Assembly: GCF_002849855.1 (NCBI RefSeq) | Contig: NZ_CP018619.1 | Coordinates: forward strand, 1-64,000 | DNA length: 64,000 nt | From: Vibrio azureus | GTDB lineage: Bacteria > Pseudomonadota > Gammaproteobacteria > Enterobacterales > Vibrionaceae | Reading direction: 5' to 3' | In this document: positions 1 to 64,000 of the stretch, in pieces | How positions within the stretch are numbered: the stretch's first letter is position 1 | How the letters are laid out: each line of letters opens with the position of its first letter | Notes under the pieces: model-generated | The model's database searches: none | Seen by the model: only the letters and a program-made list of their open reading frames with translations | What the model was told of the DNA's origin: nothing | Made by a program: the position numbers and the translations under genes

Positions 1-278
1 AAAATAGAATATGTGACTGAGGTGTCTATCTGAGCACCTCTTTATTGCGCTTATGAGAGAAGAATAAATCGTGGAGCGATTTACGAATATACCGCATTTG
101 GCCAACATATCACTGAGGTTTGCGTAGCTCATTGCGGTAGTGCCATACCACCGCACACACCATAAGATAAGTTCAAGGATGAATTGTCGCCATTTGAATT
201 CAGACTTGGCCATAACGCATTACTCGGTGATGAATCATAGTGAAAGTCTGGCGGGTTGTGAGGTTTTGCAACAAGCCC
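1..278 (-). mobile_element. IS6-family insertion sequence fragment (transposase N-terminus)
   Basis: Reading leftward from an ATG at 213, the translation begins MAKSEFKWRQF and continues ILWCVRWYGTTAMSY, the N-terminal pattern of IS6/IS26-family DDE transposases (helix-turn-helix region). The match is lost after about 50 codons, near position 60, so the catalytic domain is missing or lies outside the window; the frame stays open to the left edge. The outer end is GGGCTTGTTGCAAAA on the minus strand (264-278), which resembles an IS6-family terminal repeat and abuts the stop codon of the neighbouring lipoprotein gene. The element therefore probably inserted at the 3' end of that gene and was later deleted internally. 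The palindromic repeat at 19-40 lies in the part that no longer matches. Confidence 0.7.
19..40. repeat. Dispersed 22-bp palindrome, copy 1
   Basis: GAGGTG and CACCTC arms enclose a 10-bp centre. The minus-strand reading, GAGGTGCTCAGAT followed by CACCTCAG, is shared with copies at 2466-2487 and 58124-58145. There is no T-tract, so a simple terminator is unlikely. It sits where the IS6 fragment stops matching its family. Confidence 0.55.
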
Positions 279-1415
279 TCATAGTTCACCTCCTTTGACA
301 AAATCACCGTTATTCGCAAAGGCATTGTAGAGAGAGGAGTCCGTTGCACTGTGTCCTGTCCCAATCTGCTTCCACATCAAATAAGGACCAAATCTTTTAT
401 TGTCCATGAAACGACTTAATATCACTTGCGCAGCTCCGTAGCGTACAAACTTTGCATCTTTGCCTAAAACATCAAAATACCGCAATGTCCCAACTGCGCG
501 CGGGACAATTTCTTCCATTTGAAACGTTTTGTTCTCGACATCAATAAGATAGCGCTTAGTATAAGTCTCAGCCCAAGCATAGCGACCATCTGGGCTAATC
601 GAGCGGTTTCGAAACCTAGCGTCTCTGACGGAGCTCGTTTCGTCCGGAATAACCTCATACAAACGCTTATCTTTACTCTCATCATAGACACCAACACCTA
701 GGTCAGACACGATAATGCGTTTCCCTTGATAGATAACAGAGAATTCATTAAATTTAGTTTTAATTTTCTCTTTATCACCCGTTGCTAAAGTATACTTCCA
801 GTGTTTAAATTGGTCGTCATAATAGAGATAGCTGCTGTCCTCTGCCCATAAAAATTCAGGGTAACCCCGTGAGTGCCCCAACTCCGTATACTCTCCAGTT
901 TTCAGATCTTTAATCACTTTGAACATGCCTTCGCCAGTCGAATAGGCTAAAGCTAAATAGCGATTATTCGGCGACATCCGCATTAAACGCACCATCCCTG
1001 TAAACTCATCCGCGACCAAACGTAAATCGGTACCATCGGTTTTGATGCTCCAAACTTTATCTTTCTGATCATAATGGTCTTCTGCTTCCTTTCTGGCATT
1101 ATCCCAACGAAAAACCACACGAGGTAAGTCATAAGAGGCTTTATTATTTAAATCTTCTCGTGGCCACTCTTTCGCTTTAAAGACAAAGTACCTAGGTTTT
1201 CCCGTCCCTTGGTCGTAAATGACGTAGTTATTTTCCGTAATATAAACACGGCCATCTTCCCAATCTTGAGCATTTTTTGCGGCGATGCGCTCTTCTACTG
1301 TTTGGGGTTTCTCAACTTTGGAAGTCGCCATCGCTTCAGTTTGGTTAGCGGGCTCTTTTTCACAGCCAGCAAGCAAAGTCAGTGCGAGCAGACACACTGT
1401 GTAATGAGTTTTCAT
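279..1415 (-). CDS. Predicted lipoprotein with a beta-propeller-like body
   Basis: The protein has 378 residues. Its N-terminus is a lipoprotein signal, with hydrophobic residues followed by the lipobox LLAGC (Cys18), so it is probably anchored in the outer or inner membrane. The rest contains repeated strand-rich blocks such as SIKTDGTDLRLVAD, SPNNRYLALAY and SISPDGRYAWAE, which look like TolB/WD40-type propeller blades. I do not recognise a specific family or function. The last codons (GGEL, stop) abut the terminal repeat of the IS6 fragment at 264-278, so the native C-terminus may have been cut off. It is transcribed alone, and no clear partner gene is visible. Confidence 0.7.
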   Translation of the reverse strand: MKTHYTVCLLALTLLAGCEKEPANQTEAMATSKVEKPQTVEERIAAKNAQDWEDGRVYITENNYVIYDQGTGKPRYFVFKAKEWPREDLNNKASYDLPRVVFRWDNARKEAEDHYDQKDKVWSIKTDGTDLRLVADEFTGMVRLMRMSPNNRYLALAYSTGEGMFKVIKDLKTGEYTELGHSRGYPEFLWAEDSSYLYYDDQFKHWKYTLATGDKEKIKTKFNEFSVIYQGKRIIVSDLGVGVYDESKDKRLYEVIPDETSSVRDARFRNRSISPDGRYAWAETYTKRYLIDVENKTFQMEEIVPRAVGTLRYFDVLGKDAKFVRYGAAQVILSRFMDNKRFGPYLMWKQIGTGHSATDSSLYNAFANNGDFVKGGEL

Positions 1416-1798
1416 GGTTTATTCTCTTGTTATTCAAATAAATGTGACGATGTAAAACGCGGCTTATTTGGTTGGTTTATATTGATCTCTGATTGGATTT
1501 TTGCATGAAAATAGATACTCATAAAGGTACCTCTTTTCATGCGTAATTTCGCACCAAATTCAGGTATTTTAAAAAGTGGTACGCAAGACGATTTTTGACC
1601 GAGTTTGATTATGGTCGTGACTTCAGAGTTAAATTGTTTTAGCAATAAAATATTAAATTGGTATTATACCTAAATCATTGATATTGAAGTGGTTGTTGTT
1701 TTCTTAGTGAATTCACTGAGAAAGGCCTTATAGTGCAAAGTCTACAATTACTCTCCCCTCAAGACGGTCGTTTGTTTAAATAAGTAGGATTGATACTG
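1416..1798. other. Intergenic region without a convincing gene
   Basis: This AT-rich stretch lies between divergent genes and presumably carries both promoters. Short open frames here lack a ribosome-binding site and recognisable composition. I see no repeat, RNA gene or operator that I can support. Confidence 0.4.
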
Positions 1799-2443
1799 AT
1801 GAAGTGTAATAAATGTAATAATAGTTTTGATATTAAAGAGCTGAAAAAAGTTGAAGGGTCCTTAATTTGTAAAAGTTGTTTTTCGTTATTGCTGGATGAC
1901 GCTCTGTCACCGAGGAGTATGAAAAAAAAATCACCTATTAATAAGAAAAGTGAACTCAAGAGTAAGAGCCCTAGATTGGGACGAGTAGAGTTTACTTTCT
2001 ACATGATTATCGTCTGGTTGTTCTTACCAGTTTTTACACAGTACATGATATTTGAGTTTTTGAACTACCCAATTACCCATCAACTTTTGTCAAAGGAGTT
2101 AATTCTAGCGCTAGATGGCTTTAAGCCATTGCAAAGTTTGCGTTTTGATAGTGGATATAGTATGCATTACAATGCAATGAGCCTCTGGATGATTCAGATT
2201 CCAATTTCTCTTATTTATGCTCATGGTCGATTGAAAGATATTGGTTGGCATCCTGTATTATCTATAGTGTTAGGTTTACCTGTAATCAACTTATTACTTT
2301 GCTTTTGGAAAGGAACTCAGGGGGAAAATAGTTATGGTTTACCTACTGGTGAGGCTACATTAGGTAAAAAAATAGTGGTCTACGGTTCACCCATAATTGT
2401 CCCTTTGGCTTTGTTAATTATTGGTAACAAACTGTACGGCTGA
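1799..2443 (+). CDS. Zinc-ribbon DUF805 inner-membrane protein
   Basis: The protein has 214 residues from the ATG at 1799; an upstream TTG is less likely because TAGGA sits about 8 bases before this ATG. The first 30 residues form a zinc ribbon with CNKC and CKSC pairs. A basic linker follows, then several hydrophobic segments. The motifs RLKDIGW and WKGTQGENSYG near the C-terminus are the signature of DUF805, a family of small inner-membrane proteins of unknown function (YhaH-like). A zinc ribbon fused to DUF805 is an occasional architecture. It stands alone, and a dispersed palindrome follows at 2466. Confidence 0.75.
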   Translation: MKCNKCNNSFDIKELKKVEGSLICKSCFSLLLDDALSPRSMKKKSPINKKSELKSKSPRLGRVEFTFYMIIVWLFLPVFTQYMIFEFLNYPITHQLLSKELILALDGFKPLQSLRFDSGYSMHYNAMSLWMIQIPISLIYAHGRLKDIGWHPVLSIVLGLPVINLLLCFWKGTQGENSYGLPTGEATLGKKIVVYGSPIIVPLALLIIGNKLYG

Positions 2444-2465
2444 TAGACTTGCTGCAAAAATTTAA

Positions 2466-2487
2466 GAGGTGCTCAGATGGGCACCTC
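2466..2487. repeat. Dispersed 22-bp palindrome, copy 2
   Basis: This is GAGGTGCTCAGATG followed by GGCACCTC, then CAGAAACACC. It lies 23 bases after the DUF805 gene. At 2499-2511 follows TTTGCACCAAGCC, which resembles a degenerate IS6-type terminal repeat; GGGCTTGTTGCA recurs at about 3122. IS remnants may therefore frame this part of the window. Confidence 0.5.
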
Positions 2488-2519
2488 AGAAACACCTTTT
2501 GCACCAAGCCACTTTGTCG

Positions 2520-2906
2520 TTAAGGCTTACCATCAGCTTTTTTCTTTAGTTTTTTATCACGCCTGTTTTTCCTCCACTCTCTTCTTGACGCTTGATACTC
2601 ATCTTTACAATACCCTTTAATGATATAAATAAAAGTACAAACCAGAAAGCAGAAAGCAATTAAACCAAAAAACGCGCTTGCGAGTAATGAAAAAAACTGA
2701 AAGAATTCAGGAATTTCTATTACCCTACGATACCCCATTTTGTAGCTCGTCATTGTTCCACTATTATATTCCTCCCAGAATGCGGCAGACATAAGGCCCA
2801 AAAATATCCCACCGACCAGATGCAATATTATTCGACTGGTACGATAAATAAAAAAGTGAAATTTTTTTCGTGAGCGATAAATTTTTCTTTGAGTACTGAA
2901 TTTCAT
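2520..2906 (-). CDS. Small membrane protein, function unknown
   Basis: The protein has 128 residues. It has a very basic N-terminus (MKFSTQRKIYRSRKK), two hydrophobic segments at about residues 25-45 and 68-95, and a highly charged basic C-terminal tail (REWRKNRRDKKLKKKADGK). I do not recognise a family. It is monocistronic and convergent with the DUF805 gene. Two helices with a basic cytoplasmic tail would fit an accessory membrane protein, but nothing in the context assigns a role. Confidence 0.5.
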   Translation of the reverse strand: MKFSTQRKIYRSRKKFHFFIYRTSRIILHLVGGIFLGLMSAAFWEEYNSGTMTSYKMGYRRVIEIPEFFQFFSLLASAFFGLIAFCFLVCTFIYIIKGYCKDEYQASRREWRKNRRDKKLKKKADGKP

Positions 2907-3161
2907 GAAATGATGCGTTAAATAGCTGAATTAAATTGACTATGGCGAAAATAACACTTCTTCAGGTTTGAGAGCAACTAAATCATTCATTTAATTGTTA
3001 TATTTACCTTTTTTATCAATCACTTATAATGTTAAACTTTCAACAAATCTATAGATTTAAATATCTTCATTTATCTTGAAATAAAGTATATCAATAACAA
3101 TCATATAACCTAAAAAGAATGGGCTTGTTGCACCAAGGCCGTAAAGATGGATTAATAGACA

Positions 3162-3761
3162 ATGCAACAAAAAAATGAAGAGTATTTAGTCTCCATAGGT
3201 TGGAGTAGTGAACGTATGGTTGAATTACCAGAAGAGTATTCTTCCTATTCAATCAATGACAATATCAAAAGAATCCTGAGAAATATATACGGTCTCACTT
3301 TAATTGATTCGGATGGTTATAAGAGACCTTTACTCCTAACGAGTAAGGACTTTGATCGCGTAAAAGAAAATGTTGAGGAAATGATTGAGGATTATAAACT
3401 CCCTTTAGATTTGTGCCCAATTGGCGAAGTGCCTGAATTTGCAGCTTACCTATATATAGATAAACATGGGAATTTTTATTACTCAGATGGAGAACTATGC
3501 TTTTTGGGTTCAAATCTAGATGAGTTTATTGAAACGATAGTTTTCGAGGAGAGGGATATGATCGGGATTGACGAGCCTGAGCCTTGCTGTTGTGTCAACT
3601 ATCCAGAAGGAATTGAGAGTAAATTAACATCCTCGCAAAGGTTAACGTATTACAATTCGACAACACCGGCCCCCTGGGTGTATGACATCGAATTAGGTCT
3701 TATTCCGCTGAAAACTGGTTTTTTGCAACGATTCAAGTCATTTCTAAGAATGACAAAGTGA
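3162..3761 (+). CDS. SUKH-3-like immunity-type protein
   Basis: The protein has 199 residues. Its start (LVSIGWSSERMVELP) and the later LGSNLDEFIETIVFEE resemble the SUKH-3 branch of the SMI1/KNR4 superfamily, known mostly as immunity proteins of polymorphic toxins and contact-dependent inhibition systems. No toxin gene lies nearby, so this would be an orphan immunity gene. The ATG at 3162 follows a GGGCTTGTTGCACC stretch that looks like an IS end, which suggests the gene arrived with mobile DNA. The family assignment is from pattern memory and is uncertain at the C-terminal half. Confidence 0.5.
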   Translation: MQQKNEEYLVSIGWSSERMVELPEEYSSYSINDNIKRILRNIYGLTLIDSDGYKRPLLLTSKDFDRVKENVEEMIEDYKLPLDLCPIGEVPEFAAYLYIDKHGNFYYSDGELCFLGSNLDEFIETIVFEERDMIGIDEPEPCCCVNYPEGIESKLTSSQRLTYYNSTTPAPWVYDIELGLIPLKTGFLQRFKSFLRMTK

Positions 3762-4445
3762 TTGAAGGGTTTGTTAAGGAAAGCGGAGTTCCCCCGTGCC
3801 CTGACTCATTCGATTTGACTGGTCACCCTATGAAAAGCGTCTATTCATGGAGGAGCTGCGCGACGACATATAGAATGAGCGCAGCGAAAATCAGTCAACG
3901 TAAGGCTTTCCACATCCGTGGTATAAATGCATTAGAAGTGGCTTAAATCTTGCCCCTCCTCCCTGCTAGACCCGGTCGCTTGCGACCAAAAATGCGGTTG
4001 ACCTATCGCGCTCTCAGGGCTTATCGCCATGCTACTGATGGTACGTGTCAATGGGGGCCCGTTCCCATGCGCAGAGAAAGATCTTAGATGTGTTGAAGCC
4101 AATTGCGCTGGGAATGGGAGGTCTCAAATAAAGCATGAAATGCGACCCTCTATTTTTATCTATTATTTTATCTATTAACTTCAAATAACGGCTATGGGGC
4201 ATAGCCTTCTTTTTTAACTCCATTATCTAACCCCCTACTTATTGTGTAAAACAGAACATTTGAACAAAAGAGAGGCAGTTCTGTGGATAACATCCATCCA
4301 ACATCGGTGGCCAAGTCGAGCTAACCGTGCTGAAAAACGGAATGAACGCTATAGATGTTCAATTTAACATTCCATTTGGTTATATAAAAACGTTAGACGT
4401 ACAGAATCGACCTCAGTGAAGAGGCATAAACATCAATCTATGTAT
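3762..4445. other. Intergenic region of about 680 bp, no supported gene
   Basis: Short open frames at 3758-3946 (plus) and 4032-4223 (minus) match nothing I recognise. Base composition changes here from AT-rich to GC-richer around 3950-4060, as in decayed mobile DNA. A hairpin with a T-run at 4190-4216 and a DnaA-box-like TGTGGATAA at 4282-4290 are the only defined signals. Confidence 0.4.
4190..4216 (+). terminator. Hairpin with T-run
   Basis: GGCTAT-GGGGC-ATAGCC is followed by TTCTTTTTT, a good rho-independent terminator in the plus direction. The upstream plus-strand transcript would come from the SUKH-like gene or from remnant DNA after it. Confidence 0.55.
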
Positions 4446-5450
4446 CTAGGGGACAGTAGAGAAGTTTCGAAAGCCAGAAACTGGCGCGACTTGTTCAATC
4501 AAATCGTTAAGGAAGGAGGCCTGCACTCGATCACGAACGCTATTGGCCAAGCATGAGAAATTAACCCACTTAAATATGAAACCATGACTCTTCATTTTGC
4601 TAACGCCAGCTTCAATGAGAGACATAACATTATTGTATCGCGTCACTTTGAACTCTCTAAAGAAACGCTCTGTAAATTGCTTATAGGAGGCCGCACTGCG
4701 AACAATCGTTACCTTGTCACCGTTTGCGTTTTCCACTTCGACCGGCACGTTAACGGCCATAGTTTGAAGAAGACCAGAAACACGTAAACGGTGAATAGCG
4801 CTATACCAGGTGTTCTCACTTATCTCAAAACCAAAGCGAAGCATAAAAGCACTACGTAACTCAGAAAAAGCGACAGGAGTGATGCCAGAGCCTTGGCAGA
4901 GTCGCCCAATACGTCCGCCGGCGAACTCGGTTGACGTCAATAACACTGCAAGCACTTGCGCCATACGGATCCTGACGATTCTTTGGTTCATACCAGGGCA
5001 AGTGGCACTCAGGCTGGGTAAGACGCTGTAATCATTAATCAAGTTCTTACAGCGGCTTAAGATCGCTTTATAATACACCGGCAACGTAACGCGACCCGGT
5101 TTTATGTTCCCATTAATATCCAGGGTAATCCGCTCAGGGTTAAAGCCAGGCAATTGGGTATCACCCGCTTCAATGCTATCTTTCAGTTTCATCCCAAGCT
5201 TTCTTAACGATTGCTGACGACGCTGTTTGTACGTCATCTCCGCTTCTTCACTTTCTGGCCTTGGTGCCTGGACATGCACGCGGGTTGGCGTCACCGTCTC
5301 ATCAATAACGCTTTCACCCTCAATTCCCTCTGATTCGACATTAACGCCATCGGCCAGGTGTTCGAATATATCATCGAATTGCGTATCACCCTTAAACGCT
5401 TTATTACGCGTTTTTTTATTCTTTGGTGCCTTCGCTTTGTTCTTTTTCAT
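4446..5450 (-). CDS. Last gene of the relaxase operon, possible replication/transfer accessory
   Basis: The protein has 334 residues. The N-terminus is strongly basic (MKKNKAKAPKNKKTRNK), then comes an acidic disordered stretch to about residue 75, then a helical region. The middle part (about 160-230: AQVLAVLLTSTEFAGGRIGRLC, then NTWYSAIHRLRVSGLL) could be a winged-helix DNA-binding fold. It follows the PFL_4669-family gene by 32 bp in an operon headed by the relaxase. In SPI-7/PFGI-1-like elements a STY4528-type island replication protein often sits in this neighbourhood, but I cannot confirm that identity by sequence. Confidence 0.6.
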   Translation of the reverse strand: MKKNKAKAPKNKKTRNKAFKGDTQFDDIFEHLADGVNVESEGIEGESVIDETVTPTRVHVQAPRPESEEAEMTYKQRRQQSLRKLGMKLKDSIEAGDTQLPGFNPERITLDINGNIKPGRVTLPVYYKAILSRCKNLINDYSVLPSLSATCPGMNQRIVRIRMAQVLAVLLTSTEFAGGRIGRLCQGSGITPVAFSELRSAFMLRFGFEISENTWYSAIHRLRVSGLLQTMAVNVPVEVENANGDKVTIVRSAASYKQFTERFFREFKVTRYNNVMSLIEAGVSKMKSHGFIFKWVNFSCLANSVRDRVQASFLNDLIEQVAPVSGFRNFSTVP

Positions 5451-5482
5451 TTTCTATCCGTAGCCAATGACGTTTTGTAGAC

Positions 5483-6139
5483 TTAAGCGTTAATTTCAGG
5501 CGCAAACTGCGCTCGTTCGATACCTTCAAGCACTTCTAATGGAATTGCGCCTAATTTTTCTTGAGCGGCTTGCGCTTTTGCATTATTGCTTGCGACATCA
5601 TGGCGAGTGATACCAGAATGTTGCATTTGAACAGAGAGAGTGATGACGTTTCGTATCGCTGACAGTGCTTTACTGCGATAGTCTTCCGTTTCCTTACGCG
5701 TGATCTGGGCTTTGAAATTGGCATCAGATAAACGAACCATTGTGATATCGAATTGCTCGATAAGAGCAACGAAGCGCCAGCCAAAACGTGTGGTTGTTTT
5801 GATGGTTTTGGTGATCGGATCTCGGCTAAGTGCCTCGTGGTATGACACTCGTGAAGTGTTGCGCACAGGCAGTGCCGCTTCGATTTCTTGACACGTTCTC
5901 ATGGCCGCATCTAAAGCATTTTCGATAACAAGTAACGCATAATCGGCATACGGGTCATTTTGACGCGCTGCATACTCTAACGTTGAAGCTCTCGAAAAGA
6001 ACACACCGGCACCCAGCGATTTACTCTTCTTTGATGGGTTCCATAAGCGCAATGTATCAATGCTATGCAACGCAAGTTCCGCACTTGCAACCAACGAGCC
6101 TAGTTTGTTTTTCTTTTTCTTCGTTTTATTATTGGTCAT
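5483..6139 (-). CDS. Integrating conjugative element protein, PFL_4669 family (TIGR03761)
   Basis: The protein has 218 residues. Diagnostic blocks are LALHSIDTLRLW near the N-terminus, DPYADYALLVIENALDAA in the middle, and the C-terminal GITRHDVASNNAKAQ with LEVLEGIERAQFAP. This family is found in ICEs and islands of the PFGI-1/SPI-7 type, next to replication and DNA-processing genes. Its biochemical role is unknown. It overlaps the upstream gene by 11 bp, so translation is probably coupled. Finding it in the relaxase operon of a plasmid with its own replicon shows that an ICE-type DNA-processing module has been joined to a plasmid backbone. Confidence 0.85.
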   Translation of the reverse strand: MTNNKTKKKKNKLGSLVASAELALHSIDTLRLWNPSKKSKSLGAGVFFSRASTLEYAARQNDPYADYALLVIENALDAAMRTCQEIEAALPVRNTSRVSYHEALSRDPITKTIKTTTRFGWRFVALIEQFDITMVRLSDANFKAQITRKETEDYRSKALSAIRNVITLSVQMQHSGITRHDVASNNAKAQAAQEKLGAIPLEVLEGIERAQFAPEINA

Positions 6140-6662
6140 ATTTGTTCCACTCTTCTAACTCTTTCCATAGCGCACACAGGCTGACCTGATAGGTTTTTGC
6201 AATTTTCAGTAACGCCTCTGCGCTGATTTGTTGATATGGCCCTTCCGCTTGTAATGCTTTGCACACCGCACTGTGCTTCTTATGTGCAATACTTCTTGCT
6301 CGAAATGGCGGCTCAATGGTTAAACTCGATCTCCAACTACTGCACTGTGCTGCTTGCACGTTGAAGTATCGAAACATCATTTTGTTATTCGCACCGTACT
6401 CAAGGTAAGTTTTATATTGCTCCGGCACGTCATCATTCAGCTCGTCCAACACGCTGTTGACGAATCCTCTAACGTCTATTTGGTTTTTGGCTACGAGTTG
6501 ATTAATTTCGTTAAGAGACAACTTGTTTAGCTGAATGATTTGTTTATCACTCACACCTACAGTTTTGAGCATCTCTCCTTGGCCCGTTCCTGCTAGGTAA
6601 GCAAGTTTTGCTACAACCACATGACACAGCTCACTTGCTAATACATCCCTGCTTTGAATCAT
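6129..6662 (-). CDS. DUF2857-like conjugative element protein
   Basis: The protein has 177 residues and is mostly helical. The position between the relaxase and the PFL_4669-family gene, the length and helical blocks such as LAYLAGTGQGEMLKTVGVSDKQ fit DUF2857, a family of ICE/island proteins of unknown function. The C-terminal part (ALLKIAKTYQVSLCALWKELEEW) looks like a helix-turn-helix, so DNA binding is plausible. It overlaps both neighbours (4 bp upstream, 11 bp downstream). The family call is by context as much as by sequence. Confidence 0.55.
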   Translation of the reverse strand: MIQSRDVLASELCHVVVAKLAYLAGTGQGEMLKTVGVSDKQIIQLNKLSLNEINQLVAKNQIDVRGFVNSVLDELNDDVPEQYKTYLEYGANNKMMFRYFNVQAAQCSSWRSSLTIEPPFRARSIAHKKHSAVCKALQAEGPYQQISAEALLKIAKTYQVSLCALWKELEEWNKYDQ

Positions 6663-8593
6663 TCTTTGTTCTCCAATGTCACATGCGGATTAATCGCATA
6701 TCGCTCTGACCAATCTGCAGTGATTGGAAATACAAAGCCATTGAGTGCTTGGGTTGCCTCTTGATTAACCAACGCTTTATGTACGTTTCGGCCACTTTTA
6801 TTAACAATGTGGCGTCCTAGGAACTGTAACCCCTGCTGTACTTCGCTATAACTATTCTGTTTGCCGTATTTACAACGCTCGTTGATAAACGTGCGAAAGG
6901 CTGTAGGGGAAACGACAAACAACCCCTGCTCAACACGATGGAACATCGCATCTTGCTGATTAACTTTATGAACGCCTCCTTTCAGCACCGCATCAATCCA
7001 ATCACAAAAAGCGATGCCCAGTTCAGCCCCCTTGACTCGACGAAGGTCGATTTCCTTCAAAAGAATGTGCTCTTTTTTAAGCGCCTCAAGTGCATCTTCA
7101 ACACCGTCTTTTTCTTTATTCATCTCGTCAAAAGACAAAGTCATTTCTGGCTCAGAGTCTTCTTTTACTGTGGCAACGGCTTGAGAAACTGGCTCAGACA
7201 CTACGTTCTTTGTATCAACAGGTTGCGATGCTGGCTCATTCAACGAAGTCATAAACTTCATTAAATCCTCATTAATCTCCTCTTTCTGTGGAGCACGGGA
7301 ATCCGTTGTCTCAATCTCAGGGGAGGCTTTAGAAATTGGTGCAGTCTCTTTTTCTTTGTCACATGCGCCTGCTTCTTTAGAGCCCGGTGAATCCTGATTC
7401 TCAATCACTTCGATATGACCTTTGATCTGCTCAAGCTTTCCTTCTGGCAGTAACGACGGCCAGTGAACACAAATGAAAGTAAACGTCTTTTTCCAATCTT
7501 GTTCTGATAGGAATACCTCACACTTCCAGATAGCAAGATCTTGTTCATTAGGTCTTATCAGGTTGTGTTGCTGCAGTTCATTAAACAACTTTGAATTACT
7601 TTGTGGCACTGAAGTAATGCCACGCTCAAGCAAAGCCGTGCGAATACGATCAGCAATGGGTTTACTCATCAAATAAATATGTTCACCATCGACAAACCCC
7701 TCTGCGCCTTTCTTGTTGAGCGGTATCGTGCCTTTCTCAAGCAAATGCGAGAGTGTCAATCGCAATTGGCTGGCCAACGATGTCGGCGCTCCACGCGCTT
7801 TCTCTGCAGCGAGGTTAATGCCTTCTTTATCCGCACCAAGATCTTGTGCCACGCTGGACGCATCAGCCTGAATAACAATTTGAGAAATCACATTGTCTGG
7901 GTTCTTATGCCCACTTAAATATTCAACCATCGTTTGATACAGCGCTCTGTCACTTGAAATTGCGAGCATTGCATCATGGCTAAGTACATGACCTAGTAGA
8001 CTGTGGCCAGTGTATTGGTGAGTCGTGTATTGGCGTTCTGCAAGGTATCGGCATCGGTATGGTTGAGTGATCGGCCCTAATGCTAAACTCCATTTTGTTG
8101 GCTCAGAGTTTGGCTCAAAGAGCTCTATCTCAACGTCATTGATTTTGCCGCTGTCATGCAAAAGTGCACAAAGAAAGACGCCGTAAACCCACACGATTTC
8201 ACGATGGATCACGTCTTCAGGTGCCGTATTTGGTGGCAATATGAAGTTGCGGCGGATACGCATCGCGTAGATAGCAACATCTAAACTGTGCAATAGCAGA
8301 CCGCGTTTGCCTGCGTGATGGTAAGACTCAGAAGCCGGCAAATCTTGGCAGTACATGGCGTAATTCACGACCGTATCCACGACAAACTCTTGCCAAAGCT
8401 CAAACGGCAACGCAAGGCCACTGCGCTTTAAGACTCTAAGTTTATCCTGGATAATCTCATCGTTCCCCAAATCTTCACTCGTTCTTGGTACGACGAAGCC
8501 CTCCGGCGCAATGATGCCAGAGCATGTTTTTCTTTCTGATTGTTGAGGTTCACTGTATAGCCAACTAAAAAAACGCTGAACGCTTTGGAACAT
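6659..8593 (-). CDS. traI: MobH-family relaxase (TraI_2 domain)
   Basis: The protein has 644 residues. The N-terminal domain carries the 3H/HD signature of MobH relaxases: HHAGKRGLLLHS at 92-103 and LLHDSGK at 144-150, with metal-binding His and the HD pair. A charged, low-complexity linker follows (about 400-500), and the C-terminal 120 residues match the DUF1528 (TraI_2_C) region, including LFVVSPTAFRTFI and FLGRHIVNKSGRNVHKALV. Such proteins nick oriT and lead the strand into the coupling protein TraD. Length and order fit the family. It heads a four-gene operon. A LexA box lies 36 bp upstream of the start and a structured leader repeat about 270 bp upstream. Confidence 0.92.
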   Translation of the reverse strand: MFQSVQRFFSWLYSEPQQSERKTCSGIIAPEGFVVPRTSEDLGNDEIIQDKLRVLKRSGLALPFELWQEFVVDTVVNYAMYCQDLPASESYHHAGKRGLLLHSLDVAIYAMRIRRNFILPPNTAPEDVIHREIVWVYGVFLCALLHDSGKINDVEIELFEPNSEPTKWSLALGPITQPYRCRYLAERQYTTHQYTGHSLLGHVLSHDAMLAISSDRALYQTMVEYLSGHKNPDNVISQIVIQADASSVAQDLGADKEGINLAAEKARGAPTSLASQLRLTLSHLLEKGTIPLNKKGAEGFVDGEHIYLMSKPIADRIRTALLERGITSVPQSNSKLFNELQQHNLIRPNEQDLAIWKCEVFLSEQDWKKTFTFICVHWPSLLPEGKLEQIKGHIEVIENQDSPGSKEAGACDKEKETAPISKASPEIETTDSRAPQKEEINEDLMKFMTSLNEPASQPVDTKNVVSEPVSQAVATVKEDSEPEMTLSFDEMNKEKDGVEDALEALKKEHILLKEIDLRRVKGAELGIAFCDWIDAVLKGGVHKVNQQDAMFHRVEQGLFVVSPTAFRTFINERCKYGKQNSYSEVQQGLQFLGRHIVNKSGRNVHKALVNQEATQALNGFVFPITADWSERYAINPHVTLENKE

Positions 8594-8628
8594 CCCTATC
8601 TACCTTCTTACTTAAAAATTATAAATAG

Positions 8629-8644
8629 CTGTACATACATACAG
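8629..8644 (-). promoter_or_regulatory. LexA (SOS) box at the relaxase promoter
   Basis: CTGT-ACATACAT-ACAG is a perfect CTGT-N8-ACAG palindrome, within TACTGTATGTATGTACAG on the minus strand, which agrees closely with the gamma-proteobacterial LexA consensus. A TATAAT hexamer lies 9 bp downstream of the box at 8618-8623. The relaxase ATG is 36 bp away. LexA bound here would block RNA polymerase, so the relaxase operon should be induced by DNA damage. Confidence 0.8.
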
Positions 8645-8865
8645 TATTTTATATGAATTTTGATGCAAAAAACAGGGCGAAAGCCCATTATCTCCAAGGA
8701 ACAGATGCACTGAGTCCTGGGGAGGTAAACCCATTTATTTTTAGGTAGTAAAGATGCCAGACACAGTATAAAAACACCGTGTAGACTGGAGTTAGCGACT
8801 TATGCGCAATTTGGTAGGCCCTAGGCTCTAAAGTGTACTCCCCAAAACAAGGGGGTCACAGTAAG

Positions 8866-8954
8866 TTAAGAATGCTTTCCAATTTCTCTCTGACTAAACA
8901 GAGGAAACCGCGACACGTTTCAGAAAGCCATTTAAGGGGGTTGCCCGTGTGCTT
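8866..8954 (-). repeat. Structured leader repeat, copy 1
   Basis: The 89-bp core is shared with copies 2-4, all in the same orientation. The most conserved block is GCGACACGTTTCAGAAAGCC in the other copies; here it reads CGCGACACGTTTCAGAAAGC. The stem TTTCTCTC paired with GAGGAAA is kept. The outer hairpins found in copies 2-4 (AGCGC/GCGCT and AACACT/AGTGTT) are absent here. It lies upstream of the relaxase operon in the direction of its transcription. Confidence 0.75.
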
Positions 8955-9379
8955 ATATGATATGAATTATTCTGGCGTAAACATATTCAAAGTAATTATA
9001 AAATGCAACTTAAACATCACATTTGTTGCATTTTTGTCGCTTACTTCGTCATTTAAGTATAAAAGTCACCAAAGATTTAAAGAGCTTCGATTGATAAGCC
9101 ACTTGATTGCATTGTTTTTTGGATAATAGATCACAAAAAAGTGCACCACAATAGAAAACCAATTGCATAAGGTAATGTTAAGCATTGCTTATTTACTAAG
9201 CATTAATAAATAAAACATAAAAATCAACAACTTGTAATATCAATTAACACTTTAATTACCTTTAAATTACAGTTAGTTTTTCAAGAAATTAATTCTAATC
9301 GATTGATAATTAATCATTATCTGGATAATCCTCTCTCATCCATCATGGCTTAGGCACTTGACATAGAAGTTCTGTTAAT

Positions 9380-9482
9380 AAAAAAAAGTCGGACTCATTG
9401 CGGTGAGTCCGACACAGGTGGCGCGAGTGGGTTGAAAGCGCCAAGGCTCAACGACATAAATGGGCTGGTTTTTAAAGAGCGT
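9380..9482 (-). ncRNA. Candidate small RNA of about 100 nt
   Basis: A consensus promoter (TTGACA, 17-bp spacer, TATTTT) at 9489-9517 should start transcription near 9482. A strong intrinsic terminator ends it: GTCGGACTCA and TGAGTCCGAC arms (9388-9413) followed by eight T. Between them there is a second stem, GGCGC/GCGCC. No open frame with a ribosome-binding site lies in it. A free-standing promoter-to-terminator unit of 100 nt, divergent from an XRE regulator, is typical of a regulatory RNA. Its target is unknown; complementarity to repB or tra leaders could be tested. Confidence 0.6.
9388..9413 (-). terminator. Intrinsic terminator of the candidate small RNA
   Basis: A perfect 10-bp stem (GTCGGACTCA/TGAGTCCGAC) with a 6-nt loop is followed on the minus strand by an uninterrupted T-run (9380-9387). 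Confidence 0.8.
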
Positions 9483-9488
9483 ATAGCT

Positions 9489-9517
9489 AAAATATACACG
9501 TATATCTTTATTGTCAA
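9489..9517 (-). promoter_or_regulatory. Sigma-70 promoter of the candidate small RNA, with operator
   Basis: The -35 TTGACA (9512-9517) and -10 TATTTT (9489-9494) are 17 bp apart. ATATAC-AC-GTATAT, a near-perfect palindrome, covers 9492-9505, that is the -10 and the spacer. An XRE-type dimer such as the product of the divergent gene at 9581 could bind there. Confidence 0.6.
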
Positions 9518-9580
9518 TTCTTTTAGTGGCAAACACCAGTTATGATCTCAATGTGATGGTATGACAACAGAGAAGAGAAA

Positions 9581-9898
9581 TTGCCTGATTCTAATTTACA
9601 AAAACGTTTAAAAGCTCTCGTTAGTTCAAGCACTTTAAGTCAATCCGAGATCGCTCGCAGATTAGGCGTAACACGAGGAAGTGTTAATCATTGGCTGAAT
9701 GGAGGTAGCATTTCAACTGATAACCTCTTATCACTATGTGCCCTTTTGAAAGTTGAAATTAGTGAATTAATTGGAAATGATTCCTTTATCGAGCTTGAAC
9801 CGCTTAAAGTTCGTGCAATTCAAATGATAAAAGAGCTACCTGATAAACATTATTATAAATTAGAGCACGTAATCAGTATTCTCGAAGATAAGGAATAG
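9581..9898 (+). CDS. XRE-family transcriptional regulator 1
   Basis: The protein has 105 residues from a TTG start preceded by AGAAGAGA. The first 65 residues are a Cro/CI-type helix-turn-helix: LSQSEIARRLGVTRGSVNHWLNGGSISTDNLLSLC. A short C-terminal part rich in charged residues follows. It is divergent from the candidate small RNA, and the palindrome ATATACACGTATAT lies between them, so it may repress both. A second, similar gene follows after 46 bp. Pairs of small XRE regulators near a replicon often control copy number, addiction or transfer, but no target is proven here. Confidence 0.8.
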   Translation: MPDSNLQKRLKALVSSSTLSQSEIARRLGVTRGSVNHWLNGGSISTDNLLSLCALLKVEISELIGNDSFIELEPLKVRAIQMIKELPDKHYYKLEHVISILEDKE

Positions 9899-9944
9899 CG
9901 ATTAAAAGCAGTTTGATAAACCTCTAGCTTTGTATGGAGTGGAA

Positions 9945-10253
9945 ATGGATAGTCTTGAAAAACGAGTACATAAAGCACTGCTTGAAAGCACCCTGAGTAA
10001 CTCAGAAATAGCACGTCGTTGTAAAGTTGCCCGTTCAACCATACCTTTGTGGAAAGAAGGAAGAGCTATTAGGAGTGATAATTTAGCGAAAGTCTGTGAG
10101 ATTCTCGGGATAGATGATTCCCTTGAACTGTCTTTGAGGCCGATACAAAAAAATCTCGTTAGAACTATATCAGCTCTACCTGAAGAGCATGACCATATAC
10201 TAAAGTCACTTGAAACGCTTCTACAAGCTCTCGACCAGAAATCAAACACATGA
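9945..10253 (+). CDS. XRE-family transcriptional regulator 2
   Basis: The protein has 102 residues from the ATG at 9945, which has GGAG five bases upstream. The helix-turn-helix is LSNSEIARRCKVARSTIPLWKEGRAIRSDNLAKVC, clearly paralogous to the preceding gene (same layout, and similar C-terminal motifs LEPLKVRAIQ versus LRPIQKNLVR). The two are probably co-transcribed. It ends just before a terminator shared with the convergent repB. A two-copy arrangement allows heterodimers or two operator specificities. Confidence 0.8.
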   Translation: MDSLEKRVHKALLESTLSNSEIARRCKVARSTIPLWKEGRAIRSDNLAKVCEILGIDDSLELSLRPIQKNLVRTISALPEEHDHILKSLETLLQALDQKSNT

Positions 10254-10330
10254 AAAGTAATGTGCTTCCTTGAAGAGCTTAGCTCTGTAAACTCGCAGAC
10301 ACATTTCTATGCTAGAAGGCAAGTAAACAT

Positions 10331-10356
10331 CCCTCACTTGCCGTTCAAAGTGAGGG
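10331..10356. terminator. Terminator between the XRE pair and repB
   Basis: A perfect stem CCCTCACTT/AAGTGAGGG lies between convergent genes, 5 bp beyond the repB stop codon. There is only a weak T-tract on either side, so it may work in both directions at moderate strength. Confidence 0.5.
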
Positions 10357-10360
10357 GTAA

Positions 10361-11410
10361 TTATCCCTCTAGGTTGTCCAAGTCCGCAATGGCCTCCTGA
10401 GCCTCTCTTAGTAAAGTGAAAAACTCACCACTAAGGTCATAGCCATCTGTTCCCATCTCAACCAGATTAGCTTTGAGATTGAGCACCTCATCCGTAGTTG
10501 GTATACAACGCTTTTCAGTGATATCTAGGTATGTTCTAAGTGCATCCTCATATTTCAACTCACCTTTTTCAGACGTCTTCGCAGGTCTATCTGATTGAGT
10601 CCACTTGAATAGGAACTTTATACCAACAACTTTTCTTCCATCTTTTACGTATGAGAAACCATAGTTACCTGTCTTCTCATCAATTTGGAAGCTGATCCTA
10701 GATTCCTTTTCGTCGATCTCCTGAATGGCTGGCTTTATAATTCTTTTTATAAAATTAGCATTAACAGCATAAGTCTTTTTCAAAATCTTACCCTGCTTAT
10801 CAAGTAAGCCAAAAAAGCCATGAAGCTCTTCAATACTCTGAGCATGAAGCTCTGTATGTGGAGATTTAAACCGACAAAGCATCGTGTATAGCCTTTTGCC
10901 ATGCTCAGTTTTTATTTTCCTGAAGGATTTGTGAGGGATCTGAGCGTGACCTTGTGAAATACCCAAGTACTCAGTGATCAACTCATCGTTCGGTTTGATT
11001 GTTAAAGTTCCATTTTGGTACTTAACACGTTTGAAAAGAGGAATAAAATCAAATGAGTTACCTTCATGAGTAACACCTATCTTCTTTTCAGATAAACGTT
11101 CTGATGGTTTGTAGAGGATGTTATATAGATCCTCCTTCTCTACACAAAACCAATCGCAAAGGATCTTGCTCTTGAATTCATAACTAGGTGATATTGGGGT
11201 CTTACCTGAAATAAAATCTTCCCATTGATCTTTGTGCAACCTAGACAACAGTAAAGCGAAAATATCATGTTCAACAGGTGAGAGTGATAGGCGAGAAAAG
11301 ACAAGTGCGTGGGATTTCTTGAAAAAGTCACTATGAATATCTGTAGATACAGCGCTAGTAATAGTACCTTCCTTATGTACTTTTGAATCCACAACCTCAT
11401 TCCGCTTCAT
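10361..11410 (-). CDS. repB: Plasmid replication initiator, Rep_3 superfamily
   Basis: The protein has 349 residues. The segment HALVFSRLSLSPVEHDIFALLLSRL starts the first winged-helix domain typical of Rep_3 initiators (RepA of pPS10, pi of R6K, RepE of F). KTEHGKRLYTMLCRF and FIKRIIKPAIQEIDEKE mark the second domain, which binds iterons. It acts with DnaA at the origin directly upstream. An inverted copy of the iteron (11411-11430) touches the start codon and includes the ribosome-binding region, so dimers of the protein should repress its own gene, as in related replicons. It is convergent with the XRE pair. Confidence 0.9.
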   Translation of the reverse strand: MKRNEVVDSKVHKEGTITSAVSTDIHSDFFKKSHALVFSRLSLSPVEHDIFALLLSRLHKDQWEDFISGKTPISPSYEFKSKILCDWFCVEKEDLYNILYKPSERLSEKKIGVTHEGNSFDFIPLFKRVKYQNGTLTIKPNDELITEYLGISQGHAQIPHKSFRKIKTEHGKRLYTMLCRFKSPHTELHAQSIEELHGFFGLLDKQGKILKKTYAVNANFIKRIIKPAIQEIDEKESRISFQIDEKTGNYGFSYVKDGRKVVGIKFLFKWTQSDRPAKTSEKGELKYEDALRTYLDITEKRCIPTTDEVLNLKANLVEMGTDGYDLSGEFFTLLREAQEAIADLDNLEG

Positions 11411-11430
11411 AACTATTACCTTTTACTCCG
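11411..11430 (-). promoter_or_regulatory. Inverted iteron (repB operator)
   Basis: CGGAGTAAAAGGTAATAGTT on the minus strand directly precedes the repB ATG. A second inverted copy lies at 11473-11491. Inverted half-iterons of this kind are autorepression sites in Rep_3 plasmids. Confidence 0.7.
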
Positions 11431-11497
11431 TTCAATCTTTAAAGATTACTTTTTGTCGCCAACTTTAGGTTAACTATGACTCTCTACTCCGCCCAAA

Positions 11498-11803
11498 TCG
11501 GAGTAAGAGGTCATTTAATTAGAATTATAGCCATAAAAACCGGAGTAACAAGTCATAGAATAACGATATCGGCATTTAGAATGCTCTTTTGCGGAGTAAA
11601 AGGTCATAGTTCATCAAATTCCCCACCAATTAGGCACACAAAGGGAAAAAAACTCACAGAAAATCAATACTTATCGGAGTAAATGGTTATAATTAGCGGA
11701 GCAAAAGGATCTAAAAGCAGGAGTAAGAGGTAATAGTTAGCGGAGTAAAACGATCTATTAACCGGAGTAATAAGATCTATTTAGCGGAGTAAAAAGTAAT
11801 AGT
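11498..11803 (+). repeat. Nine RepB iterons
   Basis: The consensus is CGGAGTAAAAGGTCATAGTT, starting near 11498, 11541, 11592, 11675, 11696, 11719, 11741, 11763 and 11785. The last five are spaced 22-23 bp, two helical turns, so RepB monomers would line up on one face. The first four are irregularly spaced. Confidence 0.88.
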
Positions 11804-11910
11804 TAACCTCTCAAGGCATTGAATATTAAAGAGAAAGTCGAATCTATATAGTATTATAGATCCTTATAGATCTTCATAAATAAAATATAACTATTATAGA
11901 GATGTGGAAA

Positions 11911-11919
11911 TGTGGATAA
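11911..11919 (+). promoter_or_regulatory. DnaA box
   Basis: TGTGGATAA is the exact complement of the consensus TTATCCACA. It lies at the far end of the AT-rich part of oriV, as expected for loading DnaA and the helicase. Confidence 0.75.
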
Positions 11920-12054
11920 CTAGAATTATCAATGAAATACACACATCAGATCTAGAAATACCGTAAAAAAAGATATGCAGAAAGACAAACTGTAGTGTAA
12001 AATGCAGGAATAAGGTATTTTTGCTAAAATGCTGCACAAACGGAGATTTCTAGC

Positions 12055-13257
12055 ATGTCTAATAATCACATCACAAGAATAGCTGAACGTTCTGTGAGAA
12101 TGTTATCTGCTTTAACAGATGAGATAAACAACCACAAAGCTGAATTTGATGTTGTTGACTTCTATCAGCACTATTCAAAAGCTAATGTTGCCAAATTACC
12201 AAAGCTGTCAAAAGCAATCGTAGACAAATCTGTAGCTGAGATGGAAGAAGCTGGTTATACGTTTTCAAAACGTAAAGCTGGAAGTACTCACGTTTATGCG
12301 ATGAGCATTCAAAATATTATCGACATCTACAAACATAGAGACATCCCTAAATATAGAGATCGTCATAAAGAAGCATTTATTGTCAACATAGCTAGTCTAA
12401 AAGGTGGTGTATCAAAGACTGTAAGTTCAGTGTCATTAGCACACGGTCTAAGAGCACATCCTCATTTATTGCACGAAGACTTAAGAATTCTTGTGATTGA
12501 TTTGGATCCTCAAGCTTCAGCGACAATGTTCTTGTCCCACAATTACGCTATTGGTTCAGTTGAGACCACAGCAGCACAAGCAATGCTCCAAGATGTAACT
12601 CGTGAAGAGCTTCTAGAAGAATTCATTGTTGAGTCTGGCGTTCCTGGAGTAGATGTGATACCTGCTTCGATTGAAGATGCATTTATAGCATCCAAATGGG
12701 AAACTCTCTGTGAAGAACACCTGCCAGGTCAAAACATTAATGAGATCCTTCAAACGAATATAATTAATAAAATAAATAAAGATTATGATTTTATATTCGT
12801 TGATAGCGGGCCACATTTAGATGCATTCCTCATCAATGCCCTATCCTCTGCAGACATTTTGATGACGCCAGTTCCTCCTGCTCAAGTAGACTTTCATAGT
12901 ACTTTGAAGTACTTATCGAGACTTCCTGAACTATTTTCAATCATTGAGGAAAGCGGCAACTCTCATGTTCCCAAGGCTAACATCGGCTTTATGTCTAAAT
13001 TAGCGAATAAAGCAGACCATAAACTTTGCCATAGTTTTGCGAAAGAAATCTTTGGTGGTGATATGTTAGATGCCGCTCTACCGCGTTTAGATGCTTTTGA
13101 AAGATGTGGTGAATCATTCGATACCGTAATTTCTGCTAATCCTGCAAACTATGCTGGTAGTGCTGATGCATTAAAAAATGCACGAGTTGCTACCGAAAAT
13201 TTCTCAAAAGCAGTATTCGACCGAATTGAATACATACGTTCTGAACAGGTAATGTGA
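12055..13257 (+). CDS. parA: Type Ia partition ATPase ParA
   Basis: The protein has 400 residues. The N-terminal 100 residues are a DNA-binding region that lets ParA repress its own promoter, as in P1 and F. The ATPase begins with the deviant Walker A motif SLKGGVSKT (about 114-122), followed by VIDLDPQASATMFL and FVDSGPHLDAFL. It pulls plasmid copies apart together with ParB and parS. The length of 400 and the N-terminal extension place it in the P1-like subgroup. parB follows 1 bp later. Just upstream are two short direct repeats (TAAAATGC followed by AGGA or TGCA) that may belong to its operator. Confidence 0.92.
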   Translation: MSNNHITRIAERSVRMLSALTDEINNHKAEFDVVDFYQHYSKANVAKLPKLSKAIVDKSVAEMEEAGYTFSKRKAGSTHVYAMSIQNIIDIYKHRDIPKYRDRHKEAFIVNIASLKGGVSKTVSSVSLAHGLRAHPHLLHEDLRILVIDLDPQASATMFLSHNYAIGSVETTAAQAMLQDVTREELLEEFIVESGVPGVDVIPASIEDAFIASKWETLCEEHLPGQNINEILQTNIINKINKDYDFIFVDSGPHLDAFLINALSSADILMTPVPPAQVDFHSTLKYLSRLPELFSIIEESGNSHVPKANIGFMSKLANKADHKLCHSFAKEIFGGDMLDAALPRLDAFERCGESFDTVISANPANYAGSADALKNARVATENFSKAVFDRIEYIRSEQVM

Positions 13258-13258
13258 A

Positions 13259-14227
13259 ATGAAAAATCGTAAAACTATAGGTAGAACTCTTGCTACAAAA
13301 GAATTGATCAGTAAGTCAAATTCCTCAGAACCACATTCACAAACTTTCACCTTGGCATCTGGAAAAAAAGCGACCTTTAAGTTAAAGCATATTGATGCAA
13401 ACCGACTCAAAGAAGTAACTTTCGTTGAGATGTCTACGAATGGGCGTGACCAGAGTGCATTAACTGAAGCTGCAGTATCCGATATCACACGTACTCTTGG
13501 GCTGAATCAATTCTTCCCTGCGATTGGCCGCAGTTGTGACGACAGGCGAATTGAGATCCTCGATGGCTCTCGCCGTCGTGCTGCAGCTATATTCATAAAC
13601 ACTGGGCTAGACGTTTTAGTAACAGATGAACACCTAACGGTAGCAGATGCTCGTCAACTTGCGGCAGATATTCAAACTGCTCGAGAGCACAACTTACGTG
13701 AAATTGGTTTGCGTTTAACTATTCTGCGTGACAATGGCATGGACCAGAAAGATATTGCCTTAAGTGAGGGGATGTCGGCTGCTAAAGTAAGTAGAGCGAT
13801 ACAAGCAGCATCAGTTCCTCAATCTATGCTGGAACTGTTTCCTGTTCAGTCAGAACTCACCTACCCTGACTATAAGATGTTATTAGAACTTGATAAGGCT
13901 TATTCAGAAAGGCAATTAGATTTATCTGCTTTAGTACAATCGGTTGGTGTTCAGCTAGAAAAGGTAGACTCTCAACTGCCAGCTGAGCAGTATAAAGATG
14001 TGTTAATCAAGTTATACAAGGCTGAGGCACAGCTACAGCTCTCCGTACCTAAAAAAGCTAAAGTCATCACTAAGCAGTTAAGAGACTTTCAGGAAAAAGA
14101 CAAATTTGCGCGTCGAAAAGAAGGCAATAGAACGGTGAATTATGAATTTAGTCGTATGCCAAAAAGCCTTATTAAAGAAATAGACGAGGCGGTTGCCCAG
14201 TTACTGAAACAGCATTTTGATGATTAA
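13259..14227 (+). CDS. parB: Partition protein ParB, P1-like
   Basis: The protein has 322 residues. It has the ParB/Spo0J nuclease-like fold with ILDGSRRRAAAIF, followed by a helix-turn-helix (MDQKDIALSEGMSAAKVSRAIQAAS) and a C-terminal dimerisation domain. In P1 the latter binds the B boxes of parS while the helix-turn-helix binds the A boxes. The parS found directly downstream has both box types in P1-like form, which agrees with this assignment. It is co-transcribed with parA. Confidence 0.92.
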   Translation: MKNRKTIGRTLATKELISKSNSSEPHSQTFTLASGKKATFKLKHIDANRLKEVTFVEMSTNGRDQSALTEAAVSDITRTLGLNQFFPAIGRSCDDRRIEILDGSRRRAAAIFINTGLDVLVTDEHLTVADARQLAADIQTAREHNLREIGLRLTILRDNGMDQKDIALSEGMSAAKVSRAIQAASVPQSMLELFPVQSELTYPDYKMLLELDKAYSERQLDLSALVQSVGVQLEKVDSQLPAEQYKDVLIKLYKAEAQLQLSVPKKAKVITKQLRDFQEKDKFARRKEGNRTVNYEFSRMPKSLIKEIDEAVAQLLKQHFDD

Positions 14228-14229
14228 GT

Positions 14230-14316
14230 TTCTCCACTTTGATTTCGTTTTTAAGTTATTGTTTTTAAAGGCTTTTTGTTTTATTTTGGTTTGGATTTCA
14301 GGGTGAAATCGCCACT
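14230..14316 (+). promoter_or_regulatory. parS: P1-type centromere parS
   Basis: ATTTCAGGGTGAAATCGCCA (14295-14314) joins a perfect inverted A-box pair ATTTCA/TGAAAT to a B box TCGCCA, nearly identical to the right arm of phage P1 parS as I remember it. Upstream, TCTCCACTTTGATTTCG (14231-14247) mirrors the left arm with degenerate B and A boxes. Between them is an AT-rich bend region with TGTTTTTAAAG, where P1 has its IHF site. Confidence 0.8.
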
Positions 14317-14449
14317 TTTAAGTATTGCGATGAATCCCTTTCCCTTTTTGGATAGGGCTTTTCCCTTGGGGAAAACCCTTCCCTTGTCCCTTTACCCTTT
14401 GGCGCAGCCTCCCTTTTCTTGTTCATTGGGTACACAAGCAAATAAAAAA
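14317..14449. other. Pyrimidine-rich segment with CCCTT repeats
   Basis: CCCTTTCCCTTTTTGGATAG and many further CCCTT words alternate with two GGGG runs in about 100 bp after parS. There is no gene. The function is unknown; a spacer between parS and the convergent operon is the simplest view. Confidence 0.4.
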
Positions 14450-14469
14450 GGAGAGCATTACTGCCCTCC
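14444..14469 (-). terminator. Terminator of the radC operon
   Basis: On the minus strand GGAGGGCAGTAATGCTCTCC folds into a stem followed by TTTTTTATTTG. It closes the operon that runs from 16331 to 14531. Confidence 0.7.
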
Positions 14470-14530
14470 CCTTCTAATCGGTTTAATTTTTATATTCTAG
14501 CTCTTCACTTTTTTGAACGTTTTTTTACGC

Positions 14531-14956
14531 TCAGTACTGGTTGAACTTTGCATCCAGTAATTGAAAGTGGATGTAATGAAAGGTACAGGTACCTTTTGGT
14601 AAGAATATAAGATTAAACAGTTCTAAAACCTCTTTTTTCAATAGTATTAATTTTAGTTCTGTTACCGAACTAGCATTAATATAAGGCTTGTTTTTCAATT
14701 CTTGGCGCAATTGCTCGAGAATTGAATGAGCTTTGAAGGCAGAGCTTAAGTCTTCGCAGCTAATATTCATGTCATAGTCATCGATAAACTCACAAAGGTT
14801 ACGAACCTCGTGAAAATCACAGTGAGAACAATTTAGCGTTTCACGTTGATTGAGCACATCACCAAGTCTTTTATCGTCTTGTAGATTTTCTGCCTTATCG
14901 TGCACTAAGTTAAAGTTACTCAGAAAAGTAACTTGTATGTTTAAATTTTGGCTCAT
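14531..14956 (-). CDS. Last gene of the radC operon, function unknown
   Basis: The protein has 141 residues. It is acidic, with a Cys/His cluster near residue 48 (CSHCDFHEVRNLC) that could bind a metal. I do not recognise it. It is the fourth gene of an operon driven by leader repeat copy 2, behind a RadC homologue and a DUF6573 protein. Its ATG is preceded by a two-hairpin element like those of the other genes here. Confidence 0.6.
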   Translation of the reverse strand: MSQNLNIQVTFLSNFNLVHDKAENLQDDKRLGDVLNQRETLNCSHCDFHEVRNLCEFIDDYDMNISCEDLSSAFKAHSILEQLRQELKNKPYINASSVTELKLILLKKEVLELFNLIFLPKGTCTFHYIHFQLLDAKFNQY

Positions 14957-15030
14957 AGATATGCCCTAATCTCAAATTCTAAAAAGGACAATACCTAGCC
15001 ATAAGGACATGTATTGCCCTTATGGGTTAA
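14957..15030 (-). promoter_or_regulatory. Two-hairpin start-site switch before the 141-residue gene
   Basis: Hairpin 1 is CCATAAGG/CCTTATGG with GGGCAATACATGT in its loop. Hairpin 2 pairs AGGTATTGTCCT with AGGGCATATCT, burying the AGGG ribosome-binding site. GGGCAATAC of hairpin 1 is also complementary (one G-U) to GTATTGTCC of hairpin 2, so the two folds can exclude each other. Confidence 0.55.
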
Positions 15031-15053
15031 GTTTTTTGTTGAGGTGCTAGTTA

Positions 15054-15578
15054 TTAAACCCAGCCCCTCTCAGCAAATGAAATTACGGTTTCACCAACAA
15101 TGAAGTGATCCAGCACTCTCACATCAATCATGCTTAATGCATCTTGTAGTTTTCGAGTAATGCGTTTGTCAGCTTGACTTGGTTCAGCGATGCCACTTGG
15201 ATGATTATGACAAAATATCACTGCAGCCGCGTTCCACATTAGGGTGTGTTTTACAACCTCACGAGGATAAACAGAAGCAGCATCAATTGTGCCATAAAAC
15301 AACGTCTCAAATTTAATGATCCGATGTTGATTATCTAAAAACAGCACACCAAATACTTCTCTTTCTATGCCTTGTAAAAGGCCAGAGAGAATATGCTTTG
15401 TGTGTTCAGGACTACTCAAAGCTTCACCTTTAGCAAAACTGTCAGCAGCCATTGCGTGGGCAATTTCTAGTAACTCTTGAGGTGTCACAGGCTGAGTAAG
15501 CTTGTAGTAGTGTTCTGAAAAATCATTAACTTCAAGTTTTAGTAGCTTTCCATTACCGTAAGAGTTTTTGTAATTCAT
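15054..15578 (-). CDS. radC: RadC/JAB-domain protein
   Basis: The protein has 174 residues from the ATG at 15578, which has GGAG five bases upstream. The second half is the RadC MPN+ domain with a JAMM-type metal site (FCHNHPSG, then ADKRITRKL) and the closing block [19 protein letters not shown]. Chromosomal RadC is about 220 residues; plasmid and ICE homologues are shorter and lack the N-terminal helix-hairpin-helix. They occur commonly beside anti-restriction genes in conjugative leading regions. The biochemical role is still debated. The ribosome-binding site is inside a perfect 7-bp stem. Confidence 0.88.
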
Positions 15579-15626
15579 AAGGGCTCCAAAGTAAAATGGA
15601 GCCCCCATGAGGAGCCCCATGGGTGA
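15579..15626 (-). promoter_or_regulatory. Start-site hairpins before radC
   Basis: GGGCTCC-ATTTTACTTT-GGAGCCC is a perfect stem whose 3' arm holds the GGAG ribosome-binding site. A second stem CCCATG/CATGGG lies just upstream, and its loop holds another GGGCTCC that could replace the 5' arm. Here the two arms are copies, not complements, unlike the other elements of this family. Confidence 0.5.
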
Positions 15627-15656
15627 GTGAAGTGGTTGTCTATCTAATCGATGGAC

Positions 15657-16067
15657 TTATGACTCAATGTATTTCAAAACTTCTTCTTTCGTCGTAATGA
15701 TTAACATCGGTATTTTTTCATTGCTGAGTTCAATGCTGCAAAATAAATCGACAGGCTGATTAATGTAGATGCTATCCACTGTTGGCGGTTTGCAAACGGT
15801 GAACGTAACCTGCGAGGATTCTGGCACTTTCCGTGCTGCTCTCCAGGCAAGCTTTAGCAACTGACGTATCAAGCTGTCTTGCGAGCATTCTTGAAGTGTT
15901 TCAGGAACATTAACAACGGTGTTAAATGCCAACCGACTGATGCCAGTGCATTCAAAGTAGAAACCCGCTTCTTTGGCTTGGTTTGTGATATCCACAAAAT
16001 CCAATGCCTCCACCTCTAAGGTTTTCTCTTTGATGTGCTTTGAGAATTGCGGTTGTATTTTTTCCAT
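15657..16067 (-). CDS. DUF6573-family protein
   Basis: The protein has 136 residues. The order VDITNQAKEAGFYFECTGIS, then LLKLAWRAARKVPES, then VTFTVCKPP and a strand-rich end with KIPMLIITTKEEV matches DUF6573, a family found on phages and conjugative elements near anti-restriction genes. Function is unknown. It is the second gene of the operon behind leader repeat copy 2. Its ribosome-binding site AAGGAGT is in a hairpin. Confidence 0.65.
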   Translation of the reverse strand: MEKIQPQFSKHIKEKTLEVEALDFVDITNQAKEAGFYFECTGISRLAFNTVVNVPETLQECSQDSLIRQLLKLAWRAARKVPESSQVTFTVCKPPTVDSIYINQPVDLFCSIELSNEKIPMLIITTKEEVLKYIES

Positions 16068-16120
16068 AAAATGACTCCTTAATAAAGGGAGTCATCCCTC
16101 TAGGAAATGAACTCCCTAGA
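16068..16120 (-). promoter_or_regulatory. Two-hairpin start-site switch before the DUF6573 gene
   Basis: Hairpin 1 is CCTCTAGG/CCTAGAGG around GGGAGTTCAT. Hairpin 2 is GACTCC/GGAGTC, sequestering the AAGGAG ribosome-binding site. GGGAGTTCAT can pair with ATGACTCCC of hairpin 2 with a single bulge, which would free the start site. Confidence 0.55.
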
Positions 16121-16148
16121 GGTAAGTAATGGTTACAGGTTGTTGTGG

Positions 16149-16331
16149 TTAAGCTCTATTTGCTAGTTTTTTTGCATACCACATAATGAATATGGGTAAA
16201 TAATTGCGCTTGATGAGCGACAAATATGCAGAAAAGTAAGCGGTAGAGATGTTACTGCTTACGACTAGCCAAAGGACAGTGAGTAAGAGACCCCAAAAAA
16301 CCACGTTAACGAGTAAAGTTGAAAAGTCCAT
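16149..16331 (-). CDS. Small membrane protein, first gene after leader copy 2
   Basis: The protein has 60 residues from the ATG at 16331; a longer frame starting at 16406 is less likely because AGGAG precedes 16331 and the upstream codons belong to the hairpin leader. One long hydrophobic helix (FSTLLVNVVFWGLLLTVLWL) is followed by a short basic tail. Single-helix proteins of this kind are common in leading regions and may act at the membrane, but I cannot name a function. Confidence 0.55.
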   Translation of the reverse strand: MDFSTLLVNVVFWGLLLTVLWLVVSSNISTAYFSAYLSLIKRNYLPIFIMWYAKKLANRA

Positions 16332-16394
16332 GTGTTGCTCCTGTAATACAAACAGGGAACACTTGCCCACAGGGAAAGGTTCCCTGGTGGGTGG
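16332..16394 (-). promoter_or_regulatory. Two-hairpin start-site switch before the 60-residue gene
   Basis: Hairpin 1 is CCACCAGGGAA/TTCCCTGTGG. Hairpin 2 pairs GTGTTCCCTGT with ACAGGAGCAACAC, covering the AGGAG site. CAGGGAAC of hairpin 1 is an exact complement of GTTCCCTG in hairpin 2. Confidence 0.6.
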
Positions 16395-16397
16395 TGA

Positions 16398-16580
16398 TAG
16401 CGCCAAAGCTTGCGCTAAGGGCAGTTAAAGAATGCTTTCCAATTTCTTTCTTGCTAAGCAGAAAGAAATCGCGACACGTTTCAGAAAGCCATTTAAGGGG
16501 GTTGCCCGTGTGCTTAACACTTTACGTCAGTGTTCAACGAAAACGGCCCGAGGTTAATTGAGTTTAGGGAGGATTGTCAA
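16398..16580 (-). repeat. Structured leader repeat, copy 2 (full length)
   Basis: This 183-bp copy is nearly identical to copy 4 over its whole length. On the minus strand it starts with TTGACAATCC (a -35-like hexamer, with a poor TTAACC 17 bp on). Hairpins: AACACT/AGTGTT, TTTCTTTC/GAAAGAAA, AGCGC/GCGCT. In the second stem, copies 1, 3 and 4 have TTTCTCTC with GAGGAAA, so both sides changed together. Confidence 0.8.
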
Positions 16581-16629
16581 CCACTTAAAAGAAACAAATT
16601 GTCCAGATGAATTGTGTTAAGTTTCATAA

Positions 16630-16649
16630 CGGAGTAAAGTCAAGTTATG
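16630..16649 (+). promoter_or_regulatory. Iteron-like box upstream of duplicate A
   Basis: CGGAGTAAAGTCAAGTTATG shares CGGAGTAAA and the spacing to GTCA with the RepB iterons. The same box lies at 17331-17350 before duplicate B. It may be a RepB contact point or a coincidence. Confidence 0.3.
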
Positions 16650-16666
16650 AGATGCAAGGAGGTACT

Positions 16667-16912
16667 ATGTTAGCGTTTTTGAAGAGATGGCGTCAGGCCT
16701 ACCTCGAAGACAAATCCAATCGACTACACGCAGAAGCCGAAGCTGAACGTAATGCTTTGTGTGCAGGAGGTATAAGTTTTGATGAGGCGGAAAGTGCTTT
16801 AAATCACCTAAATAAGAGTGATGCTATTTTGGATGCATGGGTTGAGGCGGAAGAGCAACTTTATGAAGATAGTTGGGTTAATAATTATTATGAAGATACG
16901 ACACGTTACTAA
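16667..16912 (+). CDS. Small charged protein, duplicate A
   Basis: The protein has 81 residues. The ATG at 16667 has a perfect AAGGAGGT six bases upstream. MLAFLKRWRQAYLEDKSNRL begins a helical, highly charged protein with an acidic tail. Its first 45 residues are nearly identical to duplicate B at 17368; the C-terminal parts differ completely. It is convergent with a spare traG tail. Function is unknown. It is a member of a 0.7-kb tandem duplication, and its differing C-terminus suggests diversification after the copying. Confidence 0.6.
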   Translation: MLAFLKRWRQAYLEDKSNRLHAEAEAERNALCAGGISFDEAESALNHLNKSDAILDAWVEAEEQLYEDSWVNNYYEDTTRY

Positions 16913-16978
16913 TATAGTTTAATGTAGAGCTATGACACCTACTAAAGTTGCCATAGCTCTTAATTACCTACCTATTTT

Positions 16979-17230
16979 TTAGCTTTTGAAAAAATTTCTA
17001 ACTGCCCCGGCCGCCGTATTCCTAGCCACATCAACGCCCTTTTGAGTCGCTTGATTTACTTTTTCAACGGCACTGTCTATCGAGACGCCATTGACTTTGT
17101 AACTGGTGTAACCCAGTATCCCAAACCATACAGCTGACACAATGGCGTAAAAGGCAATCATTGTCAGCTTTAAGATGGAATTATCCATGCCGTTCATCAT
17201 TCCTATTATTGGGTTGAAGTTGTCGTGCAT
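16979..17230 (-). CDS. Spare traG C-terminal tail
   Basis: The frame has 83 codons. Residues 1-60 are nearly identical to the C-terminal part of the full TraG-like protein (MHDNFNPIIGMMNGMDNSIL...), then the two diverge: this copy ends AAGAVRNFFKS, the full protein ends KFIGNKV. Homology continues about 16 codons upstream of the ATG to an in-frame stop. AAGGGG lies eight bases before the ATG, in both this copy and full-length traG, so it could be translated alone. It may be either a pseudogene fragment or a donor cassette for tail exchange. Confidence 0.6.
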   Translation of the reverse strand: MHDNFNPIIGMMNGMDNSILKLTMIAFYAIVSAVWFGILGYTSYKVNGVSIDSAVEKVNQATQKGVDVARNTAAGAVRNFFKS

Positions 17231-17367
17231 GTTGTATACCCCTTCGATCAGTTTGCTGTCTAATCTACTGCACAGTTTCTACTTAAATAAAAGTCACAAC
17301 TAGCTAGACTTATTGCGTTAAGTTTCATAACGGAGTAAAGTCAAGCTATGAGATGAAAGGAGGTATT

Positions 17368-17610
17368 ATGTTAGCGTTTTTGAAGAGATGGCGTCAGGCT
17401 TACCTGGAAGACAAATCCAATCGACTACACGCAGAAGCGGAAGCTGAACGTAATGCTTTGTGTGCAGAAGGTATGAGTTTTGATGAAGCGGTCTGTTCTT
17501 TAAATAAAAAATCGAGTGATGAACTCTCCGATTGGCTGAAAGCATTTACTAAAGCACATGAAGAATGTACGGAGTATGAAGAAGATGAGGAGTTCTATAG
17601 GTCTTCCTGA
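17368..17610 (+). CDS. Small charged protein, duplicate B
   Basis: The protein has 80 residues. The ATG at 17368 follows AAAGGAGGT. It shares MLAFLKRWRQAYLEDKSNRL and the next 25 residues with duplicate A, then differs (KSSDELSDWLKAFTKAHEEC and an acidic tail). It is convergent with full-length traG, in the same relation as duplicate A has to the spare tail. Function is unknown; the constant pairing with a traG tail suggests a role in mating-pair formation or exclusion, which is an inference. Confidence 0.6.
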   Translation: MLAFLKRWRQAYLEDKSNRLHAEAEAERNALCAEGMSFDEAVCSLNKKSSDELSDWLKAFTKAHEECTEYEEDEEFYRSS

Positions 17611-17827
17611 TAAATTAATATAATGCTTAAGCTCACATGACTTTTCAGAGTATCTTAGTACCTCAATTTAATACAGCTCCTCACTTACAAACATTCTGAG
17701 TTATAAGTAACTCGATCACTCTTACCTATTTATATGTACATATAACCTTTCTAAGAAGGCAATTAATTCAGAATCCCATATTCTCTATTAACGGCCTTCT
17801 TGGTTAGCCTTTAAAAAGGCATCAAAT

Positions 17828-19414
17828 TTAGACTTTATTACCTATGAATTTAATTACTCTGTCGCTTCCTTTTTGAGCTGTTGTATTTACTTTTTCAACG
17901 GCACTGTCTATCGAGACGCCATTGACTTTGTAACTGGTGTAACCGAGTATCCCAAACCATACAGCGGGCACAATGACGTAAAAGACAATCATTGTCAGCT
18001 TTAAGATGGAATTATCCATGCCGTTCATCATTCCTATTATTGGGTTGAAGTTGTCGTGCATGTTGTATACCCCTTCAATCAGTTTGCTGTCTAAGCTTCG
18101 GCACAGTTCCCACCAAAAGGTCAAAAACTGCAGACCAAAGTAGCTCAGAGTCAGTGACATTAACGTCATCATATTAAAGCCACTGATGGTAAGAACGATG
18201 GGGCTGGCAACGATGAGAACGGTGATCATAAAAGCTTGAATCATAGGCATTGCTTCGCGAATAGCAAAATAGGCAGGGCCAATGATTGCGTGACCCAGTT
18301 CCACGCCCAAGTAACCCACACCGCCGTTCCAAACCTCTCTGGCTTCGTGGTCAAGCGTCTTGTTTAACACTTGGCCATAGCCACGGACGATGCGACCGTC
18401 CGTGGATTGGTTCTCAACACTTAAGACACGTTGCACCAACATATCGGCTTTGTCTTCAGGGGTAAGCTCTGGACCAAAGAAACGGCCAAAGAACCCACGA
18501 CTGTCTAAGATTTCCCCCACCAATTCAGTGTTGTGCTTCTCAACATCATTAAACAAACGCCATTTCAGACCCGCTCTTTGTCCATCGGCACGCCCGTTTT
18601 TGCTCTCCCACCATTCGTTGCAGTAAGGATAGGCTGCACTGGTATCGACTGGTGCGCTGCTGTATTGCTGTTGTACGGGGTTATCCCGTGAGGCATTATA
18701 TGGGAAATTAAACACGGCCTTCTCTGCTTGTAACTCGTTGTAGCTACTCTTGGGGAGTAAGGGGTTTGTCTTCATAAAGTAATGCCCCCCAAGCCAATTG
18801 GCTTCATCAAAGTCATCTTGGTCAACCAATTCTTTACGAGCGGCGGCTTTCATCGCGATACGAGCGCGAGTGAAACATTGCTCGTAGAAATCTTGTGTTT
18901 CTTGACGTAGCTGTTCACTGCGGATATCGAGCTGAGAAATTTGCAACATGCTTCGCTCGATGTCGTAGTGACACGGTATCGAAGAAACGGCAGCATTGGT
19001 GATGCCTTGCGAAATCGAATGCCACAGACTCCACCAAACAGGGACTAACACTCTCTCACCATTAAAGGTGGTTTGGGTTGATGATGTGGCTCCTGAACTG
19101 ATGCCAACACCACAGCGCTCGCTGGCGTCTTGGTCAAGCTGGAGTGTGTTGACGTTCGCGGGCCACATCGGGAGGACTGCGAACAAACACACTAAAGTCG
19201 CGAGGATCATTTTCACTTCTGTGCGGTTAAGGCTCAGCAAACCTTTATTGCCCTCATCTTCCCCTTCTTGGGCAACCTCAACCCAAACCTGAAACACAAT
19301 CACCGTCAGCATAAAAATAAGCAAGTTGGTTTGGTTCAAGACAATCATGATTTTGTTGGCGATGTACCAACCTTCCATGGTTAATAGGGCTGAGAGTGGA
19401 TCATTTACGACCAT
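17828..19414 (-). CDS. traG: TraG-like mating-pair protein (ICE type)
   Basis: The protein has 528 residues. It corresponds in position and layout to the TraG N-terminal-like inner-membrane proteins that end the tra operon of PFGI-1-type elements. Hydrophobic segments lie near the N-terminus (ANKIMIVLNQTNLLIFMLTV, then MILATLVCLFAVLPMW) and near residues 385-430 (FMITVLIVASPIVLTISGFNMM); the middle is periplasmic with several Cys. It overlaps the upstream gene by 10 bp. F-type TraG stabilises mating pairs and takes part in entry exclusion. The last 80 residues exist in a second diverged copy at 16979. Confidence 0.8.
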   Translation of the reverse strand: MVVNDPLSALLTMEGWYIANKIMIVLNQTNLLIFMLTVIVFQVWVEVAQEGEDEGNKGLLSLNRTEVKMILATLVCLFAVLPMWPANVNTLQLDQDASERCGVGISSGATSSTQTTFNGERVLVPVWWSLWHSISQGITNAAVSSIPCHYDIERSMLQISQLDIRSEQLRQETQDFYEQCFTRARIAMKAAARKELVDQDDFDEANWLGGHYFMKTNPLLPKSSYNELQAEKAVFNFPYNASRDNPVQQQYSSAPVDTSAAYPYCNEWWESKNGRADGQRAGLKWRLFNDVEKHNTELVGEILDSRGFFGRFFGPELTPEDKADMLVQRVLSVENQSTDGRIVRGYGQVLNKTLDHEAREVWNGGVGYLGVELGHAIIGPAYFAIREAMPMIQAFMITVLIVASPIVLTISGFNMMTLMSLTLSYFGLQFLTFWWELCRSLDSKLIEGVYNMHDNFNPIIGMMNGMDNSILKLTMIVFYVIVPAVWFGILGYTSYKVNGVSIDSAVEKVNTTAQKGSDRVIKFIGNKV

Positions 19415-19680
19415 GCTAGGCCTCCTACAGAATAGCTAAAGATAAAGCCTTCATTGATGAGAAATAATACGAATAAGCCACCACGAACTTTTGAGGGGGA
19501 TTTGAAAAAAATGACGGTATAAGTCAACAACCTCCAAGCCACAGACATTAACGAATAAGCGTTATTAATCAGGTGTTGGGTATCGATGACCAGCATCAGA
19601 GCGGTTGCAATCATGATGATGAACAGACAAAGACTGAAAGTGGTGAACGGGCGTTTCCATTTAGAATTAGATATCGTCAT
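19405..19680 (-). CDS. Small membrane protein between TIGR03755 and traG
   Basis: The protein has 91 residues with three hydrophobic segments (FSLCLFIIMIATALMLVI, LMSVAWRLLTYTVIFF, GGLFVLFLINEGFIF). Position matches the small conserved membrane gene between PFL_4711- and TraG-type genes of PFGI-1-like islands. It touches the upstream stop codon and overlaps traG. The specific family is not recognised. Confidence 0.65.
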   Translation of the reverse strand: MTISNSKWKRPFTTFSLCLFIIMIATALMLVIDTQHLINNAYSLMSVAWRLLTYTVIFFKSPSKVRGGLFVLFLINEGFIFSYSVGGLAWS

Positions 19681-20957
19681 TACTCCTCTCCTTGAGTTCG
19701 GTTGCTAAAACGGTCTCTTTTTAAGAACTGGGATGGTGCCGTCTTAGTTGAAGGACGCACCTGAGGTCTTTGATAGCGGTAATCATCCACAACGGCTTGA
19801 GCGGTTCGAGTCCCTACCTGTTGGCGCACTTCCGCTTCGTAGCGCAGCATGTCAATTTCACGTTCAAGACGCGTCACCGCATCATCGATGTCGTCTTGAG
19901 CCGCATTATGCTGAGCGATATTCACTTCGTATTTTCCTGTCAGTAAAGTGCGACGTGCATACAGCGCTTTTTCTATCGCATGAGATAGGGCCAGTTCGCT
20001 TGCAATACGTGACAACGTATTTTTATCCACTTGGCTCTCTTTGAGGGCCTCGATGAGTGCTTTAGGAAAGTGAGAGGTCTCCTTTTGCTCTGTCACCGCA
20101 TCACGCAGTTCCAACTCCAATTTTTGGCTGTGTTTACTCACTTCTTGGCTTAAACCGATCCCCGGTGTTGCGCCGGTCTTAGATTTGTCCACGCCCGTTT
20201 GGACAGATTGACTGCCAATCACGCCAGTCACCCACTCGCTCATGTCCTTCTGCGAATCCCAGTAACGATAAAGCCCTTCTTTTTTGGCCTTTTGACTGCG
20301 TTGACTGAGCATGGTGAACCCCGCTTCTACAGCGTCTTTGGTGGCATTAATGGCGGGTTGATTGCGCCCCCCTGCAGAGCGACCATCTTTCCAGGTAATA
20401 CCGGAATCCCCCATGTCCTTATCGACGTCTTTTTTGGCTTGGACGGCATCGCCACTTTTGACTGCTTGGCTCCAAGCTTTGGCTTTGGCCATCGTGCCAT
20501 AAGCATCACCGGTCATTTCCACCATGGTTGTGGCCATGTTTTCACATGAGGTATTAATGTCGGCAAAATCGAACTTGCCTTGCAGTACACCATTACTCAA
20601 CATGTCGTAGAGACCGGGATCTTTCTTTTGGATGTAGCGACCAGGCAAAGCGCTCACGGCTGCGGTAGCGTTATCAAGCATGCTTCCCATGGTGTCTTGA
20701 AAGCCTTCGGTCAAGCCGTTGAGCTGATTTTTGATGGTCAGCTTGGGGTCGAGCAGACCGCACTGCAGATTCATGTCCCAGCCTAAACCAAGCTTGGCGG
20801 AGTTGAGCTTTCGTTCTCTAGCGGGATGACGAACGATGGAGCCACCGCCCAGTGTGTAGTGGAGAATGTCAGAGCCGTCGATGCTTACGTTAATCGGTGA
20901 GCTCGATGCTGAGGAAATGGGCAGAGCGATAAGCAGCGTTAAAAAGGGGAGTTTCAT
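19680..20957 (-). CDS. Integrating conjugative element protein, PFL_4711 family (TIGR03755)
   Basis: The protein has 425 residues from the ATG at 20957, which has AAGGA just upstream and starts a signal peptide (MKLPFLTLLIALPISSASS). The mature part begins with a glycine-rich strand (YTLGGGSIVRHPA) and is helical afterwards, with two conserved Cys (LQCGLLD and NTSCENMATT). Members are periplasmic parts of GI-type secretion systems, comparable to TraH in order. It lies between the PFL_4710-family gene and a small membrane gene. The end carries a basic disordered tail. Confidence 0.85.
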   Translation of the reverse strand: MKLPFLTLLIALPISSASSSPINVSIDGSDILHYTLGGGSIVRHPARERKLNSAKLGLGWDMNLQCGLLDPKLTIKNQLNGLTEGFQDTMGSMLDNATAAVSALPGRYIQKKDPGLYDMLSNGVLQGKFDFADINTSCENMATTMVEMTGDAYGTMAKAKAWSQAVKSGDAVQAKKDVDKDMGDSGITWKDGRSAGGRNQPAINATKDAVEAGFTMLSQRSQKAKKEGLYRYWDSQKDMSEWVTGVIGSQSVQTGVDKSKTGATPGIGLSQEVSKHSQKLELELRDAVTEQKETSHFPKALIEALKESQVDKNTLSRIASELALSHAIEKALYARRTLLTGKYEVNIAQHNAAQDDIDDAVTRLEREIDMLRYEAEVRQQVGTRTAQAVVDDYRYQRPQVRPSTKTAPSQFLKRDRFSNRTQGEE

Positions 20958-20976
20958 TTTCCAATCCTTGTTGTGA

Positions 20977-21930
20977 TTAATTGCCAAAGTGAGCGAGCAA
21001 TTTTGCTCCGCGTCGTTTGCAGCCCTTGTAACGTCGCCATACGTTCCAAGCGTATTGGCCATCGTCGGCCATTTGTTTGGCGTACGGATCTGAGGCCATC
21101 AGTGTGTCATCAAATTCAGGCCATACTTTTGCGTCGTTTTGACGTTTTGGTAGGAGCATTTGAAAAGCGGTGTCTGAGTTCGTCGCACTGACTGGGCCCG
21201 GAGGCCAAAACCCTGCTTTTGACGTGAGGACAAAAGGTTGATAAACCCGGCTTTGGTTTGCTCTTGTGACGAGATGAAGCGCTCGGAAGGCGGCCAAAGC
21301 GGAGGCTTTAAAAGGATGGCGCTGCAAAACAAATCCCCCACGAGGGGTAACGTCACCGAAATTGCCCAGTGATTGATTGAGAGGGTTCAGGCCATCGAAA
21401 GTGAATCGGTCGGGAATATCAAAGCGCCAACCTATCGGGTCTAGGCTTGAAAGATAATGAGGCATAAGAGGCGTCACACGACTTTCAATAAAAAAGCCAA
21501 AACTCGACAACATTGAAAACACCACGGCCGCACCAGGATGCCCTATCACATCCGCATTGTTAAAGCGAAGCGTCGGACTGTCGATACCCTGCACCGTGCC
21601 ACGACTTCGATGCCCCCCACCTTTGGCCATTGGATTTGGAGCGCCCATAAACGCAAGCTCTTTCCAAGGAGCGTTGCCGGTTTCTGGATAACTCATGACC
21701 ACGAAATCCGGTAATCGATGTTTGACTTTGAGCGAGGTCGCAACGTGACATCCCGTTAGGCCGCAAGTCAGCCATAAACACGCCCCAATGACTTGGTAAT
21801 CAAGGCAATCAGGGCAGGCGGTACTGGCCATAATCTCTGGTGTGGTTAAGGTGCTTGCTGATGTTGGTTGAGGAAGGGTGCAAGCCGTGAACATAATTGA
21901 CAGGACTGTCCGACGAAACCAATTTGGCAT
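20977..21930 (-). CDS. Integrating conjugative element protein, PFL_4710 family (TIGR03756, TraU-like)
   Basis: The protein has 317 residues from the ATG at 21930, which has GAGGAGG upstream and starts a signal peptide (MPNWFRRTVLSIMFTACTLP). Cys-rich blocks (ACPDCLDYQVIGACLWLTCGLTGC) indicate a disulfide-bonded periplasmic protein, as in TraU of F. It starts 2 bp after traC. In PFGI-1 a PFL_4709 gene and a disulfide isomerase often come between TraC and this gene; both are missing here, so host Dsb enzymes would have to fold it. Confidence 0.85.
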   Translation of the reverse strand: MPNWFRRTVLSIMFTACTLPQPTSASTLTTPEIMASTACPDCLDYQVIGACLWLTCGLTGCHVATSLKVKHRLPDFVVMSYPETGNAPWKELAFMGAPNPMAKGGGHRSRGTVQGIDSPTLRFNNADVIGHPGAAVVFSMLSSFGFFIESRVTPLMPHYLSSLDPIGWRFDIPDRFTFDGLNPLNQSLGNFGDVTPRGGFVLQRHPFKASALAAFRALHLVTRANQSRVYQPFVLTSKAGFWPPGPVSATNSDTAFQMLLPKRQNDAKVWPEFDDTLMASDPYAKQMADDGQYAWNVWRRYKGCKRRGAKLLAHFGN

Positions 21931-21931
21931 G

Positions 21932-24664
21932 TTAAACCTCCTCCTCATGCTGTCGGCGGTACGCTTCAATCTCACGCGCCTTGAGCAAAGTCGCATCCAG
22001 TTCATCGGACATACCATGTTCATCCATCAAGATTTTGCGCCGCTCTTTCGCTTCGCCATCGGTCTCACCAAGCGCAAGATAGAGAGCAGGAGGTACGACG
22101 GCAAAGCGTTGCATGAAGGTGTTGTTCATGCCTGTGACGACGCCCTCTTTGTACTTGTTTTTTTCTGAGCGCATGGAGCGCAGCAGGGTGAGTTCGGTGT
22201 CATTGAGGTGTTTAAACTCAGACAGGTTGCTGAGTTCATCTTCACTCATATTGAGCATGACCCACCACTCATTGTTGTTGAGCATCTTACGGGCATGAGC
22301 CGGGTAGTCCGCGACATCTTGCGTTGCCATCCAAAACCAAGCTCGTAACTTACGCCACATTTTTACAATCTTGACGGCGTAGGGGGCCAATAACTCATTG
22401 GTTGCGACCAAGTGACCTTCGTCGGTCAAAGCGATGATGTCACGGCCAGAGTGTTGGTCTCGCTCTGCAATACTATTAATCCGGTTAATCAGCGAGATAT
22501 AAGCGGTGGCCATTTGCGCCTCATAGCCATTTTTCGCATAAATACCCAAATCAATGATGGTGACATCGGCTTCAGGCCAATGCTCGGCGTCTTGATCAAA
22601 AATCTGCCCTTCAAGCCCTTCGCAGAAAAACGCCATGGATTCCGCCATGAGACCGGCGCGAGTTCGCCTAGCCTGTGGTCGTTGCTCATCTTGACTAAAG
22701 CTCAGTAGGGCATCTTTGACGTGCGTTGGCCTGACTTGAACTTGGTGCGCATCGGCATTTTCTGCTGCGGCTTTTATCGCTTCTCGCACCATGGAGGAAT
22801 CGGCTCGGCGGTAGTCATCAAGTTCACGCTTTTCACCGCCCGTGATCATTAACCGGGCCATGATTTCCAGCTCACCGAGAATATCTCTTGCTTCATCGTC
22901 GTGGTGGTCGTCATCATTTAAATGCTCAGCTTTTAAAGCCTCATCATCCGTGACTTGGGGCAGAGCTTGGCCAAGAAGGTGTTTGGCATCGGCGAACGGT
23001 GCCATTAATCCCCGCGATTGACCGGTGATTTTGATATGGTTGACAGACAAGCCATGACGCTTGCAGAACTCCCCCATAAGGCCAAAGCTGTTACCCGCGT
23101 CAATAATAAATAGGCGAGGGCGGTGCATCGCCAAAGCTCGCAACAACATCCCTACCAAGGTAGCGGATTTACCGGAGCCCGAAGGACCAAATAAGCTTAA
23201 GTGTGCATTGGAAAGGTGATCACGAAGCGGATCGAACCCCATTAGCTCACCGCCCCGATTGAAATAATGAAAGAGATCGCTGCCCGTGCCTCTTGCGCGT
23301 CCAAATAACGGCGACAAAGACAACATATCTTCGAGCCAAACCCAGCCGCAATACCACAGCTTTTCGTCATAGGCTGGGTTGTAATTCATCGGAAGCCAGC
23401 GCAGGAAACTGTCGAGGGGCGCGACTTGATCACTGTTTTTAATAAAACGTAATGACAAATTGCGGCCATCGAAGGTCGCCCTTAATGATTCGGTTCGGTC
23501 ATTGACCTCAGCCACGCTTTTTCCTTGTACGTAAAACGCGATTTGCCCTCGCCAGAGCGGGTGGTTTTCGACTAACGTGTTGAAGTCATCGCATTGTTGC
23601 CGTATTGATTCCAGCTCTGGCTCATCCCCAACCGCTCCGCCTCTTACCGTACCAAGCCGTTCGCGAGCTTGGGCTTTGCTTTGAGCAACCAGCGTCATGG
23701 CCATCATGGTGCCGGGTGGCAACTCATCAAATAGGACATGTTGTGGTCGCTTCTCTGATTTTTCCAAATCCTCATCGCTAAGGACATCGCCAAACACGGC
23801 CCCTGCGAGAAATTGATCGTTCTCCCAGGTATCCAACTCCATCACTCGGGTCGCAACAGGGTGGGCACCATCGAACCACCACAGGCCATGTTCGGCATCA
23901 CTGCGAACACTGCTGCGCAACAGGCGCTCGGAAAAGTCTTTATCAATCGGGCTGCGTGTGTCTCGATAACGGTGTGTTTCACCTGGCACGCCAGATGGAT
24001 TAAAGAAAGGACTCAACCAATCGTGGATAGACTCACCATTGGATGGCGTTAGCGTAATGCCCAAGTCTTGAAATGAACTCGGTGCCAACAGGCGGCGGCG
24101 AAAACGTTTTAAGGCTTTGAGGTTGGCTTGTTGTTCAGGCTCGCTTGCACTCTCGGGTAACCATCGGTAAATGGCCAGCCTGACTTGTCGCTCACGCGCT
24201 CGCCATGGCCGATTGTTGACCGAGAAAATCCCTTGGGGACGGCTAATGAGTTCAAAATGTCGGCGGTCTTCTTCAAAGACGGCGCGGGTAAACGCATCGT
24301 CCACTTTGGCTTGTGAAAGCAGTCGTTCATGCATGTCCTGCAAGGCATCCACATCGCGAGCAAAAAATTGCACGACCCAGGGGGAATCTTCATCAACGAA
24401 AATGCCGAGCGTATTGGCCACAGAGCGAACGATGCGATGTAACTGCTCTTGTGTTTTATCTTCCGTTACCATCGGAGCAACGTCAAAAAATAGCCCCCAT
24501 GACCTGCCATCCTCAAGCTGAACTAATCCTTTTGAATTCACATCAATCCATGGAAGATGAGAAGCAAAGGAGGGCGGCACCGTGTAATCCAGTGGCGGCA
24601 CATCTAACGTCTTGCCTTCAAGGAAAAAATGGCGAATGGGGGCAACAAGGCGATCTAACATCAA
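21932..24664 (-). CDS. traC: Conjugative transfer ATPase TraC/VirB4 (PFL_4706 family, TIGR03744)
   Basis: The protein has 910 residues. Walker A is LFGPSGSGKSATL at about 489-500, and a Walker-B-like LTDEGHLV lies near 745. The C-terminal block WFWMATQDVADYPAHARKML is typical of VirB4 ATPases. It powers pilus assembly and substrate transfer at the inner membrane. Length is normal for the family. It overlaps the upstream lipoprotein gene by 4 bp. No truncation is seen and motifs are intact. Confidence 0.93.
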   Translation of the reverse strand: MMLDRLVAPIRHFFLEGKTLDVPPLDYTVPPSFASHLPWIDVNSKGLVQLEDGRSWGLFFDVAPMVTEDKTQEQLHRIVRSVANTLGIFVDEDSPWVVQFFARDVDALQDMHERLLSQAKVDDAFTRAVFEEDRRHFELISRPQGIFSVNNRPWRARERQVRLAIYRWLPESASEPEQQANLKALKRFRRRLLAPSSFQDLGITLTPSNGESIHDWLSPFFNPSGVPGETHRYRDTRSPIDKDFSERLLRSSVRSDAEHGLWWFDGAHPVATRVMELDTWENDQFLAGAVFGDVLSDEDLEKSEKRPQHVLFDELPPGTMMAMTLVAQSKAQARERLGTVRGGAVGDEPELESIRQQCDDFNTLVENHPLWRGQIAFYVQGKSVAEVNDRTESLRATFDGRNLSLRFIKNSDQVAPLDSFLRWLPMNYNPAYDEKLWYCGWVWLEDMLSLSPLFGRARGTGSDLFHYFNRGGELMGFDPLRDHLSNAHLSLFGPSGSGKSATLVGMLLRALAMHRPRLFIIDAGNSFGLMGEFCKRHGLSVNHIKITGQSRGLMAPFADAKHLLGQALPQVTDDEALKAEHLNDDDHHDDEARDILGELEIMARLMITGGEKRELDDYRRADSSMVREAIKAAAENADAHQVQVRPTHVKDALLSFSQDEQRPQARRTRAGLMAESMAFFCEGLEGQIFDQDAEHWPEADVTIIDLGIYAKNGYEAQMATAYISLINRINSIAERDQHSGRDIIALTDEGHLVATNELLAPYAVKIVKMWRKLRAWFWMATQDVADYPAHARKMLNNNEWWVMLNMSEDELSNLSEFKHLNDTELTLLRSMRSEKNKYKEGVVTGMNNTFMQRFAVVPPALYLALGETDGEAKERRKILMDEHGMSDELDATLLKAREIEAYRRQHEEEV

Positions 24665-25068
24665 AAATGCTCCTTCGGTAGGTTAGCCGGGCTCTCCATC
24701 GGCGTGGCGTAATGAACGCGCTCATACAAAGGAAAAACCGTGCTGTAGCCAGGCACGGGCAAAGCACCGGCACGATGAGGTAAGACATACATGACGATGT
24801 CAGGATTAGGCAGCCGAGGGAACACATTGGTCGTTTCTCGCCAACTGTCGCGAGCATAATCACTTTGCGCACTCGCAAGAGCGGCAGGAGACAGCCGATG
24901 CACCGCCCCCGATTGTGGCGCGAGAGAAGCGTTACCTTGCCCCATTTGAGTTTGCCATACGCGCTGCGTGTCGGTGGCCGGTTGAGGCAAGGTGTCTTGC
25001 TGGTTGGTTGCACATCCGTTGAGAAGTAGGGCACTGAACGCCAAAAATAAAGGACTACGGTAACGCAT
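24661..25068 (-). CDS. Conjugative transfer lipoprotein (TIGR03751)
   Basis: The protein has 135 residues. The lipoprotein signal ends in LLNGC (Cys19). Conserved family features are the proline-rich FPRLPNPDIVMYVLPH and VPGYSTVFPLYERVHYA near the end. It is an outer-membrane core component comparable to VirB7/TraV. It overlaps both neighbours. Confidence 0.85.
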   Translation of the reverse strand: MRYRSPLFLAFSALLLNGCATNQQDTLPQPATDTQRVWQTQMGQGNASLAPQSGAVHRLSPAALASAQSDYARDSWRETTNVFPRLPNPDIVMYVLPHRAGALPVPGYSTVFPLYERVHYATPMESPANLPKEHF

Positions 25069-26527
25069 AATGGCCTCCTTGGTTTGCTGTTTGGTAACGC
25101 ACTTTCACCGCTTCCTTGGGCGCACTGAGAGTGATGGGTTTTCGAATGTGGATACTGGCAACGGTGTTCGGTGGGGTGTAAATAATGTCAAAGCTTGCCC
25201 CCATACGACCTTGGATAAAATCCGACACGGTCGAACTCAATGCTGCGCCCGATTCCGCCACCGCATTTTTTGCAGCGCTGCCCGTCAATGTGGCGGTGCT
25301 GGTTCCGCCATCAACAGATAAGGTTTTTTGCGAAATCGCGACCGCTTGAGCGGCGGCTGTGGTCGCATCCAGTAACCCCTTGGTGGTTAAATATTCCGGT
25401 GCATTAGAGATGCGCTGGCCATTAAGACAAGGGTTGCCGTTGACATCCGCAAAGAACCCTAAATCTTGTGTCTTAATGGTGGAGCCATCGAAGCCGGAAT
25501 CAATCGCCTGATCTTGCGCTTCAGGGAAAGACAAGATGGAGCCATCTTGACGAATAAAGTCTATCGACTCGACGACACCACGAACGCACGACAAGCTCCA
25601 ATCTCCTGTCACGGTGCCAGTGACGATGGCCCCTTGGATTTCTGGTAAGGTGAAGCCGTTGGCCAGTAAGTTCTGGCGGCCTACGATCATGGAAAATGGG
25701 TAAGGGTCGGTGACTTTGCCGTGATGCGGTACTCGGCCCATCAAGGCAGTCAAGCTAACGGCATTCGCTAAGATCGCCCCACGATGTAAGGTGTAAATGG
25801 GTGTACTTTTCTTTTGATTGGCATCAAAGGTACGGTCATCAAAGTTCTGGCCAAATGATTGGAGCTGTTTGACGCTGCTCTTGATGGCTTGACTGTCTGG
25901 CAATATCCACTGTCCTTTGTCATCTTGAGTGGCATCCATTGGATGTGTCCAAACCATATCACCGGCATTGGCTACGTTACCCTGTGACGTCTTTACCTGA
26001 TGTGATTGAGCGTAATGACTTGGAAAAGCGTTGCTCGTTCCAGTCGCTAACTGCTCATCACTGAGTCCTAACTCACCCCATTGCTCTTTGAGGTTTTGTT
26101 GATGATCACGTAAAGATGAGTGCCCTTCATTGAATTTATTTTCAATGGTATCGAGGGAAGCATTCAGTCTCGTCGCCAACTCGGAGAGTTGAGTTTCCAT
26201 GGCGCTGACTTTCTGTTGGCTTTGCTGTTGTTGCAACGCCATTTGTTGCTGGGTTTTTTCTAGCTCTTGAGTCAGTTGAACTTTATCTCGTTCGCTTTTT
26301 TGGTAAGCCACATTGAGTGTTCGAATGGTATCAACGGGCGTATCATTAAACGCCTGCAGGGCTTGCGCTTGAGATTCATCGGTGGTGACGGTGAGTGGGG
26401 CATTGTCGTTGGTATCATCGGATTGCACTTTGGCCTCCCCATCTCTAAAGAGGCCAACCATGACAATCACAAATACAAACGTGCCAGCAACGGCCGCCAC
26501 TTTGATCAAAGGATTGCTTTTTATCAT
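25055..26527 (-). CDS. traB: TraB/VirB10-like channel protein (PFL_4705 family, TIGR03752)
   Basis: The protein has 490 residues. One membrane anchor (VAAVAGTFVFVIVMVGLF) is followed by a glutamine-rich coiled coil (about 75-150) and a beta-rich C-terminal domain. RGAILANAVSLTALMGRVPH and NLLANGFTLPEIQGAIVTGT are typical of VirB10-like barrels that span both membranes. It lies between the TIGR03749 and lipoprotein genes, with overlaps on both sides. Confidence 0.88.
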   Translation of the reverse strand: MIKSNPLIKVAAVAGTFVFVIVMVGLFRDGEAKVQSDDTNDNAPLTVTTDESQAQALQAFNDTPVDTIRTLNVAYQKSERDKVQLTQELEKTQQQMALQQQQSQQKVSAMETQLSELATRLNASLDTIENKFNEGHSSLRDHQQNLKEQWGELGLSDEQLATGTSNAFPSHYAQSHQVKTSQGNVANAGDMVWTHPMDATQDDKGQWILPDSQAIKSSVKQLQSFGQNFDDRTFDANQKKSTPIYTLHRGAILANAVSLTALMGRVPHHGKVTDPYPFSMIVGRQNLLANGFTLPEIQGAIVTGTVTGDWSLSCVRGVVESIDFIRQDGSILSFPEAQDQAIDSGFDGSTIKTQDLGFFADVNGNPCLNGQRISNAPEYLTTKGLLDATTAAAQAVAISQKTLSVDGGTSTATLTGSAAKNAVAESGAALSSTVSDFIQGRMGASFDIIYTPPNTVASIHIRKPITLSAPKEAVKVRYQTANQGGHYALP

Positions 26528-27363
26528 CGCTTACCTCCAGGGCGAGGCACAAACTCAGGCGTCGGCATCAAATGGGTTGATAAAGGGCCTGGCGTGACGA
26601 TGAATGCCGTCACACTCGACAACTCACTGCCTGCTGGACCCAACTCGGGATGAGAGAACGCGACTTGACATCTAGAGACCAGGCATTGACCTCCCAATGT
26701 CACCAATCGTGGATCAAGTGGCTCACGCTGGTTGGCGAGGTTAGACAATTGCACCGCCGTCACTACCGAGTTTTGCCATTGCCATGCGGCGATAGGACGA
26801 GCATTGACTCGCCATTTAGCAAAGACCACGGATGACACGTCTTTTGGCAGTCCCATCGGCGAGCGCATGACACCTGGCAGGGGCTCAATGGCATGCATCG
26901 GACTGTACAAGCTTTGCATCGCGTAGCGAATGAGCAAGGCTTCAGGTGCCATTTGCAAGTTCTGTTGATGCTCTAGGGCAAGGTCTGGCGTACTCTCTAC
27001 TGGCTCAGCTTGGTTGGAAGGCAAAATGATATCGACTTTCTTCGGCATCATTGCCCCTGTCTTTGCACTGACATCCAACAGAAGCATTTCACCACTGTTG
27101 AGGCGCTTAAGGTGGACACGTGCCACATCAAAGTCCGAGTTGGCCGTCAAATAAATGCGTCCACCGAGCGAACTCACGGTTAAGGTGTGATTGAGGTGAG
27201 CGGGTATCGCGATGCTCACTGGCTCACCAATATCGAGGATGCTTTCTTGATGAGGATCCAAAACTATCGATAAAGGAATACCTTGCCATTCCATCGCACG
27301 CGGCGTTTGAGCAACGACTTGAGTGCTGACGATCATGGAGAGGATAAGGAAAAGGCGTATCAT
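26524..27363 (-). CDS. traK: TraK/VirB9-like protein (PFL_4704 family, TIGR03749)
   Basis: The protein has 279 residues with a signal peptide (MIRLFLILSMIVSTQVVAQ). A beta-rich domain (LTVSSLGGRIYLTANSDFDVARVHL...) resembles TraK secretin-like channel components. It would form the outer-membrane core with the TIGR03751 lipoprotein and TIGR03752. Overlaps of 4 bp on each side show tight coupling. Confidence 0.85.
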   Translation of the reverse strand: MIRLFLILSMIVSTQVVAQTPRAMEWQGIPLSIVLDPHQESILDIGEPVSIAIPAHLNHTLTVSSLGGRIYLTANSDFDVARVHLKRLNSGEMLLLDVSAKTGAMMPKKVDIILPSNQAEPVESTPDLALEHQQNLQMAPEALLIRYAMQSLYSPMHAIEPLPGVMRSPMGLPKDVSSVVFAKWRVNARPIAAWQWQNSVVTAVQLSNLANQREPLDPRLVTLGGQCLVSRCQVAFSHPELGPAGSELSSVTAFIVTPGPLSTHLMPTPEFVPRPGGKR

Positions 27364-28007
27364 TGAGACTCCTGTTTTTCAAATTTAAGTTCACGCGCAG
27401 GGCCAGCAAAACAATCAATGGCGAGTTGCCAAGGATTTTGGTTAGCATCGATGTCGTAACGCACAATGCGCAGTGGCCAGCGGATGAAGTTGTGTTTGAC
27501 GAGCGTGCCGTCCACGTATTCTTTGAGCTCTAGGTCGGCTTGCACGGTCCAGCTGTCGCGGCTATGCGTTTCAACGCGCCAAGTGTCAAACCCTTGTCCT
27601 GGGATCGGTGCTAAGCTTCGCTCTCGGCCAGACAGTTCGCCTTTACTGCGCTTGTTGCGCACGTCTTCTTCAAGGATTTTCTGGCAACTGGGGGTCAGAT
27701 AATTCACGTAACGATGCAGGTTCTCACCGTATTGTGTTGCACCATTGCTTGGCCATCGGTTGATGAGTCCAAAAATATTGATGGCAAAATCGTACACGTT
27801 TGGCTCGGGAACACTCCACCACGGTCGAGTTGCCCCTTCTCGCAAGTCCGGTGGGGTATGCACAGTGATATCTTGCCCCGCTCGATGCCAACCCCATAAA
27901 CTCACAGCAGCAAGCGTGCTCACGGCCACTAAGGCGACCCGTAAAGAGCGAATATGGCTGTCTCGGCCTCGTAGGGCAGAGCGGAAACGGTGTTGTTTTT
28001 CGGTCAT
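27360..28007 (-). CDS. traE: TraE/VirB8-like inner-membrane protein (PFL_4703 family, TIGR03746)
   Basis: The protein has 215 residues. A cytoplasmic basic segment and one membrane helix (VALVAVSTLAAVSLWGW) precede a periplasmic domain with VYDFAINIFGLINRWPSNGA, typical of this family. It acts as an assembly factor like VirB8. It overlaps the next gene by 4 bp. Confidence 0.85.
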   Translation of the reverse strand: MTEKQHRFRSALRGRDSHIRSLRVALVAVSTLAAVSLWGWHRAGQDITVHTPPDLREGATRPWWSVPEPNVYDFAINIFGLINRWPSNGATQYGENLHRYVNYLTPSCQKILEEDVRNKRSKGELSGRERSLAPIPGQGFDTWRVETHSRDSWTVQADLELKEYVDGTLVKHNFIRWPLRIVRYDIDANQNPWQLAIDCFAGPARELKFEKQESQ

Positions 28008-28016
28008 ATTGGCTCC

Positions 28017-28346
28017 TTAGCTACGGCGATTCGCAAAGCGCTCTGAGTGGCATTGATAACGCTGGTGATGACAAAATCGATCCCAGCGAAGGCTGGCGTA
28101 ATGTTGGCAGTGATGCGTTTTGAGTCGGCTTAGCTTATGCATCACAACGTTTGGCAAACCGAATGCACTTAATGGCCCGAGGATGAGTCCGGTTAACAGC
28201 AACATGATAGAGTCATATTGCCAAGCTAAGACCGCCCCCAGTACGGCGATGGGAGCGGTGCAAACCAGAACTAACAACCCCATTTCCCCCATTGACAGTC
28301 CTTTGTAGAAAGGGGGCATAGTGTTGAGTATTGCGGCGCTCTGCAT
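28017..28346 (-). CDS. TIGR03750-family conjugal transfer protein (TraL-like)
   Basis: The protein has 109 residues with two adjacent hydrophobic helices (LLVLVCTAPIAVLGAVLAW and IMLLLTGLILGPLSAFGLP), then a basic His/Arg-rich tail. Order and topology match TIGR03750, comparable to VirB3/TraL. It abuts the upstream gene. Confidence 0.8.
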   Translation of the reverse strand: MQSAAILNTMPPFYKGLSMGEMGLLVLVCTAPIAVLGAVLAWQYDSIMLLLTGLILGPLSAFGLPNVVMHKLSRLKTHHCQHYASLRWDRFCHHQRYQCHSERFANRRS

Positions 28347-28696
28347 TAGACGTCCCCCAAGAGATCAAGTCCGTAGTTAAGGCCCCAAATGCTCAGTAGA
28401 AGTAAGACGGCACCCAAGACTGCATCGGTTAAGAGATCCTTTTTAGTGGCTTGTTTGTCTTTGGTCTTGCTGTACAAGTCCCATAAATGCGCCATCAGGT
28501 AGAGGGCAGAGCCAGCTAAAAAGATAGAGCCGCCATAGAGAGCAATGTCGTAGGCATATTGAAAAATTAACGTCAAAAGGTTATTGCTGCCGCCCTTCGA
28601 GGGCTTTTGGTTTTCCGGTATGTTGGCCCAAACTTGACTGACTGGCAGTAGAAAAGGGGCGCTGATCAGGATGCGAGAAAATAAAGAGGGTTTCAT
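28346..28696 (-). CDS. TIGR03745-family conjugal transfer protein (pilin-like)
   Basis: The protein has 116 residues from the ATG at 28696, which overlaps the upstream stop as TAATG. A signal peptide (FSRILISAPFLLPVSQVWA) and two hydrophobic helices separated by a basic loop (KTKDKQATKKD) give the topology of conjugative pilins (TraA/VirB2). TIGR03745 is the likely family. Confidence 0.8.
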   Translation of the reverse strand: MKPSLFSRILISAPFLLPVSQVWANIPENQKPSKGGSNNLLTLIFQYAYDIALYGGSIFLAGSALYLMAHLWDLYSKTKDKQATKKDLLTDAVLGAVLLLLSIWGLNYGLDLLGDV

Positions 28697-28935
28697 TAGA
28701 GGACTCCGTAATATAAAAACCATTGAAGGACGAGGAAAATAAACACAGACCGAAACACCATTCGGCGGAACTTGTCTTTGCTGACTTTATTGTTTTTCAT
28801 GCCGCGAAATCCGCTCCAGCATGTCCAGAGCACCCAAAACATAAGCAAAGCGCTACAGAGGCCTGCGAGAAAGAGGGCAAAAGTGGACGCTGAAAAGCCG
28901 GCAGCATGCTCAAATGCTATGAGAGGATCATTCAC
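28696..28935 (-). CDS. PFL_4701-family transfer protein (TIGR03758)
   Basis: The protein has 79 residues from a GTG at 28935 that overlaps the upstream stop codon and has GAGGTG before it. A longer upstream frame only runs through the preceding gene. It has two hydrophobic helices and a basic loop (RGMKNNKVSKDKFRRM). Position and length fit TIGR03758. Confidence 0.75.
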   Translation of the reverse strand: MNDPLIAFEHAAGFSASTFALFLAGLCSALLMFWVLWTCWSGFRGMKNNKVSKDKFRRMVFRSVFIFLVLQWFLYYGVL

Positions 28936-29242
28936 TGACCACCTCTGCCGTACCGAGGTAATCACCACCCAGTGGGGTAATCGGTCTAGGGCTGGCTCGA
29001 TGTGGACGCAAATAGGCATCAATGCCAGCTTGTAAGGTTCGAATATCACTGCGGAACGCGTCATAGTTAAATTGACGAGGACTGCGATAGTCTGCTTCAC
29101 GCTCTGCTCGTGATATCAAGTAATCGAGGGTATCGAGTTGTCGAATGATGAGGTTCAGTTCCTTACGTTCACTGTCGACATCAGCGAGTAAGGGTGGGGT
29201 AAGCAAACTGAGGCTCAGCCCTAAGTAAAGTGGCCATTTCAC
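28928..29242 (-). CDS. RAQPRD-family ICE protein (TIGR01690)
   Basis: The protein has 104 residues from a GTG at 29242 with AGGAG upstream; the frame extends to 29287 but without a site. A signal peptide is followed by ISRAEREADYRSPRQFNYDAF and LQAGIDAYLRPHRASPRPI, the pattern that gives the family its name. It is the first gene of the second tra operon and lies 76 bp from the centre of the operator palindrome. Confidence 0.85.
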   Translation of the reverse strand: MKWPLYLGLSLSLLTPPLLADVDSERKELNLIIRQLDTLDYLISRAEREADYRSPRQFNYDAFRSDIRTLQAGIDAYLRPHRASPRPITPLGGDYLGTAEVVSE

Positions 29243-29282
29243 GTTGTGACTCCTGCTGCATAACAAAACAGGCTCACACGCT

Positions 29283-29336
29283 ATCAAAGCGGGATCGAAA
29301 AATACTCGTTAAAAATAATTATTTCTAACGAGTATT
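29283..29336 (-). promoter_or_regulatory. Transfer-regulon palindrome and promoter 1 (tra operon 2)
   Basis: A 36-bp palindrome (29301-29336), AATACTCGTTA and TAACGAGTATT arms around an AT centre, is perfect except for one pair. On the minus strand the -35 TTAACG lies in its downstream arm and the -10 TTTGAT (29283-29288) 18 bp further. Confidence 0.8.
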
Positions 29337-29391
29337 TTTTATAAAAAACATGCTATCCTAACGGGCCTTATCTATTATTTTCCCACTCTAA

Positions 29392-30036
29392 TCAAATGTA
29401 TTTCTTATAGCTGGCCACACATGTGCGAACGAGGATACCCGTGAGCATCACCCCCGGCAGTAGCATCCAAGAAGGTGACACTGGCCAAAGGCCCGGAAGG
29501 AACAACCAGCCATACCCCGTGGCGATCACCACAATGGGTACCGCTTTTTGTGAATAGTAATGGATGGTTTCCGTCTCACGACCAAAGAAGGCCGTGCGTC
29601 GCTGTCTTGACACCAAACCATCAACAAAACCGAGAAAACACGCCAAGGCAAACAGAGGCCAACTCATCATCAATAACGCCACTCTAGAAAACAGCGCTAA
29701 TGAGGTATACACCGCGCCTTGCCAGTAAGGCTGCAGTAAGGTCAGGCTGTGCTCGAAAGTATGATCAAGTATGGCGGCGCACGACTGACTGACGCGTAAA
29801 ATCCAATCCATCACCCGGCTTGCGAGCTCGGGTTGATCATTTTGCAGTAACATCAGTTGCTCTGTGAAAATCCATTTGGCGTGCTCCCCTGTACTGTGGT
29901 CTGAAAATGGCGCAAACCAATCACATAATACAAGCAAACCCCATATCAACGCGCAGTGGCCAACGGCCGAAAAAGGCAGAAAATACCACGGCGTTGGGGT
30001 GTCTTTTACTGGTTGTTGTGAGGGTTTGTTTGACAC
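29392..30036 (-). CDS. ICE membrane protein, PFL_4697 family (TIGR03747)
   Basis: The protein has 214 residues from a GTG with GAGGG upstream. It has four hydrophobic segments (VGHCALIWGLLVLCDW, VALLMMSWPLFALACFLGF, VPIVVIATGYGWLFLPGLW, LLPGVMLTGILV) and the conserved DGLVSRQRRTAFFGRETETIHY. The family is next to TraD in PFGI-1-type elements. It is the last gene of tra operon 1. Confidence 0.85.
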   Translation of the reverse strand: MSNKPSQQPVKDTPTPWYFLPFSAVGHCALIWGLLVLCDWFAPFSDHSTGEHAKWIFTEQLMLLQNDQPELASRVMDWILRVSQSCAAILDHTFEHSLTLLQPYWQGAVYTSLALFSRVALLMMSWPLFALACFLGFVDGLVSRQRRTAFFGRETETIHYYSQKAVPIVVIATGYGWLFLPGLWPVSPSWMLLPGVMLTGILVRTCVASYKKYI

Positions 30037-30179
30037 AAAAACGCCCTCAGTTCAGGTTTTACGATGATGGGAATTTGGGTATCGAGTAGTTCGTGTTCCA
30101 CTTCACTGTGACCGGTGCGTGGATACCCTAAAAATTCCCCAAAGGTAAAAGAATGCTCTTTTTTTGATGATGGCTTCAT
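30006..30179 (-). CDS. Short coupled gene between the TraD cassette and TIGR03747
   Basis: The protein has 57 residues (MKPSSKKEHSFTFGEFLGYP...). Its ATG overlaps the upstream stop as ATGA, and its end overlaps the following gene by 31 bp, so translational coupling is likely. There is no membrane segment. Such a short conserved-looking gene is easily missed. I do not recognise a family. Confidence 0.55.
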   Translation of the reverse strand: MKPSSKKEHSFTFGEFLGYPRTGHSEVEHELLDTQIPIIVKPELRAFLCQTNPHNNQ

Positions 30180-30673
30180 ATCGTTCCCTCTTGTTCAAAT
30201 TTGATGCTCATAGGCGGAGCTAGCTCGAGGCACTGCTCGACCCCCAATCGGTCGAGGATGGGCAATGATGCCGCGACTATTTTATCCATGTAGCCCTTGT
30301 CATATTGCATGATATAGCGCAAAGCAGACAGCACAGCATTGGGGCCATCAAATTCACTGAGATAGACCTCTAAGGCGATGGTTCGCTTTGTGCGTCCTCG
30401 CAAATGCTGTGGTACATTCGATTCAACACTTTGACTTTCTATAAATCCAATCACTTCATCAAAGGTGGGGTTTATAGGGGCAATAAAGGTGTCGCAATAG
30501 TCCGAGTATAAGCCATCAAGATCCATCAGTGCCTCTGTCACGTTCTGTTGAGACCTCGGCCTCTCTAATACCGTGAGCGTCTCTGCCACAATGCGCATTA
30601 AGCGTAACGCCGAACGTTGATATTGTTCATCTTGACTGACGTCTGAATGTGCTTTGAATGATGTTGTTGTCAT
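30176..30673 (-). CDS. Stand-alone paralogue of the TraD all-alpha domain
   Basis: The protein has 165 residues. It aligns without large gaps to about residues 306-425 of TraD, encoded directly upstream: SNVPQHLRGRTKRTIALEVYL here versus KNTPRHLQGRSARIVALEMYF in TraD, and LRYIMQYDKGYMDKIVAASLP versus LRSAIQYDKSYFDRIVASLLP. This segment is the insertion in the nucleotide-binding domain that forms the all-alpha, substrate-binding domain of VirD4-type coupling proteins. It lacks Walker motifs. It starts within traD's stop codon (4-bp overlap). It may compete for or present substrates to TraD. Confidence 0.8.
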   Translation of the reverse strand: MTTTSFKAHSDVSQDEQYQRSALRLMRIVAETLTVLERPRSQQNVTEALMDLDGLYSDYCDTFIAPINPTFDEVIGFIESQSVESNVPQHLRGRTKRTIALEVYLSEFDGPNAVLSALRYIMQYDKGYMDKIVAASLPILDRLGVEQCLELAPPMSIKFEQEGTI

Positions 30674-32808
30674 GCTGCTTCCTCTTCCTCTAAACCAAGG
30701 TAAGCTTGGTTGATGTACTGGTTGAATTGTTCGGTCTCATTAAGCCAAGTTTGTGGGTTCTTGACTGTCTTTGAGGTGTCCATCATGCCGTCAACCAGCG
30801 TCTGAATGCTTTCTGGAACATCCACATCGCCTTCCTTACCAGGTAATGGGAAGCGGAGTTTCCAAATTTTGGAGCCTTCCAGCTCAGCGTAAGCTTGGCC
30901 AATGGGTAAGTTGGTCAGATCATTATCATTGACCAATAACACCTCTTTATTTTGGAGCGTATCTTTGTTGTTTGAGCGATATCCGGCACCTGAGCCTGGT
31001 GAATCGGTCACACCCGAATCGGGTAACATGTCTTTGATGGTGACCGTCGCCATGCGAGAAGTCAGTATTTGCGCGGTCTTTTGCTCACGCACACGCAAAC
31101 AAATCAAGCTATTGAAGTTGCCCTTCGTTTGCCCCGCTTTGGCCGCAGAGCCCAAACGCGCTTCAATATCGGATTCCGTTTGTGTATAGGCCGTCACGAC
31201 AAATTTTGCTCCGCGAGCTTTGTTGAGTATTGGGATAAATTCGTCACCAATCAACTCGTTAAACTCATCTGCGTGGATCATAATATTACGTGGTTTGACT
31301 TTAGAAAAACCTGGAGCGTTACCAAATTTGTAAATTTCCCCCGCTAAAGAGCACAAATCTGCGAACATGGAATTACCAAACGCGGCCGCGACCGTGGTAT
31401 CAGAAAGTGCGTCCAAACCGACGTAGACGACGCCACCTTGCATGATGACCTCTCGCCAGTCGATGACAGGCCGCTCGTCAGCGGGCGTATGACGTGGCGA
31501 AATGATTTCTGAGGTTTTGCCGGTGCCCAGTTTTTCTAGAAGTGGCAGCAAGGAGGCGACAATTCTGTCAAAGTAGCTCTTGTCATATTGAATCGCACTG
31601 CGTAACCCTGCAAGCACGTCATCAGCACAAGGGTGCGCGCCAAAATACATTTCCAAAGCGACAATGCGAGCGCTTCGGCCTTGAAGATGACGAGGCGTAT
31701 TTTTATCTGTAACCTGGCTTTCGAGTGCGGCCACTAACTGTGCCGCTTTAGGGTGGTAGCTGGGTAATTTTTTTACGCAGTAATCTACGTACAATTCATC
31801 AATGGCCGTGACGTAACGTTGAATCGAAGCCATATCGGGCTTACGACCCAGTGCATCCAGCGCTCTGGCAATAATGTTAACAAACCGCCAAGCAAACTGC
31901 TTGAAGGCTGCACTGTTACCACCGCCTTCAAGTTGACCAGAAACGCGGGTTGCCACTTCGGTGATACGACCAAAACGCCCAACAGGAGAGTAACGACCAC
32001 TTTGATCGGGATACCCTAGGTGCATGACATAAAATTCATCAAGTCGCCCGGCCCGTAAACACTCGATGTACATACGAAGCAACATATCGGCATCACCTTT
32101 TGGATCAAACACCAAGACGACATCGCCTCGGCGAATGTCTTGACTGACCAATAGCTCGGCCAGACGAGTCTTGCCGACCCCCGTTGTACCGAGCACGAGT
32201 GTATGGCCCGCCCGAGCACTGCTTGGCAGCAAGCAATCTTGTTCTTCTGCCAAACCGACACCGTGCATCCTCGCATCACCGCCAACAGGAGGTAAAGGTT
32301 TAACAGGATTACACGACGCAAGAAAGGTATTCAACAGCCCCCAAAAAAGGCCTGCACGTTTGATGACTTGTTTGCCTGCAAAAAATGCCTCAATCCAAGT
32401 GGACTCAAATCTTGCCTCCATGCGCCGTGCAAAATGGTACAAAGGGCTTGGGGTGACGTAGCGCTCTGCCCAAATTTGACGGGTATCATAAAGGCGTTGT
32501 GCATGTCGAGGTTGAACAAGAAAACCCCTACCTATGAACAACTTGTTTTTGTACACCGGGATATCCGCAGAATCCATGGACCAGTAAGGCATTTTCAGTA
32601 GGCCTTTGCGGTATTCAAGTACGTCGAGCCCTTGTTTAAGGCGCACCACCATGCAAAACAGCAGGATCATGGATACCCCAAAGCTTAACTGAGCTGGGAT
32701 CAATAACAAATCAGGTGCCGCCATGACGACCACACTGGATAGACCAAACATGAACGCACTGAGCAGTTCATCGGCTGGGCGCAGCAGCCCCTCTACATAA
32801 CCGCTCAT
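30670..32808 (-). CDS. traD: Type IV coupling protein TraD (SXT/TOL type, TIGR03743)
   Basis: The protein has 712 residues. Two membrane segments lie near the N-terminus (ELLSAFMFGLSSVVVMA and FGVSMILLFCMVVRL). Walker A is LGTTGVGKTRLAE (about 204-215), and a Walker-B-type MIHADEFNELI lies near 511. The all-alpha domain occupies about 306-425. It brings the relaxase-DNA complex to the secretion channel and pumps DNA. Length and motifs are complete. It overlaps the small gene before it and the paralogue after it by 4 bp each. Confidence 0.93.
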   Translation of the reverse strand: MSGYVEGLLRPADELLSAFMFGLSSVVVMAAPDLLLIPAQLSFGVSMILLFCMVVRLKQGLDVLEYRKGLLKMPYWSMDSADIPVYKNKLFIGRGFLVQPRHAQRLYDTRQIWAERYVTPSPLYHFARRMEARFESTWIEAFFAGKQVIKRAGLFWGLLNTFLASCNPVKPLPPVGGDARMHGVGLAEEQDCLLPSSARAGHTLVLGTTGVGKTRLAELLVSQDIRRGDVVLVFDPKGDADMLLRMYIECLRAGRLDEFYVMHLGYPDQSGRYSPVGRFGRITEVATRVSGQLEGGGNSAAFKQFAWRFVNIIARALDALGRKPDMASIQRYVTAIDELYVDYCVKKLPSYHPKAAQLVAALESQVTDKNTPRHLQGRSARIVALEMYFGAHPCADDVLAGLRSAIQYDKSYFDRIVASLLPLLEKLGTGKTSEIISPRHTPADERPVIDWREVIMQGGVVYVGLDALSDTTVAAAFGNSMFADLCSLAGEIYKFGNAPGFSKVKPRNIMIHADEFNELIGDEFIPILNKARGAKFVVTAYTQTESDIEARLGSAAKAGQTKGNFNSLICLRVREQKTAQILTSRMATVTIKDMLPDSGVTDSPGSGAGYRSNNKDTLQNKEVLLVNDNDLTNLPIGQAYAELEGSKIWKLRFPLPGKEGDVDVPESIQTLVDGMMDTSKTVKNPQTWLNETEQFNQYINQAYLGLEEEEAA

Positions 32809-33008
32809 TCGTGATCTCTATTCTCGTTTTCAGAGGATAAAAGTGATTCGGCTCCCCATTCGCGATCCCAGGCTTTTTCCTCTTCTAATTGAGCAATCCG
32901 CTGACGAATAGCATGTTGACGTTTTGCTTTTTCACTGACGGGCTCGGGTTTATCATTACGTTTTGGCAAGCAACGCTGAGCAAACGGATTATCACTATTA
33001 ATACTCAT
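32805..33008 (-). CDS. Small charged protein upstream of traD
   Basis: The protein has 67 residues. It is hydrophilic and helical (KAKRQHAIRQRIAQLEEEKAWDREW), and probably cytoplasmic. It overlaps the previous gene by 11 bp and traD by 4 bp. Small genes are present in this position in PFGI-1-like elements; function is unknown. Confidence 0.6.
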   Translation of the reverse strand: MSINSDNPFAQRCLPKRNDKPEPVSEKAKRQHAIRQRIAQLEEEKAWDREWGAESLLSSENENRDHE

Positions 33009-33189
33009 GATGACCTCCTGATGAACGGTTGATGAGTTGGATTAACCCTTTCTCTGGCGGCTCATCATACAATTGCTGATGTTCCACTAAAGTAAGAATA
33101 AGAGGGACGAGCTTTTGATCGGCAACGACCGTTTTCGCCGTGTTTAAAGCTTGAGTAATATCAGCATCAGATAACGTGTGAACGGTCAT
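32998..33189 (-). CDS. Small protein in tra operon 1
   Basis: The protein has 63 residues and is mostly helical (LSDADITQALNTAKTVVADQ). The ATG follows AAGGAG. It overlaps the next gene. I do not recognise it. Confidence 0.55.
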   Translation of the reverse strand: MTVHTLSDADITQALNTAKTVVADQKLVPLILTLVEHQQLYDEPPEKGLIQLINRSSGGHHEY

Positions 33190-33225
33190 AGGAGTCTCCT
33201 TTTTAATACGCTGATGAGGCCATCG

Positions 33226-33627
33226 TTACTGTTTGATGTCGTGTTGCTCTAATAAAACGGGGTAGTGGTTGAGTTCAAAGGCTTTTGCAAAGTCGTGACC
33301 AGGCACGGGATAAAGGGGTAAGCCATAACGTTGAAGCCGGTGCCATCCGGCCTTGTCTCGGACATTAACGACCATGCCCATAGCATGGATGCGAACGAGA
33401 TAATCTCGCTTGGCCTCTAGCCAGCGATGCGAAAGGGGATCGTCACCAACAATAAACACCGGTGGAGAGACGACTTGGTTTAAACTGCGTCGAACTACCT
33501 TGCCAGGGGAAAGTTCTGGCGTGTGTACTGGGAGCATACCCAGCATGGGATCGGAAGCTTGGGCGGGGATAGTCACTCCCATTATAACGAGGCCGCTCAG
33601 TAGAGACTTGGTTAAGAAATGTTTCAT
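33226..33627 (-). CDS. ICE protein, PFL_4695 family (TIGR03765)
   Basis: The protein has 133 residues from the ATG at 33627 with AAGGAA upstream; the start 36 bp earlier overlaps the preceding gene but lacks a signal-peptide-compatible N-terminus. Signal peptide KSLLSGLVIMGVTIPAQA; the mature part contains PVFIVGDDPLSHRWL and the C-terminal GLPLYPVPGHDFAKAF, typical of this periplasmic family. Confidence 0.82.
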   Translation of the reverse strand: MKHFLTKSLLSGLVIMGVTIPAQASDPMLGMLPVHTPELSPGKVVRRSLNQVVSPPVFIVGDDPLSHRWLEAKRDYLVRIHAMGMVVNVRDKAGWHRLQRYGLPLYPVPGHDFAKAFELNHYPVLLEQHDIKQ

Positions 33628-33659
33628 AGTCTGTTCCTTATCAATCCTTATAAACTGGG

Positions 33660-34178
33660 TCAAAGATGTGAAAGCTGTTTCAAGTGAGCAATAAAAATGG
33701 CTTCATAGCGGCGTGCTTTTGGCCCTCCTGCAGGGCGATGGAAATATCCTGCTGCATTTACCCAATTTCCGTGCTTTCGCTTGCCTTCTAAAAGCAATGT
33801 CGCAGCATGATTAAGATTGGCAACGGGATCGAACACCGCACACGGTGAGGAAAAGTGCGCTTTTTGCCAGCGCCAATTATGCTGAGTCAATCCAATATCA
33901 ACTAAATGGGTTTGGGTCATAAAACGATGTAAGGCCCTGCAAGCCTCATCGTATGAAGCATAAAAATAAGGCTTACCTCTGACATTTAACGTCCATGGCC
34001 ATGGGCGAACTTGACCACTGGTGAGTCGAGCTTTGCTTTCACCCAGAGCCAGTGAATACAGTACCTTGGCAGGGATGCCATGTTTTTGAGCCACACGTTG
34101 ATACAAAGGCGGAATGTCTGCTTGAGCGCTTGCTGTGCATAGCGCCAACATCATTATCAAGGCTGAACGTGTAACCAT
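33660..34178 (-). CDS. Lytic transglycosylase of the transfer system
   Basis: The protein has 172 residues with a signal peptide (MVTRSALIMMLALCTASAQA). KVLYSLALGESK holds the catalytic Glu of the SLT fold, and VDIGLTQHNWRW and AGYFHRP follow at the usual places. It opens peptidoglycan for the channel, the role of VirB1. It overlaps both neighbours. Confidence 0.85.
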   Translation of the reverse strand: MVTRSALIMMLALCTASAQADIPPLYQRVAQKHGIPAKVLYSLALGESKARLTSGQVRPWPWTLNVRGKPYFYASYDEACRALHRFMTQTHLVDIGLTQHNWRWQKAHFSSPCAVFDPVANLNHAATLLLEGKRKHGNWVNAAGYFHRPAGGPKARRYEAIFIAHLKQLSHL

Positions 34179-34840
34179 TGGCCATTCTCCTGTTTTGAAA
34201 ATGCTATGGGTACGGGGCGACCTTTAGCCAGTTCAAACCACAGGCCACGGTTGTCATGATTAAGGGTGATCACCTGCCGGTTCACATCACTATGACGAAC
34301 TCCAGCTTTAGCGGCCCAGTTTTGTAACTCGGCATCTTGTCCTTGCCCAACTAAATACACATCAACAGACGCGCCTTTGGTCCGCCAGGTTTTCAGAGCA
34401 TCGAAACACGCCTCACCACAGTCAGCGCGAACAAATAACACCACGCGTTGAGGTTGATGTGAAATGGGTTTTAGGTTTGGATAGAGCCGTTTCCACGCTC
34501 TTTGATAAGCTTTATCTAACGCAAGTAAACTTTCCGTTCGAGTTTTCTCAAATTCAACCAGTTTCTCGGCTAATTTATCGCGCTCTTGTTCATCACGTGC
34601 AAAGCGAGTCAACACCTCCAATGGCGTATGATCTTGCATGTCATAGGTCAGTGGATTATTCATCAGTGCTTGGTAGCGTTGCCACTGCACTTGATTGAGC
34701 CCCCAATATTGAGCGCCTCGATGTAAATGAGAGATCGATTGTGTTGTGCTGGCCACGCTTTGGGTTTTGGTGTGTGGCGTTTCTATCGCATGACTGCCCA
34801 AGCTCGGTAACAACAAGGTTAAGAAAAGAAGTCGTTTCAT
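34157..34840 (-). CDS. ICE protein, PFL_4693 family (TIGR03759)
   Basis: The protein has 227 residues with a signal peptide ending near SHA. GAQYWGLNQVQWQRYQALM and a thioredoxin-like second half (LFVRADCGEACFDALKTW, then VDVYLVGQG) fit TIGR03759. The Cys pair CGEAC suggests a disulfide role; with no DsbC homologue in the set, this protein could be relevant for folding TraU-like partners (inference). Confidence 0.82.
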   Translation of the reverse strand: MKRLLFLTLLLPSLGSHAIETPHTKTQSVASTTQSISHLHRGAQYWGLNQVQWQRYQALMNNPLTYDMQDHTPLEVLTRFARDEQERDKLAEKLVEFEKTRTESLLALDKAYQRAWKRLYPNLKPISHQPQRVVLFVRADCGEACFDALKTWRTKGASVDVYLVGQGQDAELQNWAAKAGVRHSDVNRQVITLNHDNRGLWFELAKGRPVPIAFSKQENGQWLHVQP

Positions 34841-34849
34841 TTTTCTCTC

Positions 34850-35560
34850 CTAGTTCAACGAGAGTGTGGTGTGTTGGTCACGATGCTGGGCTTCGATCCG
34901 ATTAGCGTAGATACGCGTAATACGCCAACCAAGGTATTGTTGGCCCTCTTGAACCGCCGACAGTTCACCAATCGAACTAGCACTTGCTTTACCCAAGATC
35001 GCAAGCGTAACGTGACCACGCTTTTGGACATCAAACAACTTGAATGGCGGCACGACTTTCGCGATAGGTGCGGTGAAATGGTTACGCTTACTGGTTTTGT
35101 TTACTGCAGGTTTGGCGGATTTCTGTACGGGTTTCACTTTGGCCGCCTGCTGTTTGGCTTTGAGTGTTTTTAACGCTGTCTTGGTTTGGCTAAGTTGGCT
35201 TTCTAATTCATTAATACGCTCAAATTGCTTACTGATTTCTTCGGTAGACTGCGCTTGATGGCTCACATTATCTTTGAGGACCTGCAAGGTGTTTGTCGTC
35301 TCATCGACGTGTTGTTGCAATGTCTCAAGCTTTTGAGTCAGAGTGTTAAGTGCCGTGGCCTGAGACTGCTGGAATGCCTCATAACGTTCATTTAATCGAA
35401 CGGTGAGTTGCTGCTCGCGATGAGAAAACTCCGCCTCAATCTCTTGTTGAGTGGTGGGGGCAATGACAGAGTGGTAGACAAACAAGGTGGTGCCGCTTAT
35501 CGCCACATAACCCACGATCTTGATGGCCCCTCTAATAATGGATTTTAAATTGGGTTTCAC
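34850..35560 (-). CDS. First gene of tra operon 1: anchored coiled-coil protein
   Basis: The protein has 236 residues. A membrane anchor (IVGYVAISGTTLFVYHSVI) is followed by a long coiled coil (about 45-135), a basic linker and a C-terminal strand-rich domain (VKRGHVTLAIL-type region to IEAQHRDQHTTLSL), reminiscent of PilP-like or SH3/OB-like domains. I do not assign a family. It opens the operon that ends with TIGR03747, and lies 74 bp from the operator centre. Confidence 0.65.
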   Translation of the reverse strand: MKPNLKSIIRGAIKIVGYVAISGTTLFVYHSVIAPTTQQEIEAEFSHREQQLTVRLNERYEAFQQSQATALNTLTQKLETLQQHVDETTNTLQVLKDNVSHQAQSTEEISKQFERINELESQLSQTKTALKTLKAKQQAAKVKPVQKSAKPAVNKTSKRNHFTAPIAKVVPPFKLFDVQKRGHVTLAILGKASASSIGELSAVQEGQQYLGWRITRIYANRIEAQHRDQHTTLSLN

Positions 35561-35598
35561 GCCATGCTCCTGAGAGTAAAAAGTGCTGTGGCGACCCT

Positions 35599-35651
35599 AT
35601 CAAATTGATTTATGAAAATACGCGTTAGAAATATTTATTTTTAACGCGTAT
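35599..35651 (-). promoter_or_regulatory. Transfer-regulon palindrome and promoter 2 (tra operon 1)
   Basis: ATACGCGTTA and TAACGCGTAT arms (35617-35651). Both arms differ from the other copies at the same place (GCG instead of CTCG/CGAG), so symmetry is preserved. -35 CTAACG and -10 TTTGAT (35599-35604) are 18 bp apart. Confidence 0.8.
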
Positions 35652-35716
35652 AAATCATTTTTACTTGTGATACTATGTGCAGTTATTTTTTCTTGCTTCC
35701 TCTAGCCAAAAAAAAA

Positions 35717-35736
35717 GCCACCGCGATTGCGATGGC
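35717..35736 (-). terminator. Terminator of the HU gene
   Basis: GCCACCGCGATTGCGATGGC folds with a short mismatch, and a run of nine T follows on the minus strand (35708-35716). Confidence 0.7.
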
Positions 35737-35755
35737 CTGCCTTGATTCGATAAGA

Positions 35756-36031
35756 CTACTCGTTACACGCGTCTTTTAATGCTTTGCCTGCTTTAAATGC
35801 TGGAACTTTTGCGGCTGCAATCTCAATCGCTTCCCCTGTGCGTGGGTTACGTCCAGTACGTGCCGCTCTCTCATTCACTTTAAAGGTGCCGAATCCAATC
35901 AGTGCCACGTCATCGCCGTTGGCCAGCGACTGAGCGACACCGTCTGTTAATGCGCTGAGCGCGGCTTCCGCTTTGGTTTTTGAGATGTCTGCCGTTGCGG
36001 CAATATGATCGACCAGTTGAGATTTATTCAT
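35756..36031 (-). CDS. HU-family histone-like DNA-binding protein
   Basis: The protein has 91 residues. [20 protein letters not shown] and [20 protein letters not shown] show the full HU fold with the arm that intercalates into DNA. It could compact the plasmid, aid RepB or recombination, or buffer host silencing. It is monocistronic with its own terminator. The host surely has HupA/HupB; plasmid-borne HU is less usual than plasmid-borne H-NS. Confidence 0.92.
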
Positions 36032-36133
36032 ATAAGATTTCCCTTAAAAACAAATTACATGGCACAGCGTGCCTTAAACATCATGTGCCAGTGAGCGCTC
36101 TACGTCAAGGAGTCTTGTTCGGATTAAAAAAAA

Positions 36134-36156
36134 GCCCAATGCAGGGGGCATTGGGC
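36134..36156 (-). terminator. Terminator of the protease gene
   Basis: GCCCAATGC and GCATTGGGC form a perfect stem, followed on the minus strand by TTTTTTTTAAT. Confidence 0.8.
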
Positions 36157-36233
36157 CGTTAAGTAAAAGAATGTGTGATGTTCAAATTAAGACAAACCGT
36201 CTTATCACGATAAGAATCGTAGTCGCTTCTTGT

Positions 36234-37307
36234 TTAGCGGCGAGTGAATCGCACTTTTTTTCTGCGCAGCGTTCCAAAAATAGCAAGCAAAGAAAGAGAT
36301 ATCAGGCCTAAAGAGCCACCGGACTTACCACTTTTCGTACCTTCTGCAGTATCAGGGTTAGCTGCTGCATTGTCCGTGTTATCCGTCGCATCCGCTGCAT
36401 TTGGATTGATGCGCACCACTTCCGATTCAGAAAGATGCAACTTAGCTTTGCGGCCATTGCTGTCTATCACATAAGTACAGCGTCCAAAAGGTTTGATGGG
36501 ACCGTTAAGACAGGTACTTTCTTCTGTGATAAGCGTAGCATCACCGGTTACGTAAGCGCTATCCGTGACATTATCACGATGCAGCGATTGCACCTCGATA
36601 GTGGTCTTGCCGTCAGCATCGGCAATGGTTGGGTAGTGCCAGCCATCTACGTTTTCTAAGATAAAGTCTGCAGCGTAGTGAAGGTCTCGACCGCTGATGA
36701 TCTGTTTATTTTCTCCTGGTGTCGACTCTAATGTCGTTCCTGAAAGTACTGCGAATATTAAATTATTTTCATCGACCCAAGCGCTCCCTGAATCACCATT
36801 TGTGACTTGGCCACGACCAGTTTGAACGGCTTCAATTCTTACTGGATAGTTGTCTACTTTGTCTTTAAGTTGAAATGAAGCATGGGTTGGTTCAGGATTC
36901 CCCCCTCCAAAGCCAAGTAATGAAAAAGGAGCGTCTTGTACGTAAGTTGTTTCAGAGAGGTCCTTAAAAAACTGTACCTTTTTAACATTGGTTGCTTCAG
37001 TAAGCTTTACCAAAGCGATATCTTCACTCACACGAGTGGGCACATAATTAGGATGAATTGCCACCGAATCAACAAGTTGGATATCCTCATTATTGACGTC
37101 TTTAATGTAAGATATCTGTACGTCACCTTCATGACAGTGCGCGGCCGTCAAGACAAAATTACGGCCGATGCGCGTGCCGGTGCAATGCGAAAGCGATACA
37201 ACGTTATCGTGGTCTTGCCAAACGATTTCCTCACCGTTGACCACCGCCCAGGCAGGAGTGGTGGATGTCAGTGCAGCTGTAACCAATAGGGCTCGTGAAG
37301 GTTTCAT
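36234..37307 (-). CDS. Secreted trypsin-like serine protease with GlyGly-CTERM anchor
   Basis: The protein has 357 residues. After a signal peptide (ALLVTAALTSTTPAWA) it is an S1 protease: LTAAHC (catalytic His), DIALVKL (Asp) and NGDSGSAW (Ser). The C-terminus, SGKSGGSLGLISLSLLAIFG followed by LRRKKVRFTRR, is a GlyGly-CTERM sorting signal: Gly/Ser motif, one helix, basic tail. In Vibrio and Shewanella such proteins pass through type II secretion and are processed by rhombosortase. It has its own promoter and terminator. It would act at the cell surface. Confidence 0.88.
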   Translation of the reverse strand: MKPSRALLVTAALTSTTPAWAVVNGEEIVWQDHDNVVSLSHCTGTRIGRNFVLTAAHCHEGDVQISYIKDVNNEDIQLVDSVAIHPNYVPTRVSEDIALVKLTEATNVKKVQFFKDLSETTYVQDAPFSLLGFGGGNPEPTHASFQLKDKVDNYPVRIEAVQTGRGQVTNGDSGSAWVDENNLIFAVLSGTTLESTPGENKQIISGRDLHYAADFILENVDGWHYPTIADADGKTTIEVQSLHRDNVTDSAYVTGDATLITEESTCLNGPIKPFGRCTYVIDSNGRKAKLHLSESEVVRINPNAADATDNTDNAAANPDTAEGTKSGKSGGSLGLISLSLLAIFGTLRRKKVRFTRR

Positions 37308-37427
37308 GCCTCAATTCCTTGTTTTTATATTCTCTTGTGTGCGTATTTATAACACGTTTTAAGTGCATTGTCCCAATAACTGATTCAATGATTAGAGACT
37401 GTTTTTATTGAAAAAAAATCAAAAAAA

Positions 37428-37447
37428 AGCCGCCCTAAGTGGCGGCT
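37428..37447 (-). terminator. Terminator of the pilus operon
   Basis: GCCGCC and GGCGGC arms with an 8-nt centre, followed on the minus strand by TTTTTTTT. It ends the operon from pilL to the EF-hand gene. Confidence 0.8.
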
Positions 37448-37465
37448 TTGGGGTGCTCTGACATC

Positions 37466-38113
37466 TTACTTGATGCCTTCCACGGCCATTAGACGAGCAC
37501 CGCACCAACGCCAAGAGTCACATTTTTCCAATACCCATATGCGATTTGGCGCTATACGCCAAAAATGAATCGAATCCCAGCGATTTTTGTCTACCCCTAC
37601 TTGTTCAGCGTAACGATATAATTTATCCCATTTAGAGTGAGAGGGGTCAACATGCCAGAGATCGGTGTTAATGGTCATGTTTCTCGTATGCACACCAACA
37701 TCTTCCGCTTGCAGTCTGTACGTTAAGCGCAATTCTCGATAATCACTGATGTTTTTACTCAACCTTACGGATTTAGTTTTAGACTTATCTCTACCGTCGC
37801 TAATTCTTAATCCATTTGGATTGTAATATAAGATCTCTGGTTTTGGATTTTGGTTTTTAACCACATTTGGATAGCCTGCTTTATCTGGTTCTGGCAGTCC
37901 TTCTCGGGCGGCAGGACGATAGACTTTTGCAGCTTGGTCTCGATAAGCTTGACCGGATGCGATACTTTCTTTGTAGTCGAGCTTACCATCACAGTTTAAA
38001 TCCCATTTTTCAAATCCAGCACCACATTTTCCGGGCCTAGCCGCTGTTGCTGAGCTCGCGTTTGAAAGTGCGGCTATCGCGAGCAGAACTAACAGTTTTT
38101 TACTCATTTTCAT
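37466..38113 (-). CDS. Secreted EF-hand protein at the end of the pilus operon
   Basis: The protein has 215 residues with a signal peptide (KKLLVLLAIAALSNASSATA). Right after it, DLNCDGKLDYKES is a canonical EF-hand calcium loop (Asp, Asn, Asp, Lys, Glu spacing). The rest, with SKNISDYRELRLTYRLQAED and many aromatic residues, is not recognised. It lies 11 bp after pilV in the same operon, before the terminator, so a calcium-dependent pilus tip or pilus-associated adhesin is plausible. Confidence 0.7.
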   Translation of the reverse strand: MKMSKKLLVLLAIAALSNASSATAARPGKCGAGFEKWDLNCDGKLDYKESIASGQAYRDQAAKVYRPAAREGLPEPDKAGYPNVVKNQNPKPEILYYNPNGLRISDGRDKSKTKSVRLSKNISDYRELRLTYRLQAEDVGVHTRNMTINTDLWHVDPSHSKWDKLYRYAEQVGVDKNRWDSIHFWRIAPNRIWVLEKCDSWRWCGARLMAVEGIK

Positions 38114-38124
38114 CTCCTTAATGG

Positions 38125-39096
38125 TTACTTTTTACATCGGGTTATGGCAACAATTTCACCACGGCTTAATCGGTGGTAAGTTTGTCTTTCAACATGCGTC
38201 ACGTAGGCATCGATACTGACGGTCCAACGCTTGTATCGATTGTCTACCCGGTAGACATAAGGTTTAACGCTGCCAGTTAAGACATAAGGGTATTTGATGT
38301 CTATTTGGCCTATAGATAAGGTGATATCGGGTCTGAGCCCCCTTGGACAAGAGGGCATGGGGACGGTATCCCATGGCTTCACAGAATGTAAATTAACCAG
38401 ACCTTCTACAACTGACGTGGTTGTACCGTCGCTGTTCTTAATCGTCACATCTCGAACGTTACTGATGGCGTGATTACCGCCTACATCCCAATCACTCTTA
38501 AGCTCAACGTTGCCATCTCGCATGAGGATGTTCTCGTACATCATGGCGAGCGTGGCCTGACGAAGAGTGATTTCAATGTCATGGCCAACGCGTTTTGCAC
38601 CGGGTAATCCAATCAGTACCTTTGCCCAGCGATGGTAAGATTTGGGGTCTCTGGCTAAAGAGGACAGGGGAAAACGTAACACCAGGTGTGATTGATTTTT
38701 TGCTGTCCGAAACTTGGTGGTTACACGAGCATTAGACCAAGGAACATAATCAGGCCGGACACAATCCCCGTTTCGCTCCTGCGCAGTGGAGCACGAATTC
38801 CAGTATTGATTGCGATAATCGGTCATCAAACGAGATAAGCTTTGTGGCCAGCTGTTCTTACTTGATGGTTCGATACCCAGTTCCGTGATTTTGTAATACT
38901 GATACTGATGGATACGTTCAATCAAACCGCGAATGTGACGACCATATGCTTGTGCTTCCTCATCGGCACGCTGATCGAGCAAAAAGGGCAAGCTGATCCC
39001 AACGAGAGCAAGGATTAATGACAGCGCGAGTATGGTTTCGATTAACGCTGAACCTCGCTGCAGACTTGCAGAGCGGGTAGGCAAACGGGCAGACAT
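38125..39096 (-). CDS. pilV: PilV-like minor prepilin
   Basis: The protein has 323 residues. QRGSALIETILALSLILALV is a type IV prepilin signal: cleavage after Gly, Glu at +5, then the hydrophobic helix. The large C-terminal part (WNSCSTAQERNGDCVRPDYVPW and a strand-rich end) fits a tip adhesin. In IncI plasmids PilV tips recognise recipient cells. There is no shufflon: no repeated inverted segments follow it, so the tip is fixed. Confidence 0.75.
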   Translation of the reverse strand: MSARLPTRSASLQRGSALIETILALSLILALVGISLPFLLDQRADEEAQAYGRHIRGLIERIHQYQYYKITELGIEPSSKNSWPQSLSRLMTDYRNQYWNSCSTAQERNGDCVRPDYVPWSNARVTTKFRTAKNQSHLVLRFPLSSLARDPKSYHRWAKVLIGLPGAKRVGHDIEITLRQATLAMMYENILMRDGNVELKSDWDVGGNHAISNVRDVTIKNSDGTTTSVVEGLVNLHSVKPWDTVPMPSCPRGLRPDITLSIGQIDIKYPYVLTGSVKPYVYRVDNRYKRWTVSIDAYVTHVERQTYHRLSRGEIVAITRCKK

Positions 39097-39107
39097 AACG
39101 ACTCCTA

Positions 39108-39605
39108 TTAGATACTAAAACACGCGGTCTTAGGGTTGAATTCCATACGTTCGACGCCCGTTGGCCCAGGCACAGGGGCTTGCAACGTTAACGTGCGTCC
39201 TTGAAACGTCCAGCTAAATGGAAGTTGATGAGCGAGAGAGCGAAGACGGATAGCAGCAAAATTTGAGGGGGCGGTGATAACCAACTCCCTCACGATAACG
39301 CGGCCCGATGCGTTGGCTCGATACCGTGGCGTTAAACGCCACGGACTGTGTTGTACGATCTGCGTACTTAGCCAGCCTTCACGGACCAAAGCGCTCAAGG
39401 TAACGTCTCTCGGTACGTGCAGGCAGCGGGTCCTGTCGATATTGGCTTGCAGTTGTTGTGTCATGGCCTGTAAGACTTCAACACTGGTTCGCTCAAACAG
39501 CGCCTTCTCGCGCAGATGTTGAAACCCAAGGAGAAGACCGCCCGCTACACTGGCCAATACAGCTAGGCGCAGTGTGCTCGCCAGGGCGAAAGAAGACAGA
39601 TTCAT
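39108..39605 (-). CDS. PilM-like pilus accessory protein
   Basis: The protein has 165 residues. One N-terminal membrane helix (LAVLASVAGGLLLGF) is followed by a helical segment and a strand-rich domain. Size and topology match PilM of IncI/PFGI-type thin pili, although the order is changed, with this gene between pilS and pilV. Certainty is moderate. Confidence 0.55.
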   Translation of the reverse strand: MNLSSFALASTLRLAVLASVAGGLLLGFQHLREKALFERTSVEVLQAMTQQLQANIDRTRCLHVPRDVTLSALVREGWLSTQIVQHSPWRLTPRYRANASGRVIVRELVITAPSNFAAIRLRSLAHQLPFSWTFQGRTLTLQAPVPGPTGVERMEFNPKTACFSI

Positions 39606-39623
39606 GGGCGATCTCCTTCTTCG

Positions 39624-40154
39624 TTACATTGTCACTGTGATGGTGCTGTCGGTGACCGAAACCGTAGAGCAGCCTGTTGCTGAGTTACAGTTACCCGCAC
39701 TGACTTTCGCTAATGTATCAGCGAGGTCATCGATGTATTGGGTATCGACGTTGGTGATGCTTACGGTGATGCGCTGTGCGTTTCCTGTCGTTGCCGCCAC
39801 GCTGTAGTTACCGCCATATTCATTAGTACCTTCGCCATTATTACTTCCACAAATCATGGACGATAATGCGTTGCGTTTTACGTCGCACAATTTCGACATG
39901 GAAACGCCGGTGTGGTTGATGGATTTCACTTTTTCTGCGGCTGCTTTGATTTGAGTGACGGCGGAGACGGTATTGGCCTGTGACTTCCAAGCGACCCCGA
40001 GGTTATAGAGCTTGACGATGCCAAGGAAGACAAATACCGCAAGGATAAGATACATAATAAAGTCCATAAGACTGACCCCTGCTTGCTTTTTACCCGCACG
40101 GATCGGAGCTGTATCAGTGGCGATAACTTGGGTTGATGGAAGAATGCGTTTCAT
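39624..40154 (-). CDS. pilS: Major prepilin PilS
   Basis: The protein has 176 residues. The signal is KKQAGVSLMDFIMYLILAVF: cleavage after Gly, a hydrophobic helix, but Asp instead of Glu at +5. The C-terminal domain has four Cys (CDVKRNALSSMIC and CNSATGC), giving probable disulfides. It forms the thin pilus shaft. A dedicated prepilin peptidase (PilU) is absent from the window, so host PilD would be needed. Confidence 0.85.
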   Translation of the reverse strand: MKRILPSTQVIATDTAPIRAGKKQAGVSLMDFIMYLILAVFVFLGIVKLYNLGVAWKSQANTVSAVTQIKAAAEKVKSINHTGVSMSKLCDVKRNALSSMICGSNNGEGTNEYGGNYSVAATTGNAQRITVSITNVDTQYIDDLADTLAKVSAGNCNSATGCSTVSVTDSTITVTM

Positions 40155-40176
40155 TATTGTGTTTCCTTTTTTATTG

Positions 40177-41181
40177 TTACAGTTGTATTGATATAAAAAG
40201 TGCGCCCATCGCGCTGCCCACCAAACTGATAAGCAGTGCGATCGCGAGTAATAAAATGACTTTGGGGACGATCAACGACATCGTGGCCATTTTCTTTTGC
40301 AAGTGCCGTTTATGCTGTTCAGCACTTTTGTTCAGTAGTGTGGTGAGGGGAGCGATGTCGCCCACGACGTTGAGGTTGTCTTGTGCATCGTGCAGCAACA
40401 AACCTGTGTCAAAGGCGCGCCCCGGATTGGATTCCGTCTCAAGGTTGGTTTTTACTTCTTCTAAGTGGTAACGAAGGTAGCGATTAGAATGAGGACGAAC
40501 CTCTTCAATGGCCCCTGTGAGGCTGATGCCTGCTTCAGACAAATGGCCCAGCGTTGATAACAAGTTTCCAGCAACGCCGTAGCGGTAGTCACAAAAAGGC
40601 CAGACGTTATCGGCCATAGTTCGTGCCGGTCCCGTCCACCAAGGCATAACGAGGCTGATGATTGCGCCAAGGGCCATGAGCGTTGTAAAAAAGACAAGAC
40701 CTGGACCGGATACGAAGTCACGTACCGTGGTAGCCATGGTTCCTTCTAGGTCGGCGGTTTGGATGATCTCACCACTGATGTACACCCCCAATGTGCCCAG
40801 CCCAAAGAACACCAAAAGAGGGAAAGCGGTGATCGCGAAAAGCTTCATCATTACATTTTGACCGCCTTCAAGCTCATTCAGAGCGATGTCCAGTCCATGC
40901 CGTAACTGACCATTTTTTTCAGCAATGATCAGTGTTGAGAGCGCCACGGGTGACAGCCACCCCTCTAAGACTTCAGTAAAGGTTTTACCTTGACCTGGGG
41001 CGTTTAATCCCGCCTCACCAATCTTGCGCACACTGCTGGACTGACTGTTCGCAAGTTTTTGACAAAAGTCTTTGGTAGTCATGCCGTATTCGGCGCAAGT
41101 GCGCCACTGCTCCAGCAAAGCCTTTTGATCTTTCTTATCAAACAGAAGTTTTTCGAAGGAAAATGACGTAGTCATGATCAC
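40177..41181 (-). CDS. pilR: Type IV pilus inner-membrane platform protein PilR
   Basis: The protein has 334 residues with the duplicated GspF/PilC fold: two blocks each followed by membrane helices (FPLLVFFGLGTLGVYISG, FFTTLMALGAIISLV, LLLAIALLISLVGSAMGALF). LSPVALSTLIIAEKNGQLRHGL is typical. A GTG at 41181 or an ATG at 41175 may be the start; the GTG has the better-spaced GGGAG. It overlaps pilQ. Confidence 0.9.
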   Translation of the reverse strand: MIMTTSFSFEKLLFDKKDQKALLEQWRTCAEYGMTTKDFCQKLANSQSSSVRKIGEAGLNAPGQGKTFTEVLEGWLSPVALSTLIIAEKNGQLRHGLDIALNELEGGQNVMMKLFAITAFPLLVFFGLGTLGVYISGEIIQTADLEGTMATTVRDFVSGPGLVFFTTLMALGAIISLVMPWWTGPARTMADNVWPFCDYRYGVAGNLLSTLGHLSEAGISLTGAIEEVRPHSNRYLRYHLEEVKTNLETESNPGRAFDTGLLLHDAQDNLNVVGDIAPLTTLLNKSAEQHKRHLQKKMATMSLIVPKVILLLAIALLISLVGSAMGALFISIQL

Positions 41182-42815
41182 TCATTCTCCCAAGGTGATG
41201 AGACTTGCATCTCATTGTGGAGTTGGCGATAAAGGCTTTTGGATGACACCGGCATTAACCCATCCACTTGTTCAGCGGCGGAGGCGATGTCCACCTGACC
41301 ACGCTTGATGCGATGCAGTGTGTGTTTTCGGATGTCAGGCCAGCCTTCTCTTTCTAGATAATGACTCCAACCAAGGTAATCTTGCTCTTTGATGAACTGT
41401 CGGTCTGCATCCTCAAGTACGATTAATTCGAGTACTAATGCTCGACCTTTTTCGCCTTTATTCCGGCAATGGTCACAACCCGTTGGGTTTAGGACTCGGA
41501 CAGAATCGAGTTCATCGGGTAGCAGCTTCTTCAGTTGTGCTTGCTTTCGCTTGTAGCTGTCCTCTTGCCCGCAAGAGCGGTAGATAGTTTCTGCCTCTTC
41601 AAGCGTTAAGTTGCATTTTGGGCATAATCGACGGACCAACTTCTGGTGCGTAAATAACTGCATCAAGCCTGGTGCAGAAACAATGGAGGCGGCGATATGC
41701 AGCTGTTCAATGAATATCGAAGGAACGCCAATTGCACTGTTAGCGTGCAGGGTGGCCAAAGCAAGACCACCGGTTTCGCCTTTACGTGTAAACTCCTGAG
41801 CGGTGTCATGACTACGAAGCTCACCAAACGAGGTAATGTCGATATCTTGTCTCAATTGCTCTAACGCATAGAAGGTGTAATTGAGATATTGCCCACTGCC
41901 TTGTCGTAGCTCACGTTTAGGCTCAACCAGTGTTTTGGTCACGCCTTGTTGCTCAAATTCGACCGGATCTTCCAGCGTATGACAGCATCGTGCTACGGTA
42001 TCAACCGTATCGAACAAGGCGTATACCAAAGAGGTTTTCCCTGATCCCATTGGTCCTGTTAATACAATGATCCCTGAGCGTCTTTGCATCGTCGTTTCGA
42101 GAATATGCCTTTGCATAGGAAGCAAATCCATGTTCTCTAAGGTCAAAGGGTCGCCAAGCGGCGTTAAACAACGCAGCACCAATTTAATCCCATGACTCAG
42201 TGGCATCATTGCCGCACGAAACTCCACCTGCATAGGGGCGTCTTTGACCGTCAGTGGCATCTCAAAACGGTCATTCAGAGGCAAACGAGGGGAGTAATTG
42301 GTATTACCAATACTAAATACATAAGCGGCTAGCGCTTGTCCCAAGGTACTATCAAGGCGCTCAGCACTTTCACCACCTTCAAACTCGGTCAGCACTTCGC
42401 GACGTCCATCGACTCGTAGTAAAATCGTGGTCACGTTACGATGCACTTCTAAATGAATATCAGAAGCTTTGACATTCACGGCGGCCTGACACAAATCCGT
42501 CAGCTTTTTGCCGAAATTCGATTGCATTTGTTCGCGCACATCTTTGCTGAGCAACGCTCTTGCCATATCCAGCATTGTTTGGACCTGCACCTCATTGGTC
42601 AATCGCACCGTGGGGGCTTGACCATATATGTGGCCACCGAGCAGGGTTTCCGTTTCTTGCACATAACGACGGATCTCGCGGAGCTTTGGAGTATCTGTGT
42701 TATCTATCCAAATCGTTCCTTGATCATCGACAATCGCGTGGCCATCATCCAAACAGAGTTTGAGTAAAGTCTCATCATTAATGATTTGTATTTCATTTTG
42801 CTCTTGATGATTCAT
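41178..42815 (-). CDS. pilQ: Pilus assembly ATPase PilQ
   Basis: The protein has 545 residues from the ATG at 42815, which overlaps the pilP stop as ATGA. Walker A LTGPMGSGKTSLVYAL lies near 255-268, with TLEDPVEFEQQGVT and TSFGELRSHDTAQ afterwards, and a tetracysteine zinc site (CPKCN, CDHC) near 400-440, as in GspE/PilB ATPases. It drives pilus extension. Confidence 0.92.
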   Translation of the reverse strand: MNHQEQNEIQIINDETLLKLCLDDGHAIVDDQGTIWIDNTDTPKLREIRRYVQETETLLGGHIYGQAPTVRLTNEVQVQTMLDMARALLSKDVREQMQSNFGKKLTDLCQAAVNVKASDIHLEVHRNVTTILLRVDGRREVLTEFEGGESAERLDSTLGQALAAYVFSIGNTNYSPRLPLNDRFEMPLTVKDAPMQVEFRAAMMPLSHGIKLVLRCLTPLGDPLTLENMDLLPMQRHILETTMQRRSGIIVLTGPMGSGKTSLVYALFDTVDTVARCCHTLEDPVEFEQQGVTKTLVEPKRELRQGSGQYLNYTFYALEQLRQDIDITSFGELRSHDTAQEFTRKGETGGLALATLHANSAIGVPSIFIEQLHIAASIVSAPGLMQLFTHQKLVRRLCPKCNLTLEEAETIYRSCGQEDSYKRKQAQLKKLLPDELDSVRVLNPTGCDHCRNKGEKGRALVLELIVLEDADRQFIKEQDYLGWSHYLEREGWPDIRKHTLHRIKRGQVDIASAAEQVDGLMPVSSKSLYRQLHNEMQVSSPWENE

Positions 42816-43543
42816 CCTAACCCTCCTTGTGAAGACAAACGTAACCACCGGCGCTTACCGGATTCGCTGATGCGCACACCTGATTGATTGATGTTAAGTA
42901 CCGACACCGCACCGACTTTGCTGCCTTTATGGACTTTGTGCCATTGACCGTGGATATAGAGGCGCGCTTGCCACTGTTTATCGATTTGAGAGACGCTACC
43001 AATTTGAATCGATTCTGTTTGAGCTGGAACAGGCCTGTCAGTGGCAACGATTTCATCGTCCAGTGCTGCAGATACCATCGTTGGGGCATCGTGATAAGGT
43101 GAAAAACCTAACTGCATGAGTCCTGGCTCCTCGGGTTGAGCGCGTAATTGCTGCTCACGAACCATGGCATCCAGCTCGGCATTTTTGAGTTGCGCGATTT
43201 TCTCCAGGTAACGCGTGACATCAATGCCCATCGGCGGTGGAGGAGGCACTTGTTTGGGCTCGGTATTTAACTTAGCCAGTTGCTTGGCCAACTCTTGACT
43301 GAGTGGATTTTGAGCTTGCGTGGTATCGGTCTGCGATTCCAAACTCATCCCGTCGTCGATGGGCTCACTCACGCTGTAAGAAATCGGCTCATCGCTTGGC
43401 GTCTGAGACTTTGCTTGGCTGGCATATTTTGACACGGGATTTGAGAATAGGGTGGTGTAGCCCATTGCGGCTGCACCTAGCCCCAATGCGACGACGATCA
43501 CCAGTTTTTTAGGGGAGCTATTACTTTTGCTCGGCTTGCTCAC
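42812..43543 (-). CDS. pilP: Pilus assembly protein PilP
   Basis: The protein has 243 residues. A membrane anchor (LVIVVALGLGAAAMGYTTLF), a disordered proline/glutamine linker, and a C-terminal small beta domain (IGSVSQIDKQWQARLYIHG...) match IncI-type PilP, which links the inner-membrane platform to the secretin. It overlaps pilO by 23 bp. Confidence 0.85.
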   Translation of the reverse strand: MSKPSKSNSSPKKLVIVVALGLGAAAMGYTTLFSNPVSKYASQAKSQTPSDEPISYSVSEPIDDGMSLESQTDTTQAQNPLSQELAKQLAKLNTEPKQVPPPPPMGIDVTRYLEKIAQLKNAELDAMVREQQLRAQPEEPGLMQLGFSPYHDAPTMVSAALDDEIVATDRPVPAQTESIQIGSVSQIDKQWQARLYIHGQWHKVHKGSKVGAVSVLNINQSGVRISESGKRRWLRLSSQGGLG

Positions 43544-44711
43544 TTTGCAATCCTCCGTAAAGTGTTATCGAAAATGAAAGGGACCATGTGTTGTTGTCTA
43601 TGGACTTCAAACTCAAACCATCCATCGACGTAGGCATCGATTTCAGCAAGGTAGCCAAATGTTGAAGCGTCAATAGAGACGCGTTTGGATGCTTCACCTC
43701 ATAAGTGTTGCTTTGCCAAGTTTCAGAAATCTCGGTATTCACCAATGAAACTTCGTAGTCTTGCAGTATTAATGCATCGTGCAGTACTTGGTCTGTAGGC
43801 CTTAGTGGCATGACATGTTCGCGCCATGACGCTGATAAGGTATGAATCGGAAGAGTTAACACCTTAGAGGTGGGCTCTCCAGACAAATAAGGCTTTAACT
43901 CCGCATGATTATCCAACCAAAGCTCAAACACGCGGATCAATCCTTTAGGCTCTCGCACGATGGACGCCGTTAATGTGTCGCCGTTCTGACTGAGCTCGGT
44001 GGCACGCCAATCTGGCGGTAGCATCGCCAGATAAGAAGCGGCATAAACGGCTTGTTCAATCAGATGATGCGCACTCGTCGCGTTACTGATGGCCAAACGG
44101 TACTTGACCCAAGGAGGCACAGTAATAGGCACGGTGTTACTTGCTGGTGCTGTGCTTGCTTGAATCTCAGCGAGCGTGTCTTGTTGATTGAGAGAGTAAA
44201 CACCAACAGCGAGACACGCGGCAATGACAATAAGCCCCGCGCCCCCGAGTAAAGCGGGGTGTCGCCATTTTGCGCGTTGACACTGATAATGCACTAGTGT
44301 CGCTAAAGAGGCCTCGCTTGGGGCTGGCAAATGGATATCATCAGGCTGCGGGGTTAATTCCTCTGAGTCTTCACCACTGACAATGAACCGGCGCGAGGCT
44401 AAGATGGCCTCACTGCCCATATCGAAGATCGCTCGAACGCGGCCTTCACCAATGATCGTGCATTGCCATTGGTTATTCACCCACTCCAGAACTGCCACAT
44501 CTTCCGGTTCATTTTCTTTCAAATGACCCGCTTCAATAAGCCCATCCAACCACCACTCACTTCGTACGGGCTGAGCAGTCTGACTGGCATATACGCATAC
44601 CCAATCACCACGCACACTGACGTAGTGATAAGGGGCCGGAGCGCGTTTTTTTAATGTCTTGATGGTTTGACTGACTTTGCCATGGTGAGGCAAAGAAAGG
44701 AGGCCTATCAT
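43521..44711 (-). CDS. pilO: Pilus assembly protein PilO
   Basis: The protein has 396 residues. The N-terminal cytoplasmic domain (about 1-170), one helix (LLGGAGLIVIAACLAVGVYSL) and a periplasmic domain match IncI-type PilO. It overlaps pilN by 4 bp and would bridge PilN and PilR. Confidence 0.85.
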   Translation of the reverse strand: MIGLLSLPHHGKVSQTIKTLKKRAPAPYHYVSVRGDWVCVYASQTAQPVRSEWWLDGLIEAGHLKENEPEDVAVLEWVNNQWQCTIIGEGRVRAIFDMGSEAILASRRFIVSGEDSEELTPQPDDIHLPAPSEASLATLVHYQCQRAKWRHPALLGGAGLIVIAACLAVGVYSLNQQDTLAEIQASTAPASNTVPITVPPWVKYRLAISNATSAHHLIEQAVYAASYLAMLPPDWRATELSQNGDTLTASIVREPKGLIRVFELWLDNHAELKPYLSGEPTSKVLTLPIHTLSASWREHVMPLRPTDQVLHDALILQDYEVSLVNTEISETWQSNTYEVKHPNASLLTLQHLATLLKSMPTSMDGLSLKSIDNNTWSLSFSITLYGGLQSEQAEQK

Positions 44712-46228
44712 CCGTCAGCCCTCCTTGGCGTGAGGAGGACAAGCGTATCAATACGTTGTTTCTCTGCGGTGTTCGAGCCGAGCAATGGGACACCTAAAAA
44801 GGTATTGCTTTCGGTTGTCGTGACGAACTGAGACACTGAGGCAATCACGATGGTTTGACCGTATTTCAGTTTATTCGCAAAGTTGATTTTCGCTTGACGT
44901 GTCAACGGGAACATCAACGTTTCACCGCCAACCACTTGTGGTGTGATCTTTTCGATTTTAGTCAGCATCCCAGAGGTTCTTAAGTAGACATGATCACGTT
45001 GTATGTTTGGAACAACGATAAAATCGACCCCTTCGTTGCGTTTGCCACGTTCGGTATCGGTGCTGACCACCCCTTCCTCAGTATTCGTTTTAATGTTTTC
45101 TAAAAACTCAAGCGTACGTTGCTGGGTAATGTGGTTGGTCTGATGATTTTGAACCAGGATCGTAATGGGGGTCTGCGTCGAGACTTGGCCTTGCTCATTG
45201 AGCGCCTTGATGAGCGCGGTAGAACCAGACCATTTACCTCCACCATTGAAGGCAAAACCAGGGCTGGCCGAACTTGCAACAAGACTGGTGCCTGGCACAA
45301 AAAAGCTCAGACCATAACCCGATCCAATATCACGCAATAGGTTCCAATCAATGCCGCGCTCATGACCAAGGCTTGAGCGAAACTCCAGCACTTGCACTTC
45401 TAAAGCAACTTGTTTGGTCAACGACTGTTTGGCTTGTTCAACAAAATTAACGACTTCTTGCATGCGAGCAGGTGACGTTCGTACCACAATTCGCGAAAGA
45501 GCAGGGATCGGCTCAACAGAGCCAACAAGAGAGTCAGGGCTTGCTTCACCGCCTGATGCGTCAGGGTTAAGTTGAAGTAGAGCCTGAACACCGATGGCGA
45601 CTTCACTAAATACATCGACATCACTGCTTGAAGTCGTGACATATTGACCGTCTACCGAAGTACTGCCGGCTTTACCGTCACCTTCTTCTTTACTCGCGCC
45701 CCCAATTTGGTCATTGATTCGACCAGGTGGAAGTTCTAGCTCAAAGGTTCGAGAGACAAATTGCTCGACCTTTAGTGTGCGCTCTGAAGGGGTGAAACCA
45801 ATTTTAAGTTGGTTTTCTAATAAATTGAGTAAGCTCGCCAAACTGCCTTGGTGTGCATTAATGGTGACTTTTTGGTTGGGTTGAATACCCGCACCAAAGC
45901 GCACTTCATAATCTGATGGCAGGATATCATCCAAGATTAAACTGAGAGGGAGGCCCGTCGCAGGGGTGCTGTAATTCAATTTCTTAGTAAGAAATGACGT
46001 ATCAGTACTTTGCTCAATGGGCTTCAATCGAACCGGAGGTTGCTCAATTCGCTCCACTTTGAATTCGGTAAAATTGTCACGATGTTGCTCTATATTGCTT
46101 TTTACAATCTCTGATTCACGGTTTCGTTTGTCATATTCATTCATGCCAGTGGCTTCACAGCCAAGCAAGAGAGACGCAATTATGGCGGCACACACCGTTT
46201 TGGTGTAACGAGATGAGATAAAAATCAT
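44708..46228 (-). CDS. pilN: Outer-membrane secretin PilN
   Basis: The protein has 506 residues. It is a lipoprotein (LLLGCEATG, Cys24). The middle contains the secretin N domains, and the C-terminal part the secretin pore (VALEVQVLEFRSSLGHERGID and LKYGQTIVIASVSQ). It forms the outer-membrane gate of the thin pilus. Confidence 0.9.
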   Translation of the reverse strand: MIFISSRYTKTVCAAIIASLLLGCEATGMNEYDKRNRESEIVKSNIEQHRDNFTEFKVERIEQPPVRLKPIEQSTDTSFLTKKLNYSTPATGLPLSLILDDILPSDYEVRFGAGIQPNQKVTINAHQGSLASLLNLLENQLKIGFTPSERTLKVEQFVSRTFELELPPGRINDQIGGASKEEGDGKAGSTSVDGQYVTTSSSDVDVFSEVAIGVQALLQLNPDASGGEASPDSLVGSVEPIPALSRIVVRTSPARMQEVVNFVEQAKQSLTKQVALEVQVLEFRSSLGHERGIDWNLLRDIGSGYGLSFFVPGTSLVASSASPGFAFNGGGKWSGSTALIKALNEQGQVSTQTPITILVQNHQTNHITQQRTLEFLENIKTNTEEGVVSTDTERGKRNEGVDFIVVPNIQRDHVYLRTSGMLTKIEKITPQVVGGETLMFPLTRQAKINFANKLKYGQTIVIASVSQFVTTTESNTFLGVPLLGSNTAEKQRIDTLVLLTPRRADG

Positions 46229-47397
46229 AAGGGGTTGGACTCCTGAACGTAGATCGTTTTTGTCGCATCTAAGCGCTGAGCTTTAAGCGGGTAAGGACCA
46301 AGGATCGTGGCCATGGCACTGCTGATGTCGCCTTGGCGTGTGACTAAAGGAAACGCAGAAAAGGGGTAGTCATTGACTGGCCAAGATGCCGCCTCGTCCC
46401 AATGCCAGTCATAATGTTTCACGGTATCTTTGACCGCTTGTTTTAAAGTGTTTCCTTGAATCATGATTGTCGTGACACTGTCACCTTCCCAAGGGTGAAA
46501 AGCAACGAGATCAAGTCTTGGGTTGGGGTGCAGACGCATAGAAGATAAACGAGGCACCGAAGCGGTTAATGCCGCGACCGCCATGGAGAGTGTCCCTGTT
46601 TTTTCAAACCCTGTTGTTGAAATGGATTCAAGCGCTTTTAAGAACGCGGCATCTTGTGCAAAGGCAAGATGACGGTTTCCTTCTTTATGAGCCCAGCGGG
46701 TCAGAGCCTTACGATAGGTCTCACCTTTTTTAACTCGATACGTGGACATCTTTTGTTTAGCCGGTGTCGAACGCGAAGTGGATTCACCAACAAATAGCGC
46801 ATCGTTATCTGTCAACGAAGCTTTATTGGCTTTGAGGCTCTGTTTTAAAGCTGGGGTCATCGCGATATCGGATAAGTGCGCGGATTCAGACCAGCCTTTC
46901 ACACGCGGCTCATTGTCATGAAGTCGCGGTTTAGGCGGTACATAGCCGGGTTTTAGACGAAACCCTACTTCACGACGAACCACGTCTTCTTCGAGCATAA
47001 AGGCTTGGCCAGCCATGACTTGAAGCGCACTACGAAGGGGAAGCTTCCCTAGATCAGAGTGACTCATAGGCAAGGGCTGAGCATATAACTGTGTTTGCGC
47101 GTAAGTGCTGGGAGGACGCAATGACACGCCACTACCATTGAGCAAAAACGCCATCCCTTCTTCTACCGTCATCTGACCGACAACAGGTAAACGAGCCTCT
47201 AGAGGGATGCCTAGGATATCGACCATTTCAGCTCCGGCCGCACGTTCAGTCACATAACGAGATGTGTGGACAGCTGGCGTAGAAGCTAATTCGGGGGCCG
47301 TTCTAATATTAAGTGTTGGCGTTGTGACGATAGGTGCTGAAGTGGTTTGGCATCCCACTAACATACCTGCTGTCAACATAAGCCAGCGCGTTTGCAT
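46225..47397 (-). CDS. pilL: PilL lipoprotein of the thin pilus
   Basis: The protein has 390 residues. Lipobox MLVGC (Cys16). The N-terminal half holds the conserved GIPLEARLPVVGQMTVEEGMAFLL and LGKLPLRSALQVMAGQAF; the C-terminal half has a TcpQ-like domain (IMIQGNTLKQAVKDTVKHYDWH). It is the first gene of the pil operon, 74 bp from the centre of the operator palindrome. Confidence 0.88.
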   Translation of the reverse strand: MQTRWLMLTAGMLVGCQTTSAPIVTTPTLNIRTAPELASTPAVHTSRYVTERAAGAEMVDILGIPLEARLPVVGQMTVEEGMAFLLNGSGVSLRPPSTYAQTQLYAQPLPMSHSDLGKLPLRSALQVMAGQAFMLEEDVVRREVGFRLKPGYVPPKPRLHDNEPRVKGWSESAHLSDIAMTPALKQSLKANKASLTDNDALFVGESTSRSTPAKQKMSTYRVKKGETYRKALTRWAHKEGNRHLAFAQDAAFLKALESISTTGFEKTGTLSMAVAALTASVPRLSSMRLHPNPRLDLVAFHPWEGDSVTTIMIQGNTLKQAVKDTVKHYDWHWDEAASWPVNDYPFSAFPLVTRQGDISSAMATILGPYPLKAQRLDATKTIYVQESNPL

Positions 47398-47435
47398 AAC
47401 GTCTCTCCTGACAATTAAAAACAGGACGAAAAGCT

Positions 47436-47489
47436 ATCAAAGCAGGGAAAAAAAATACTCGTTAAAAATAATTATTTCTAACGAGTATT
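47436..47489 (-). promoter_or_regulatory. Transfer-regulon palindrome and promoter 3 (pil operon)
   Basis: The 36-bp palindrome (47454-47489) is the same as copy 1. -35 TTAACG and -10 TTTGAT (47436-47441) are 18 bp apart. On the other side TGCTATCCTATGCAG is shared in part with copies 1 and 2. Confidence 0.82.
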
Positions 47490-47528
47490 TATTATTTTAG
47501 TTATGCTATCCTATGCAGTTATTTTCAT

Positions 47529-47685
47529 TTAGTTGTCCATTCTGATTTGAGCGATAGCTTTACCAATAAATGCCATCACTGGCACAGCCATTGAATTTCC
47601 AACACACTGATATCTCAGACTATGGGGTTTGAGCACCAATGGAACAGAAAACAACGTTAAGAGGGTTAAGTGTTTGTATTAAATG
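47529..47685 (-). pseudogene. 3' remnant of a cytosine-C5 DNA methyltransferase
   Basis: The minus-strand translation ends LKPHSLRYQCVGNSMAVPVM followed by AFIGKAIAQIRMDN and a stop codon, which is motif X and the C-terminus of Dcm-type methyltransferases. The upstream 90% of the gene is missing and replaced by the RelE gene region. It shows that a methyltransferase used to lie beside the pilus operon. Confidence 0.75.
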
Positions 47686-47714
47686 TAAAACTCGGCCTCT
47701 TTACCAAGGAGGAG

Positions 47715-48011
47715 CTAGTTTCTTGCTATTGATTGTTCAGCCTTTAAATAGGCTTCATTTCTTTCACGCTTTCCAATAGCAAGTACTAAGATCGTTAATT
47801 CTCCATCTTCAACCTTATACACAAGTCTATATCCTGAACTTTTTAGCTTTAATTTGTAACAACCCGATAGCCTTCCTCTTAGGGCTGAGCCCACTATGTG
47901 GGGATTAGTTAATACTTCCCTCAGCTTGGCCTTGAATTGTGATTTAACCGGTTCGCCTAGTTTGTCAAAAGCCTTTTTAGCTTTTCTGTCAAACTTGAGC
48001 TTATAAGTCAT
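47715..48011 (-). CDS. RelE/StbE-type toxin
   Basis: The protein has 98 residues. The fold signature is YKLKFDRKAKKAFDKLGEPV, CYKLKLKSSGYRLVYKVEDG and the end VLAIGKRERNEAY, an mRNA interferase of the RelE family. It overlaps the antitoxin by 11 bp, the normal order antitoxin then toxin. It probably stabilises the plasmid. Confidence 0.9.
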   Translation of the reverse strand: MTYKLKFDRKAKKAFDKLGEPVKSQFKAKLREVLTNPHIVGSALRGRLSGCYKLKLKSSGYRLVYKVEDGELTILVLAIGKRERNEAYLKAEQSIARN

Positions 48012-48258
48012 CGATATCTACCTCTACGAAGTCATCGCGATTGAGAGCATCTTCAGCCATCATCATTAGTTGATTATTCTCCAGTTCTTCCATCATACTC
48101 TCGAAAAGAGCACAAGGTATCGCGTAAAAGGCTGGCTTATTGCGATTCAGGATAGCTACCGGAGCACCATTCGCTTCTTCAATTACACCCATTGGGTCAG
48201 CTTTTAATTGTGTAATACCAGCACTGATATCAGTGAGTATTGTATGTGTCATGCTCAT
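48001..48258 (-). CDS. Phd/YefM (StbD-type) antitoxin
   Basis: The protein has 85 residues. ILTDISAGITQLKADPMGVI and GAPVAILNRNKPAFYAIPC are typical of the Phd/YefM fold that binds DNA; the acidic C-terminus (DDFVEVDIDDL) would neutralise the toxin. It probably represses its own operon. Confidence 0.9.
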   Translation of the reverse strand: MSMTHTILTDISAGITQLKADPMGVIEEANGAPVAILNRNKPAFYAIPCALFESMMEELENNQLMMMAEDALNRDDFVEVDIDDL

Positions 48259-48428
48259 TTAAAACGCCTTATTAAAGATTTTTAAAAGTTATTTAATAGT
48301 AGAATTATAATGTAAACTTGTAAAGTTTTCACTGAGTAGTGTAGAGCTTCATTATTGATTGAGCGTTTAAGCTATCTATCGAGAAGGAATCGCCCTCAAA
48401 GAAGTCAATCTTTGAGGGTGAAGGTCAA

Positions 48429-48632
48429 TTAGTAAGGTGCTCGTTCAAAGCGAAAAATAGAACGAGTATCAGTTGATTCATCCCAAACGATATAATCTGT
48501 AAGCAGATTTTTTACTAGCTCAATATCATTAGGATAAAAGCGATGATCCAGCATTTTTATGCCTGCTCTCGCGAGTTCAGGTGGGGTAATGTCACTGCCT
48601 TTCGCAACGGAAAAAGTCACTAAGTTTTTCAT
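48429..48632 (-). CDS. Small protein of the leader copy 3 operon
   Basis: The protein has 67 residues from the second of two adjacent ATG codons (48632), which is better spaced from GGAG. MKNLVTFSVAKGSDITPPEL and a mixed alpha/beta pattern; not recognised. It follows the STY4534-family gene after a terminator at 48761-48796, so expression may depend on read-through. Confidence 0.5.
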   Translation of the reverse strand: MKNLVTFSVAKGSDITPPELARAGIKMLDHRFYPNDIELVKNLLTDYIVWDESTDTRSIFRFERAPY

Positions 48633-48690
48633 CATTCTCTCCAATGAAAAAAGGAGAGACGACACCCAGGGGATCGAATCCCCGGTGGGT
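48633..48690 (-). promoter_or_regulatory. Two-hairpin start-site switch before the 67-residue gene
   Basis: Hairpin 1 is ACCGGGGAT/ATCCCCTGGGT. Hairpin 2 is CTCTCC/GGAGAG with the ribosome-binding site in its 3' arm. The alternative pairing (GGGGA with TCTCC) is short, the weakest of the family. Confidence 0.4.
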
Positions 48691-48760
48691 TAAAACTATT
48701 TATTTGAAGTGTTGCTCTGGCCAGCTTGTGAATGGCCGCGTCAATACTTCAATAAAGGTC

Positions 48761-48796
48761 AAAAAAGAAAACCCCAACATACAAAGTATGATGGGG
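48761..48796 (-). terminator. Terminator after the STY4534-family gene
   Basis: CCCCATCATAC and GTATGTTGGGG arms with TTTTCTTTTTT following on the minus strand. Confidence 0.7.
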
Positions 48797-48806
48797 TAGT
48801 TAAGTA

Positions 48807-49229
48807 TCAAGCCGCTTGTTGTTCACAATTGCTTGATTGGAATAGAACCTGTTGGTTCACTTTGAGGTACTTTACTCGCAGAAGGCGACCTTTGAGGGCT
48901 GCACCTGTCTGACCCGGTTTCGAAGCATGGTTGCTCGGGTAAGTAAAAGTATCTAAGTACAAGTCGCCAATCACAAAGCTCAATGAGCCCGTGCTTTGAC
49001 CTTGACCGAACTTGATTTTATCTAGCTGATGTTGTTCGAAAAGAGCCATCGCTTCTTTGCCAACAACTTTACAGTCTATGTACGTTTTTTCGTTATCATC
49101 ACCTCGTAAACAGGCAATGGTGACGGCGTAAAACGGGTTGCCTCTCTTTGGTACTACTTTACGAACGCGGTTAAGATAACCGAAACCAGTTGTATGTAGA
49201 TCAAAGTAAGCGTTTGAGTTGTTCGACAT
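48807..49229 (-). CDS. STY4534-family ICE replication protein (DUF3577)
   Basis: The protein has 140 residues. FDLHTTGFGYLNRVRKVVPK, NPFYAVTIACLRGDDNEKTY and YIDCKVVGKEA are diagnostic. The fold is OB-like and related to single-strand DNA-binding proteins; family members are encoded next to ssb and topB in SPI-7/PFGI-1 elements. It follows leader copy 3 and has an 11-bp start-site stem. It could protect the incoming strand. Confidence 0.85.
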   Translation of the reverse strand: MSNNSNAYFDLHTTGFGYLNRVRKVVPKRGNPFYAVTIACLRGDDNEKTYIDCKVVGKEAMALFEQHQLDKIKFGQGQSTGSLSFVIGDLYLDTFTYPSNHASKPGQTGAALKGRLLRVKYLKVNQQVLFQSSNCEQQAA

Positions 49230-49302
49230 AATTTTTCTCCATGACAGGCTGCACGAGAAAAATTACTGTCCCACTGGGAAATAATTTTCCCGTGTGGGTA
49301 GA
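49230..49302 (-). promoter_or_regulatory. Two-hairpin start-site switch before the STY4534-family gene
   Basis: Hairpin 1 is CACGGGAAA/TTTCCCAGTG. Hairpin 2 pairs TAATTTTTCTC with GAGAAAAATTA, a perfect 11-bp stem that covers GGAG. CACGGGAAAATTA of hairpin 1 can pair with TAATTTTTCTCGTG (one bulge, one G-U). Confidence 0.65.
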
Positions 49303-49312
49303 ACAAAGTATG

Positions 49313-49452
49313 AGCGCCAAAGCTTAAGCTAAGGGCAGTATAAGAATGCTTTCCAATTTCTCTCTTGCTAAGCAGAGGAAATCGCGACACGTTTCAGAAA
49401 GCCATTTAAGGGCGGTTAAACCCGTGTGCTTTGTACTTTACGTCAGTACACA
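49313..49452 (-). repeat. Structured leader repeat, copy 3
   Basis: Core identical in most positions to copies 2 and 4. The outer hairpin reads TGTACT/AGTACA where copies 2 and 4 read AACACT/AGTGTT, and AGCTT/AAGCT replaces AGCGC/GCGCT: two independent compensatory changes. The distal promoter-like part (TTGACAATCC) is missing. Confidence 0.8.
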
Positions 49453-49455
49453 ACG

Positions 49456-49695
49456 TTAAACATCCTGAGGATAGCAGTCGAAAATCACTTGTAAAGCATT
49501 TTTTGGTAACGATGTATCTCCAAATGTTTCACAGGTTGTTTCACTCTCTCGATGAATGCATCGACGGTGAGCCAAACACAACATGCCAAAATCCGGCTCG
49601 CTGATGATCACCGGATTTATATAAATCGGCTGTTTGCAGACTGGACACTCTGGAAACACTTCGCTTGGAATATCATTAACATGGATGACATTCAT
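49456..49695 (-). CDS. Small zinc-binding protein after topB
   Basis: The protein has 79 residues from the ATG at 49695 with GGGGAG six bases upstream; an ATG at 49740 is a possible alternative. CPVCKQPIYINP and CLAHRRCIHR form a zinc finger. Before the TnpB element inserted, it directly followed topB in the ssb operon. Not recognised. Confidence 0.6.
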   Translation of the reverse strand: MNVIHVNDIPSEVFPECPVCKQPIYINPVIISEPDFGMLCLAHRRCIHRESETTCETFGDTSLPKNALQVIFDCYPQDV

Positions 49696-49864
49696 AGATG
49701 ACTCCCCACGGCTACCCAGCGATTGTTCTTCAATTTCCATTGTCTTATTCCCCAATTACCAATAAGCCGTAAAGCCCCGTCCTTTAGGTCGGGGATGTAA
49801 GGCATTGCTACGAAGTAGCAAAAGAATAGTTGATTGCTTACAGAAATTGTAGGATGCTGTAAAA

Positions 49865-50950
49865 ATGAAAAGAGCATACCGTTATAGATTCTATCCAGAT
49901 AATCAGCAAGCCGAACTACTGGCAAAGTCGTTTGGTTGTTGTCGTTTTGTCTGGAACAACTCGCTAAAGTATCGCACTGACGCATACTATGAGCGCGGTG
50001 AATCTATTTCCCACTCTTTTCTTGAGAAACGCCTAGTACATTTGAAAGCTGAATTTGAATGGCTAAAAGAGGTATCAAGCGTTGTCTTTCAACAAGCACT
50101 AAGAGATCAGCAAGAAGCATTTAAAAACTTTTGGGATCATCGTGCTAAGTATCCTCGCTTCAAATCGAAGCACGATAAGCAATCAATACGCCTAACTAAA
50201 GCCGCTTTCAAATACAAAGACGGTCTACTATTCATTGCCAAATCAAAGCAACCTCTTAACATCAAATGGAGTCGTGAGCTTCCAAGTGAACCAAGCTCAA
50301 TCACGATTTCAAAAGATAAAGCAGGTCGATACTTTGTATCCATGCTTTGCGAATTTGAGCCTACAGCACTACCAGTAACGCCTAACATGGTTGGTATTGA
50401 TGTAGGTCTAAACCACCTATTCATCACGGATAGCGGTGAGAAAGTCGATAATCCTCGCCACTTCAAACGCTACGAAAAGAAACTCGCTTATCTTCAACGT
50501 CAACTGTCAAAGAAACAACGCGGCAGTAAGAATCGTGACAAGATGCGACACAAAGTAGCCCGTCTACATGCAAAAATTGCCGATAGTCGATTAGATAACT
50601 TACACAAGTTGTCTCGCAAACTCATTAACGAAAACCAAGTTGTTTGTGTTGAATCGCTTCAAGTGAAGAATATGCTCCGTAATCCAAAACTAGCTAAACA
50701 CATAGCCGATGTGAGTTGGGGTGAGTTTGTACGCCAACTTGAATACAAGACTGAATGGGCTAATCGAACTATCGCCAAGATTGATAGATTCTTCCCTAGC
50801 TCTAAACGTTGTAGCTGTTGTGGGTTCGTGAATGAAGCAATGCCGTTGAATGTCCGTGATTGGGTGTGTCCGTCTTGCGAAACACACCACGATAGAGACA
50901 TAAACGCAGCTAAGAACATAAAAACCGCAGGGCTTGCGGGGTTAGCTTAG
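49865..50950 (+). CDS. tnpB: TnpB RNA-guided nuclease
   Basis: The protein has 361 residues and looks intact. RuvC residues: Asp in VGIDVGLNHLF (about 179), Glu in VVCVESLQVKN (about 263), Asp in HHDRDINAAKNIK (about 344). The zinc finger CSCCGF/CPSC is present, and the N-terminal domain (YRYRFYPDNQQAELLAKSFG) is complete. TnpB uses a guide RNA from the element's right end to cut DNA next to a TAM equal to the left target, here TTAC. It overlaps the altered end of topB on the other strand. Confidence 0.92.
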   Translation: MKRAYRYRFYPDNQQAELLAKSFGCCRFVWNNSLKYRTDAYYERGESISHSFLEKRLVHLKAEFEWLKEVSSVVFQQALRDQQEAFKNFWDHRAKYPRFKSKHDKQSIRLTKAAFKYKDGLLFIAKSKQPLNIKWSRELPSEPSSITISKDKAGRYFVSMLCEFEPTALPVTPNMVGIDVGLNHLFITDSGEKVDNPRHFKRYEKKLAYLQRQLSKKQRGSKNRDKMRHKVARLHAKIADSRLDNLHKLSRKLINENQVVCVESLQVKNMLRNPKLAKHIADVSWGEFVRQLEYKTEWANRTIAKIDRFFPSSKRCSCCGFVNEAMPLNVRDWVCPSCETHHDRDINAAKNIKTAGLAGLA

Positions 50951-51044
50951 GGAGCGACTGGATCGGGGGTTGAGTGGAAACACTCAGCCTAGTGAAAGCG
51001 TGTCGAACTAAGAATCCTCTTCCTTTAGGGAGAGGAGCAGTCAA
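50800..51044 (+). ncRNA. Probable omega RNA of TnpB
   Basis: In this family the guide RNA covers the 3' end of tnpB and the right end, including the hairpin at 51016-51035, and its guide is the flanking DNA just beyond TCAA. Here the guide would be topB sequence starting GTTGCCAATTTTACC. The 5' boundary is a guess. Confidence 0.5.
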
Positions 51045-53141
51045 GTTGCCAATTTTACCTTTGTCATCAAAGTGTCGGATTTGACACCCTTGCTTCCAGG
51101 CTGAACAACTCCAGTACCAACTGCCTTTATTTTTTCCAGCTTTACGGACTTGGACCCCTTGCTTACATGAACAAGGGGCGTTTTTAGCGGGTTTGCTTCT
51201 TACACTGTCTAGAATTAACCCACATTTATCTTTTGCTTGGCATACCCAAATTGAGTGCTTACCCTGAATTAACTTCATATTGCCTTTGCATAAAGGGCAG
51301 GGTTCAATAGGTTGGATAACTTTTGGGAGCTCAAGTGTTACTTCGCCATTTTTTACTTTACTGACCAGCGCCCTAACAAACCCCTCTTGATTCGCCATGA
51401 AGTCGTCAAAAGGCATCGCCCCTTGCTCAATGCTCTCTAACGCTTGCTCCCAAATCGCGGTCATGGCTGGACTGGACAGTTCGTTAGGTAAAGCATGGAT
51501 CAATGCTCGGCCCGTATCCGTACTGATCAATTTCTTACCTTTGTTCACGACATAACCACGTTTCTTCAACGTCTCCAAAACACCGGCACGGGTTGCTTGT
51601 GTTCCGAGCCCTGCAGTTTCCTTCAGAATGTTCTTAAATTGGGCTGGAATCGTGTCACTGCGAGCAATGTTGGCCATCGCATCCAGTAATGTACCTTCGC
51701 TGAAGGCAGACGGTGGACTAGTCTTCTTGTTGAGTACTTTTGCAGACGATATCGTGACAGATTCACCGTTCGATAAAGCGGGCAAAGTTTGAGTACCTTC
51801 TTCATCTTGAGCTTCGGCCTCTTTACCTAAAACCACTCGCCAGCCGGCAACGCGTTCAATCTTTCCAGAGGCCTTAAAAGCATGTTCGCCACAACGAATA
51901 TTAATGGTTGTGATGTCATCCTCTGCAGACTCAAAGAACTGCGCGAGATATCGCTCGACAATAGCCTGATAGACGTGTTTTTCTCGTTCACTGAGCCCTT
52001 CAAGTGAAGGCTTTTTGAATGTAGGGATGATCGCATGGTGAGCACTTTGCTCGACCTTCTTATCGTTCCAACAACCGCTTTTAATTTGAGGGTTGGCTTG
52101 CTGACAATGAGAATGGTATGCATCAAGGTCACCAAGAGCTTGCAAAACTAAAGGGGCTTCAGCCAATTGAGACAGTGGCAAATAATCGCAATCGGTACGA
52201 GGGTAGGTTGTCAACTTGTGCTTCTCGTACAAGGCTTGCGCCGCATCCAACACTTGCTGAGCAGTGTGACCGTGTTTTGCTGACATCTCCTTTTGTAGAG
52301 AGCCAAGATGGAACAATTTAGGGTGCGAAACTTTGCGACGTTTCGTCTCAAAGTCCGTCACTTGTGCGGTTTGACCTTGACACTGATTCACGACATTCTG
52401 AGCTGCTGCAGAAGACAGGCAGCGATTTGCCTCATCAGCCAGAGATTCTGGCACCTGCCATTTGGCCCGAAAGCCGGCATCAACAAAAACATCGTAAAAA
52501 GGAACAGGGACAAAATGTGCGATGGCCTCGTCGCGCTCAACGACAATTCTTAAAGTTGGAGTCTGAACACGACCGACCGAGAGGACGTTTGTATAACCGG
52601 CTTCTCGCCCAATCACAGTACACAAACGGGTAAAGTTCATGCCAATGAGCCAGTCTGCACGAGATCTAGCTCGGCCAGATTGGTGAAGCGGCTTGGTCTC
52701 GTGGCCGGGCTTCAATGTGGCCAAGCCTTTTTTGATGCTTGCCTCATCCAAAGAGCTTAACCAAAGTCTTGAAACCGGCCCCGTGTAGTTGTGATGTTCC
52801 AAAATATCACGAGCGATGACCTCGCCTTCTCGATCAGGGTCAGTCGCAATGACCACCTCCGTCGCTTTGGCCAAACAACGTTGAACAGCGGCTAATTGTT
52901 TTTTCTTATCCGCTGGAACAACGCTTTTCCACGGAGCAGGAATAATCGGCAAGAGGTCAAGTGACCACGTTTGATACGCCTCATCATAGTGTTCAGGATC
53001 GGCTTGGGCGAATAAATGACCAACACCCCAAGTCACAATGGCACCATTACCTTGCAGCGCACCGTCTAGCTTTTGGTTGCAGCCTAACACTTTGGCTATA
53101 TCACGGCCTTGTGACGGTTTTTCGCAAAGAAAGACTTTCAT
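50910..53141 (-). CDS. topB: DNA topoisomerase III, C-terminus altered by IS insertion
   Basis: The protein has 743 residues. Toprim (MKVFLCEKPSQGRDIAKVLG, TDPDREGE), active-site block TTYPRTDCDYLP (Tyr near 317), and two C-terminal zinc fingers (CPLCKGNMK, and CSCKQGVQ to CSAWKQGC). Codons from the native gene end after DDKGKIGN at 51045; the remaining 45 residues are read from the TnpB element. Without the insertion the frame would have ended VIGE. The catalytic parts are untouched, so activity is probably kept. TopB decatenates transferred or replicated plasmid DNA. Confidence 0.9.
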   Translation of the reverse strand: MKVFLCEKPSQGRDIAKVLGCNQKLDGALQGNGAIVTWGVGHLFAQADPEHYDEAYQTWSLDLLPIIPAPWKSVVPADKKKQLAAVQRCLAKATEVVIATDPDREGEVIARDILEHHNYTGPVSRLWLSSLDEASIKKGLATLKPGHETKPLHQSGRARSRADWLIGMNFTRLCTVIGREAGYTNVLSVGRVQTPTLRIVVERDEAIAHFVPVPFYDVFVDAGFRAKWQVPESLADEANRCLSSAAAQNVVNQCQGQTAQVTDFETKRRKVSHPKLFHLGSLQKEMSAKHGHTAQQVLDAAQALYEKHKLTTYPRTDCDYLPLSQLAEAPLVLQALGDLDAYHSHCQQANPQIKSGCWNDKKVEQSAHHAIIPTFKKPSLEGLSEREKHVYQAIVERYLAQFFESAEDDITTINIRCGEHAFKASGKIERVAGWRVVLGKEAEAQDEEGTQTLPALSNGESVTISSAKVLNKKTSPPSAFSEGTLLDAMANIARSDTIPAQFKNILKETAGLGTQATRAGVLETLKKRGYVVNKGKKLISTDTGRALIHALPNELSSPAMTAIWEQALESIEQGAMPFDDFMANQEGFVRALVSKVKNGEVTLELPKVIQPIEPCPLCKGNMKLIQGKHSIWVCQAKDKCGLILDSVRSKPAKNAPCSCKQGVQVRKAGKNKGSWYWSCSAWKQGCQIRHFDDKGKIGNLTAPLPKGRGFLVRHAFTRLSVSTQPPIQSLPKLTPQALRFLCS

Positions 53142-53734
53142 TAGCTCACCTTCTTCTGCAGTCGTTCGTCAAGCGTTATCACGTCGTGAGGGATGGATTG
53201 TCGAATAGCTTTGATTAGGCCGTCGCGATCTAAGCTCGAATTCTCGCTAACATCTTTTACTTCGACATGCTCGCGAGCTTCACGTACATCGACTTGCTCA
53301 ACCGTTTCTGCTGTTTCAATGACCTTATAGCCATATAATTGCACCAGAATTTGACCGAGCCTCTTTGCACTAAGACGTACACCAAATATTTCTTCCGACT
53401 TGAGCTGAACATACATTGCGGGCTCAATCGGATGACTGGTTTCTCGCGAAAGGTTTTGTATAAGCAGAGATGACTCTGTTTCCAGAGGATTTAAAAGTTG
53501 ATAACCGATTTGTTTCTTTTTTTTGAGTTGAGATTTAACCCAGCCAGGCGTTACTTTGCTCAGCGTCATTCGTTCTGAATTATTGATTAAGGCTTGCTGA
53601 ACTTGAGCGGCATAAGGAGCTTGTGCTTTTACTTCTAGCTCGGCTTGAACGAGCTGATTCTTATCACCCAAACGACGTGACTTTGCTCTAAATCGAAGGG
53701 CTTTAATGGCATTAGAAAGATTGACCCCGTGCAT
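53141..53734 (-). CDS. Protein between ssb and topB, function unknown
   Basis: The protein has 197 residues, basic in the first half (ALRFRAKSRRLG, VKSQLKKKKQIGYQLLNP) and acidic towards the end. It touches the topB start. SPI-7-like elements carry variable small genes at this place. I do not recognise it; a DNA-binding accessory is possible. Confidence 0.6.
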   Translation of the reverse strand: MHGVNLSNAIKALRFRAKSRRLGDKNQLVQAELEVKAQAPYAAQVQQALINNSERMTLSKVTPGWVKSQLKKKKQIGYQLLNPLETESSLLIQNLSRETSHPIEPAMYVQLKSEEIFGVRLSAKRLGQILVQLYGYKVIETAETVEQVDVREAREHVEVKDVSENSSLDRDGLIKAIRQSIPHDVITLDERLQKKVS

Positions 53735-53745
53735 TGTTTACCTCC

Positions 53746-54153
53746 TTATTTTTCCGCTGATAGTTGACGAACTTTCATTGAAATTGATTCGATACGGCGA
53801 GGACAAATAGATATCTCGGATGCAGTAACCGCCATGCCATTGACGAGTTCACCTGTATTTTTATCCTCCCAACTGTCCATTCTTAATTCACCCGATATTT
53901 TTACTCGCATGCCTTTTTGTAATAGCTTACTGAGCTCTTCTGCATCTTTTCCCCAGTAACTAACGTCTACCCAAAAACCGCCTTTATCTTCGTAAGAATT
54001 CTCTTCATTCTGCATTTTCACTAATCGGTCATATTTGACATTAAACTTAAGCAAGGGACGTGATTCGCCATTTGAGCGTTCATTACCTGGTTGCCAACGT
54101 AATTCAGGGGTAACACCAATATTGCCATCAAATAGAAATAAACCTTTTGCCAT
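53746..54153 (-). CDS. ssb: Single-stranded-DNA-binding protein (ICE type)
   Basis: The protein has 135 residues with an OB fold: GNIGVTPELRWQPG, FNVKYDRLVK, GFWVDVSYWGKDAEELSKLL, GMRVKISGELRMDSWEDK. It lacks the acidic DDDIPF-type tip that recruits host repair proteins. It is the first gene of the operon with topB, 73 bp from the operator centre. Confidence 0.82.
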   Translation of the reverse strand: MAKGLFLFDGNIGVTPELRWQPGNERSNGESRPLLKFNVKYDRLVKMQNEENSYEDKGGFWVDVSYWGKDAEELSKLLQKGMRVKISGELRMDSWEDKNTGELVNGMAVTASEISICPRRIESISMKVRQLSAEK

Positions 54154-54190
54154 TGTTTTTATCCTTTCCAGTTAAAAGAAAGAAAAACTT

Positions 54191-54244
54191 AACAAAGTAA
54201 AAATTAAAAATACTTGTTAAAAATAATTATTTCTAACGAGTACT
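54191..54244 (-). promoter_or_regulatory. Transfer-regulon palindrome and promoter 4 (ssb operon)
   Basis: ATACTTGTTA and TAACGAGTAC arms (54209-54244). -35 TTAACA and -10 TTTGTT (54191-54196), again 18 bp apart. The most diverged copy, but same geometry. Confidence 0.78.
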
Positions 54245-54368
54245 TATATTTTATTTTGTGTTAAACTAGGGCGTTTTTATCCCAAAAACAAACCTACTTT
54301 AAATTTATAAAATTCAGAGTGGACAGGATTTGATTATTTCCCACCCATCTCAATGACTTGTATTATTC

Positions 54369-54698
54369 TGCCTCATATTATCACTGCACTGTATTTACAA
54401 TGCCTCATAATTTTATAATATGTCTCAGTAGTAAAGCCGTCGCTAAGCTCCTCTAATATTAGGGGAATCGTGCTTCTTCGGTTATTTCCATTTGCCTCAC
54501 TTTTTATTTCATTGCCTCATAAGTAATTTGTCCATAAGCCCTCTGTAGCCCTAGCGCCCCCTCAGGGTGTCGCGCTTTGCTTACACCTTGAGGGGACGCT
54601 AGGTTGCATGGCACGGGGCTTCTGTTATCCTACTGAGGCAAAACCCCACAAATTAACGGTTAACAGATATTTTTCTCATTGTAATAAAGAATGAGGCA
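54369..54698. promoter_or_regulatory. Cluster of TGCCTCAT boxes around a long hairpin (candidate recombination site)
   Basis: TGCCTCA occurs at 54369, 54401, 54493 and 54513 in one orientation, and as TGAGGCA at 54634 and 54691, with further copies inside the following genes (54930, 55513, 55684). The set flanks the long inverted repeat at 54551-54602. Arm-type integrase sites around a core would look like this. Confidence 0.5.
54551..54602. repeat. 20-bp inverted repeat with 12-nt loop
   Basis: CTAGCGCCCCCTCAGGGTGT and ACACCTTGAGGGGACGCTAG pair at 18 of 20 positions plus one G-T. GC-rich in an AT-rich region, and without a T-run, so not a terminator. It could be the crossover site of the adjacent tyrosine recombinase or an oriT-like structure. 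Confidence 0.65.
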
Positions 54699-54702
54699 GG
54701 TC

Positions 54703-54921
54703 ATGGATATAATGAAAAATCATGAAATAACCGATAATGATGATTTTAGAATCTATAGAAATAAGCCGTCAAAACTTGATCCATTTAAAAAAGAGGTAAT
54801 GATCTTAAAGTTATGCGGCATGAGCTATCGAAACATTGCAGAATATCTTGCTACAGAAAAGCAGTTGAAGGTTACGCCTAGAAATATTCAATATCGAATG
54901 GAGAAATGGTTGGATGAATAG
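54703..54921 (+). CDS. Small helix-turn-helix protein 1
   Basis: The protein has 72 residues from the ATG at 54703 (the ATG at 54691 lies in a TGAGGCA box). KLDPFKKEVMILKLCGMSYRNIAEYLATEKQ is a Resolvase/MerR-like helix-turn-helix pattern. The next gene is a paralogue (KLDPFRYDILTLRYEKSCSLAVIQLWL). They may act as excisionase or regulator of the recombinase. Confidence 0.6.
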   Translation: MDIMKNHEITDNDDFRIYRNKPSKLDPFKKEVMILKLCGMSYRNIAEYLATEKQLKVTPRNIQYRMEKWLDE

Positions 54922-55177
54922 ATTAAAGGATGAGGCATTAATTCATATAAAGAACAAGATCCTAAAGACAAGAGGTAATGTTGAGGTTAAAAAACGTAAA
55001 CGGCGCTACACATCAAAATTAGATCCATTTAGGTACGATATCTTAACGTTACGTTATGAAAAATCATGTAGCTTAGCAGTCATCCAACTATGGCTAAAAA
55101 ACAATAAATCCATAAGTGTGTCAAAGATAGCCATTTTAAATCGCATTAATCACTGGCAAGGCATTGAAAGAGAATAG
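54914..55177 (+). CDS. Small helix-turn-helix protein 2
   Basis: The protein has 87 residues. It overlaps gene 1 by 8 bp and shares the SKLDPF motif and helix-turn-helix spacing. It has a very basic segment (VEVKKRKRRYTSKLDPFRYD). It contains a TGAGGCA box near its start. Probably a DNA-binding partner of the recombinase. Confidence 0.6.
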   Translation: MNRLKDEALIHIKNKILKTRGNVEVKKRKRRYTSKLDPFRYDILTLRYEKSCSLAVIQLWLKNNKSISVSKIAILNRINHWQGIERE

Positions 55178-55184
55178 GATTTTA

Positions 55185-56117
55185 ATGGCAAAGAAAGATA
55201 AGACCAGAAAGAAATTAAACGACCAATCCGAACGGTTTTTTAAGCATCACTACTTTGGTTTAGGAAAAATCAAATCAAAAGGAAGCCGACTTATTCACGG
55301 CCGAAGAACCTACGCAGAGCAAATAAGGATCGTCAGTAAAGCGGCTTATGATATGGGTGTAAAAAAGCTCAAGTTTATTACTCCTGAAATGGCGCAAGAA
55401 TATCTAGAACGATGCCGCGATAAAGGGCTAAGTCAGAAATATTTATCGACCATAAGAGTGGCACTAGAGCGCGTCGTGTACGTAAAGGAAGTCGGTAAAA
55501 GATTGATGAGGGTTGAGGCATTACCCAAGCATGAACGAAGCCTAAAAGAGCAGAACCGGGCCTACACTGCTGAGCAACTTTCTTTAATCTATGAGCGCCT
55601 AACTCCGCAAGGAAAGCTGTCATTACTACTGGCATACAACGCGGGCCTGAGGGCAGAAGAGATACTGACATTACAGCGAAGAGATGAGGCAAGTCCCTCC
55701 ACTCGAAGAGATTGGATAGAAGATCGTTTCAAAGGTAGAGAGCCTGGTCTTATTTACATTGTGACAGGCAAAAATGGGCTAAGACGTGAAGTGATGATAG
55801 AAAAGGATCTGGCAGGGGTATTAGAAACCTTGCGCTTTGAAAAGCCAGAATTAATCCATGATCGTAAACTGCCTTTTAAGATCCATTATGACGTTCTCGG
55901 TGGACTGCAATTTTCTAGCGCTTTTTCGAAAGCTTCAAGGCAAGTTTTAGGTTGGTCACTTGGTGCCCACGGACTGCGCTTTAGCTATGCGCAGCGTCGA
56001 ATTGATGAGGAAATGCTAGGTGTCCCATACCAGGACGCGAAACTTATCGTTAGCCAAGAACTAGGCCACTTTAGAGAAGACATTACTGAGCGGTATATAG
56101 GCTCACAACCAAACTAG
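55185..56117 (+). CDS. Tyrosine recombinase (Integrase_1/Phage_int_SAM_2 type)
   Basis: The protein has 310 residues from the ATG at 55185 with AGGA upstream. N-terminal SAM-like DNA-binding domain; catalytic domain with Arg in YNAGLRAEEIL (about 155), HGLRFSYAQRR (262), LGHFREDITERYIGSQ with His and the nucleophile Tyr near 303. All key residues are present. The family is widespread on Vibrio and Shewanella plasmids and ICEs. It may resolve plasmid dimers or integrate the element. Confidence 0.88.
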   Translation: MAKKDKTRKKLNDQSERFFKHHYFGLGKIKSKGSRLIHGRRTYAEQIRIVSKAAYDMGVKKLKFITPEMAQEYLERCRDKGLSQKYLSTIRVALERVVYVKEVGKRLMRVEALPKHERSLKEQNRAYTAEQLSLIYERLTPQGKLSLLLAYNAGLRAEEILTLQRRDEASPSTRRDWIEDRFKGREPGLIYIVTGKNGLRREVMIEKDLAGVLETLRFEKPELIHDRKLPFKIHYDVLGGLQFSSAFSKASRQVLGWSLGAHGLRFSYAQRRIDEEMLGVPYQDAKLIVSQELGHFREDITERYIGSQPN

Positions 56118-56133
56118 TCGCTTTTAAAAAGAG

Positions 56134-56152
56134 AAGCCTGATAACCAGGCTT
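56134..56152 (+). terminator. Terminator of the recombinase gene
   Basis: AAGCCTG and CAGGCTT arms; the following TTTCGATATTTCTT is only a moderate T-tract. Confidence 0.5.
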
Positions 56153-56329
56153 TCGATATTTCTTAAGTTAACGCCTCTCGGCGACGTGGTTTCCCACGAA
56201 TTAATCAATAAAGCTGATTTCTGCTTGTCAGCACAAGTACCGACGTTGTGTGTACCAGAACGCGTTCTAGTAGATGATTTATTGATGAACGGGCTTCCTA
56301 AAAGCGTCACATATCACCAAAGTTAGAAT

Positions 56330-56356
56330 GACCACTGCCCGTAAGGGCAAGTGGTC
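56330..56356 (-). terminator. Hairpin at the end of the leader copy 4 operon
   Basis: GACCACTTGCCC and GGGCAGTGGTC arms on the minus strand. No long T-run follows. Confidence 0.5.
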
Positions 56357-56389
56357 CATTTGAGTTAATCAAGGACAATTGAAGAGTGG

Positions 56390-56572
56390 TTAAAGTCCGT
56401 TATCTTTTTCCCATTTTTCCAACGCATCCGTCATTTCTTCGACATATTGATCGCTTTGTCGACACTCGTAGTAAAGCGGATGTGAAGTCAATTCGTACAG
56501 TTCATGCATAACTTTTTTGTATTCAGCTTCAGATTTAATCACTAAATTCATGTTAGGTTTTACCATTGCCAT
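56390..56572 (-). CDS. Small acidic protein, third gene of the leader copy 4 operon
   Basis: The protein has 60 residues and is helical (SEAEYKKVMHELYELTSHPL, VEEMTDALEKWEKDNG). It resembles small accessory or antitoxin-like proteins but has no clear family. GGAGG lies 5 bases before the ATG inside a hairpin. Confidence 0.5.
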   Translation of the reverse strand: MAMVKPNMNLVIKSEAEYKKVMHELYELTSHPLYYECRQSDQYVEEMTDALEKWEKDNGL

Positions 56573-56638
56573 ATCGGCCTCCGTTTAAAAAAAAAGGCCA
56601 GCAATGCCCTAGGGGCTTTGATGGCCCCATAGGGTTTA
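56573..56638 (-). promoter_or_regulatory. Two-hairpin start-site switch before the 60-residue acidic gene
   Basis: Hairpin 1 is CCCTATGGGGC/GCCCCTAGGG. Hairpin 2 is GGCCT/AGGCC with GGAGG in its 3' side. GGCCA of hairpin 1 can pair with TGGCC of hairpin 2. Confidence 0.5.
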
Positions 56639-56742
56639 AGTTTGTTAAGAAAACGAGCTAGCGCGCTACGCTTACTCAAATCTTCGATAAGCAAGGCCAA
56701 AAAACGCCTTACTTACAAAGATTTTTATTTTCAGTTAAGCCT

Positions 56743-57318
56743 TTAAGGGGCTTTCTTAGCTTGAGCTATCTTCAATTCAAGATTTCGATTGAATTTTAAG
56801 TTTAACAAATGCATTTTGAATATGTTTATGGCTTCTTTCACGCTACAGCTACGGTACATGCCATCATTATCTTGATCATCCAGATAACAAAAAGCGCGTG
56901 CACCAGGGTTGTTCGTCATGATCAGCTTAAACAACGTTATAGTGCATCCAGAAACTGGCCTACCCTCAGACATTTGTTCATCGATGCATTCAGCGATAAA
57001 ACTCAGCTTGCCGCCGTCCTCCATATCTCTATCCAAAGCATCCGCGGATGCTTGAATTGAAGCTTCCAAATTCTCTTCACATGTATGGCAAACTTCTTGA
57101 GAGCATTGATGAAATCCGCAGTGAGTGCAATCAAGTGAAGACACCTGATTTATGCTCCCCCCTAAACATTCATCGAAAACGCATTCGAATGCTAGATGAC
57201 CGCAGTCAGGGCATTCAGTATCATTACGGTCACCGTCTGCATCGAGTACGTTATCTCGAACAAAGATGCCAGCTTCCACTAAATAACCATTTCCGTTATC
57301 GAAAAGTTCTTTGCACAT
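56743..57318 (-). CDS. Multi-zinc-ribbon protein, second gene of the leader copy 4 operon
   Basis: The protein has 191 residues from the ATG at 57318 (AAGGAA upstream). Three Cys pairs in the first 80 residues (CPDCGHLAFEC, CTHCGFHQC, CHTCEENL) form zinc ribbons; the C-terminal half is a helical/strand mix with YLDDQDNDGMYRSCSVKEAI. Similar ribbon proteins are common on plasmids. Function is unknown. Confidence 0.6.
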   Translation of the reverse strand: MCKELFDNGNGYLVEAGIFVRDNVLDADGDRNDTECPDCGHLAFECVFDECLGGSINQVSSLDCTHCGFHQCSQEVCHTCEENLEASIQASADALDRDMEDGGKLSFIAECIDEQMSEGRPVSGCTITLFKLIMTNNPGARAFCYLDDQDNDGMYRSCSVKEAINIFKMHLLNLKFNRNLELKIAQAKKAP

Positions 57319-57385
57319 AGGTATTTCCTTTTTTAATAATAAAAGGCAATACCTTCCCCCAACAGGCAATGTATTGCCCGAATGG
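57319..57385 (-). promoter_or_regulatory. Two-hairpin start-site switch before the zinc-ribbon gene
   Basis: Hairpin 1 is GGGCAAT/ATTGCC. Hairpin 2 pairs AGGTATTGCCTTTT with AAAAGGAAATACCT (one mismatch), covering AAGGA. GGCAATAC of hairpin 1 is an exact complement of GTATTGCC of hairpin 2. Confidence 0.65.
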
Positions 57386-57392
57386 GTGAGTG

Positions 57393-57743
57393 TTACTTTA
57401 TAGGTGGTAGCTGAATATCAGGGTAAACCTCTTGTAACAGCTCTCTCGCATATGACTCGTGTTTATATGTCGTCGCCGTTTTTCGTTCAGTTTTTTTTGC
57501 GAATCGATATGAGTCTCGCAGTTCTTTTATCGTAGTATGCTGATCACAAACAGAAAGACTGATCCCTTGACCTAATTTACCTCCTTCAAGTATCAATGAA
57601 TCTGTGTAACCGCAATCATTAACAAGTATTTCATGAATCTTCACGATTCTGATGGTAGAGGCAAGATCGGTTGAGTTCAGCCAGACAACCTCTGATTTAA
57701 TATCAGCTGATACGCTGGAACGAACTTTACGTTTAGAAGTCAT
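57393..57743 (-). CDS. First gene of the leader copy 4 operon, function unknown
   Basis: The protein has 116 residues; basic N-terminus, then an alpha/beta pattern (IRIVKIHEILVNDCGYTDSLIL) and a helical end with YARELLQEVYPD. Not recognised. Position directly after a leader repeat parallels the STY4534-family gene and the small membrane gene in the other two operons. Confidence 0.6.
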   Translation of the reverse strand: MTSKRKVRSSVSADIKSEVVWLNSTDLASTIRIVKIHEILVNDCGYTDSLILEGGKLGQGISLSVCDQHTTIKELRDSYRFAKKTERKTATTYKHESYARELLQEVYPDIQLPPIK

Positions 57744-57818
57744 GGCATTTCTCCGTATAGATGCTGCACGGAAAAACGATAATTCCCCTCTGGAAAATCA
57801 TATTTTCCGCGAGGGTGG
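57744..57818 (-). promoter_or_regulatory. Two-hairpin start-site switch before the 116-residue gene
   Basis: Hairpin 1 is GGAAAAT/ATTTTCC inside CCCTC/GAGGG. Hairpin 2 pairs TTTTTCCGT with ACGGAGAAA, covering GGAG. CGGAAAA of hairpin 1 is complementary to TTTTCCG of hairpin 2. Confidence 0.6.
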
Positions 57819-57830
57819 TAGTAAGTAGAT

Positions 57831-58014
57831 AGCGCCAAAGCTTGCGCTAAGGGCAGTTAAAGAATGCTTTCCAATTTCTCTCTTGCCAAGCAGAGGAAAT
57901 CGCGACACGTTTCAGAAAGCCATTTAAGGGTGGTTAAACCCGTGTGCTTAACACTGTACGTAAGTGTTCAACGAAAACGGCCCGAGGTTAATTGAGTTTA
58001 GAGAGGATTGTCAA
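57831..58014 (-). repeat. Structured leader repeat, copy 4 (full length)
   Basis: Full-length like copy 2 and the same orientation, from the AGCGC/GCGCT hairpin to the TTGACAATCC end. In the middle hairpin it reads TGCCAAGCA where the others have TGCTAAGCA, a loop-only change. Confidence 0.8.
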
Positions 58015-58123
58015 GTGAGTACTCACCGGCCTAATCGGGCGAGGGTTAATTTGATATTTGGGTTACATCATAATGGCTGAAAATGAGGTCATAGGTGGGT
58101 TCTGCCGTCCTGAACGAATAGGT

Positions 58124-58145
58124 GAGGTACTCAGATGAGCACCTC
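58124..58145. repeat. Dispersed 22-bp palindrome, copy 3
   Basis: GAGGTACTCAGATG followed by AGCACCTC and CAGGAATACC; see copies at 19-40 and 2466-2487. It lies 26 bp beyond the end of the repeat-protein gene. Confidence 0.5.
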
Positions 58146-58171
58146 AGGAATACCCTTAAATATACAAATTG

Positions 58172-59440
58172 CTAATTTTTTTGGAAGTATGGCATCTGAT
58201 TGATCAATAGAGCACTTTGTTCACCAAAATCATAATATGAGTATTTATCCCTTATATTTTCAACATTCCACTTACTCAAGTCTTGGCTAAAACTGACAGC
58301 TCCAGCGAACATCGCACCCATATCATCAACATTTGAAGTATTCCACATACCTATATCTTGATTAAACCTTGAGGAACCGGCAAACATTGTATGCATATTT
58401 TTAACTTGTGATGTGTCCCATTGAGAAATATCTTGATCAAAGCTTATAGCATCAGCAAACATAGCTCTCATATTATTTACATTTCCAGTATTCCATTCGC
58501 TAATATCCTGATCAAATATTGTCGCAAGATGGAACATATATTCCATATTAGCGACTTTTGATGTATCCCAGTTGGACAGGAGACCGTTAAACAATGATGC
58601 ATTATAAAACATATAGCTAAAATCGGTTACGCTGCCTACATCCCAATCACCGAGATTTTGATTAAAAGATTTAGCAGACTGAAACATATGCTCCATACTT
58701 TGAACATTAGCTGTATTCCAACTTCCTATATTTTGATTAAATACTATTGCAGCATCAAACATATAGCCCATGTCAGTGACATTTGATGTATCCCACTGGC
58801 TGATATCTTGGTTAAACCGAGTCGCTTCAGAAAACATAGCTCTCATATCTTTAACATTTGATGTATCCCAACTAGCAATATCAGAATTAAATTGAGACCT
58901 TTCAAACATCCCACTCATATTTTCTGCACCAGAAGTATCCCAACTTGATAAGTCCCGGTTAAATGAAGAGCCAGTAAACATGTGCTGAAAGTCTTTTACA
59001 TTAGCGGTATTCCATTTGCCAAGATCTTGGTTGAATGAATTTGTATGCCAAAACATAAAGCCCATACTTGTGACACTTGCTGTATCCCATTGACTAATAT
59101 CCTGATTAAAGTCAGCTGCCTTTAGGAACATTGCAGACATATTAGTAACGTTAGATGTATCCCAATCGGCGATATCTGCATTAAAATTCTTCTCTGAAAC
59201 AAAAAGAAAGCTCATATCTGTAACTTGAGTCGTACAGAGTCGAATTTGACCATTTTTAAGTTGTTCCCTTATATCTTTATCCCGAATAAGTTCATTGTCC
59301 ACGACTAAATAGGTGTCAGAACCCTTTATTATTTTGGTACCAACCTGCGTATCTGTACACTTTACTGAAACATTAGATGCTAACGACATATCTGAAAATA
59401 TAGTCATTAAAAATGATGAAATTATTACATGCTTATTCAA
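58172..59440 (-). CDS. BspA-like (DUF285) repeat surface protein
   Basis: The protein has 422 residues with a signal peptide (IISSFLMTIFSDMSLA). From about residue 75 it consists of roughly thirteen 24-25-residue repeats of the type FNQDISQWDTSNVTDMGYMF, the DUF285/BspA leucine-rich-like repeat. Such proteins are secreted or surface-bound, and some bind host proteins. AT-rich composition differs from the tra region, suggesting separate acquisition. Confidence 0.88.
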   Translation of the reverse strand: MNKHVIISSFLMTIFSDMSLASNVSVKCTDTQVGTKIIKGSDTYLVVDNELIRDKDIREQLKNGQIRLCTTQVTDMSFLFVSEKNFNADIADWDTSNVTNMSAMFLKAADFNQDISQWDTASVTSMGFMFWHTNSFNQDLGKWNTANVKDFQHMFTGSSFNRDLSSWDTSGAENMSGMFERSQFNSDIASWDTSNVKDMRAMFSEATRFNQDISQWDTSNVTDMGYMFDAAIVFNQNIGSWNTANVQSMEHMFQSAKSFNQNLGDWDVGSVTDFSYMFYNASLFNGLLSNWDTSKVANMEYMFHLATIFDQDISEWNTGNVNNMRAMFADAISFDQDISQWDTSQVKNMHTMFAGSSRFNQDIGMWNTSNVDDMGAMFAGAVSFSQDLSKWNVENIRDKYSYYDFGEQSALLINQMPYFQKN

Positions 59441-59790
59441 ATTTTACTCGCTTTATAAGGTTTTTATTCAGGTGTAAGAGAGCTTTAAATTGTAATTGTA
59501 TAATTTATACAGAGTCAATGAATATGTTTTCATTTGAATTTTCATCTAATAAAAAAAGAGAACGACATATACCTTAAGGTTTTATCATGACATTTAAAGT
59601 GATTATCACTTATAAGTATGTTACTGTTAGCTGTGTTAATTAAAGGTGTCAATCTTTAATAATTTAATTCCATCAATTTGAAATAACATTACTATCACTA
59701 TCTTTAAATCCAATTAACTTTAAATAAAATTTCATTTATTTGACCTTTTTAATTTCTAAAATATTATTCTACATAACACTAGAGAGTAAA
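59441..59790. other. AT-rich divergent promoter region
   Basis: About 350 bp, very AT-rich, between the DUF285 gene and the adhesin-like gene. It must hold both promoters, but I see no defined operator, repeat or RNA gene. Such AT-rich DNA is a likely H-NS target. Confidence 0.4.
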
Positions 59791-60828
59791 ATGAAAAAAA
59801 TATTATTTCTTTTTTATATGTTGTCATTTGGTGTCACCTGGAGTTCAACTGTCTGGGCACTGGCCTGCTATGATGAACAGAGTGGTGGCAGATTTGGTAG
59901 CGAAAATGGCCATGGTGGTATTACAGTATTTCAGATAGACCCTTCTGCCTCAGTTCCAAATGGTGCCTCTGATGGTCAGGTTGTATGGCGAGGGCCTTCT
60001 AAAACGGTGACCATTAGTTGTTACAAAGATGCGAATAATTACCCTGGTTTAATGAACCATAGGGAACAAGTTCATTTTTGGCCCGGTATGACAGGCAATC
60101 CAAGCATCACCCATATACCCGGTATAAAAGTTGGGTTTCGATTCAAAGGCAGGGATTATTATGGTGAAAAAGTACCTATTCCTGGTTTTGAAGTAGAGGG
60201 GTGTAGCCATTCTGTTAGCTATGACTACTGTGAGAAAAGCACTATAAAGACGAAAACGTTCACTTATCAACCGATCATCGTAACGGGCCCTGGAGACTTC
60301 TCTGGGTACAGATCCTCAATCAATATTTTTCAAGTGGATGGCGAGTTTGGATACAATGGGAGATTTAGAAACTATAGAACAATCATCGATAGTTTTAATA
60401 ATATAAAACCCACTGAGTGCTTGGTAGAGTTAGATGTCCAAGGTGACAATGTTGATTTTGGTACAATTAGTGCCGGTGTAAGCTTTAGCGAAGTTTCTAA
60501 GCCATTAACCATTCAAGTTAAAAATATAACATATAGTTCTGAATGCCCATCAGTTAAATTACGTGGTTACTTTAAAACTAATACTGTAAATAATAATAGA
60601 TATATAACAGTTGTTGATGAAGAAAACAAAGAAATAAAATCACTTGGAATTGAATTATACACATCAGACGGTAGCCAAATAAAAATTAACGAACCTATTG
60701 GTGATGGATTTACCATTAAAAAGATGGGATATGATAGGTACTTTGCCAGATTGGTCTCCGTGGGAGCAGGAGAAATTAAAAAAGGGAAATTTAGTGGTGT
60801 TGCTGTTTATACCGTTTCTTATTTGTAA
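59791..60828 (+). CDS. Fimbrial adhesin-like secreted protein
   Basis: The protein has 345 residues from the ATG at 59791. Signal peptide (ILFLFYMLSFGVTWSSTVWA), an N-terminal Cys-containing domain of about 200 residues that could be a lectin domain, then a pilin-like domain starting CLVELDVQGDNVDFGTISAG and ending VAVYTVSYL, the form of chaperone-usher pilins with the terminal beta strand. No chaperone or usher gene is adjacent, so it is an orphan or uses host ones. Confidence 0.6.
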   Translation: MKKILFLFYMLSFGVTWSSTVWALACYDEQSGGRFGSENGHGGITVFQIDPSASVPNGASDGQVVWRGPSKTVTISCYKDANNYPGLMNHREQVHFWPGMTGNPSITHIPGIKVGFRFKGRDYYGEKVPIPGFEVEGCSHSVSYDYCEKSTIKTKTFTYQPIIVTGPGDFSGYRSSINIFQVDGEFGYNGRFRNYRTIIDSFNNIKPTECLVELDVQGDNVDFGTISAGVSFSEVSKPLTIQVKNITYSSECPSVKLRGYFKTNTVNNNRYITVVDEENKEIKSLGIELYTSDGSQIKINEPIGDGFTIKKMGYDRYFARLVSVGAGEIKKGKFSGVAVYTVSYL

Positions 60829-60894
60829 ATAGTTGGTAGAAAGACCCATGCACCGTCAGACTTTAGCTATGATTCATCACTAAGTTGTGTTGTG

Positions 60895-61542
60895 GGGCTT
60901 TGTTGACGCGCTCATTAAATCATCAATTTTGATTTGAGCGTGTCTTCTTTTATCCTTGCCATCTATCTCCGTATCTAGCTCAGTAACCATGCCTTACAAA
61001 TACAACGGTTCCAGACGTCATCACTTCAAAAAGCCTACCTATCGGCAAACCAATTATGCCGAATACAACCAAAGTCTACGTGATCGTGGGCGCATTGAGA
61101 TCTGGTTATCTGACGACATCATAGAGAACTGGCAAACTAAGCAACGCGCTTACGATGGCACTGATTCATCCCCAAAATATCCAGACAGCACACTTATGGC
61201 ATGCCATTATTTGAGACTCGTGTTCAAACAACCTCTCCGCCAGACTCAAGGCTTTATCGATAGTCTTCTAAAGGAAATTGGCCATACGAATCTCTCCTGT
61301 TCTGACTTTTCGTGTCTATCAAAGCGTCTCTCTAAGGAGGAATGTGTCAGAGAATACGATGCAACGTTACAAAGCAATCATCGGGCCCAAATTACACAGT
61401 AGAGACTTTAACAATCAACAACAGGAAATGATGCTGGCGGCATCAGTATTAAATCGATTTACGCAGCTTGGTATGCCCGAGAGCTACCGAGTTACCTAGT
61501 TATATCAAAAGACAGGATGGGTTGAGTACGGAAACAAAGCCC
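60895..61542 (+). mobile_element. Internally deleted IS5-family element
   Basis: Inverted ends GGGCTTTGTTGACGCG (60895) and GAAACAAAGCCC (to 61542). The transposase N-terminus (PYKYNGSRRHHFKKPTYRQT... from 60990) and C-terminus (MQRYKAIIGPKLHSRDFNNQ ... LGMPESYRVT, to about 61499) are present in different frames; the catalytic middle, some 600 bp, is missing. It is inactive. Confidence 0.8.
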
Positions 61543-61740
61543 GACAAGCACGTCCTTGCCCCATTGTCATTCTTTTGCTCATGAAATCGCTTACTCCTCT
61601 AGCTTCAAATTTCTCCCCATTAAAGTTCATGTGAAAGGCATGCGACTCACTTCGTAATTGCTAATTAAAAGAATTAATTGTCTGAGGGCATGCTGAAAAT
61701 GATTTTGAGTCACTTCGGGACAAAAAAGTAACGCTTTTGT

Positions 61741-64000
61741 CTACGTTACGGGCTGCTTGTTTGTGTTGCAGCTTCTGCTATTTAAGAAGTCGAGTTGAGT
61801 TTTGCTCTCCTTCTCTAACTCACCGACATAGATTAATGATGTCTCGATATTGGCGTACTTTCCGCTTCTGCTTGCACTAAACCAGTTGAATGACCCCACC
61901 GCCATATACCGATCATCAGCAAAAATGCTTTTACTATGGACACCACTTATCACATTGATAACGATACCAAGCTGTTCCAAGACCGCGCAGCAATGTCGAA
62001 ACGCTTGTATTTTATTGGTATCCGGGTGGTTTGCGACCGTGGTATTGAAATGTCTGTCGGTGTGTATGGTAATCCGGACACCTTTGTGCAGTGCTGTTTT
62101 TAGTAGTTCTAACTGCCCTGTTGATTGCAGTTTGTCTAATCGCAACCAAGGTGAGACGATATCTATTTTTCGTTTTACTTCCCTTAGTAGTTTTGATAGG
62201 AACGCATCGTGTTCTTCGGCATTGGTTAGCAGTTTCGGATGGCCGCATATTTGTAATAAATCGGGGCGTTGACCAACACTAAACTTCAGCTCATTTCGCT
62301 CGTCAGAAAAGAGATACTTGGCGAGAAATCCTCGTGGAGAAGATGATGGCGCAGCTTCAATGATATCCAAATCACCAAACACCAAGAATGCATCTTTGGC
62401 TCGAGAAACAGCGACATTGAGCATTGACGGATCCATATCGATAAACCCGCCATCGTTGTGTCTGGTATACACTTGGGAAAAAATAATGATTTTGCGTTCA
62501 GCTCCTTGAAGAGAGTGAACAGTGCCAACGGTTAGTTGGTCATCCCCCTTGCCAGCTTTGATATTGAACTCACTACACGCTGTCTTGATCTGGTTCACTT
62601 GGGCTGAAAATGGAGTAATTATACCCACACACTTGACCAGTGGCTCGCCGTAGTAATTCTCTATGTCAACTATATTGGCATGTAACCATGCAGCGATAGT
62701 TTCTGCTTCTAACTTATTGCGTCGGCTACCACTAAATGATTCCGCAATACCGTCGACGTGCAAATGACTGAAAGGAGAGTAGAGGCTATCTTCGGTCGCT
62801 TGTCCTCGCTTGGGGATCAGGATACCTTGATAGCAAAGGTCATTGCAGTATGAGATTAATTCATCGTAGCAGCGTCTATGTTCTTGCAAAAACATTCCGG
62901 GCTCAACTTCTGGCATACAATGAAAGCGGCTTGCTTGTTGCGCTACATGCATCACACTGCCAGTCACTGCACTTCGGCCTTGCTCTTGAATGACGGTGTA
63001 TTCATCATCAGAGCAGATAACTTTATGCTGTTTTAAATTACCTCGGTCAATTGATGAGCACACATTTCTAATCGGCGGGATTTGGTAAATATCACCGATC
63101 ACCAACGCTTTTTTCGCTAGTGAGAACGATGCTGCGGCAACTTCTGGAGCTACTTGGCCTGCTTCATCAACGATCAAAAGGTCAATTTCATTAAGCAGAT
63201 AGTCAGTTTCAAATTCATTATTCCCAACGTGAGTCTTGTAAGTCATATGAGAAGGCAGAGAATGGAACGTTGATACAATGCAAGGAGTGAGCATCATTCG
63301 ACGTTGCCAGCGAGGGCGAACTGTTTTCAAACCTGTTTTCCGGGCTTGCTTGTTCAGCTCATGACCCAAATTTCGGCAACTGAGTAGCCAGCATGCTTCC
63401 CAGTAATGGACAGCTAAGCGGAACATGCGAAAACGGAGCGTGATATCTAAAACCGAATCGATGTCGGTCAATTGTGGAATAGTTTGTTCTGGAGAGTCTT
63501 CAGTAAAGTTATTGATAGAATTAAGCCAATTCAGTTGTGATTGTTCAAACTCTTGATACTTCTTTAACCAAGATTGATACCGATTTCTTTGTTCGTTAAA
63601 ATCTTCTTTTTTACTAGAAAATATTTGTTTGAGCAGGCTCTCAAATTGGTCTGATGACAGGTTTTCAATTTGCTCTTCATCGTGCTCAATAAGGTTAAAC
63701 ATGAAACTCCTACGTTGGAACTCAAGTTTATTCTTGATTGGAGGTAACCACTTAAACAGTGTTAGCCATGGAGATTCATTGCCGAGGTAGTTTCGCCACG
63801 CAATTAACTGTTCTTTAGCGATATCTTTCAATGCTTGCGCATTAGAAACAGCTTGTTGTTGATCTGCCAATGTTTGTTGGGGATTGTGCCCCAGCCGAGA
63901 ATGGATGTCAGTCAGTTGGCGGTTGTAGTTATGCCAATTGTATTGGATGCAATCTAACTGGTTTTGATGTTGGCGCAATTCAGCAAGGAGATACGCTTTA
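61741..64000 (-). CDS. SF1 helicase with C-terminal phospholipase D domain, partial (Mokosh type II-like)
   Basis: At least 752 codons are visible and the frame is open at the right edge, so the N-terminal part with Walker A lies outside. Visible: coiled-coil start, DLLIVDEAGQVAPEVAA (Walker B), LVIGDIYQIPPI, IITPFSAQVNQIK, VGTVHSLQGAERKIIIFSQV and LNVAVSRAKDAFLVFGD (AAA_12/UvrD-like C-terminal helicase motifs), then IDIVSPWLRLDKL and GVHSKSIFADDRYMAVGSFN, an HKD phospholipase D motif. One protein joining these two activities is the architecture described for type II Mokosh phage defence. Confidence 0.78.
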   Translation of the reverse strand, partial: KAYLLAELRQHQNQLDCIQYNWHNYNRQLTDIHSRLGHNPQQTLADQQQAVSNAQALKDIAKEQLIAWRNYLGNESPWLTLFKWLPPIKNKLEFQRRSFMFNLIEHDEEQIENLSSDQFESLLKQIFSSKKEDFNEQRNRYQSWLKKYQEFEQSQLNWLNSINNFTEDSPEQTIPQLTDIDSVLDITLRFRMFRLAVHYWEACWLLSCRNLGHELNKQARKTGLKTVRPRWQRRMMLTPCIVSTFHSLPSHMTYKTHVGNNEFETDYLLNEIDLLIVDEAGQVAPEVAAASFSLAKKALVIGDIYQIPPIRNVCSSIDRGNLKQHKVICSDDEYTVIQEQGRSAVTGSVMHVAQQASRFHCMPEVEPGMFLQEHRRCYDELISYCNDLCYQGILIPKRGQATEDSLYSPFSHLHVDGIAESFSGSRRNKLEAETIAAWLHANIVDIENYYGEPLVKCVGIITPFSAQVNQIKTACSEFNIKAGKGDDQLTVGTVHSLQGAERKIIIFSQVYTRHNDGGFIDMDPSMLNVAVSRAKDAFLVFGDLDIIEAAPSSSPRGFLAKYLFSDERNELKFSVGQRPDLLQICGHPKLLTNAEEHDAFLSKLLREVKRKIDIVSPWLRLDKLQSTGQLELLKTALHKGVRITIHTDRHFNTTVANHPDTNKIQAFRHCCAVLEQLGIVINVISGVHSKSIFADDRYMAVGSFNWFSASRSGKYANIETSLIYVGELEKESKTQLDFLNSRSCNTNKQPVT

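Follow-up and report, generated by a model that had tools for sequence, protein, structure and literature searches.

The window, a 64,000-nucleotide stretch of Vibrio azureus DNA (NZ_CP018619.1, positions 1 to 64,000), carries three operons in which nine genes, among them radC and a DUF3577 gene, are preceded by the same arrangement of RNA structure (Table 1). The initial annotation had described two adjacent hairpins upstream of each of these nine starts, and minimum free energy folds bear this out at all nine; the second hairpin was also said to bury the ribosome site, which it does in the nine, weakly at 14956, where the site is of the AGGG type. The operons had been called leader-controlled, and all three do begin with a leader. 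Nothing relevant was found by Rfam over the whole window at gathering thresholds or at E<=10. The radC RNA motif (RF01754) has no match at either level in the window or on a 331-nt leader piece (57700-58030), where Rfam as a whole gives no match at E<=10, and the STAXI motif (RF01728) likewise has none in the window or on that piece.

Table 1. Hairpins P1 and P2 before nine genes, and the leaders of their operons, in window coordinates (CM, covariance model; A:B, duplex described in the text)
Feature	Position	Strand	Evidence
P1, gene 14956 (141 aa)	14999..15025	-	fold; A:B -15.2, no other B or A in set fits better; CM 16.9 bits
P2, gene 14956, weak AGGG-type buried site	14956..14997	-	fold
P1, radC (start 15578)	15605..15622	-	RadC PF04002 E 1.5e-42
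P2, radC, GGAG buried	15581..15604	-	fold; CM 18.0 bits
P1, gene 16067 (136 aa)	16097..16122	-	
P2, gene 16067, AAGGAG buried	16070..16096	-	A:B and P2 covariation on 7 orthologs; CM 29.5 bits
P1, gene 16331 (60 aa, first gene behind a leader)	16366..16391	-	CM 32.9 bits
P2, gene 16331, AGGAG buried	16332..16362	-	
P1, gene 48632 (67 aa)	48664..48690	-	CM 55 bits, top match of genome
P2, gene 48632, GGAG buried, weakest own A:B among nine	48631..48663	-	
P1, DUF3577 gene (start 49229)	49270..49298	-	PF12101 E 3.4e-31; CM 25.1 bits
P2, DUF3577 gene, GGAG buried	49228..49266	-	
P1, gene 56572 (60 aa)	56607..56634	-	CM 26.3 bits
P2, gene 56572, GGAGG buried	56570..56606	-	
P1, gene 57318 (191 aa)	57355..57389	-	CM 27.7 bits
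P2, gene 57318, AAGGA buried	57319..57354	-	
P1, gene 57743 (116 aa, first gene behind a leader)	57786..57815	-	missed by CM
P2, gene 57743, GGAG buried	57746..57778	-	
Leader upstream of first switch, 16331 operon	16396..16580	-	94% identical to 57800-58020 leader
Leader upstream of first switch, 49229 operon; downstream end overlaps P1 foot	49286..49473	-	84% identity
Leader upstream of first switch, 57743 operon; query stretch includes P1 foot	57800..58020	-	no Rfam match at E<=10 on 57700-58030

Each element can be read as six alternating segments: a C-rich foot (F5), A (GGG plus gene-specific letters), A' (CCC), a GGG foot (F3), B (gene-specific letters plus CUCC), and C (the GGAG ribosome site plus gene-specific letters). 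In the proposed OFF fold, F5 would pair with F3 and A with A' to make hairpin P1, and B would pair with C to make hairpin P2, thereby concealing the ribosome site. In the proposed ON fold, A would instead pair with B, A' could pair with F3, and C and F5 would be left free.

The nine leaders stand out from the other gene starts of the window. Among 69 starts listed by hand (the nine and 60 others), mean fold z is -3.76 for the nine vs -0.23 for the rest (Mann-Whitney p 3.8e-6), all nine fall among the eleven lowest values and eight of them among the lowest ten, and the mean unpaired probability of the ribosome site is 0.23 vs 0.47 (p 7e-4). The remaining two of the eleven are 6662 and 26527 (tra region); 6662 was rejected as a further switch because it folds as a single long hairpin within coding sequence. 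The arrangement had been said to be absent from tra, pil, and par genes, which holds for most of their starts; 26527 passes a loose two-hairpin filter. The ssb start at 54153 passes it as well, and neither of these two has a covariance-model match below E 1. A first scanner, with 75 matches, was too loose and was dropped. In a shuffled control, 7 of 117 ORFs of the plasmid itself passed a strict rule for foot, P1, and P2 vs 1, 1, 0, 0, and 0 in five shuffles; over 300 kb taken from the two largest contigs, none of 247 ORFs passed it. The strict scanner rejected the 14956 element. A covariance model whose training set contained no sequence from the window returned eight of the nine leaders as its best eight matches in 409 kb, the 57743 leader being the one missed. 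Two adjacent hairpins, the second covering the ribosome site of an ORF, mark the family proposed here.

The complementarity of A and B is specific to each gene. It had been claimed for eight of the nine leaders, and eight have an A:B duplex at or below -11 kcal/mol; the weak one is 48632 (-8.2), which is fitted better by 15 of 56 other B arms. Over the nine, own duplexes average -12.6 kcal/mol, a value that only the true pairing among 362,880 re-pairings reaches. The same signal extends to 57 elements compared with swapped arms (z -14.3), with own A complementing own B weakly or not at all in six (weaker than -6), and to 94 members swapped within 15 ortholog groups (z -10, 0/20,000). In a set outside training, 98 of 103 matches stand at the start of an ORF of 30 codons or more, and 96 of these 98 split into two hairpins; the 96 elements give own -14.1 vs swapped -8.9 (z -20.8, 0/10,000), and the P1 loop alone against B gives z -14.8. 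The view that pairing logic is conserved and sequence is not holds for the gene-specific arms; the feet and the generic parts (ACCC, GGGG, UCCCC, GGG, CUCC, GGAG) are themselves conserved. On the mRNA-sense strand, interruptions of the stems are G.U more often than A.C (50:15 for the test set; two overlapping sets give 50:32 and 12:8), and the first of these ratios indicates that the structured strand is the mRNA-sense RNA.

Covariation between arms, a check proposed at the outset, was scored on ortholog alignments with named structures in place of RNAalifold, which predicts zero pairs in a 49-element alignment because the arms shift by one or two columns. On seven orthologs of the 16067 gene, both the hiding helix P2 and its rival A:B covary, A:B at 0.381 vs 0.213 shuffled (0/500; slid versions at most 0.202) and P2 at 0.464 vs 0.238 shuffled (1/500; slid at most 0.161), and P1 on fixed columns does not (0.083, three slid versions being higher). 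Pairs changed on both sides are no more frequent than in shuffles for A:B or P2 (185 and 155 of 500). Apparent covariation of P1 in an earlier eight-leader alignment was set aside, as it was gone after removal of leader L093, whose gene is unrelated.

The element is linked to mobile DNA. Every one of the 15 matches listed for the whole genome at E<=0.05 falls on one of two plasmid-sized contigs, a match at E<=1e-4 occurs in 31 of 398 genomes of the phylum (this one included), and copies are present in many conjugative elements, on Vibrio, IncA, and IncC plasmids as well as in other Proteobacteria. They stand before bet, exo, radC, klcA/ardC-like, and DUF3577 genes; a scan of genome contigs with DUF3577 gave four loci. 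The genes that bear the element are probably those that mobile plasmids use to settle in a new bacterial cell. We found no earlier description of it among the listed titles and abstract openings of open-licence papers, and native translational control is not mentioned in the available portion of the SXT bet/exo paper (PMC3118119).

Computed energies show when the two folds compete. In nascent RNA ending at B, the median cost of A:B is 0.0-0.3 kcal, so the folds are nearly balanced, and A:B is more probable than P1 in 61/87, 28/54, 77/147, and 5/8 elements of four sets, figures obtained, like the other nascent and barrier values below, with a decomposition whose score includes A:B and which favors A:B somewhat. 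With swapped or shuffled B the cost in nascent RNA is 6.7-8.6. In full-length leaders A:B costs 7.5-9.4 kcal and is more probable in none. When A:B is enforced on the full RNA, no more than 32 of 82 Vibrionaceae elements and 18 of 63 distant ones have a ribosome site that is mostly open. If only nested structures are allowed, P1 is the first to form and the saddle from P1 to A:B is ~18-20 kcal, so that the RNA would adopt OFF directly unless a helper or an invasion starting from the loop intervened.

Own-gene pairing, covariation of A:B and P2, and nascent balance strongly support a switch logic in which helices that exclude one another conceal or uncover the ribosome site. Taken with the computed architecture and energetics, the strand assignment, and the association with mobile elements, they lead us to regard the elements as cis-acting translational switches whose state is set during transcription, a reading to which we give a probability of roughly two in three. 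Because the two folds are near-equal in energy up to the end of B, the choice could be made during transcription before C exists, and once C is transcribed the OFF fold is the more stable. Refolding during transcription as the trigger, one of the options named in the initial annotation, fits these energetics. The input may be a factor or the state of the leader acting on P1 or the foot, or the age of the transcript. With a copy before many genes of an operon, small, antirestriction, and recombination genes would be switched together, and the operon heads that can be named are structured leaders (radC RNA, STAXI RNA, and the unnamed Vibrio leader).

The most serious competitor, though clearly the less probable account, is a trans-acting protein or small RNA that flips the switch by binding the conserved C-rich foot or P1, whatever the timing of transcription. 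Only the ON fold leaves the foot free, and the A directly 5' of its C-run is kept without needing to pair, in 64 of 77 test-set elements with a CCC foot (a similar figure from a pattern-based set is partly built in by that pattern). Given the near balance of folds, modest binding energy could decide the outcome; an unsystematic look found no common regulator or complementary small RNA. It is rather unlikely that P1 and P2 always form as static translational brakes or mRNA-stabilizing hairpins, with A:B irrelevant. Intercistronic hairpins are common, A:B is never more probable in full leaders, and the nested barrier is high, but A:B is gene-specific and covaries, and the nascent balance vanishes once B is swapped.

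Other accounts fare worse. That A:B followed by a U-rich P2 loop acts as an intrinsic terminator is improbable: a U-run just after B occurs in 12/21 and 8/15 Vibrio-type elements, but in only 2/7 on the plasmid itself and 11/56 distant ones, which keep A:B all the same, and the ribosome site belongs to the pairing; an intrinsic terminator or attenuator was rejected, stem and U-tract not being present in all members. Opening of P1 by ribosome passage or a leader peptide, the former a trigger raised in the initial annotation, is about as improbable. In two genes (L016 46535 and L024 19259) the start overlaps the stop of the gene upstream and there is no switch, so coupling may replace it there; against this, stop-to-P1 distances are scattered from overlap to ~190 nt, first genes behind noncoding leaders bear the same element, and Shine-Dalgarno-led upstream ORFs reaching into P1 number 12/147 vs 18.0 expected, which, by this sequence criterion only, also speaks against an erm-type attenuator. 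It is very improbable that the hairpins play a role in single-stranded DNA on entry, such as that of single-strand promoters: the genes resemble entry and establishment genes, and such a role was raised, and doubted, for STAXI by Weinberg et al. (in a portion of PMC2864571), but here the pairing centers on the ribosome site and the G.U excess lies on the mRNA-sense strand.

Returning to switches decided during transcription, their logic has known relatives. Translational riboswitch platforms and anti-anti-Shine-Dalgarno switches hide or expose a ribosome site by mutually exclusive helices; the element has no visible aptamer-like conserved core, its arms being gene-specific and only the feet and generic parts conserved. 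In erm/cat translational attenuation, alternative hairpins bury the ribosome site; the element shares such hairpins but lacks leader-peptide enrichment. The MS2 maturation gene is translated only from nascent RNA, its ribosome site being accessible only until the RNA attains its final fold, whereas here the device would be a module repeated within conjugative-element operons. We tentatively entertain a comparable timer common to conjugative elements of many kinds, in which A:B would form first via the P1 loop and later refold to silent P1 and P2, so that establishment genes would be translatable only on new RNA. Entry would then bring a burst of antirestriction and recombination proteins followed by automatic shut-off; leaders such as radC and STAXI at the operon head would set the outcome.

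If the switch reading is right, one RNA design governs many non-transfer core genes of several conjugative lineages, including IncA and IncC, folding during transcription can be studied on dozens of naturally occurring, gene-specific variants of a single switch, and the orphan radC and STAXI motifs gain a testable context. The radC RNA motif (RF01754; Weinberg 2010) is an orphan cis-regulatory candidate heading such operons, a leader of ~150 nt; the element, at ~65 nt, is found in front of many genes and has no match to the RF01754 model. STAXI (RF01728) consists of tandem pseudoknots upstream, is not a ribosome-site switch, and is described in a portion of PMC2864571 beside antirestriction, SSB, and topoisomerase genes. 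Both motifs are missing from most of the loci examined: radC RNA is present in only 2 of 15 loci of two surveys and STAXI in 1 of 8. In the single STAXI copy, a switch before a KlcA-like gene follows ~20 nt downstream, and all 10 radC RNA copies examined, in loci picked for DUF3577 or for the switch element itself, are directly followed or overlapped by a covariance-model match to the element.

The two-hairpin plan that the initial annotation described before nine minus-strand starts (14956, 15578, 16067, 16331, 48632, 49229, 56572, 57318 and 57743) is right, and it reaches far beyond the window. RNA folding of all nine leaders returned that plan: hairpin P1 (arms A and A', with a C-rich foot F5 and a G-rich foot F3), followed by hairpin P2 (arms B and C), whose arm C holds the ribosome site. 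Among 69 starts hand-chosen as likely window genes, the mean fold z was -3.76 for the nine leaders versus -0.23 for the other 60, and the nine filled 8 of the 10 and 9 of the 11 lowest places, the two outliers being a single hairpin within a coding region (6662) and a start in the tra region (26527). Accessibility of the ribosome site was lower in the nine (0.23 versus 0.47 at the other starts), although at 14956 the buried site is merely of AGGG type. The claimed complementarity between the two 5' arms also held, with a mean duplex energy of -12.6 kcal/mol for each gene's own A:B (A being the P1 5' arm plus loop), a value that the true pairing alone reaches among 362,880 re-pairings of the nine; 48632 is the weak case.

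Shuffled controls, named at the outset as a possible refutation, came out in favor of the elements. When a C-rich foot, a G-rich foot, P1 <= -9 and P2 <= -5 were all required, 7/117 ORFs of the own plasmid passed versus 1, 1, 0, 0 and 0 in five shuffles, 23/369 in seven related plasmid loci versus 2, 4, 0, 1 and 2, and 58/502 in distant loci versus 11 and 6; 300 kb taken from the two largest contigs gave none among 247. We then used a covariance model, R1, trained on 32 elements, none from the window. Searched against the own plasmid contig plus the 300 kb, its eight top matches (55 to 16.9 bits), all with their end on the start codon, corresponded to eight of the nine elements; the next match fell on a large contig (16.8 bits), and the 57743 element was missed. 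Across the whole genome (4.83 Mb, with 150 of 821 first-look candidates scored), all 15 matches at E<=0.05 lay on the own plasmid contig (7) and on C3, a second plasmid-sized contig of 123,705 bp (8), and the best match on the two large contigs had E 0.13. In a phylum sample searched under strict filtering, with scoring limited to 12 candidates in each genome, matches at E<=1e-4 occurred in 31/398 genomes, own included, and 26/212 genera. No Rfam family matches the window elements.

The pairing of each A with its own B persists in wider sets. In 57 elements (the nine plus 48 picked by eye on folds, with the A:B idea already known, from 87 folded starts of relatives), own A:B averaged -11.0 versus -6.5 when swapped (z -14.3), and was weaker than -6 in 6/57. 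Within 15 ortholog groups the values were -13.55 and -10.79 (z -10), part of the 94 members having been chosen by a score that includes A:B. The cleanest test set comprised 103 R1 matches on ten loci absent from the training data. An ORF of 30 codons or more starts at 98 of them, and a rule that ignores A:B divides 96 of these 98 into two hairpins; own A:B there was -14.1 versus -8.9 when swapped (z -20.8, 0/10,000 permutations). Much of the complementarity lies already in the P1 loop alone. Covariation among homologs, also suggested initially, was scored for the 16067 gene on seven orthologs from a protein-based grouping, an eighth leader being excluded because its gene is unrelated. It favored A:B (0.381 versus 0.213 shuffled, 0/500, and <=0.202 for slid versions, six cells having changes on both sides) and P2 (0.464 versus 0.238, 1/500, and <=0.161, with eight such cells), the same B columns covarying with both A and C, but not P1, whose score on fixed columns (0.083) was exceeded by slid versions. 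A:B and P2 each have three pairs in which both sides change, a number not above that in shuffles (185/500 and 155/500).

The window belongs to a 108,596-bp contig. At the DNA level the relatives are plasmids of Vibrio and Aliivibrio; of seven, six are typed conjugative, and NZ_CP117990, NC_016851 and NZ_CP016309 are typed MOBH. In these relatives the same element precedes DUF3577, RadC, DUF3275, DndB-like and DUF1281 genes, with exceptions such as A. fischeri RadC at its annotated start; it is also absent from two genes whose start overlaps the upstream stop (L016 46535 and L024 19259). DUF3577-bearing loci of other Proteobacteria, found by PF12101, carry it as well. Further elements precede RecT, MoxR-like AAA and VWA/CobT-like genes on C3, RecT and ArdC-like genes in L127, RadC in L130, and a KlcA-type antirestriction gene in L131. 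In a region of the IncA plasmid pRA1, R1 has 23 plus-strand matches at E<=0.01; they precede bet and exo and, among other genes, those for DUF3150, VWA and cytosine methyltransferase proteins, and the tra genes covered by the search have none. An IncC plasmid region has 14 plus-strand matches at that threshold. A stretch of C3 (L124, 64001-84000) with at least eight R1 matches shows no clear copy of the Vibrio leader found at window operon heads; inspection by eye picked out relatives nearly identical to the 57318 and 56572 genes.

As to how the element might work, mutually exclusive folds that hide (P1 with P2) or expose (A:B, with C and F5 free) the ribosome site are well supported by sequence evolution. 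This part of the original switch claim stands; control of translation in cells is a prediction. For RNA ending with B, the median penalty for forcing A:B is 0.0 to 0.3 kcal relative to the best fold, versus 6.7 to 8.6 with a foreign or shuffled B arm. Among elements that the scanner could split (87/98 of the test set, 54 of the 57 elements, and 8/9 in the window), A:B was likelier than P1 in the nascent RNA in 61/87, 28/54 and 5/8, and in 77/147 of a wider set, whereas in RNA reaching the start codon its penalty is 7.5 to 9.4 and it was more probable in none. This near-balance, gone with a foreign B, suggests that a choice is possible while RNA polymerase sits between B and C. By nested moves alone, the saddle from P1 to A:B is about 18-20 kcal (12-14 from ON to OFF), which would argue against an automatic switch; either the P1 loop, which fits B in the test set, starts the invasion, or a factor holds P1 open. 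In the ON fold, A' would also be free to pair with F3, and this inner hairpin reaches <= -2 kcal in 60/62 distant and 38/76 Vibrionaceae elements. When A:B is enforced on the complete leader, 32/82 Vibrionaceae and 18/63 distant elements have a mostly open ribosome site.

On the mRNA-sense strand, stems are interrupted more often by G.U than by A.C: the ratio is 50:15 in the test set, and two overlapping sets give 50:32 and 12:8. This bias points to RNA as the structured form and away from entering DNA. Ribosome passage from the upstream gene, an earlier trigger idea, finds no backing in the scattered upstream stop positions. We rejected an upstream-ORF reading, since ORFs running into P1 are not enriched, and a terminator-type reading, since a U-tract after B is not general.

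Several operon heads pair the element with another leader RNA. L049 and L094, selected for DUF3577, and L130, selected for the element, contain ten Rfam radC RNAs (RF01754), and an R1 match overlaps or immediately follows every one of them. That count is for these three loci; the L094 genome has another radC site, L107. At one STAXI RNA (RF01728), in a locus chosen for the element, an R1 match follows about 20 nt on. Both motifs are listed as candidates by Weinberg et al. 2010 (PMC2864571). Among 15 loci searched, radC RNA occurred in two and STAXI in one, and most operon heads had no named motif. In the window, the switch follows three of four copies of the Vibrio leader, which has no match to radC. 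The fourth copy lies upstream of a MobH-like relaxase gene (8593), and with the short hairpin and T-run downstream of it may give a short leader-derived RNA. L131, a 9-kb piece, carries a C4 antisense RNA and a STAXI RNA, at 334-419 and 7630-7785, along with four minus-strand R1 matches. GTGCAGC-type letters recur in the P2 loops of several first genes but not of later ones, possibly as a contact with the leader; they are missing at 16331 and at the DUF3577 genes of V. scophthalmi and A. fischeri.

Positions of loops, leader features and other features in the window and compared loci
Feature	Sequence	Position	Strand
First-gene P2 loop, GTGCAGC-type	window	49228-49266	
First-gene P2 loop, GTGCAGC-type	window	57746-57778	
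First-gene P2 loop, GTGCAGC-type	L016	4636	
First-gene P2 loop, GTGCAGC-type	L027	49901	
First-gene P2 loop, GTGCAGC-type	L089	14534	
Fourth Vibrio leader copy, no switch	window	8864-8955	-
Short hairpin, then T-run	window	8640-8700	- (as read)
AT-rich palindrome before 47397 gene	window	47450-47493	
AT-rich palindrome before ssb (54153)	window	54189-54264	
CGGAGTAA-type repeats	window	11400-11800	
Small gene with upstream sequence, two copies	window	16634-16912, 17353-17610	
Local duplication	window	from 17230, near 18066	
Transposon-type ORF	window	49865-50950	+
Topoisomerase III gene	window	50910-53141	

Elsewhere in the window, the two AT-rich palindromes are similar, with AACGAGTA(T/C)T-type arms, and look like a shared putative protein-binding operator. 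The many CGGAGTAA-type repeats, iteron-like by eye, lie upstream of the 11410 gene, whose place among relatives suggests a replication initiator. The repeated small gene and the local duplication were likewise seen by eye, and the transposon-type ORF, its type judged in the same way, overlaps the 3' end of the topoisomerase III gene.
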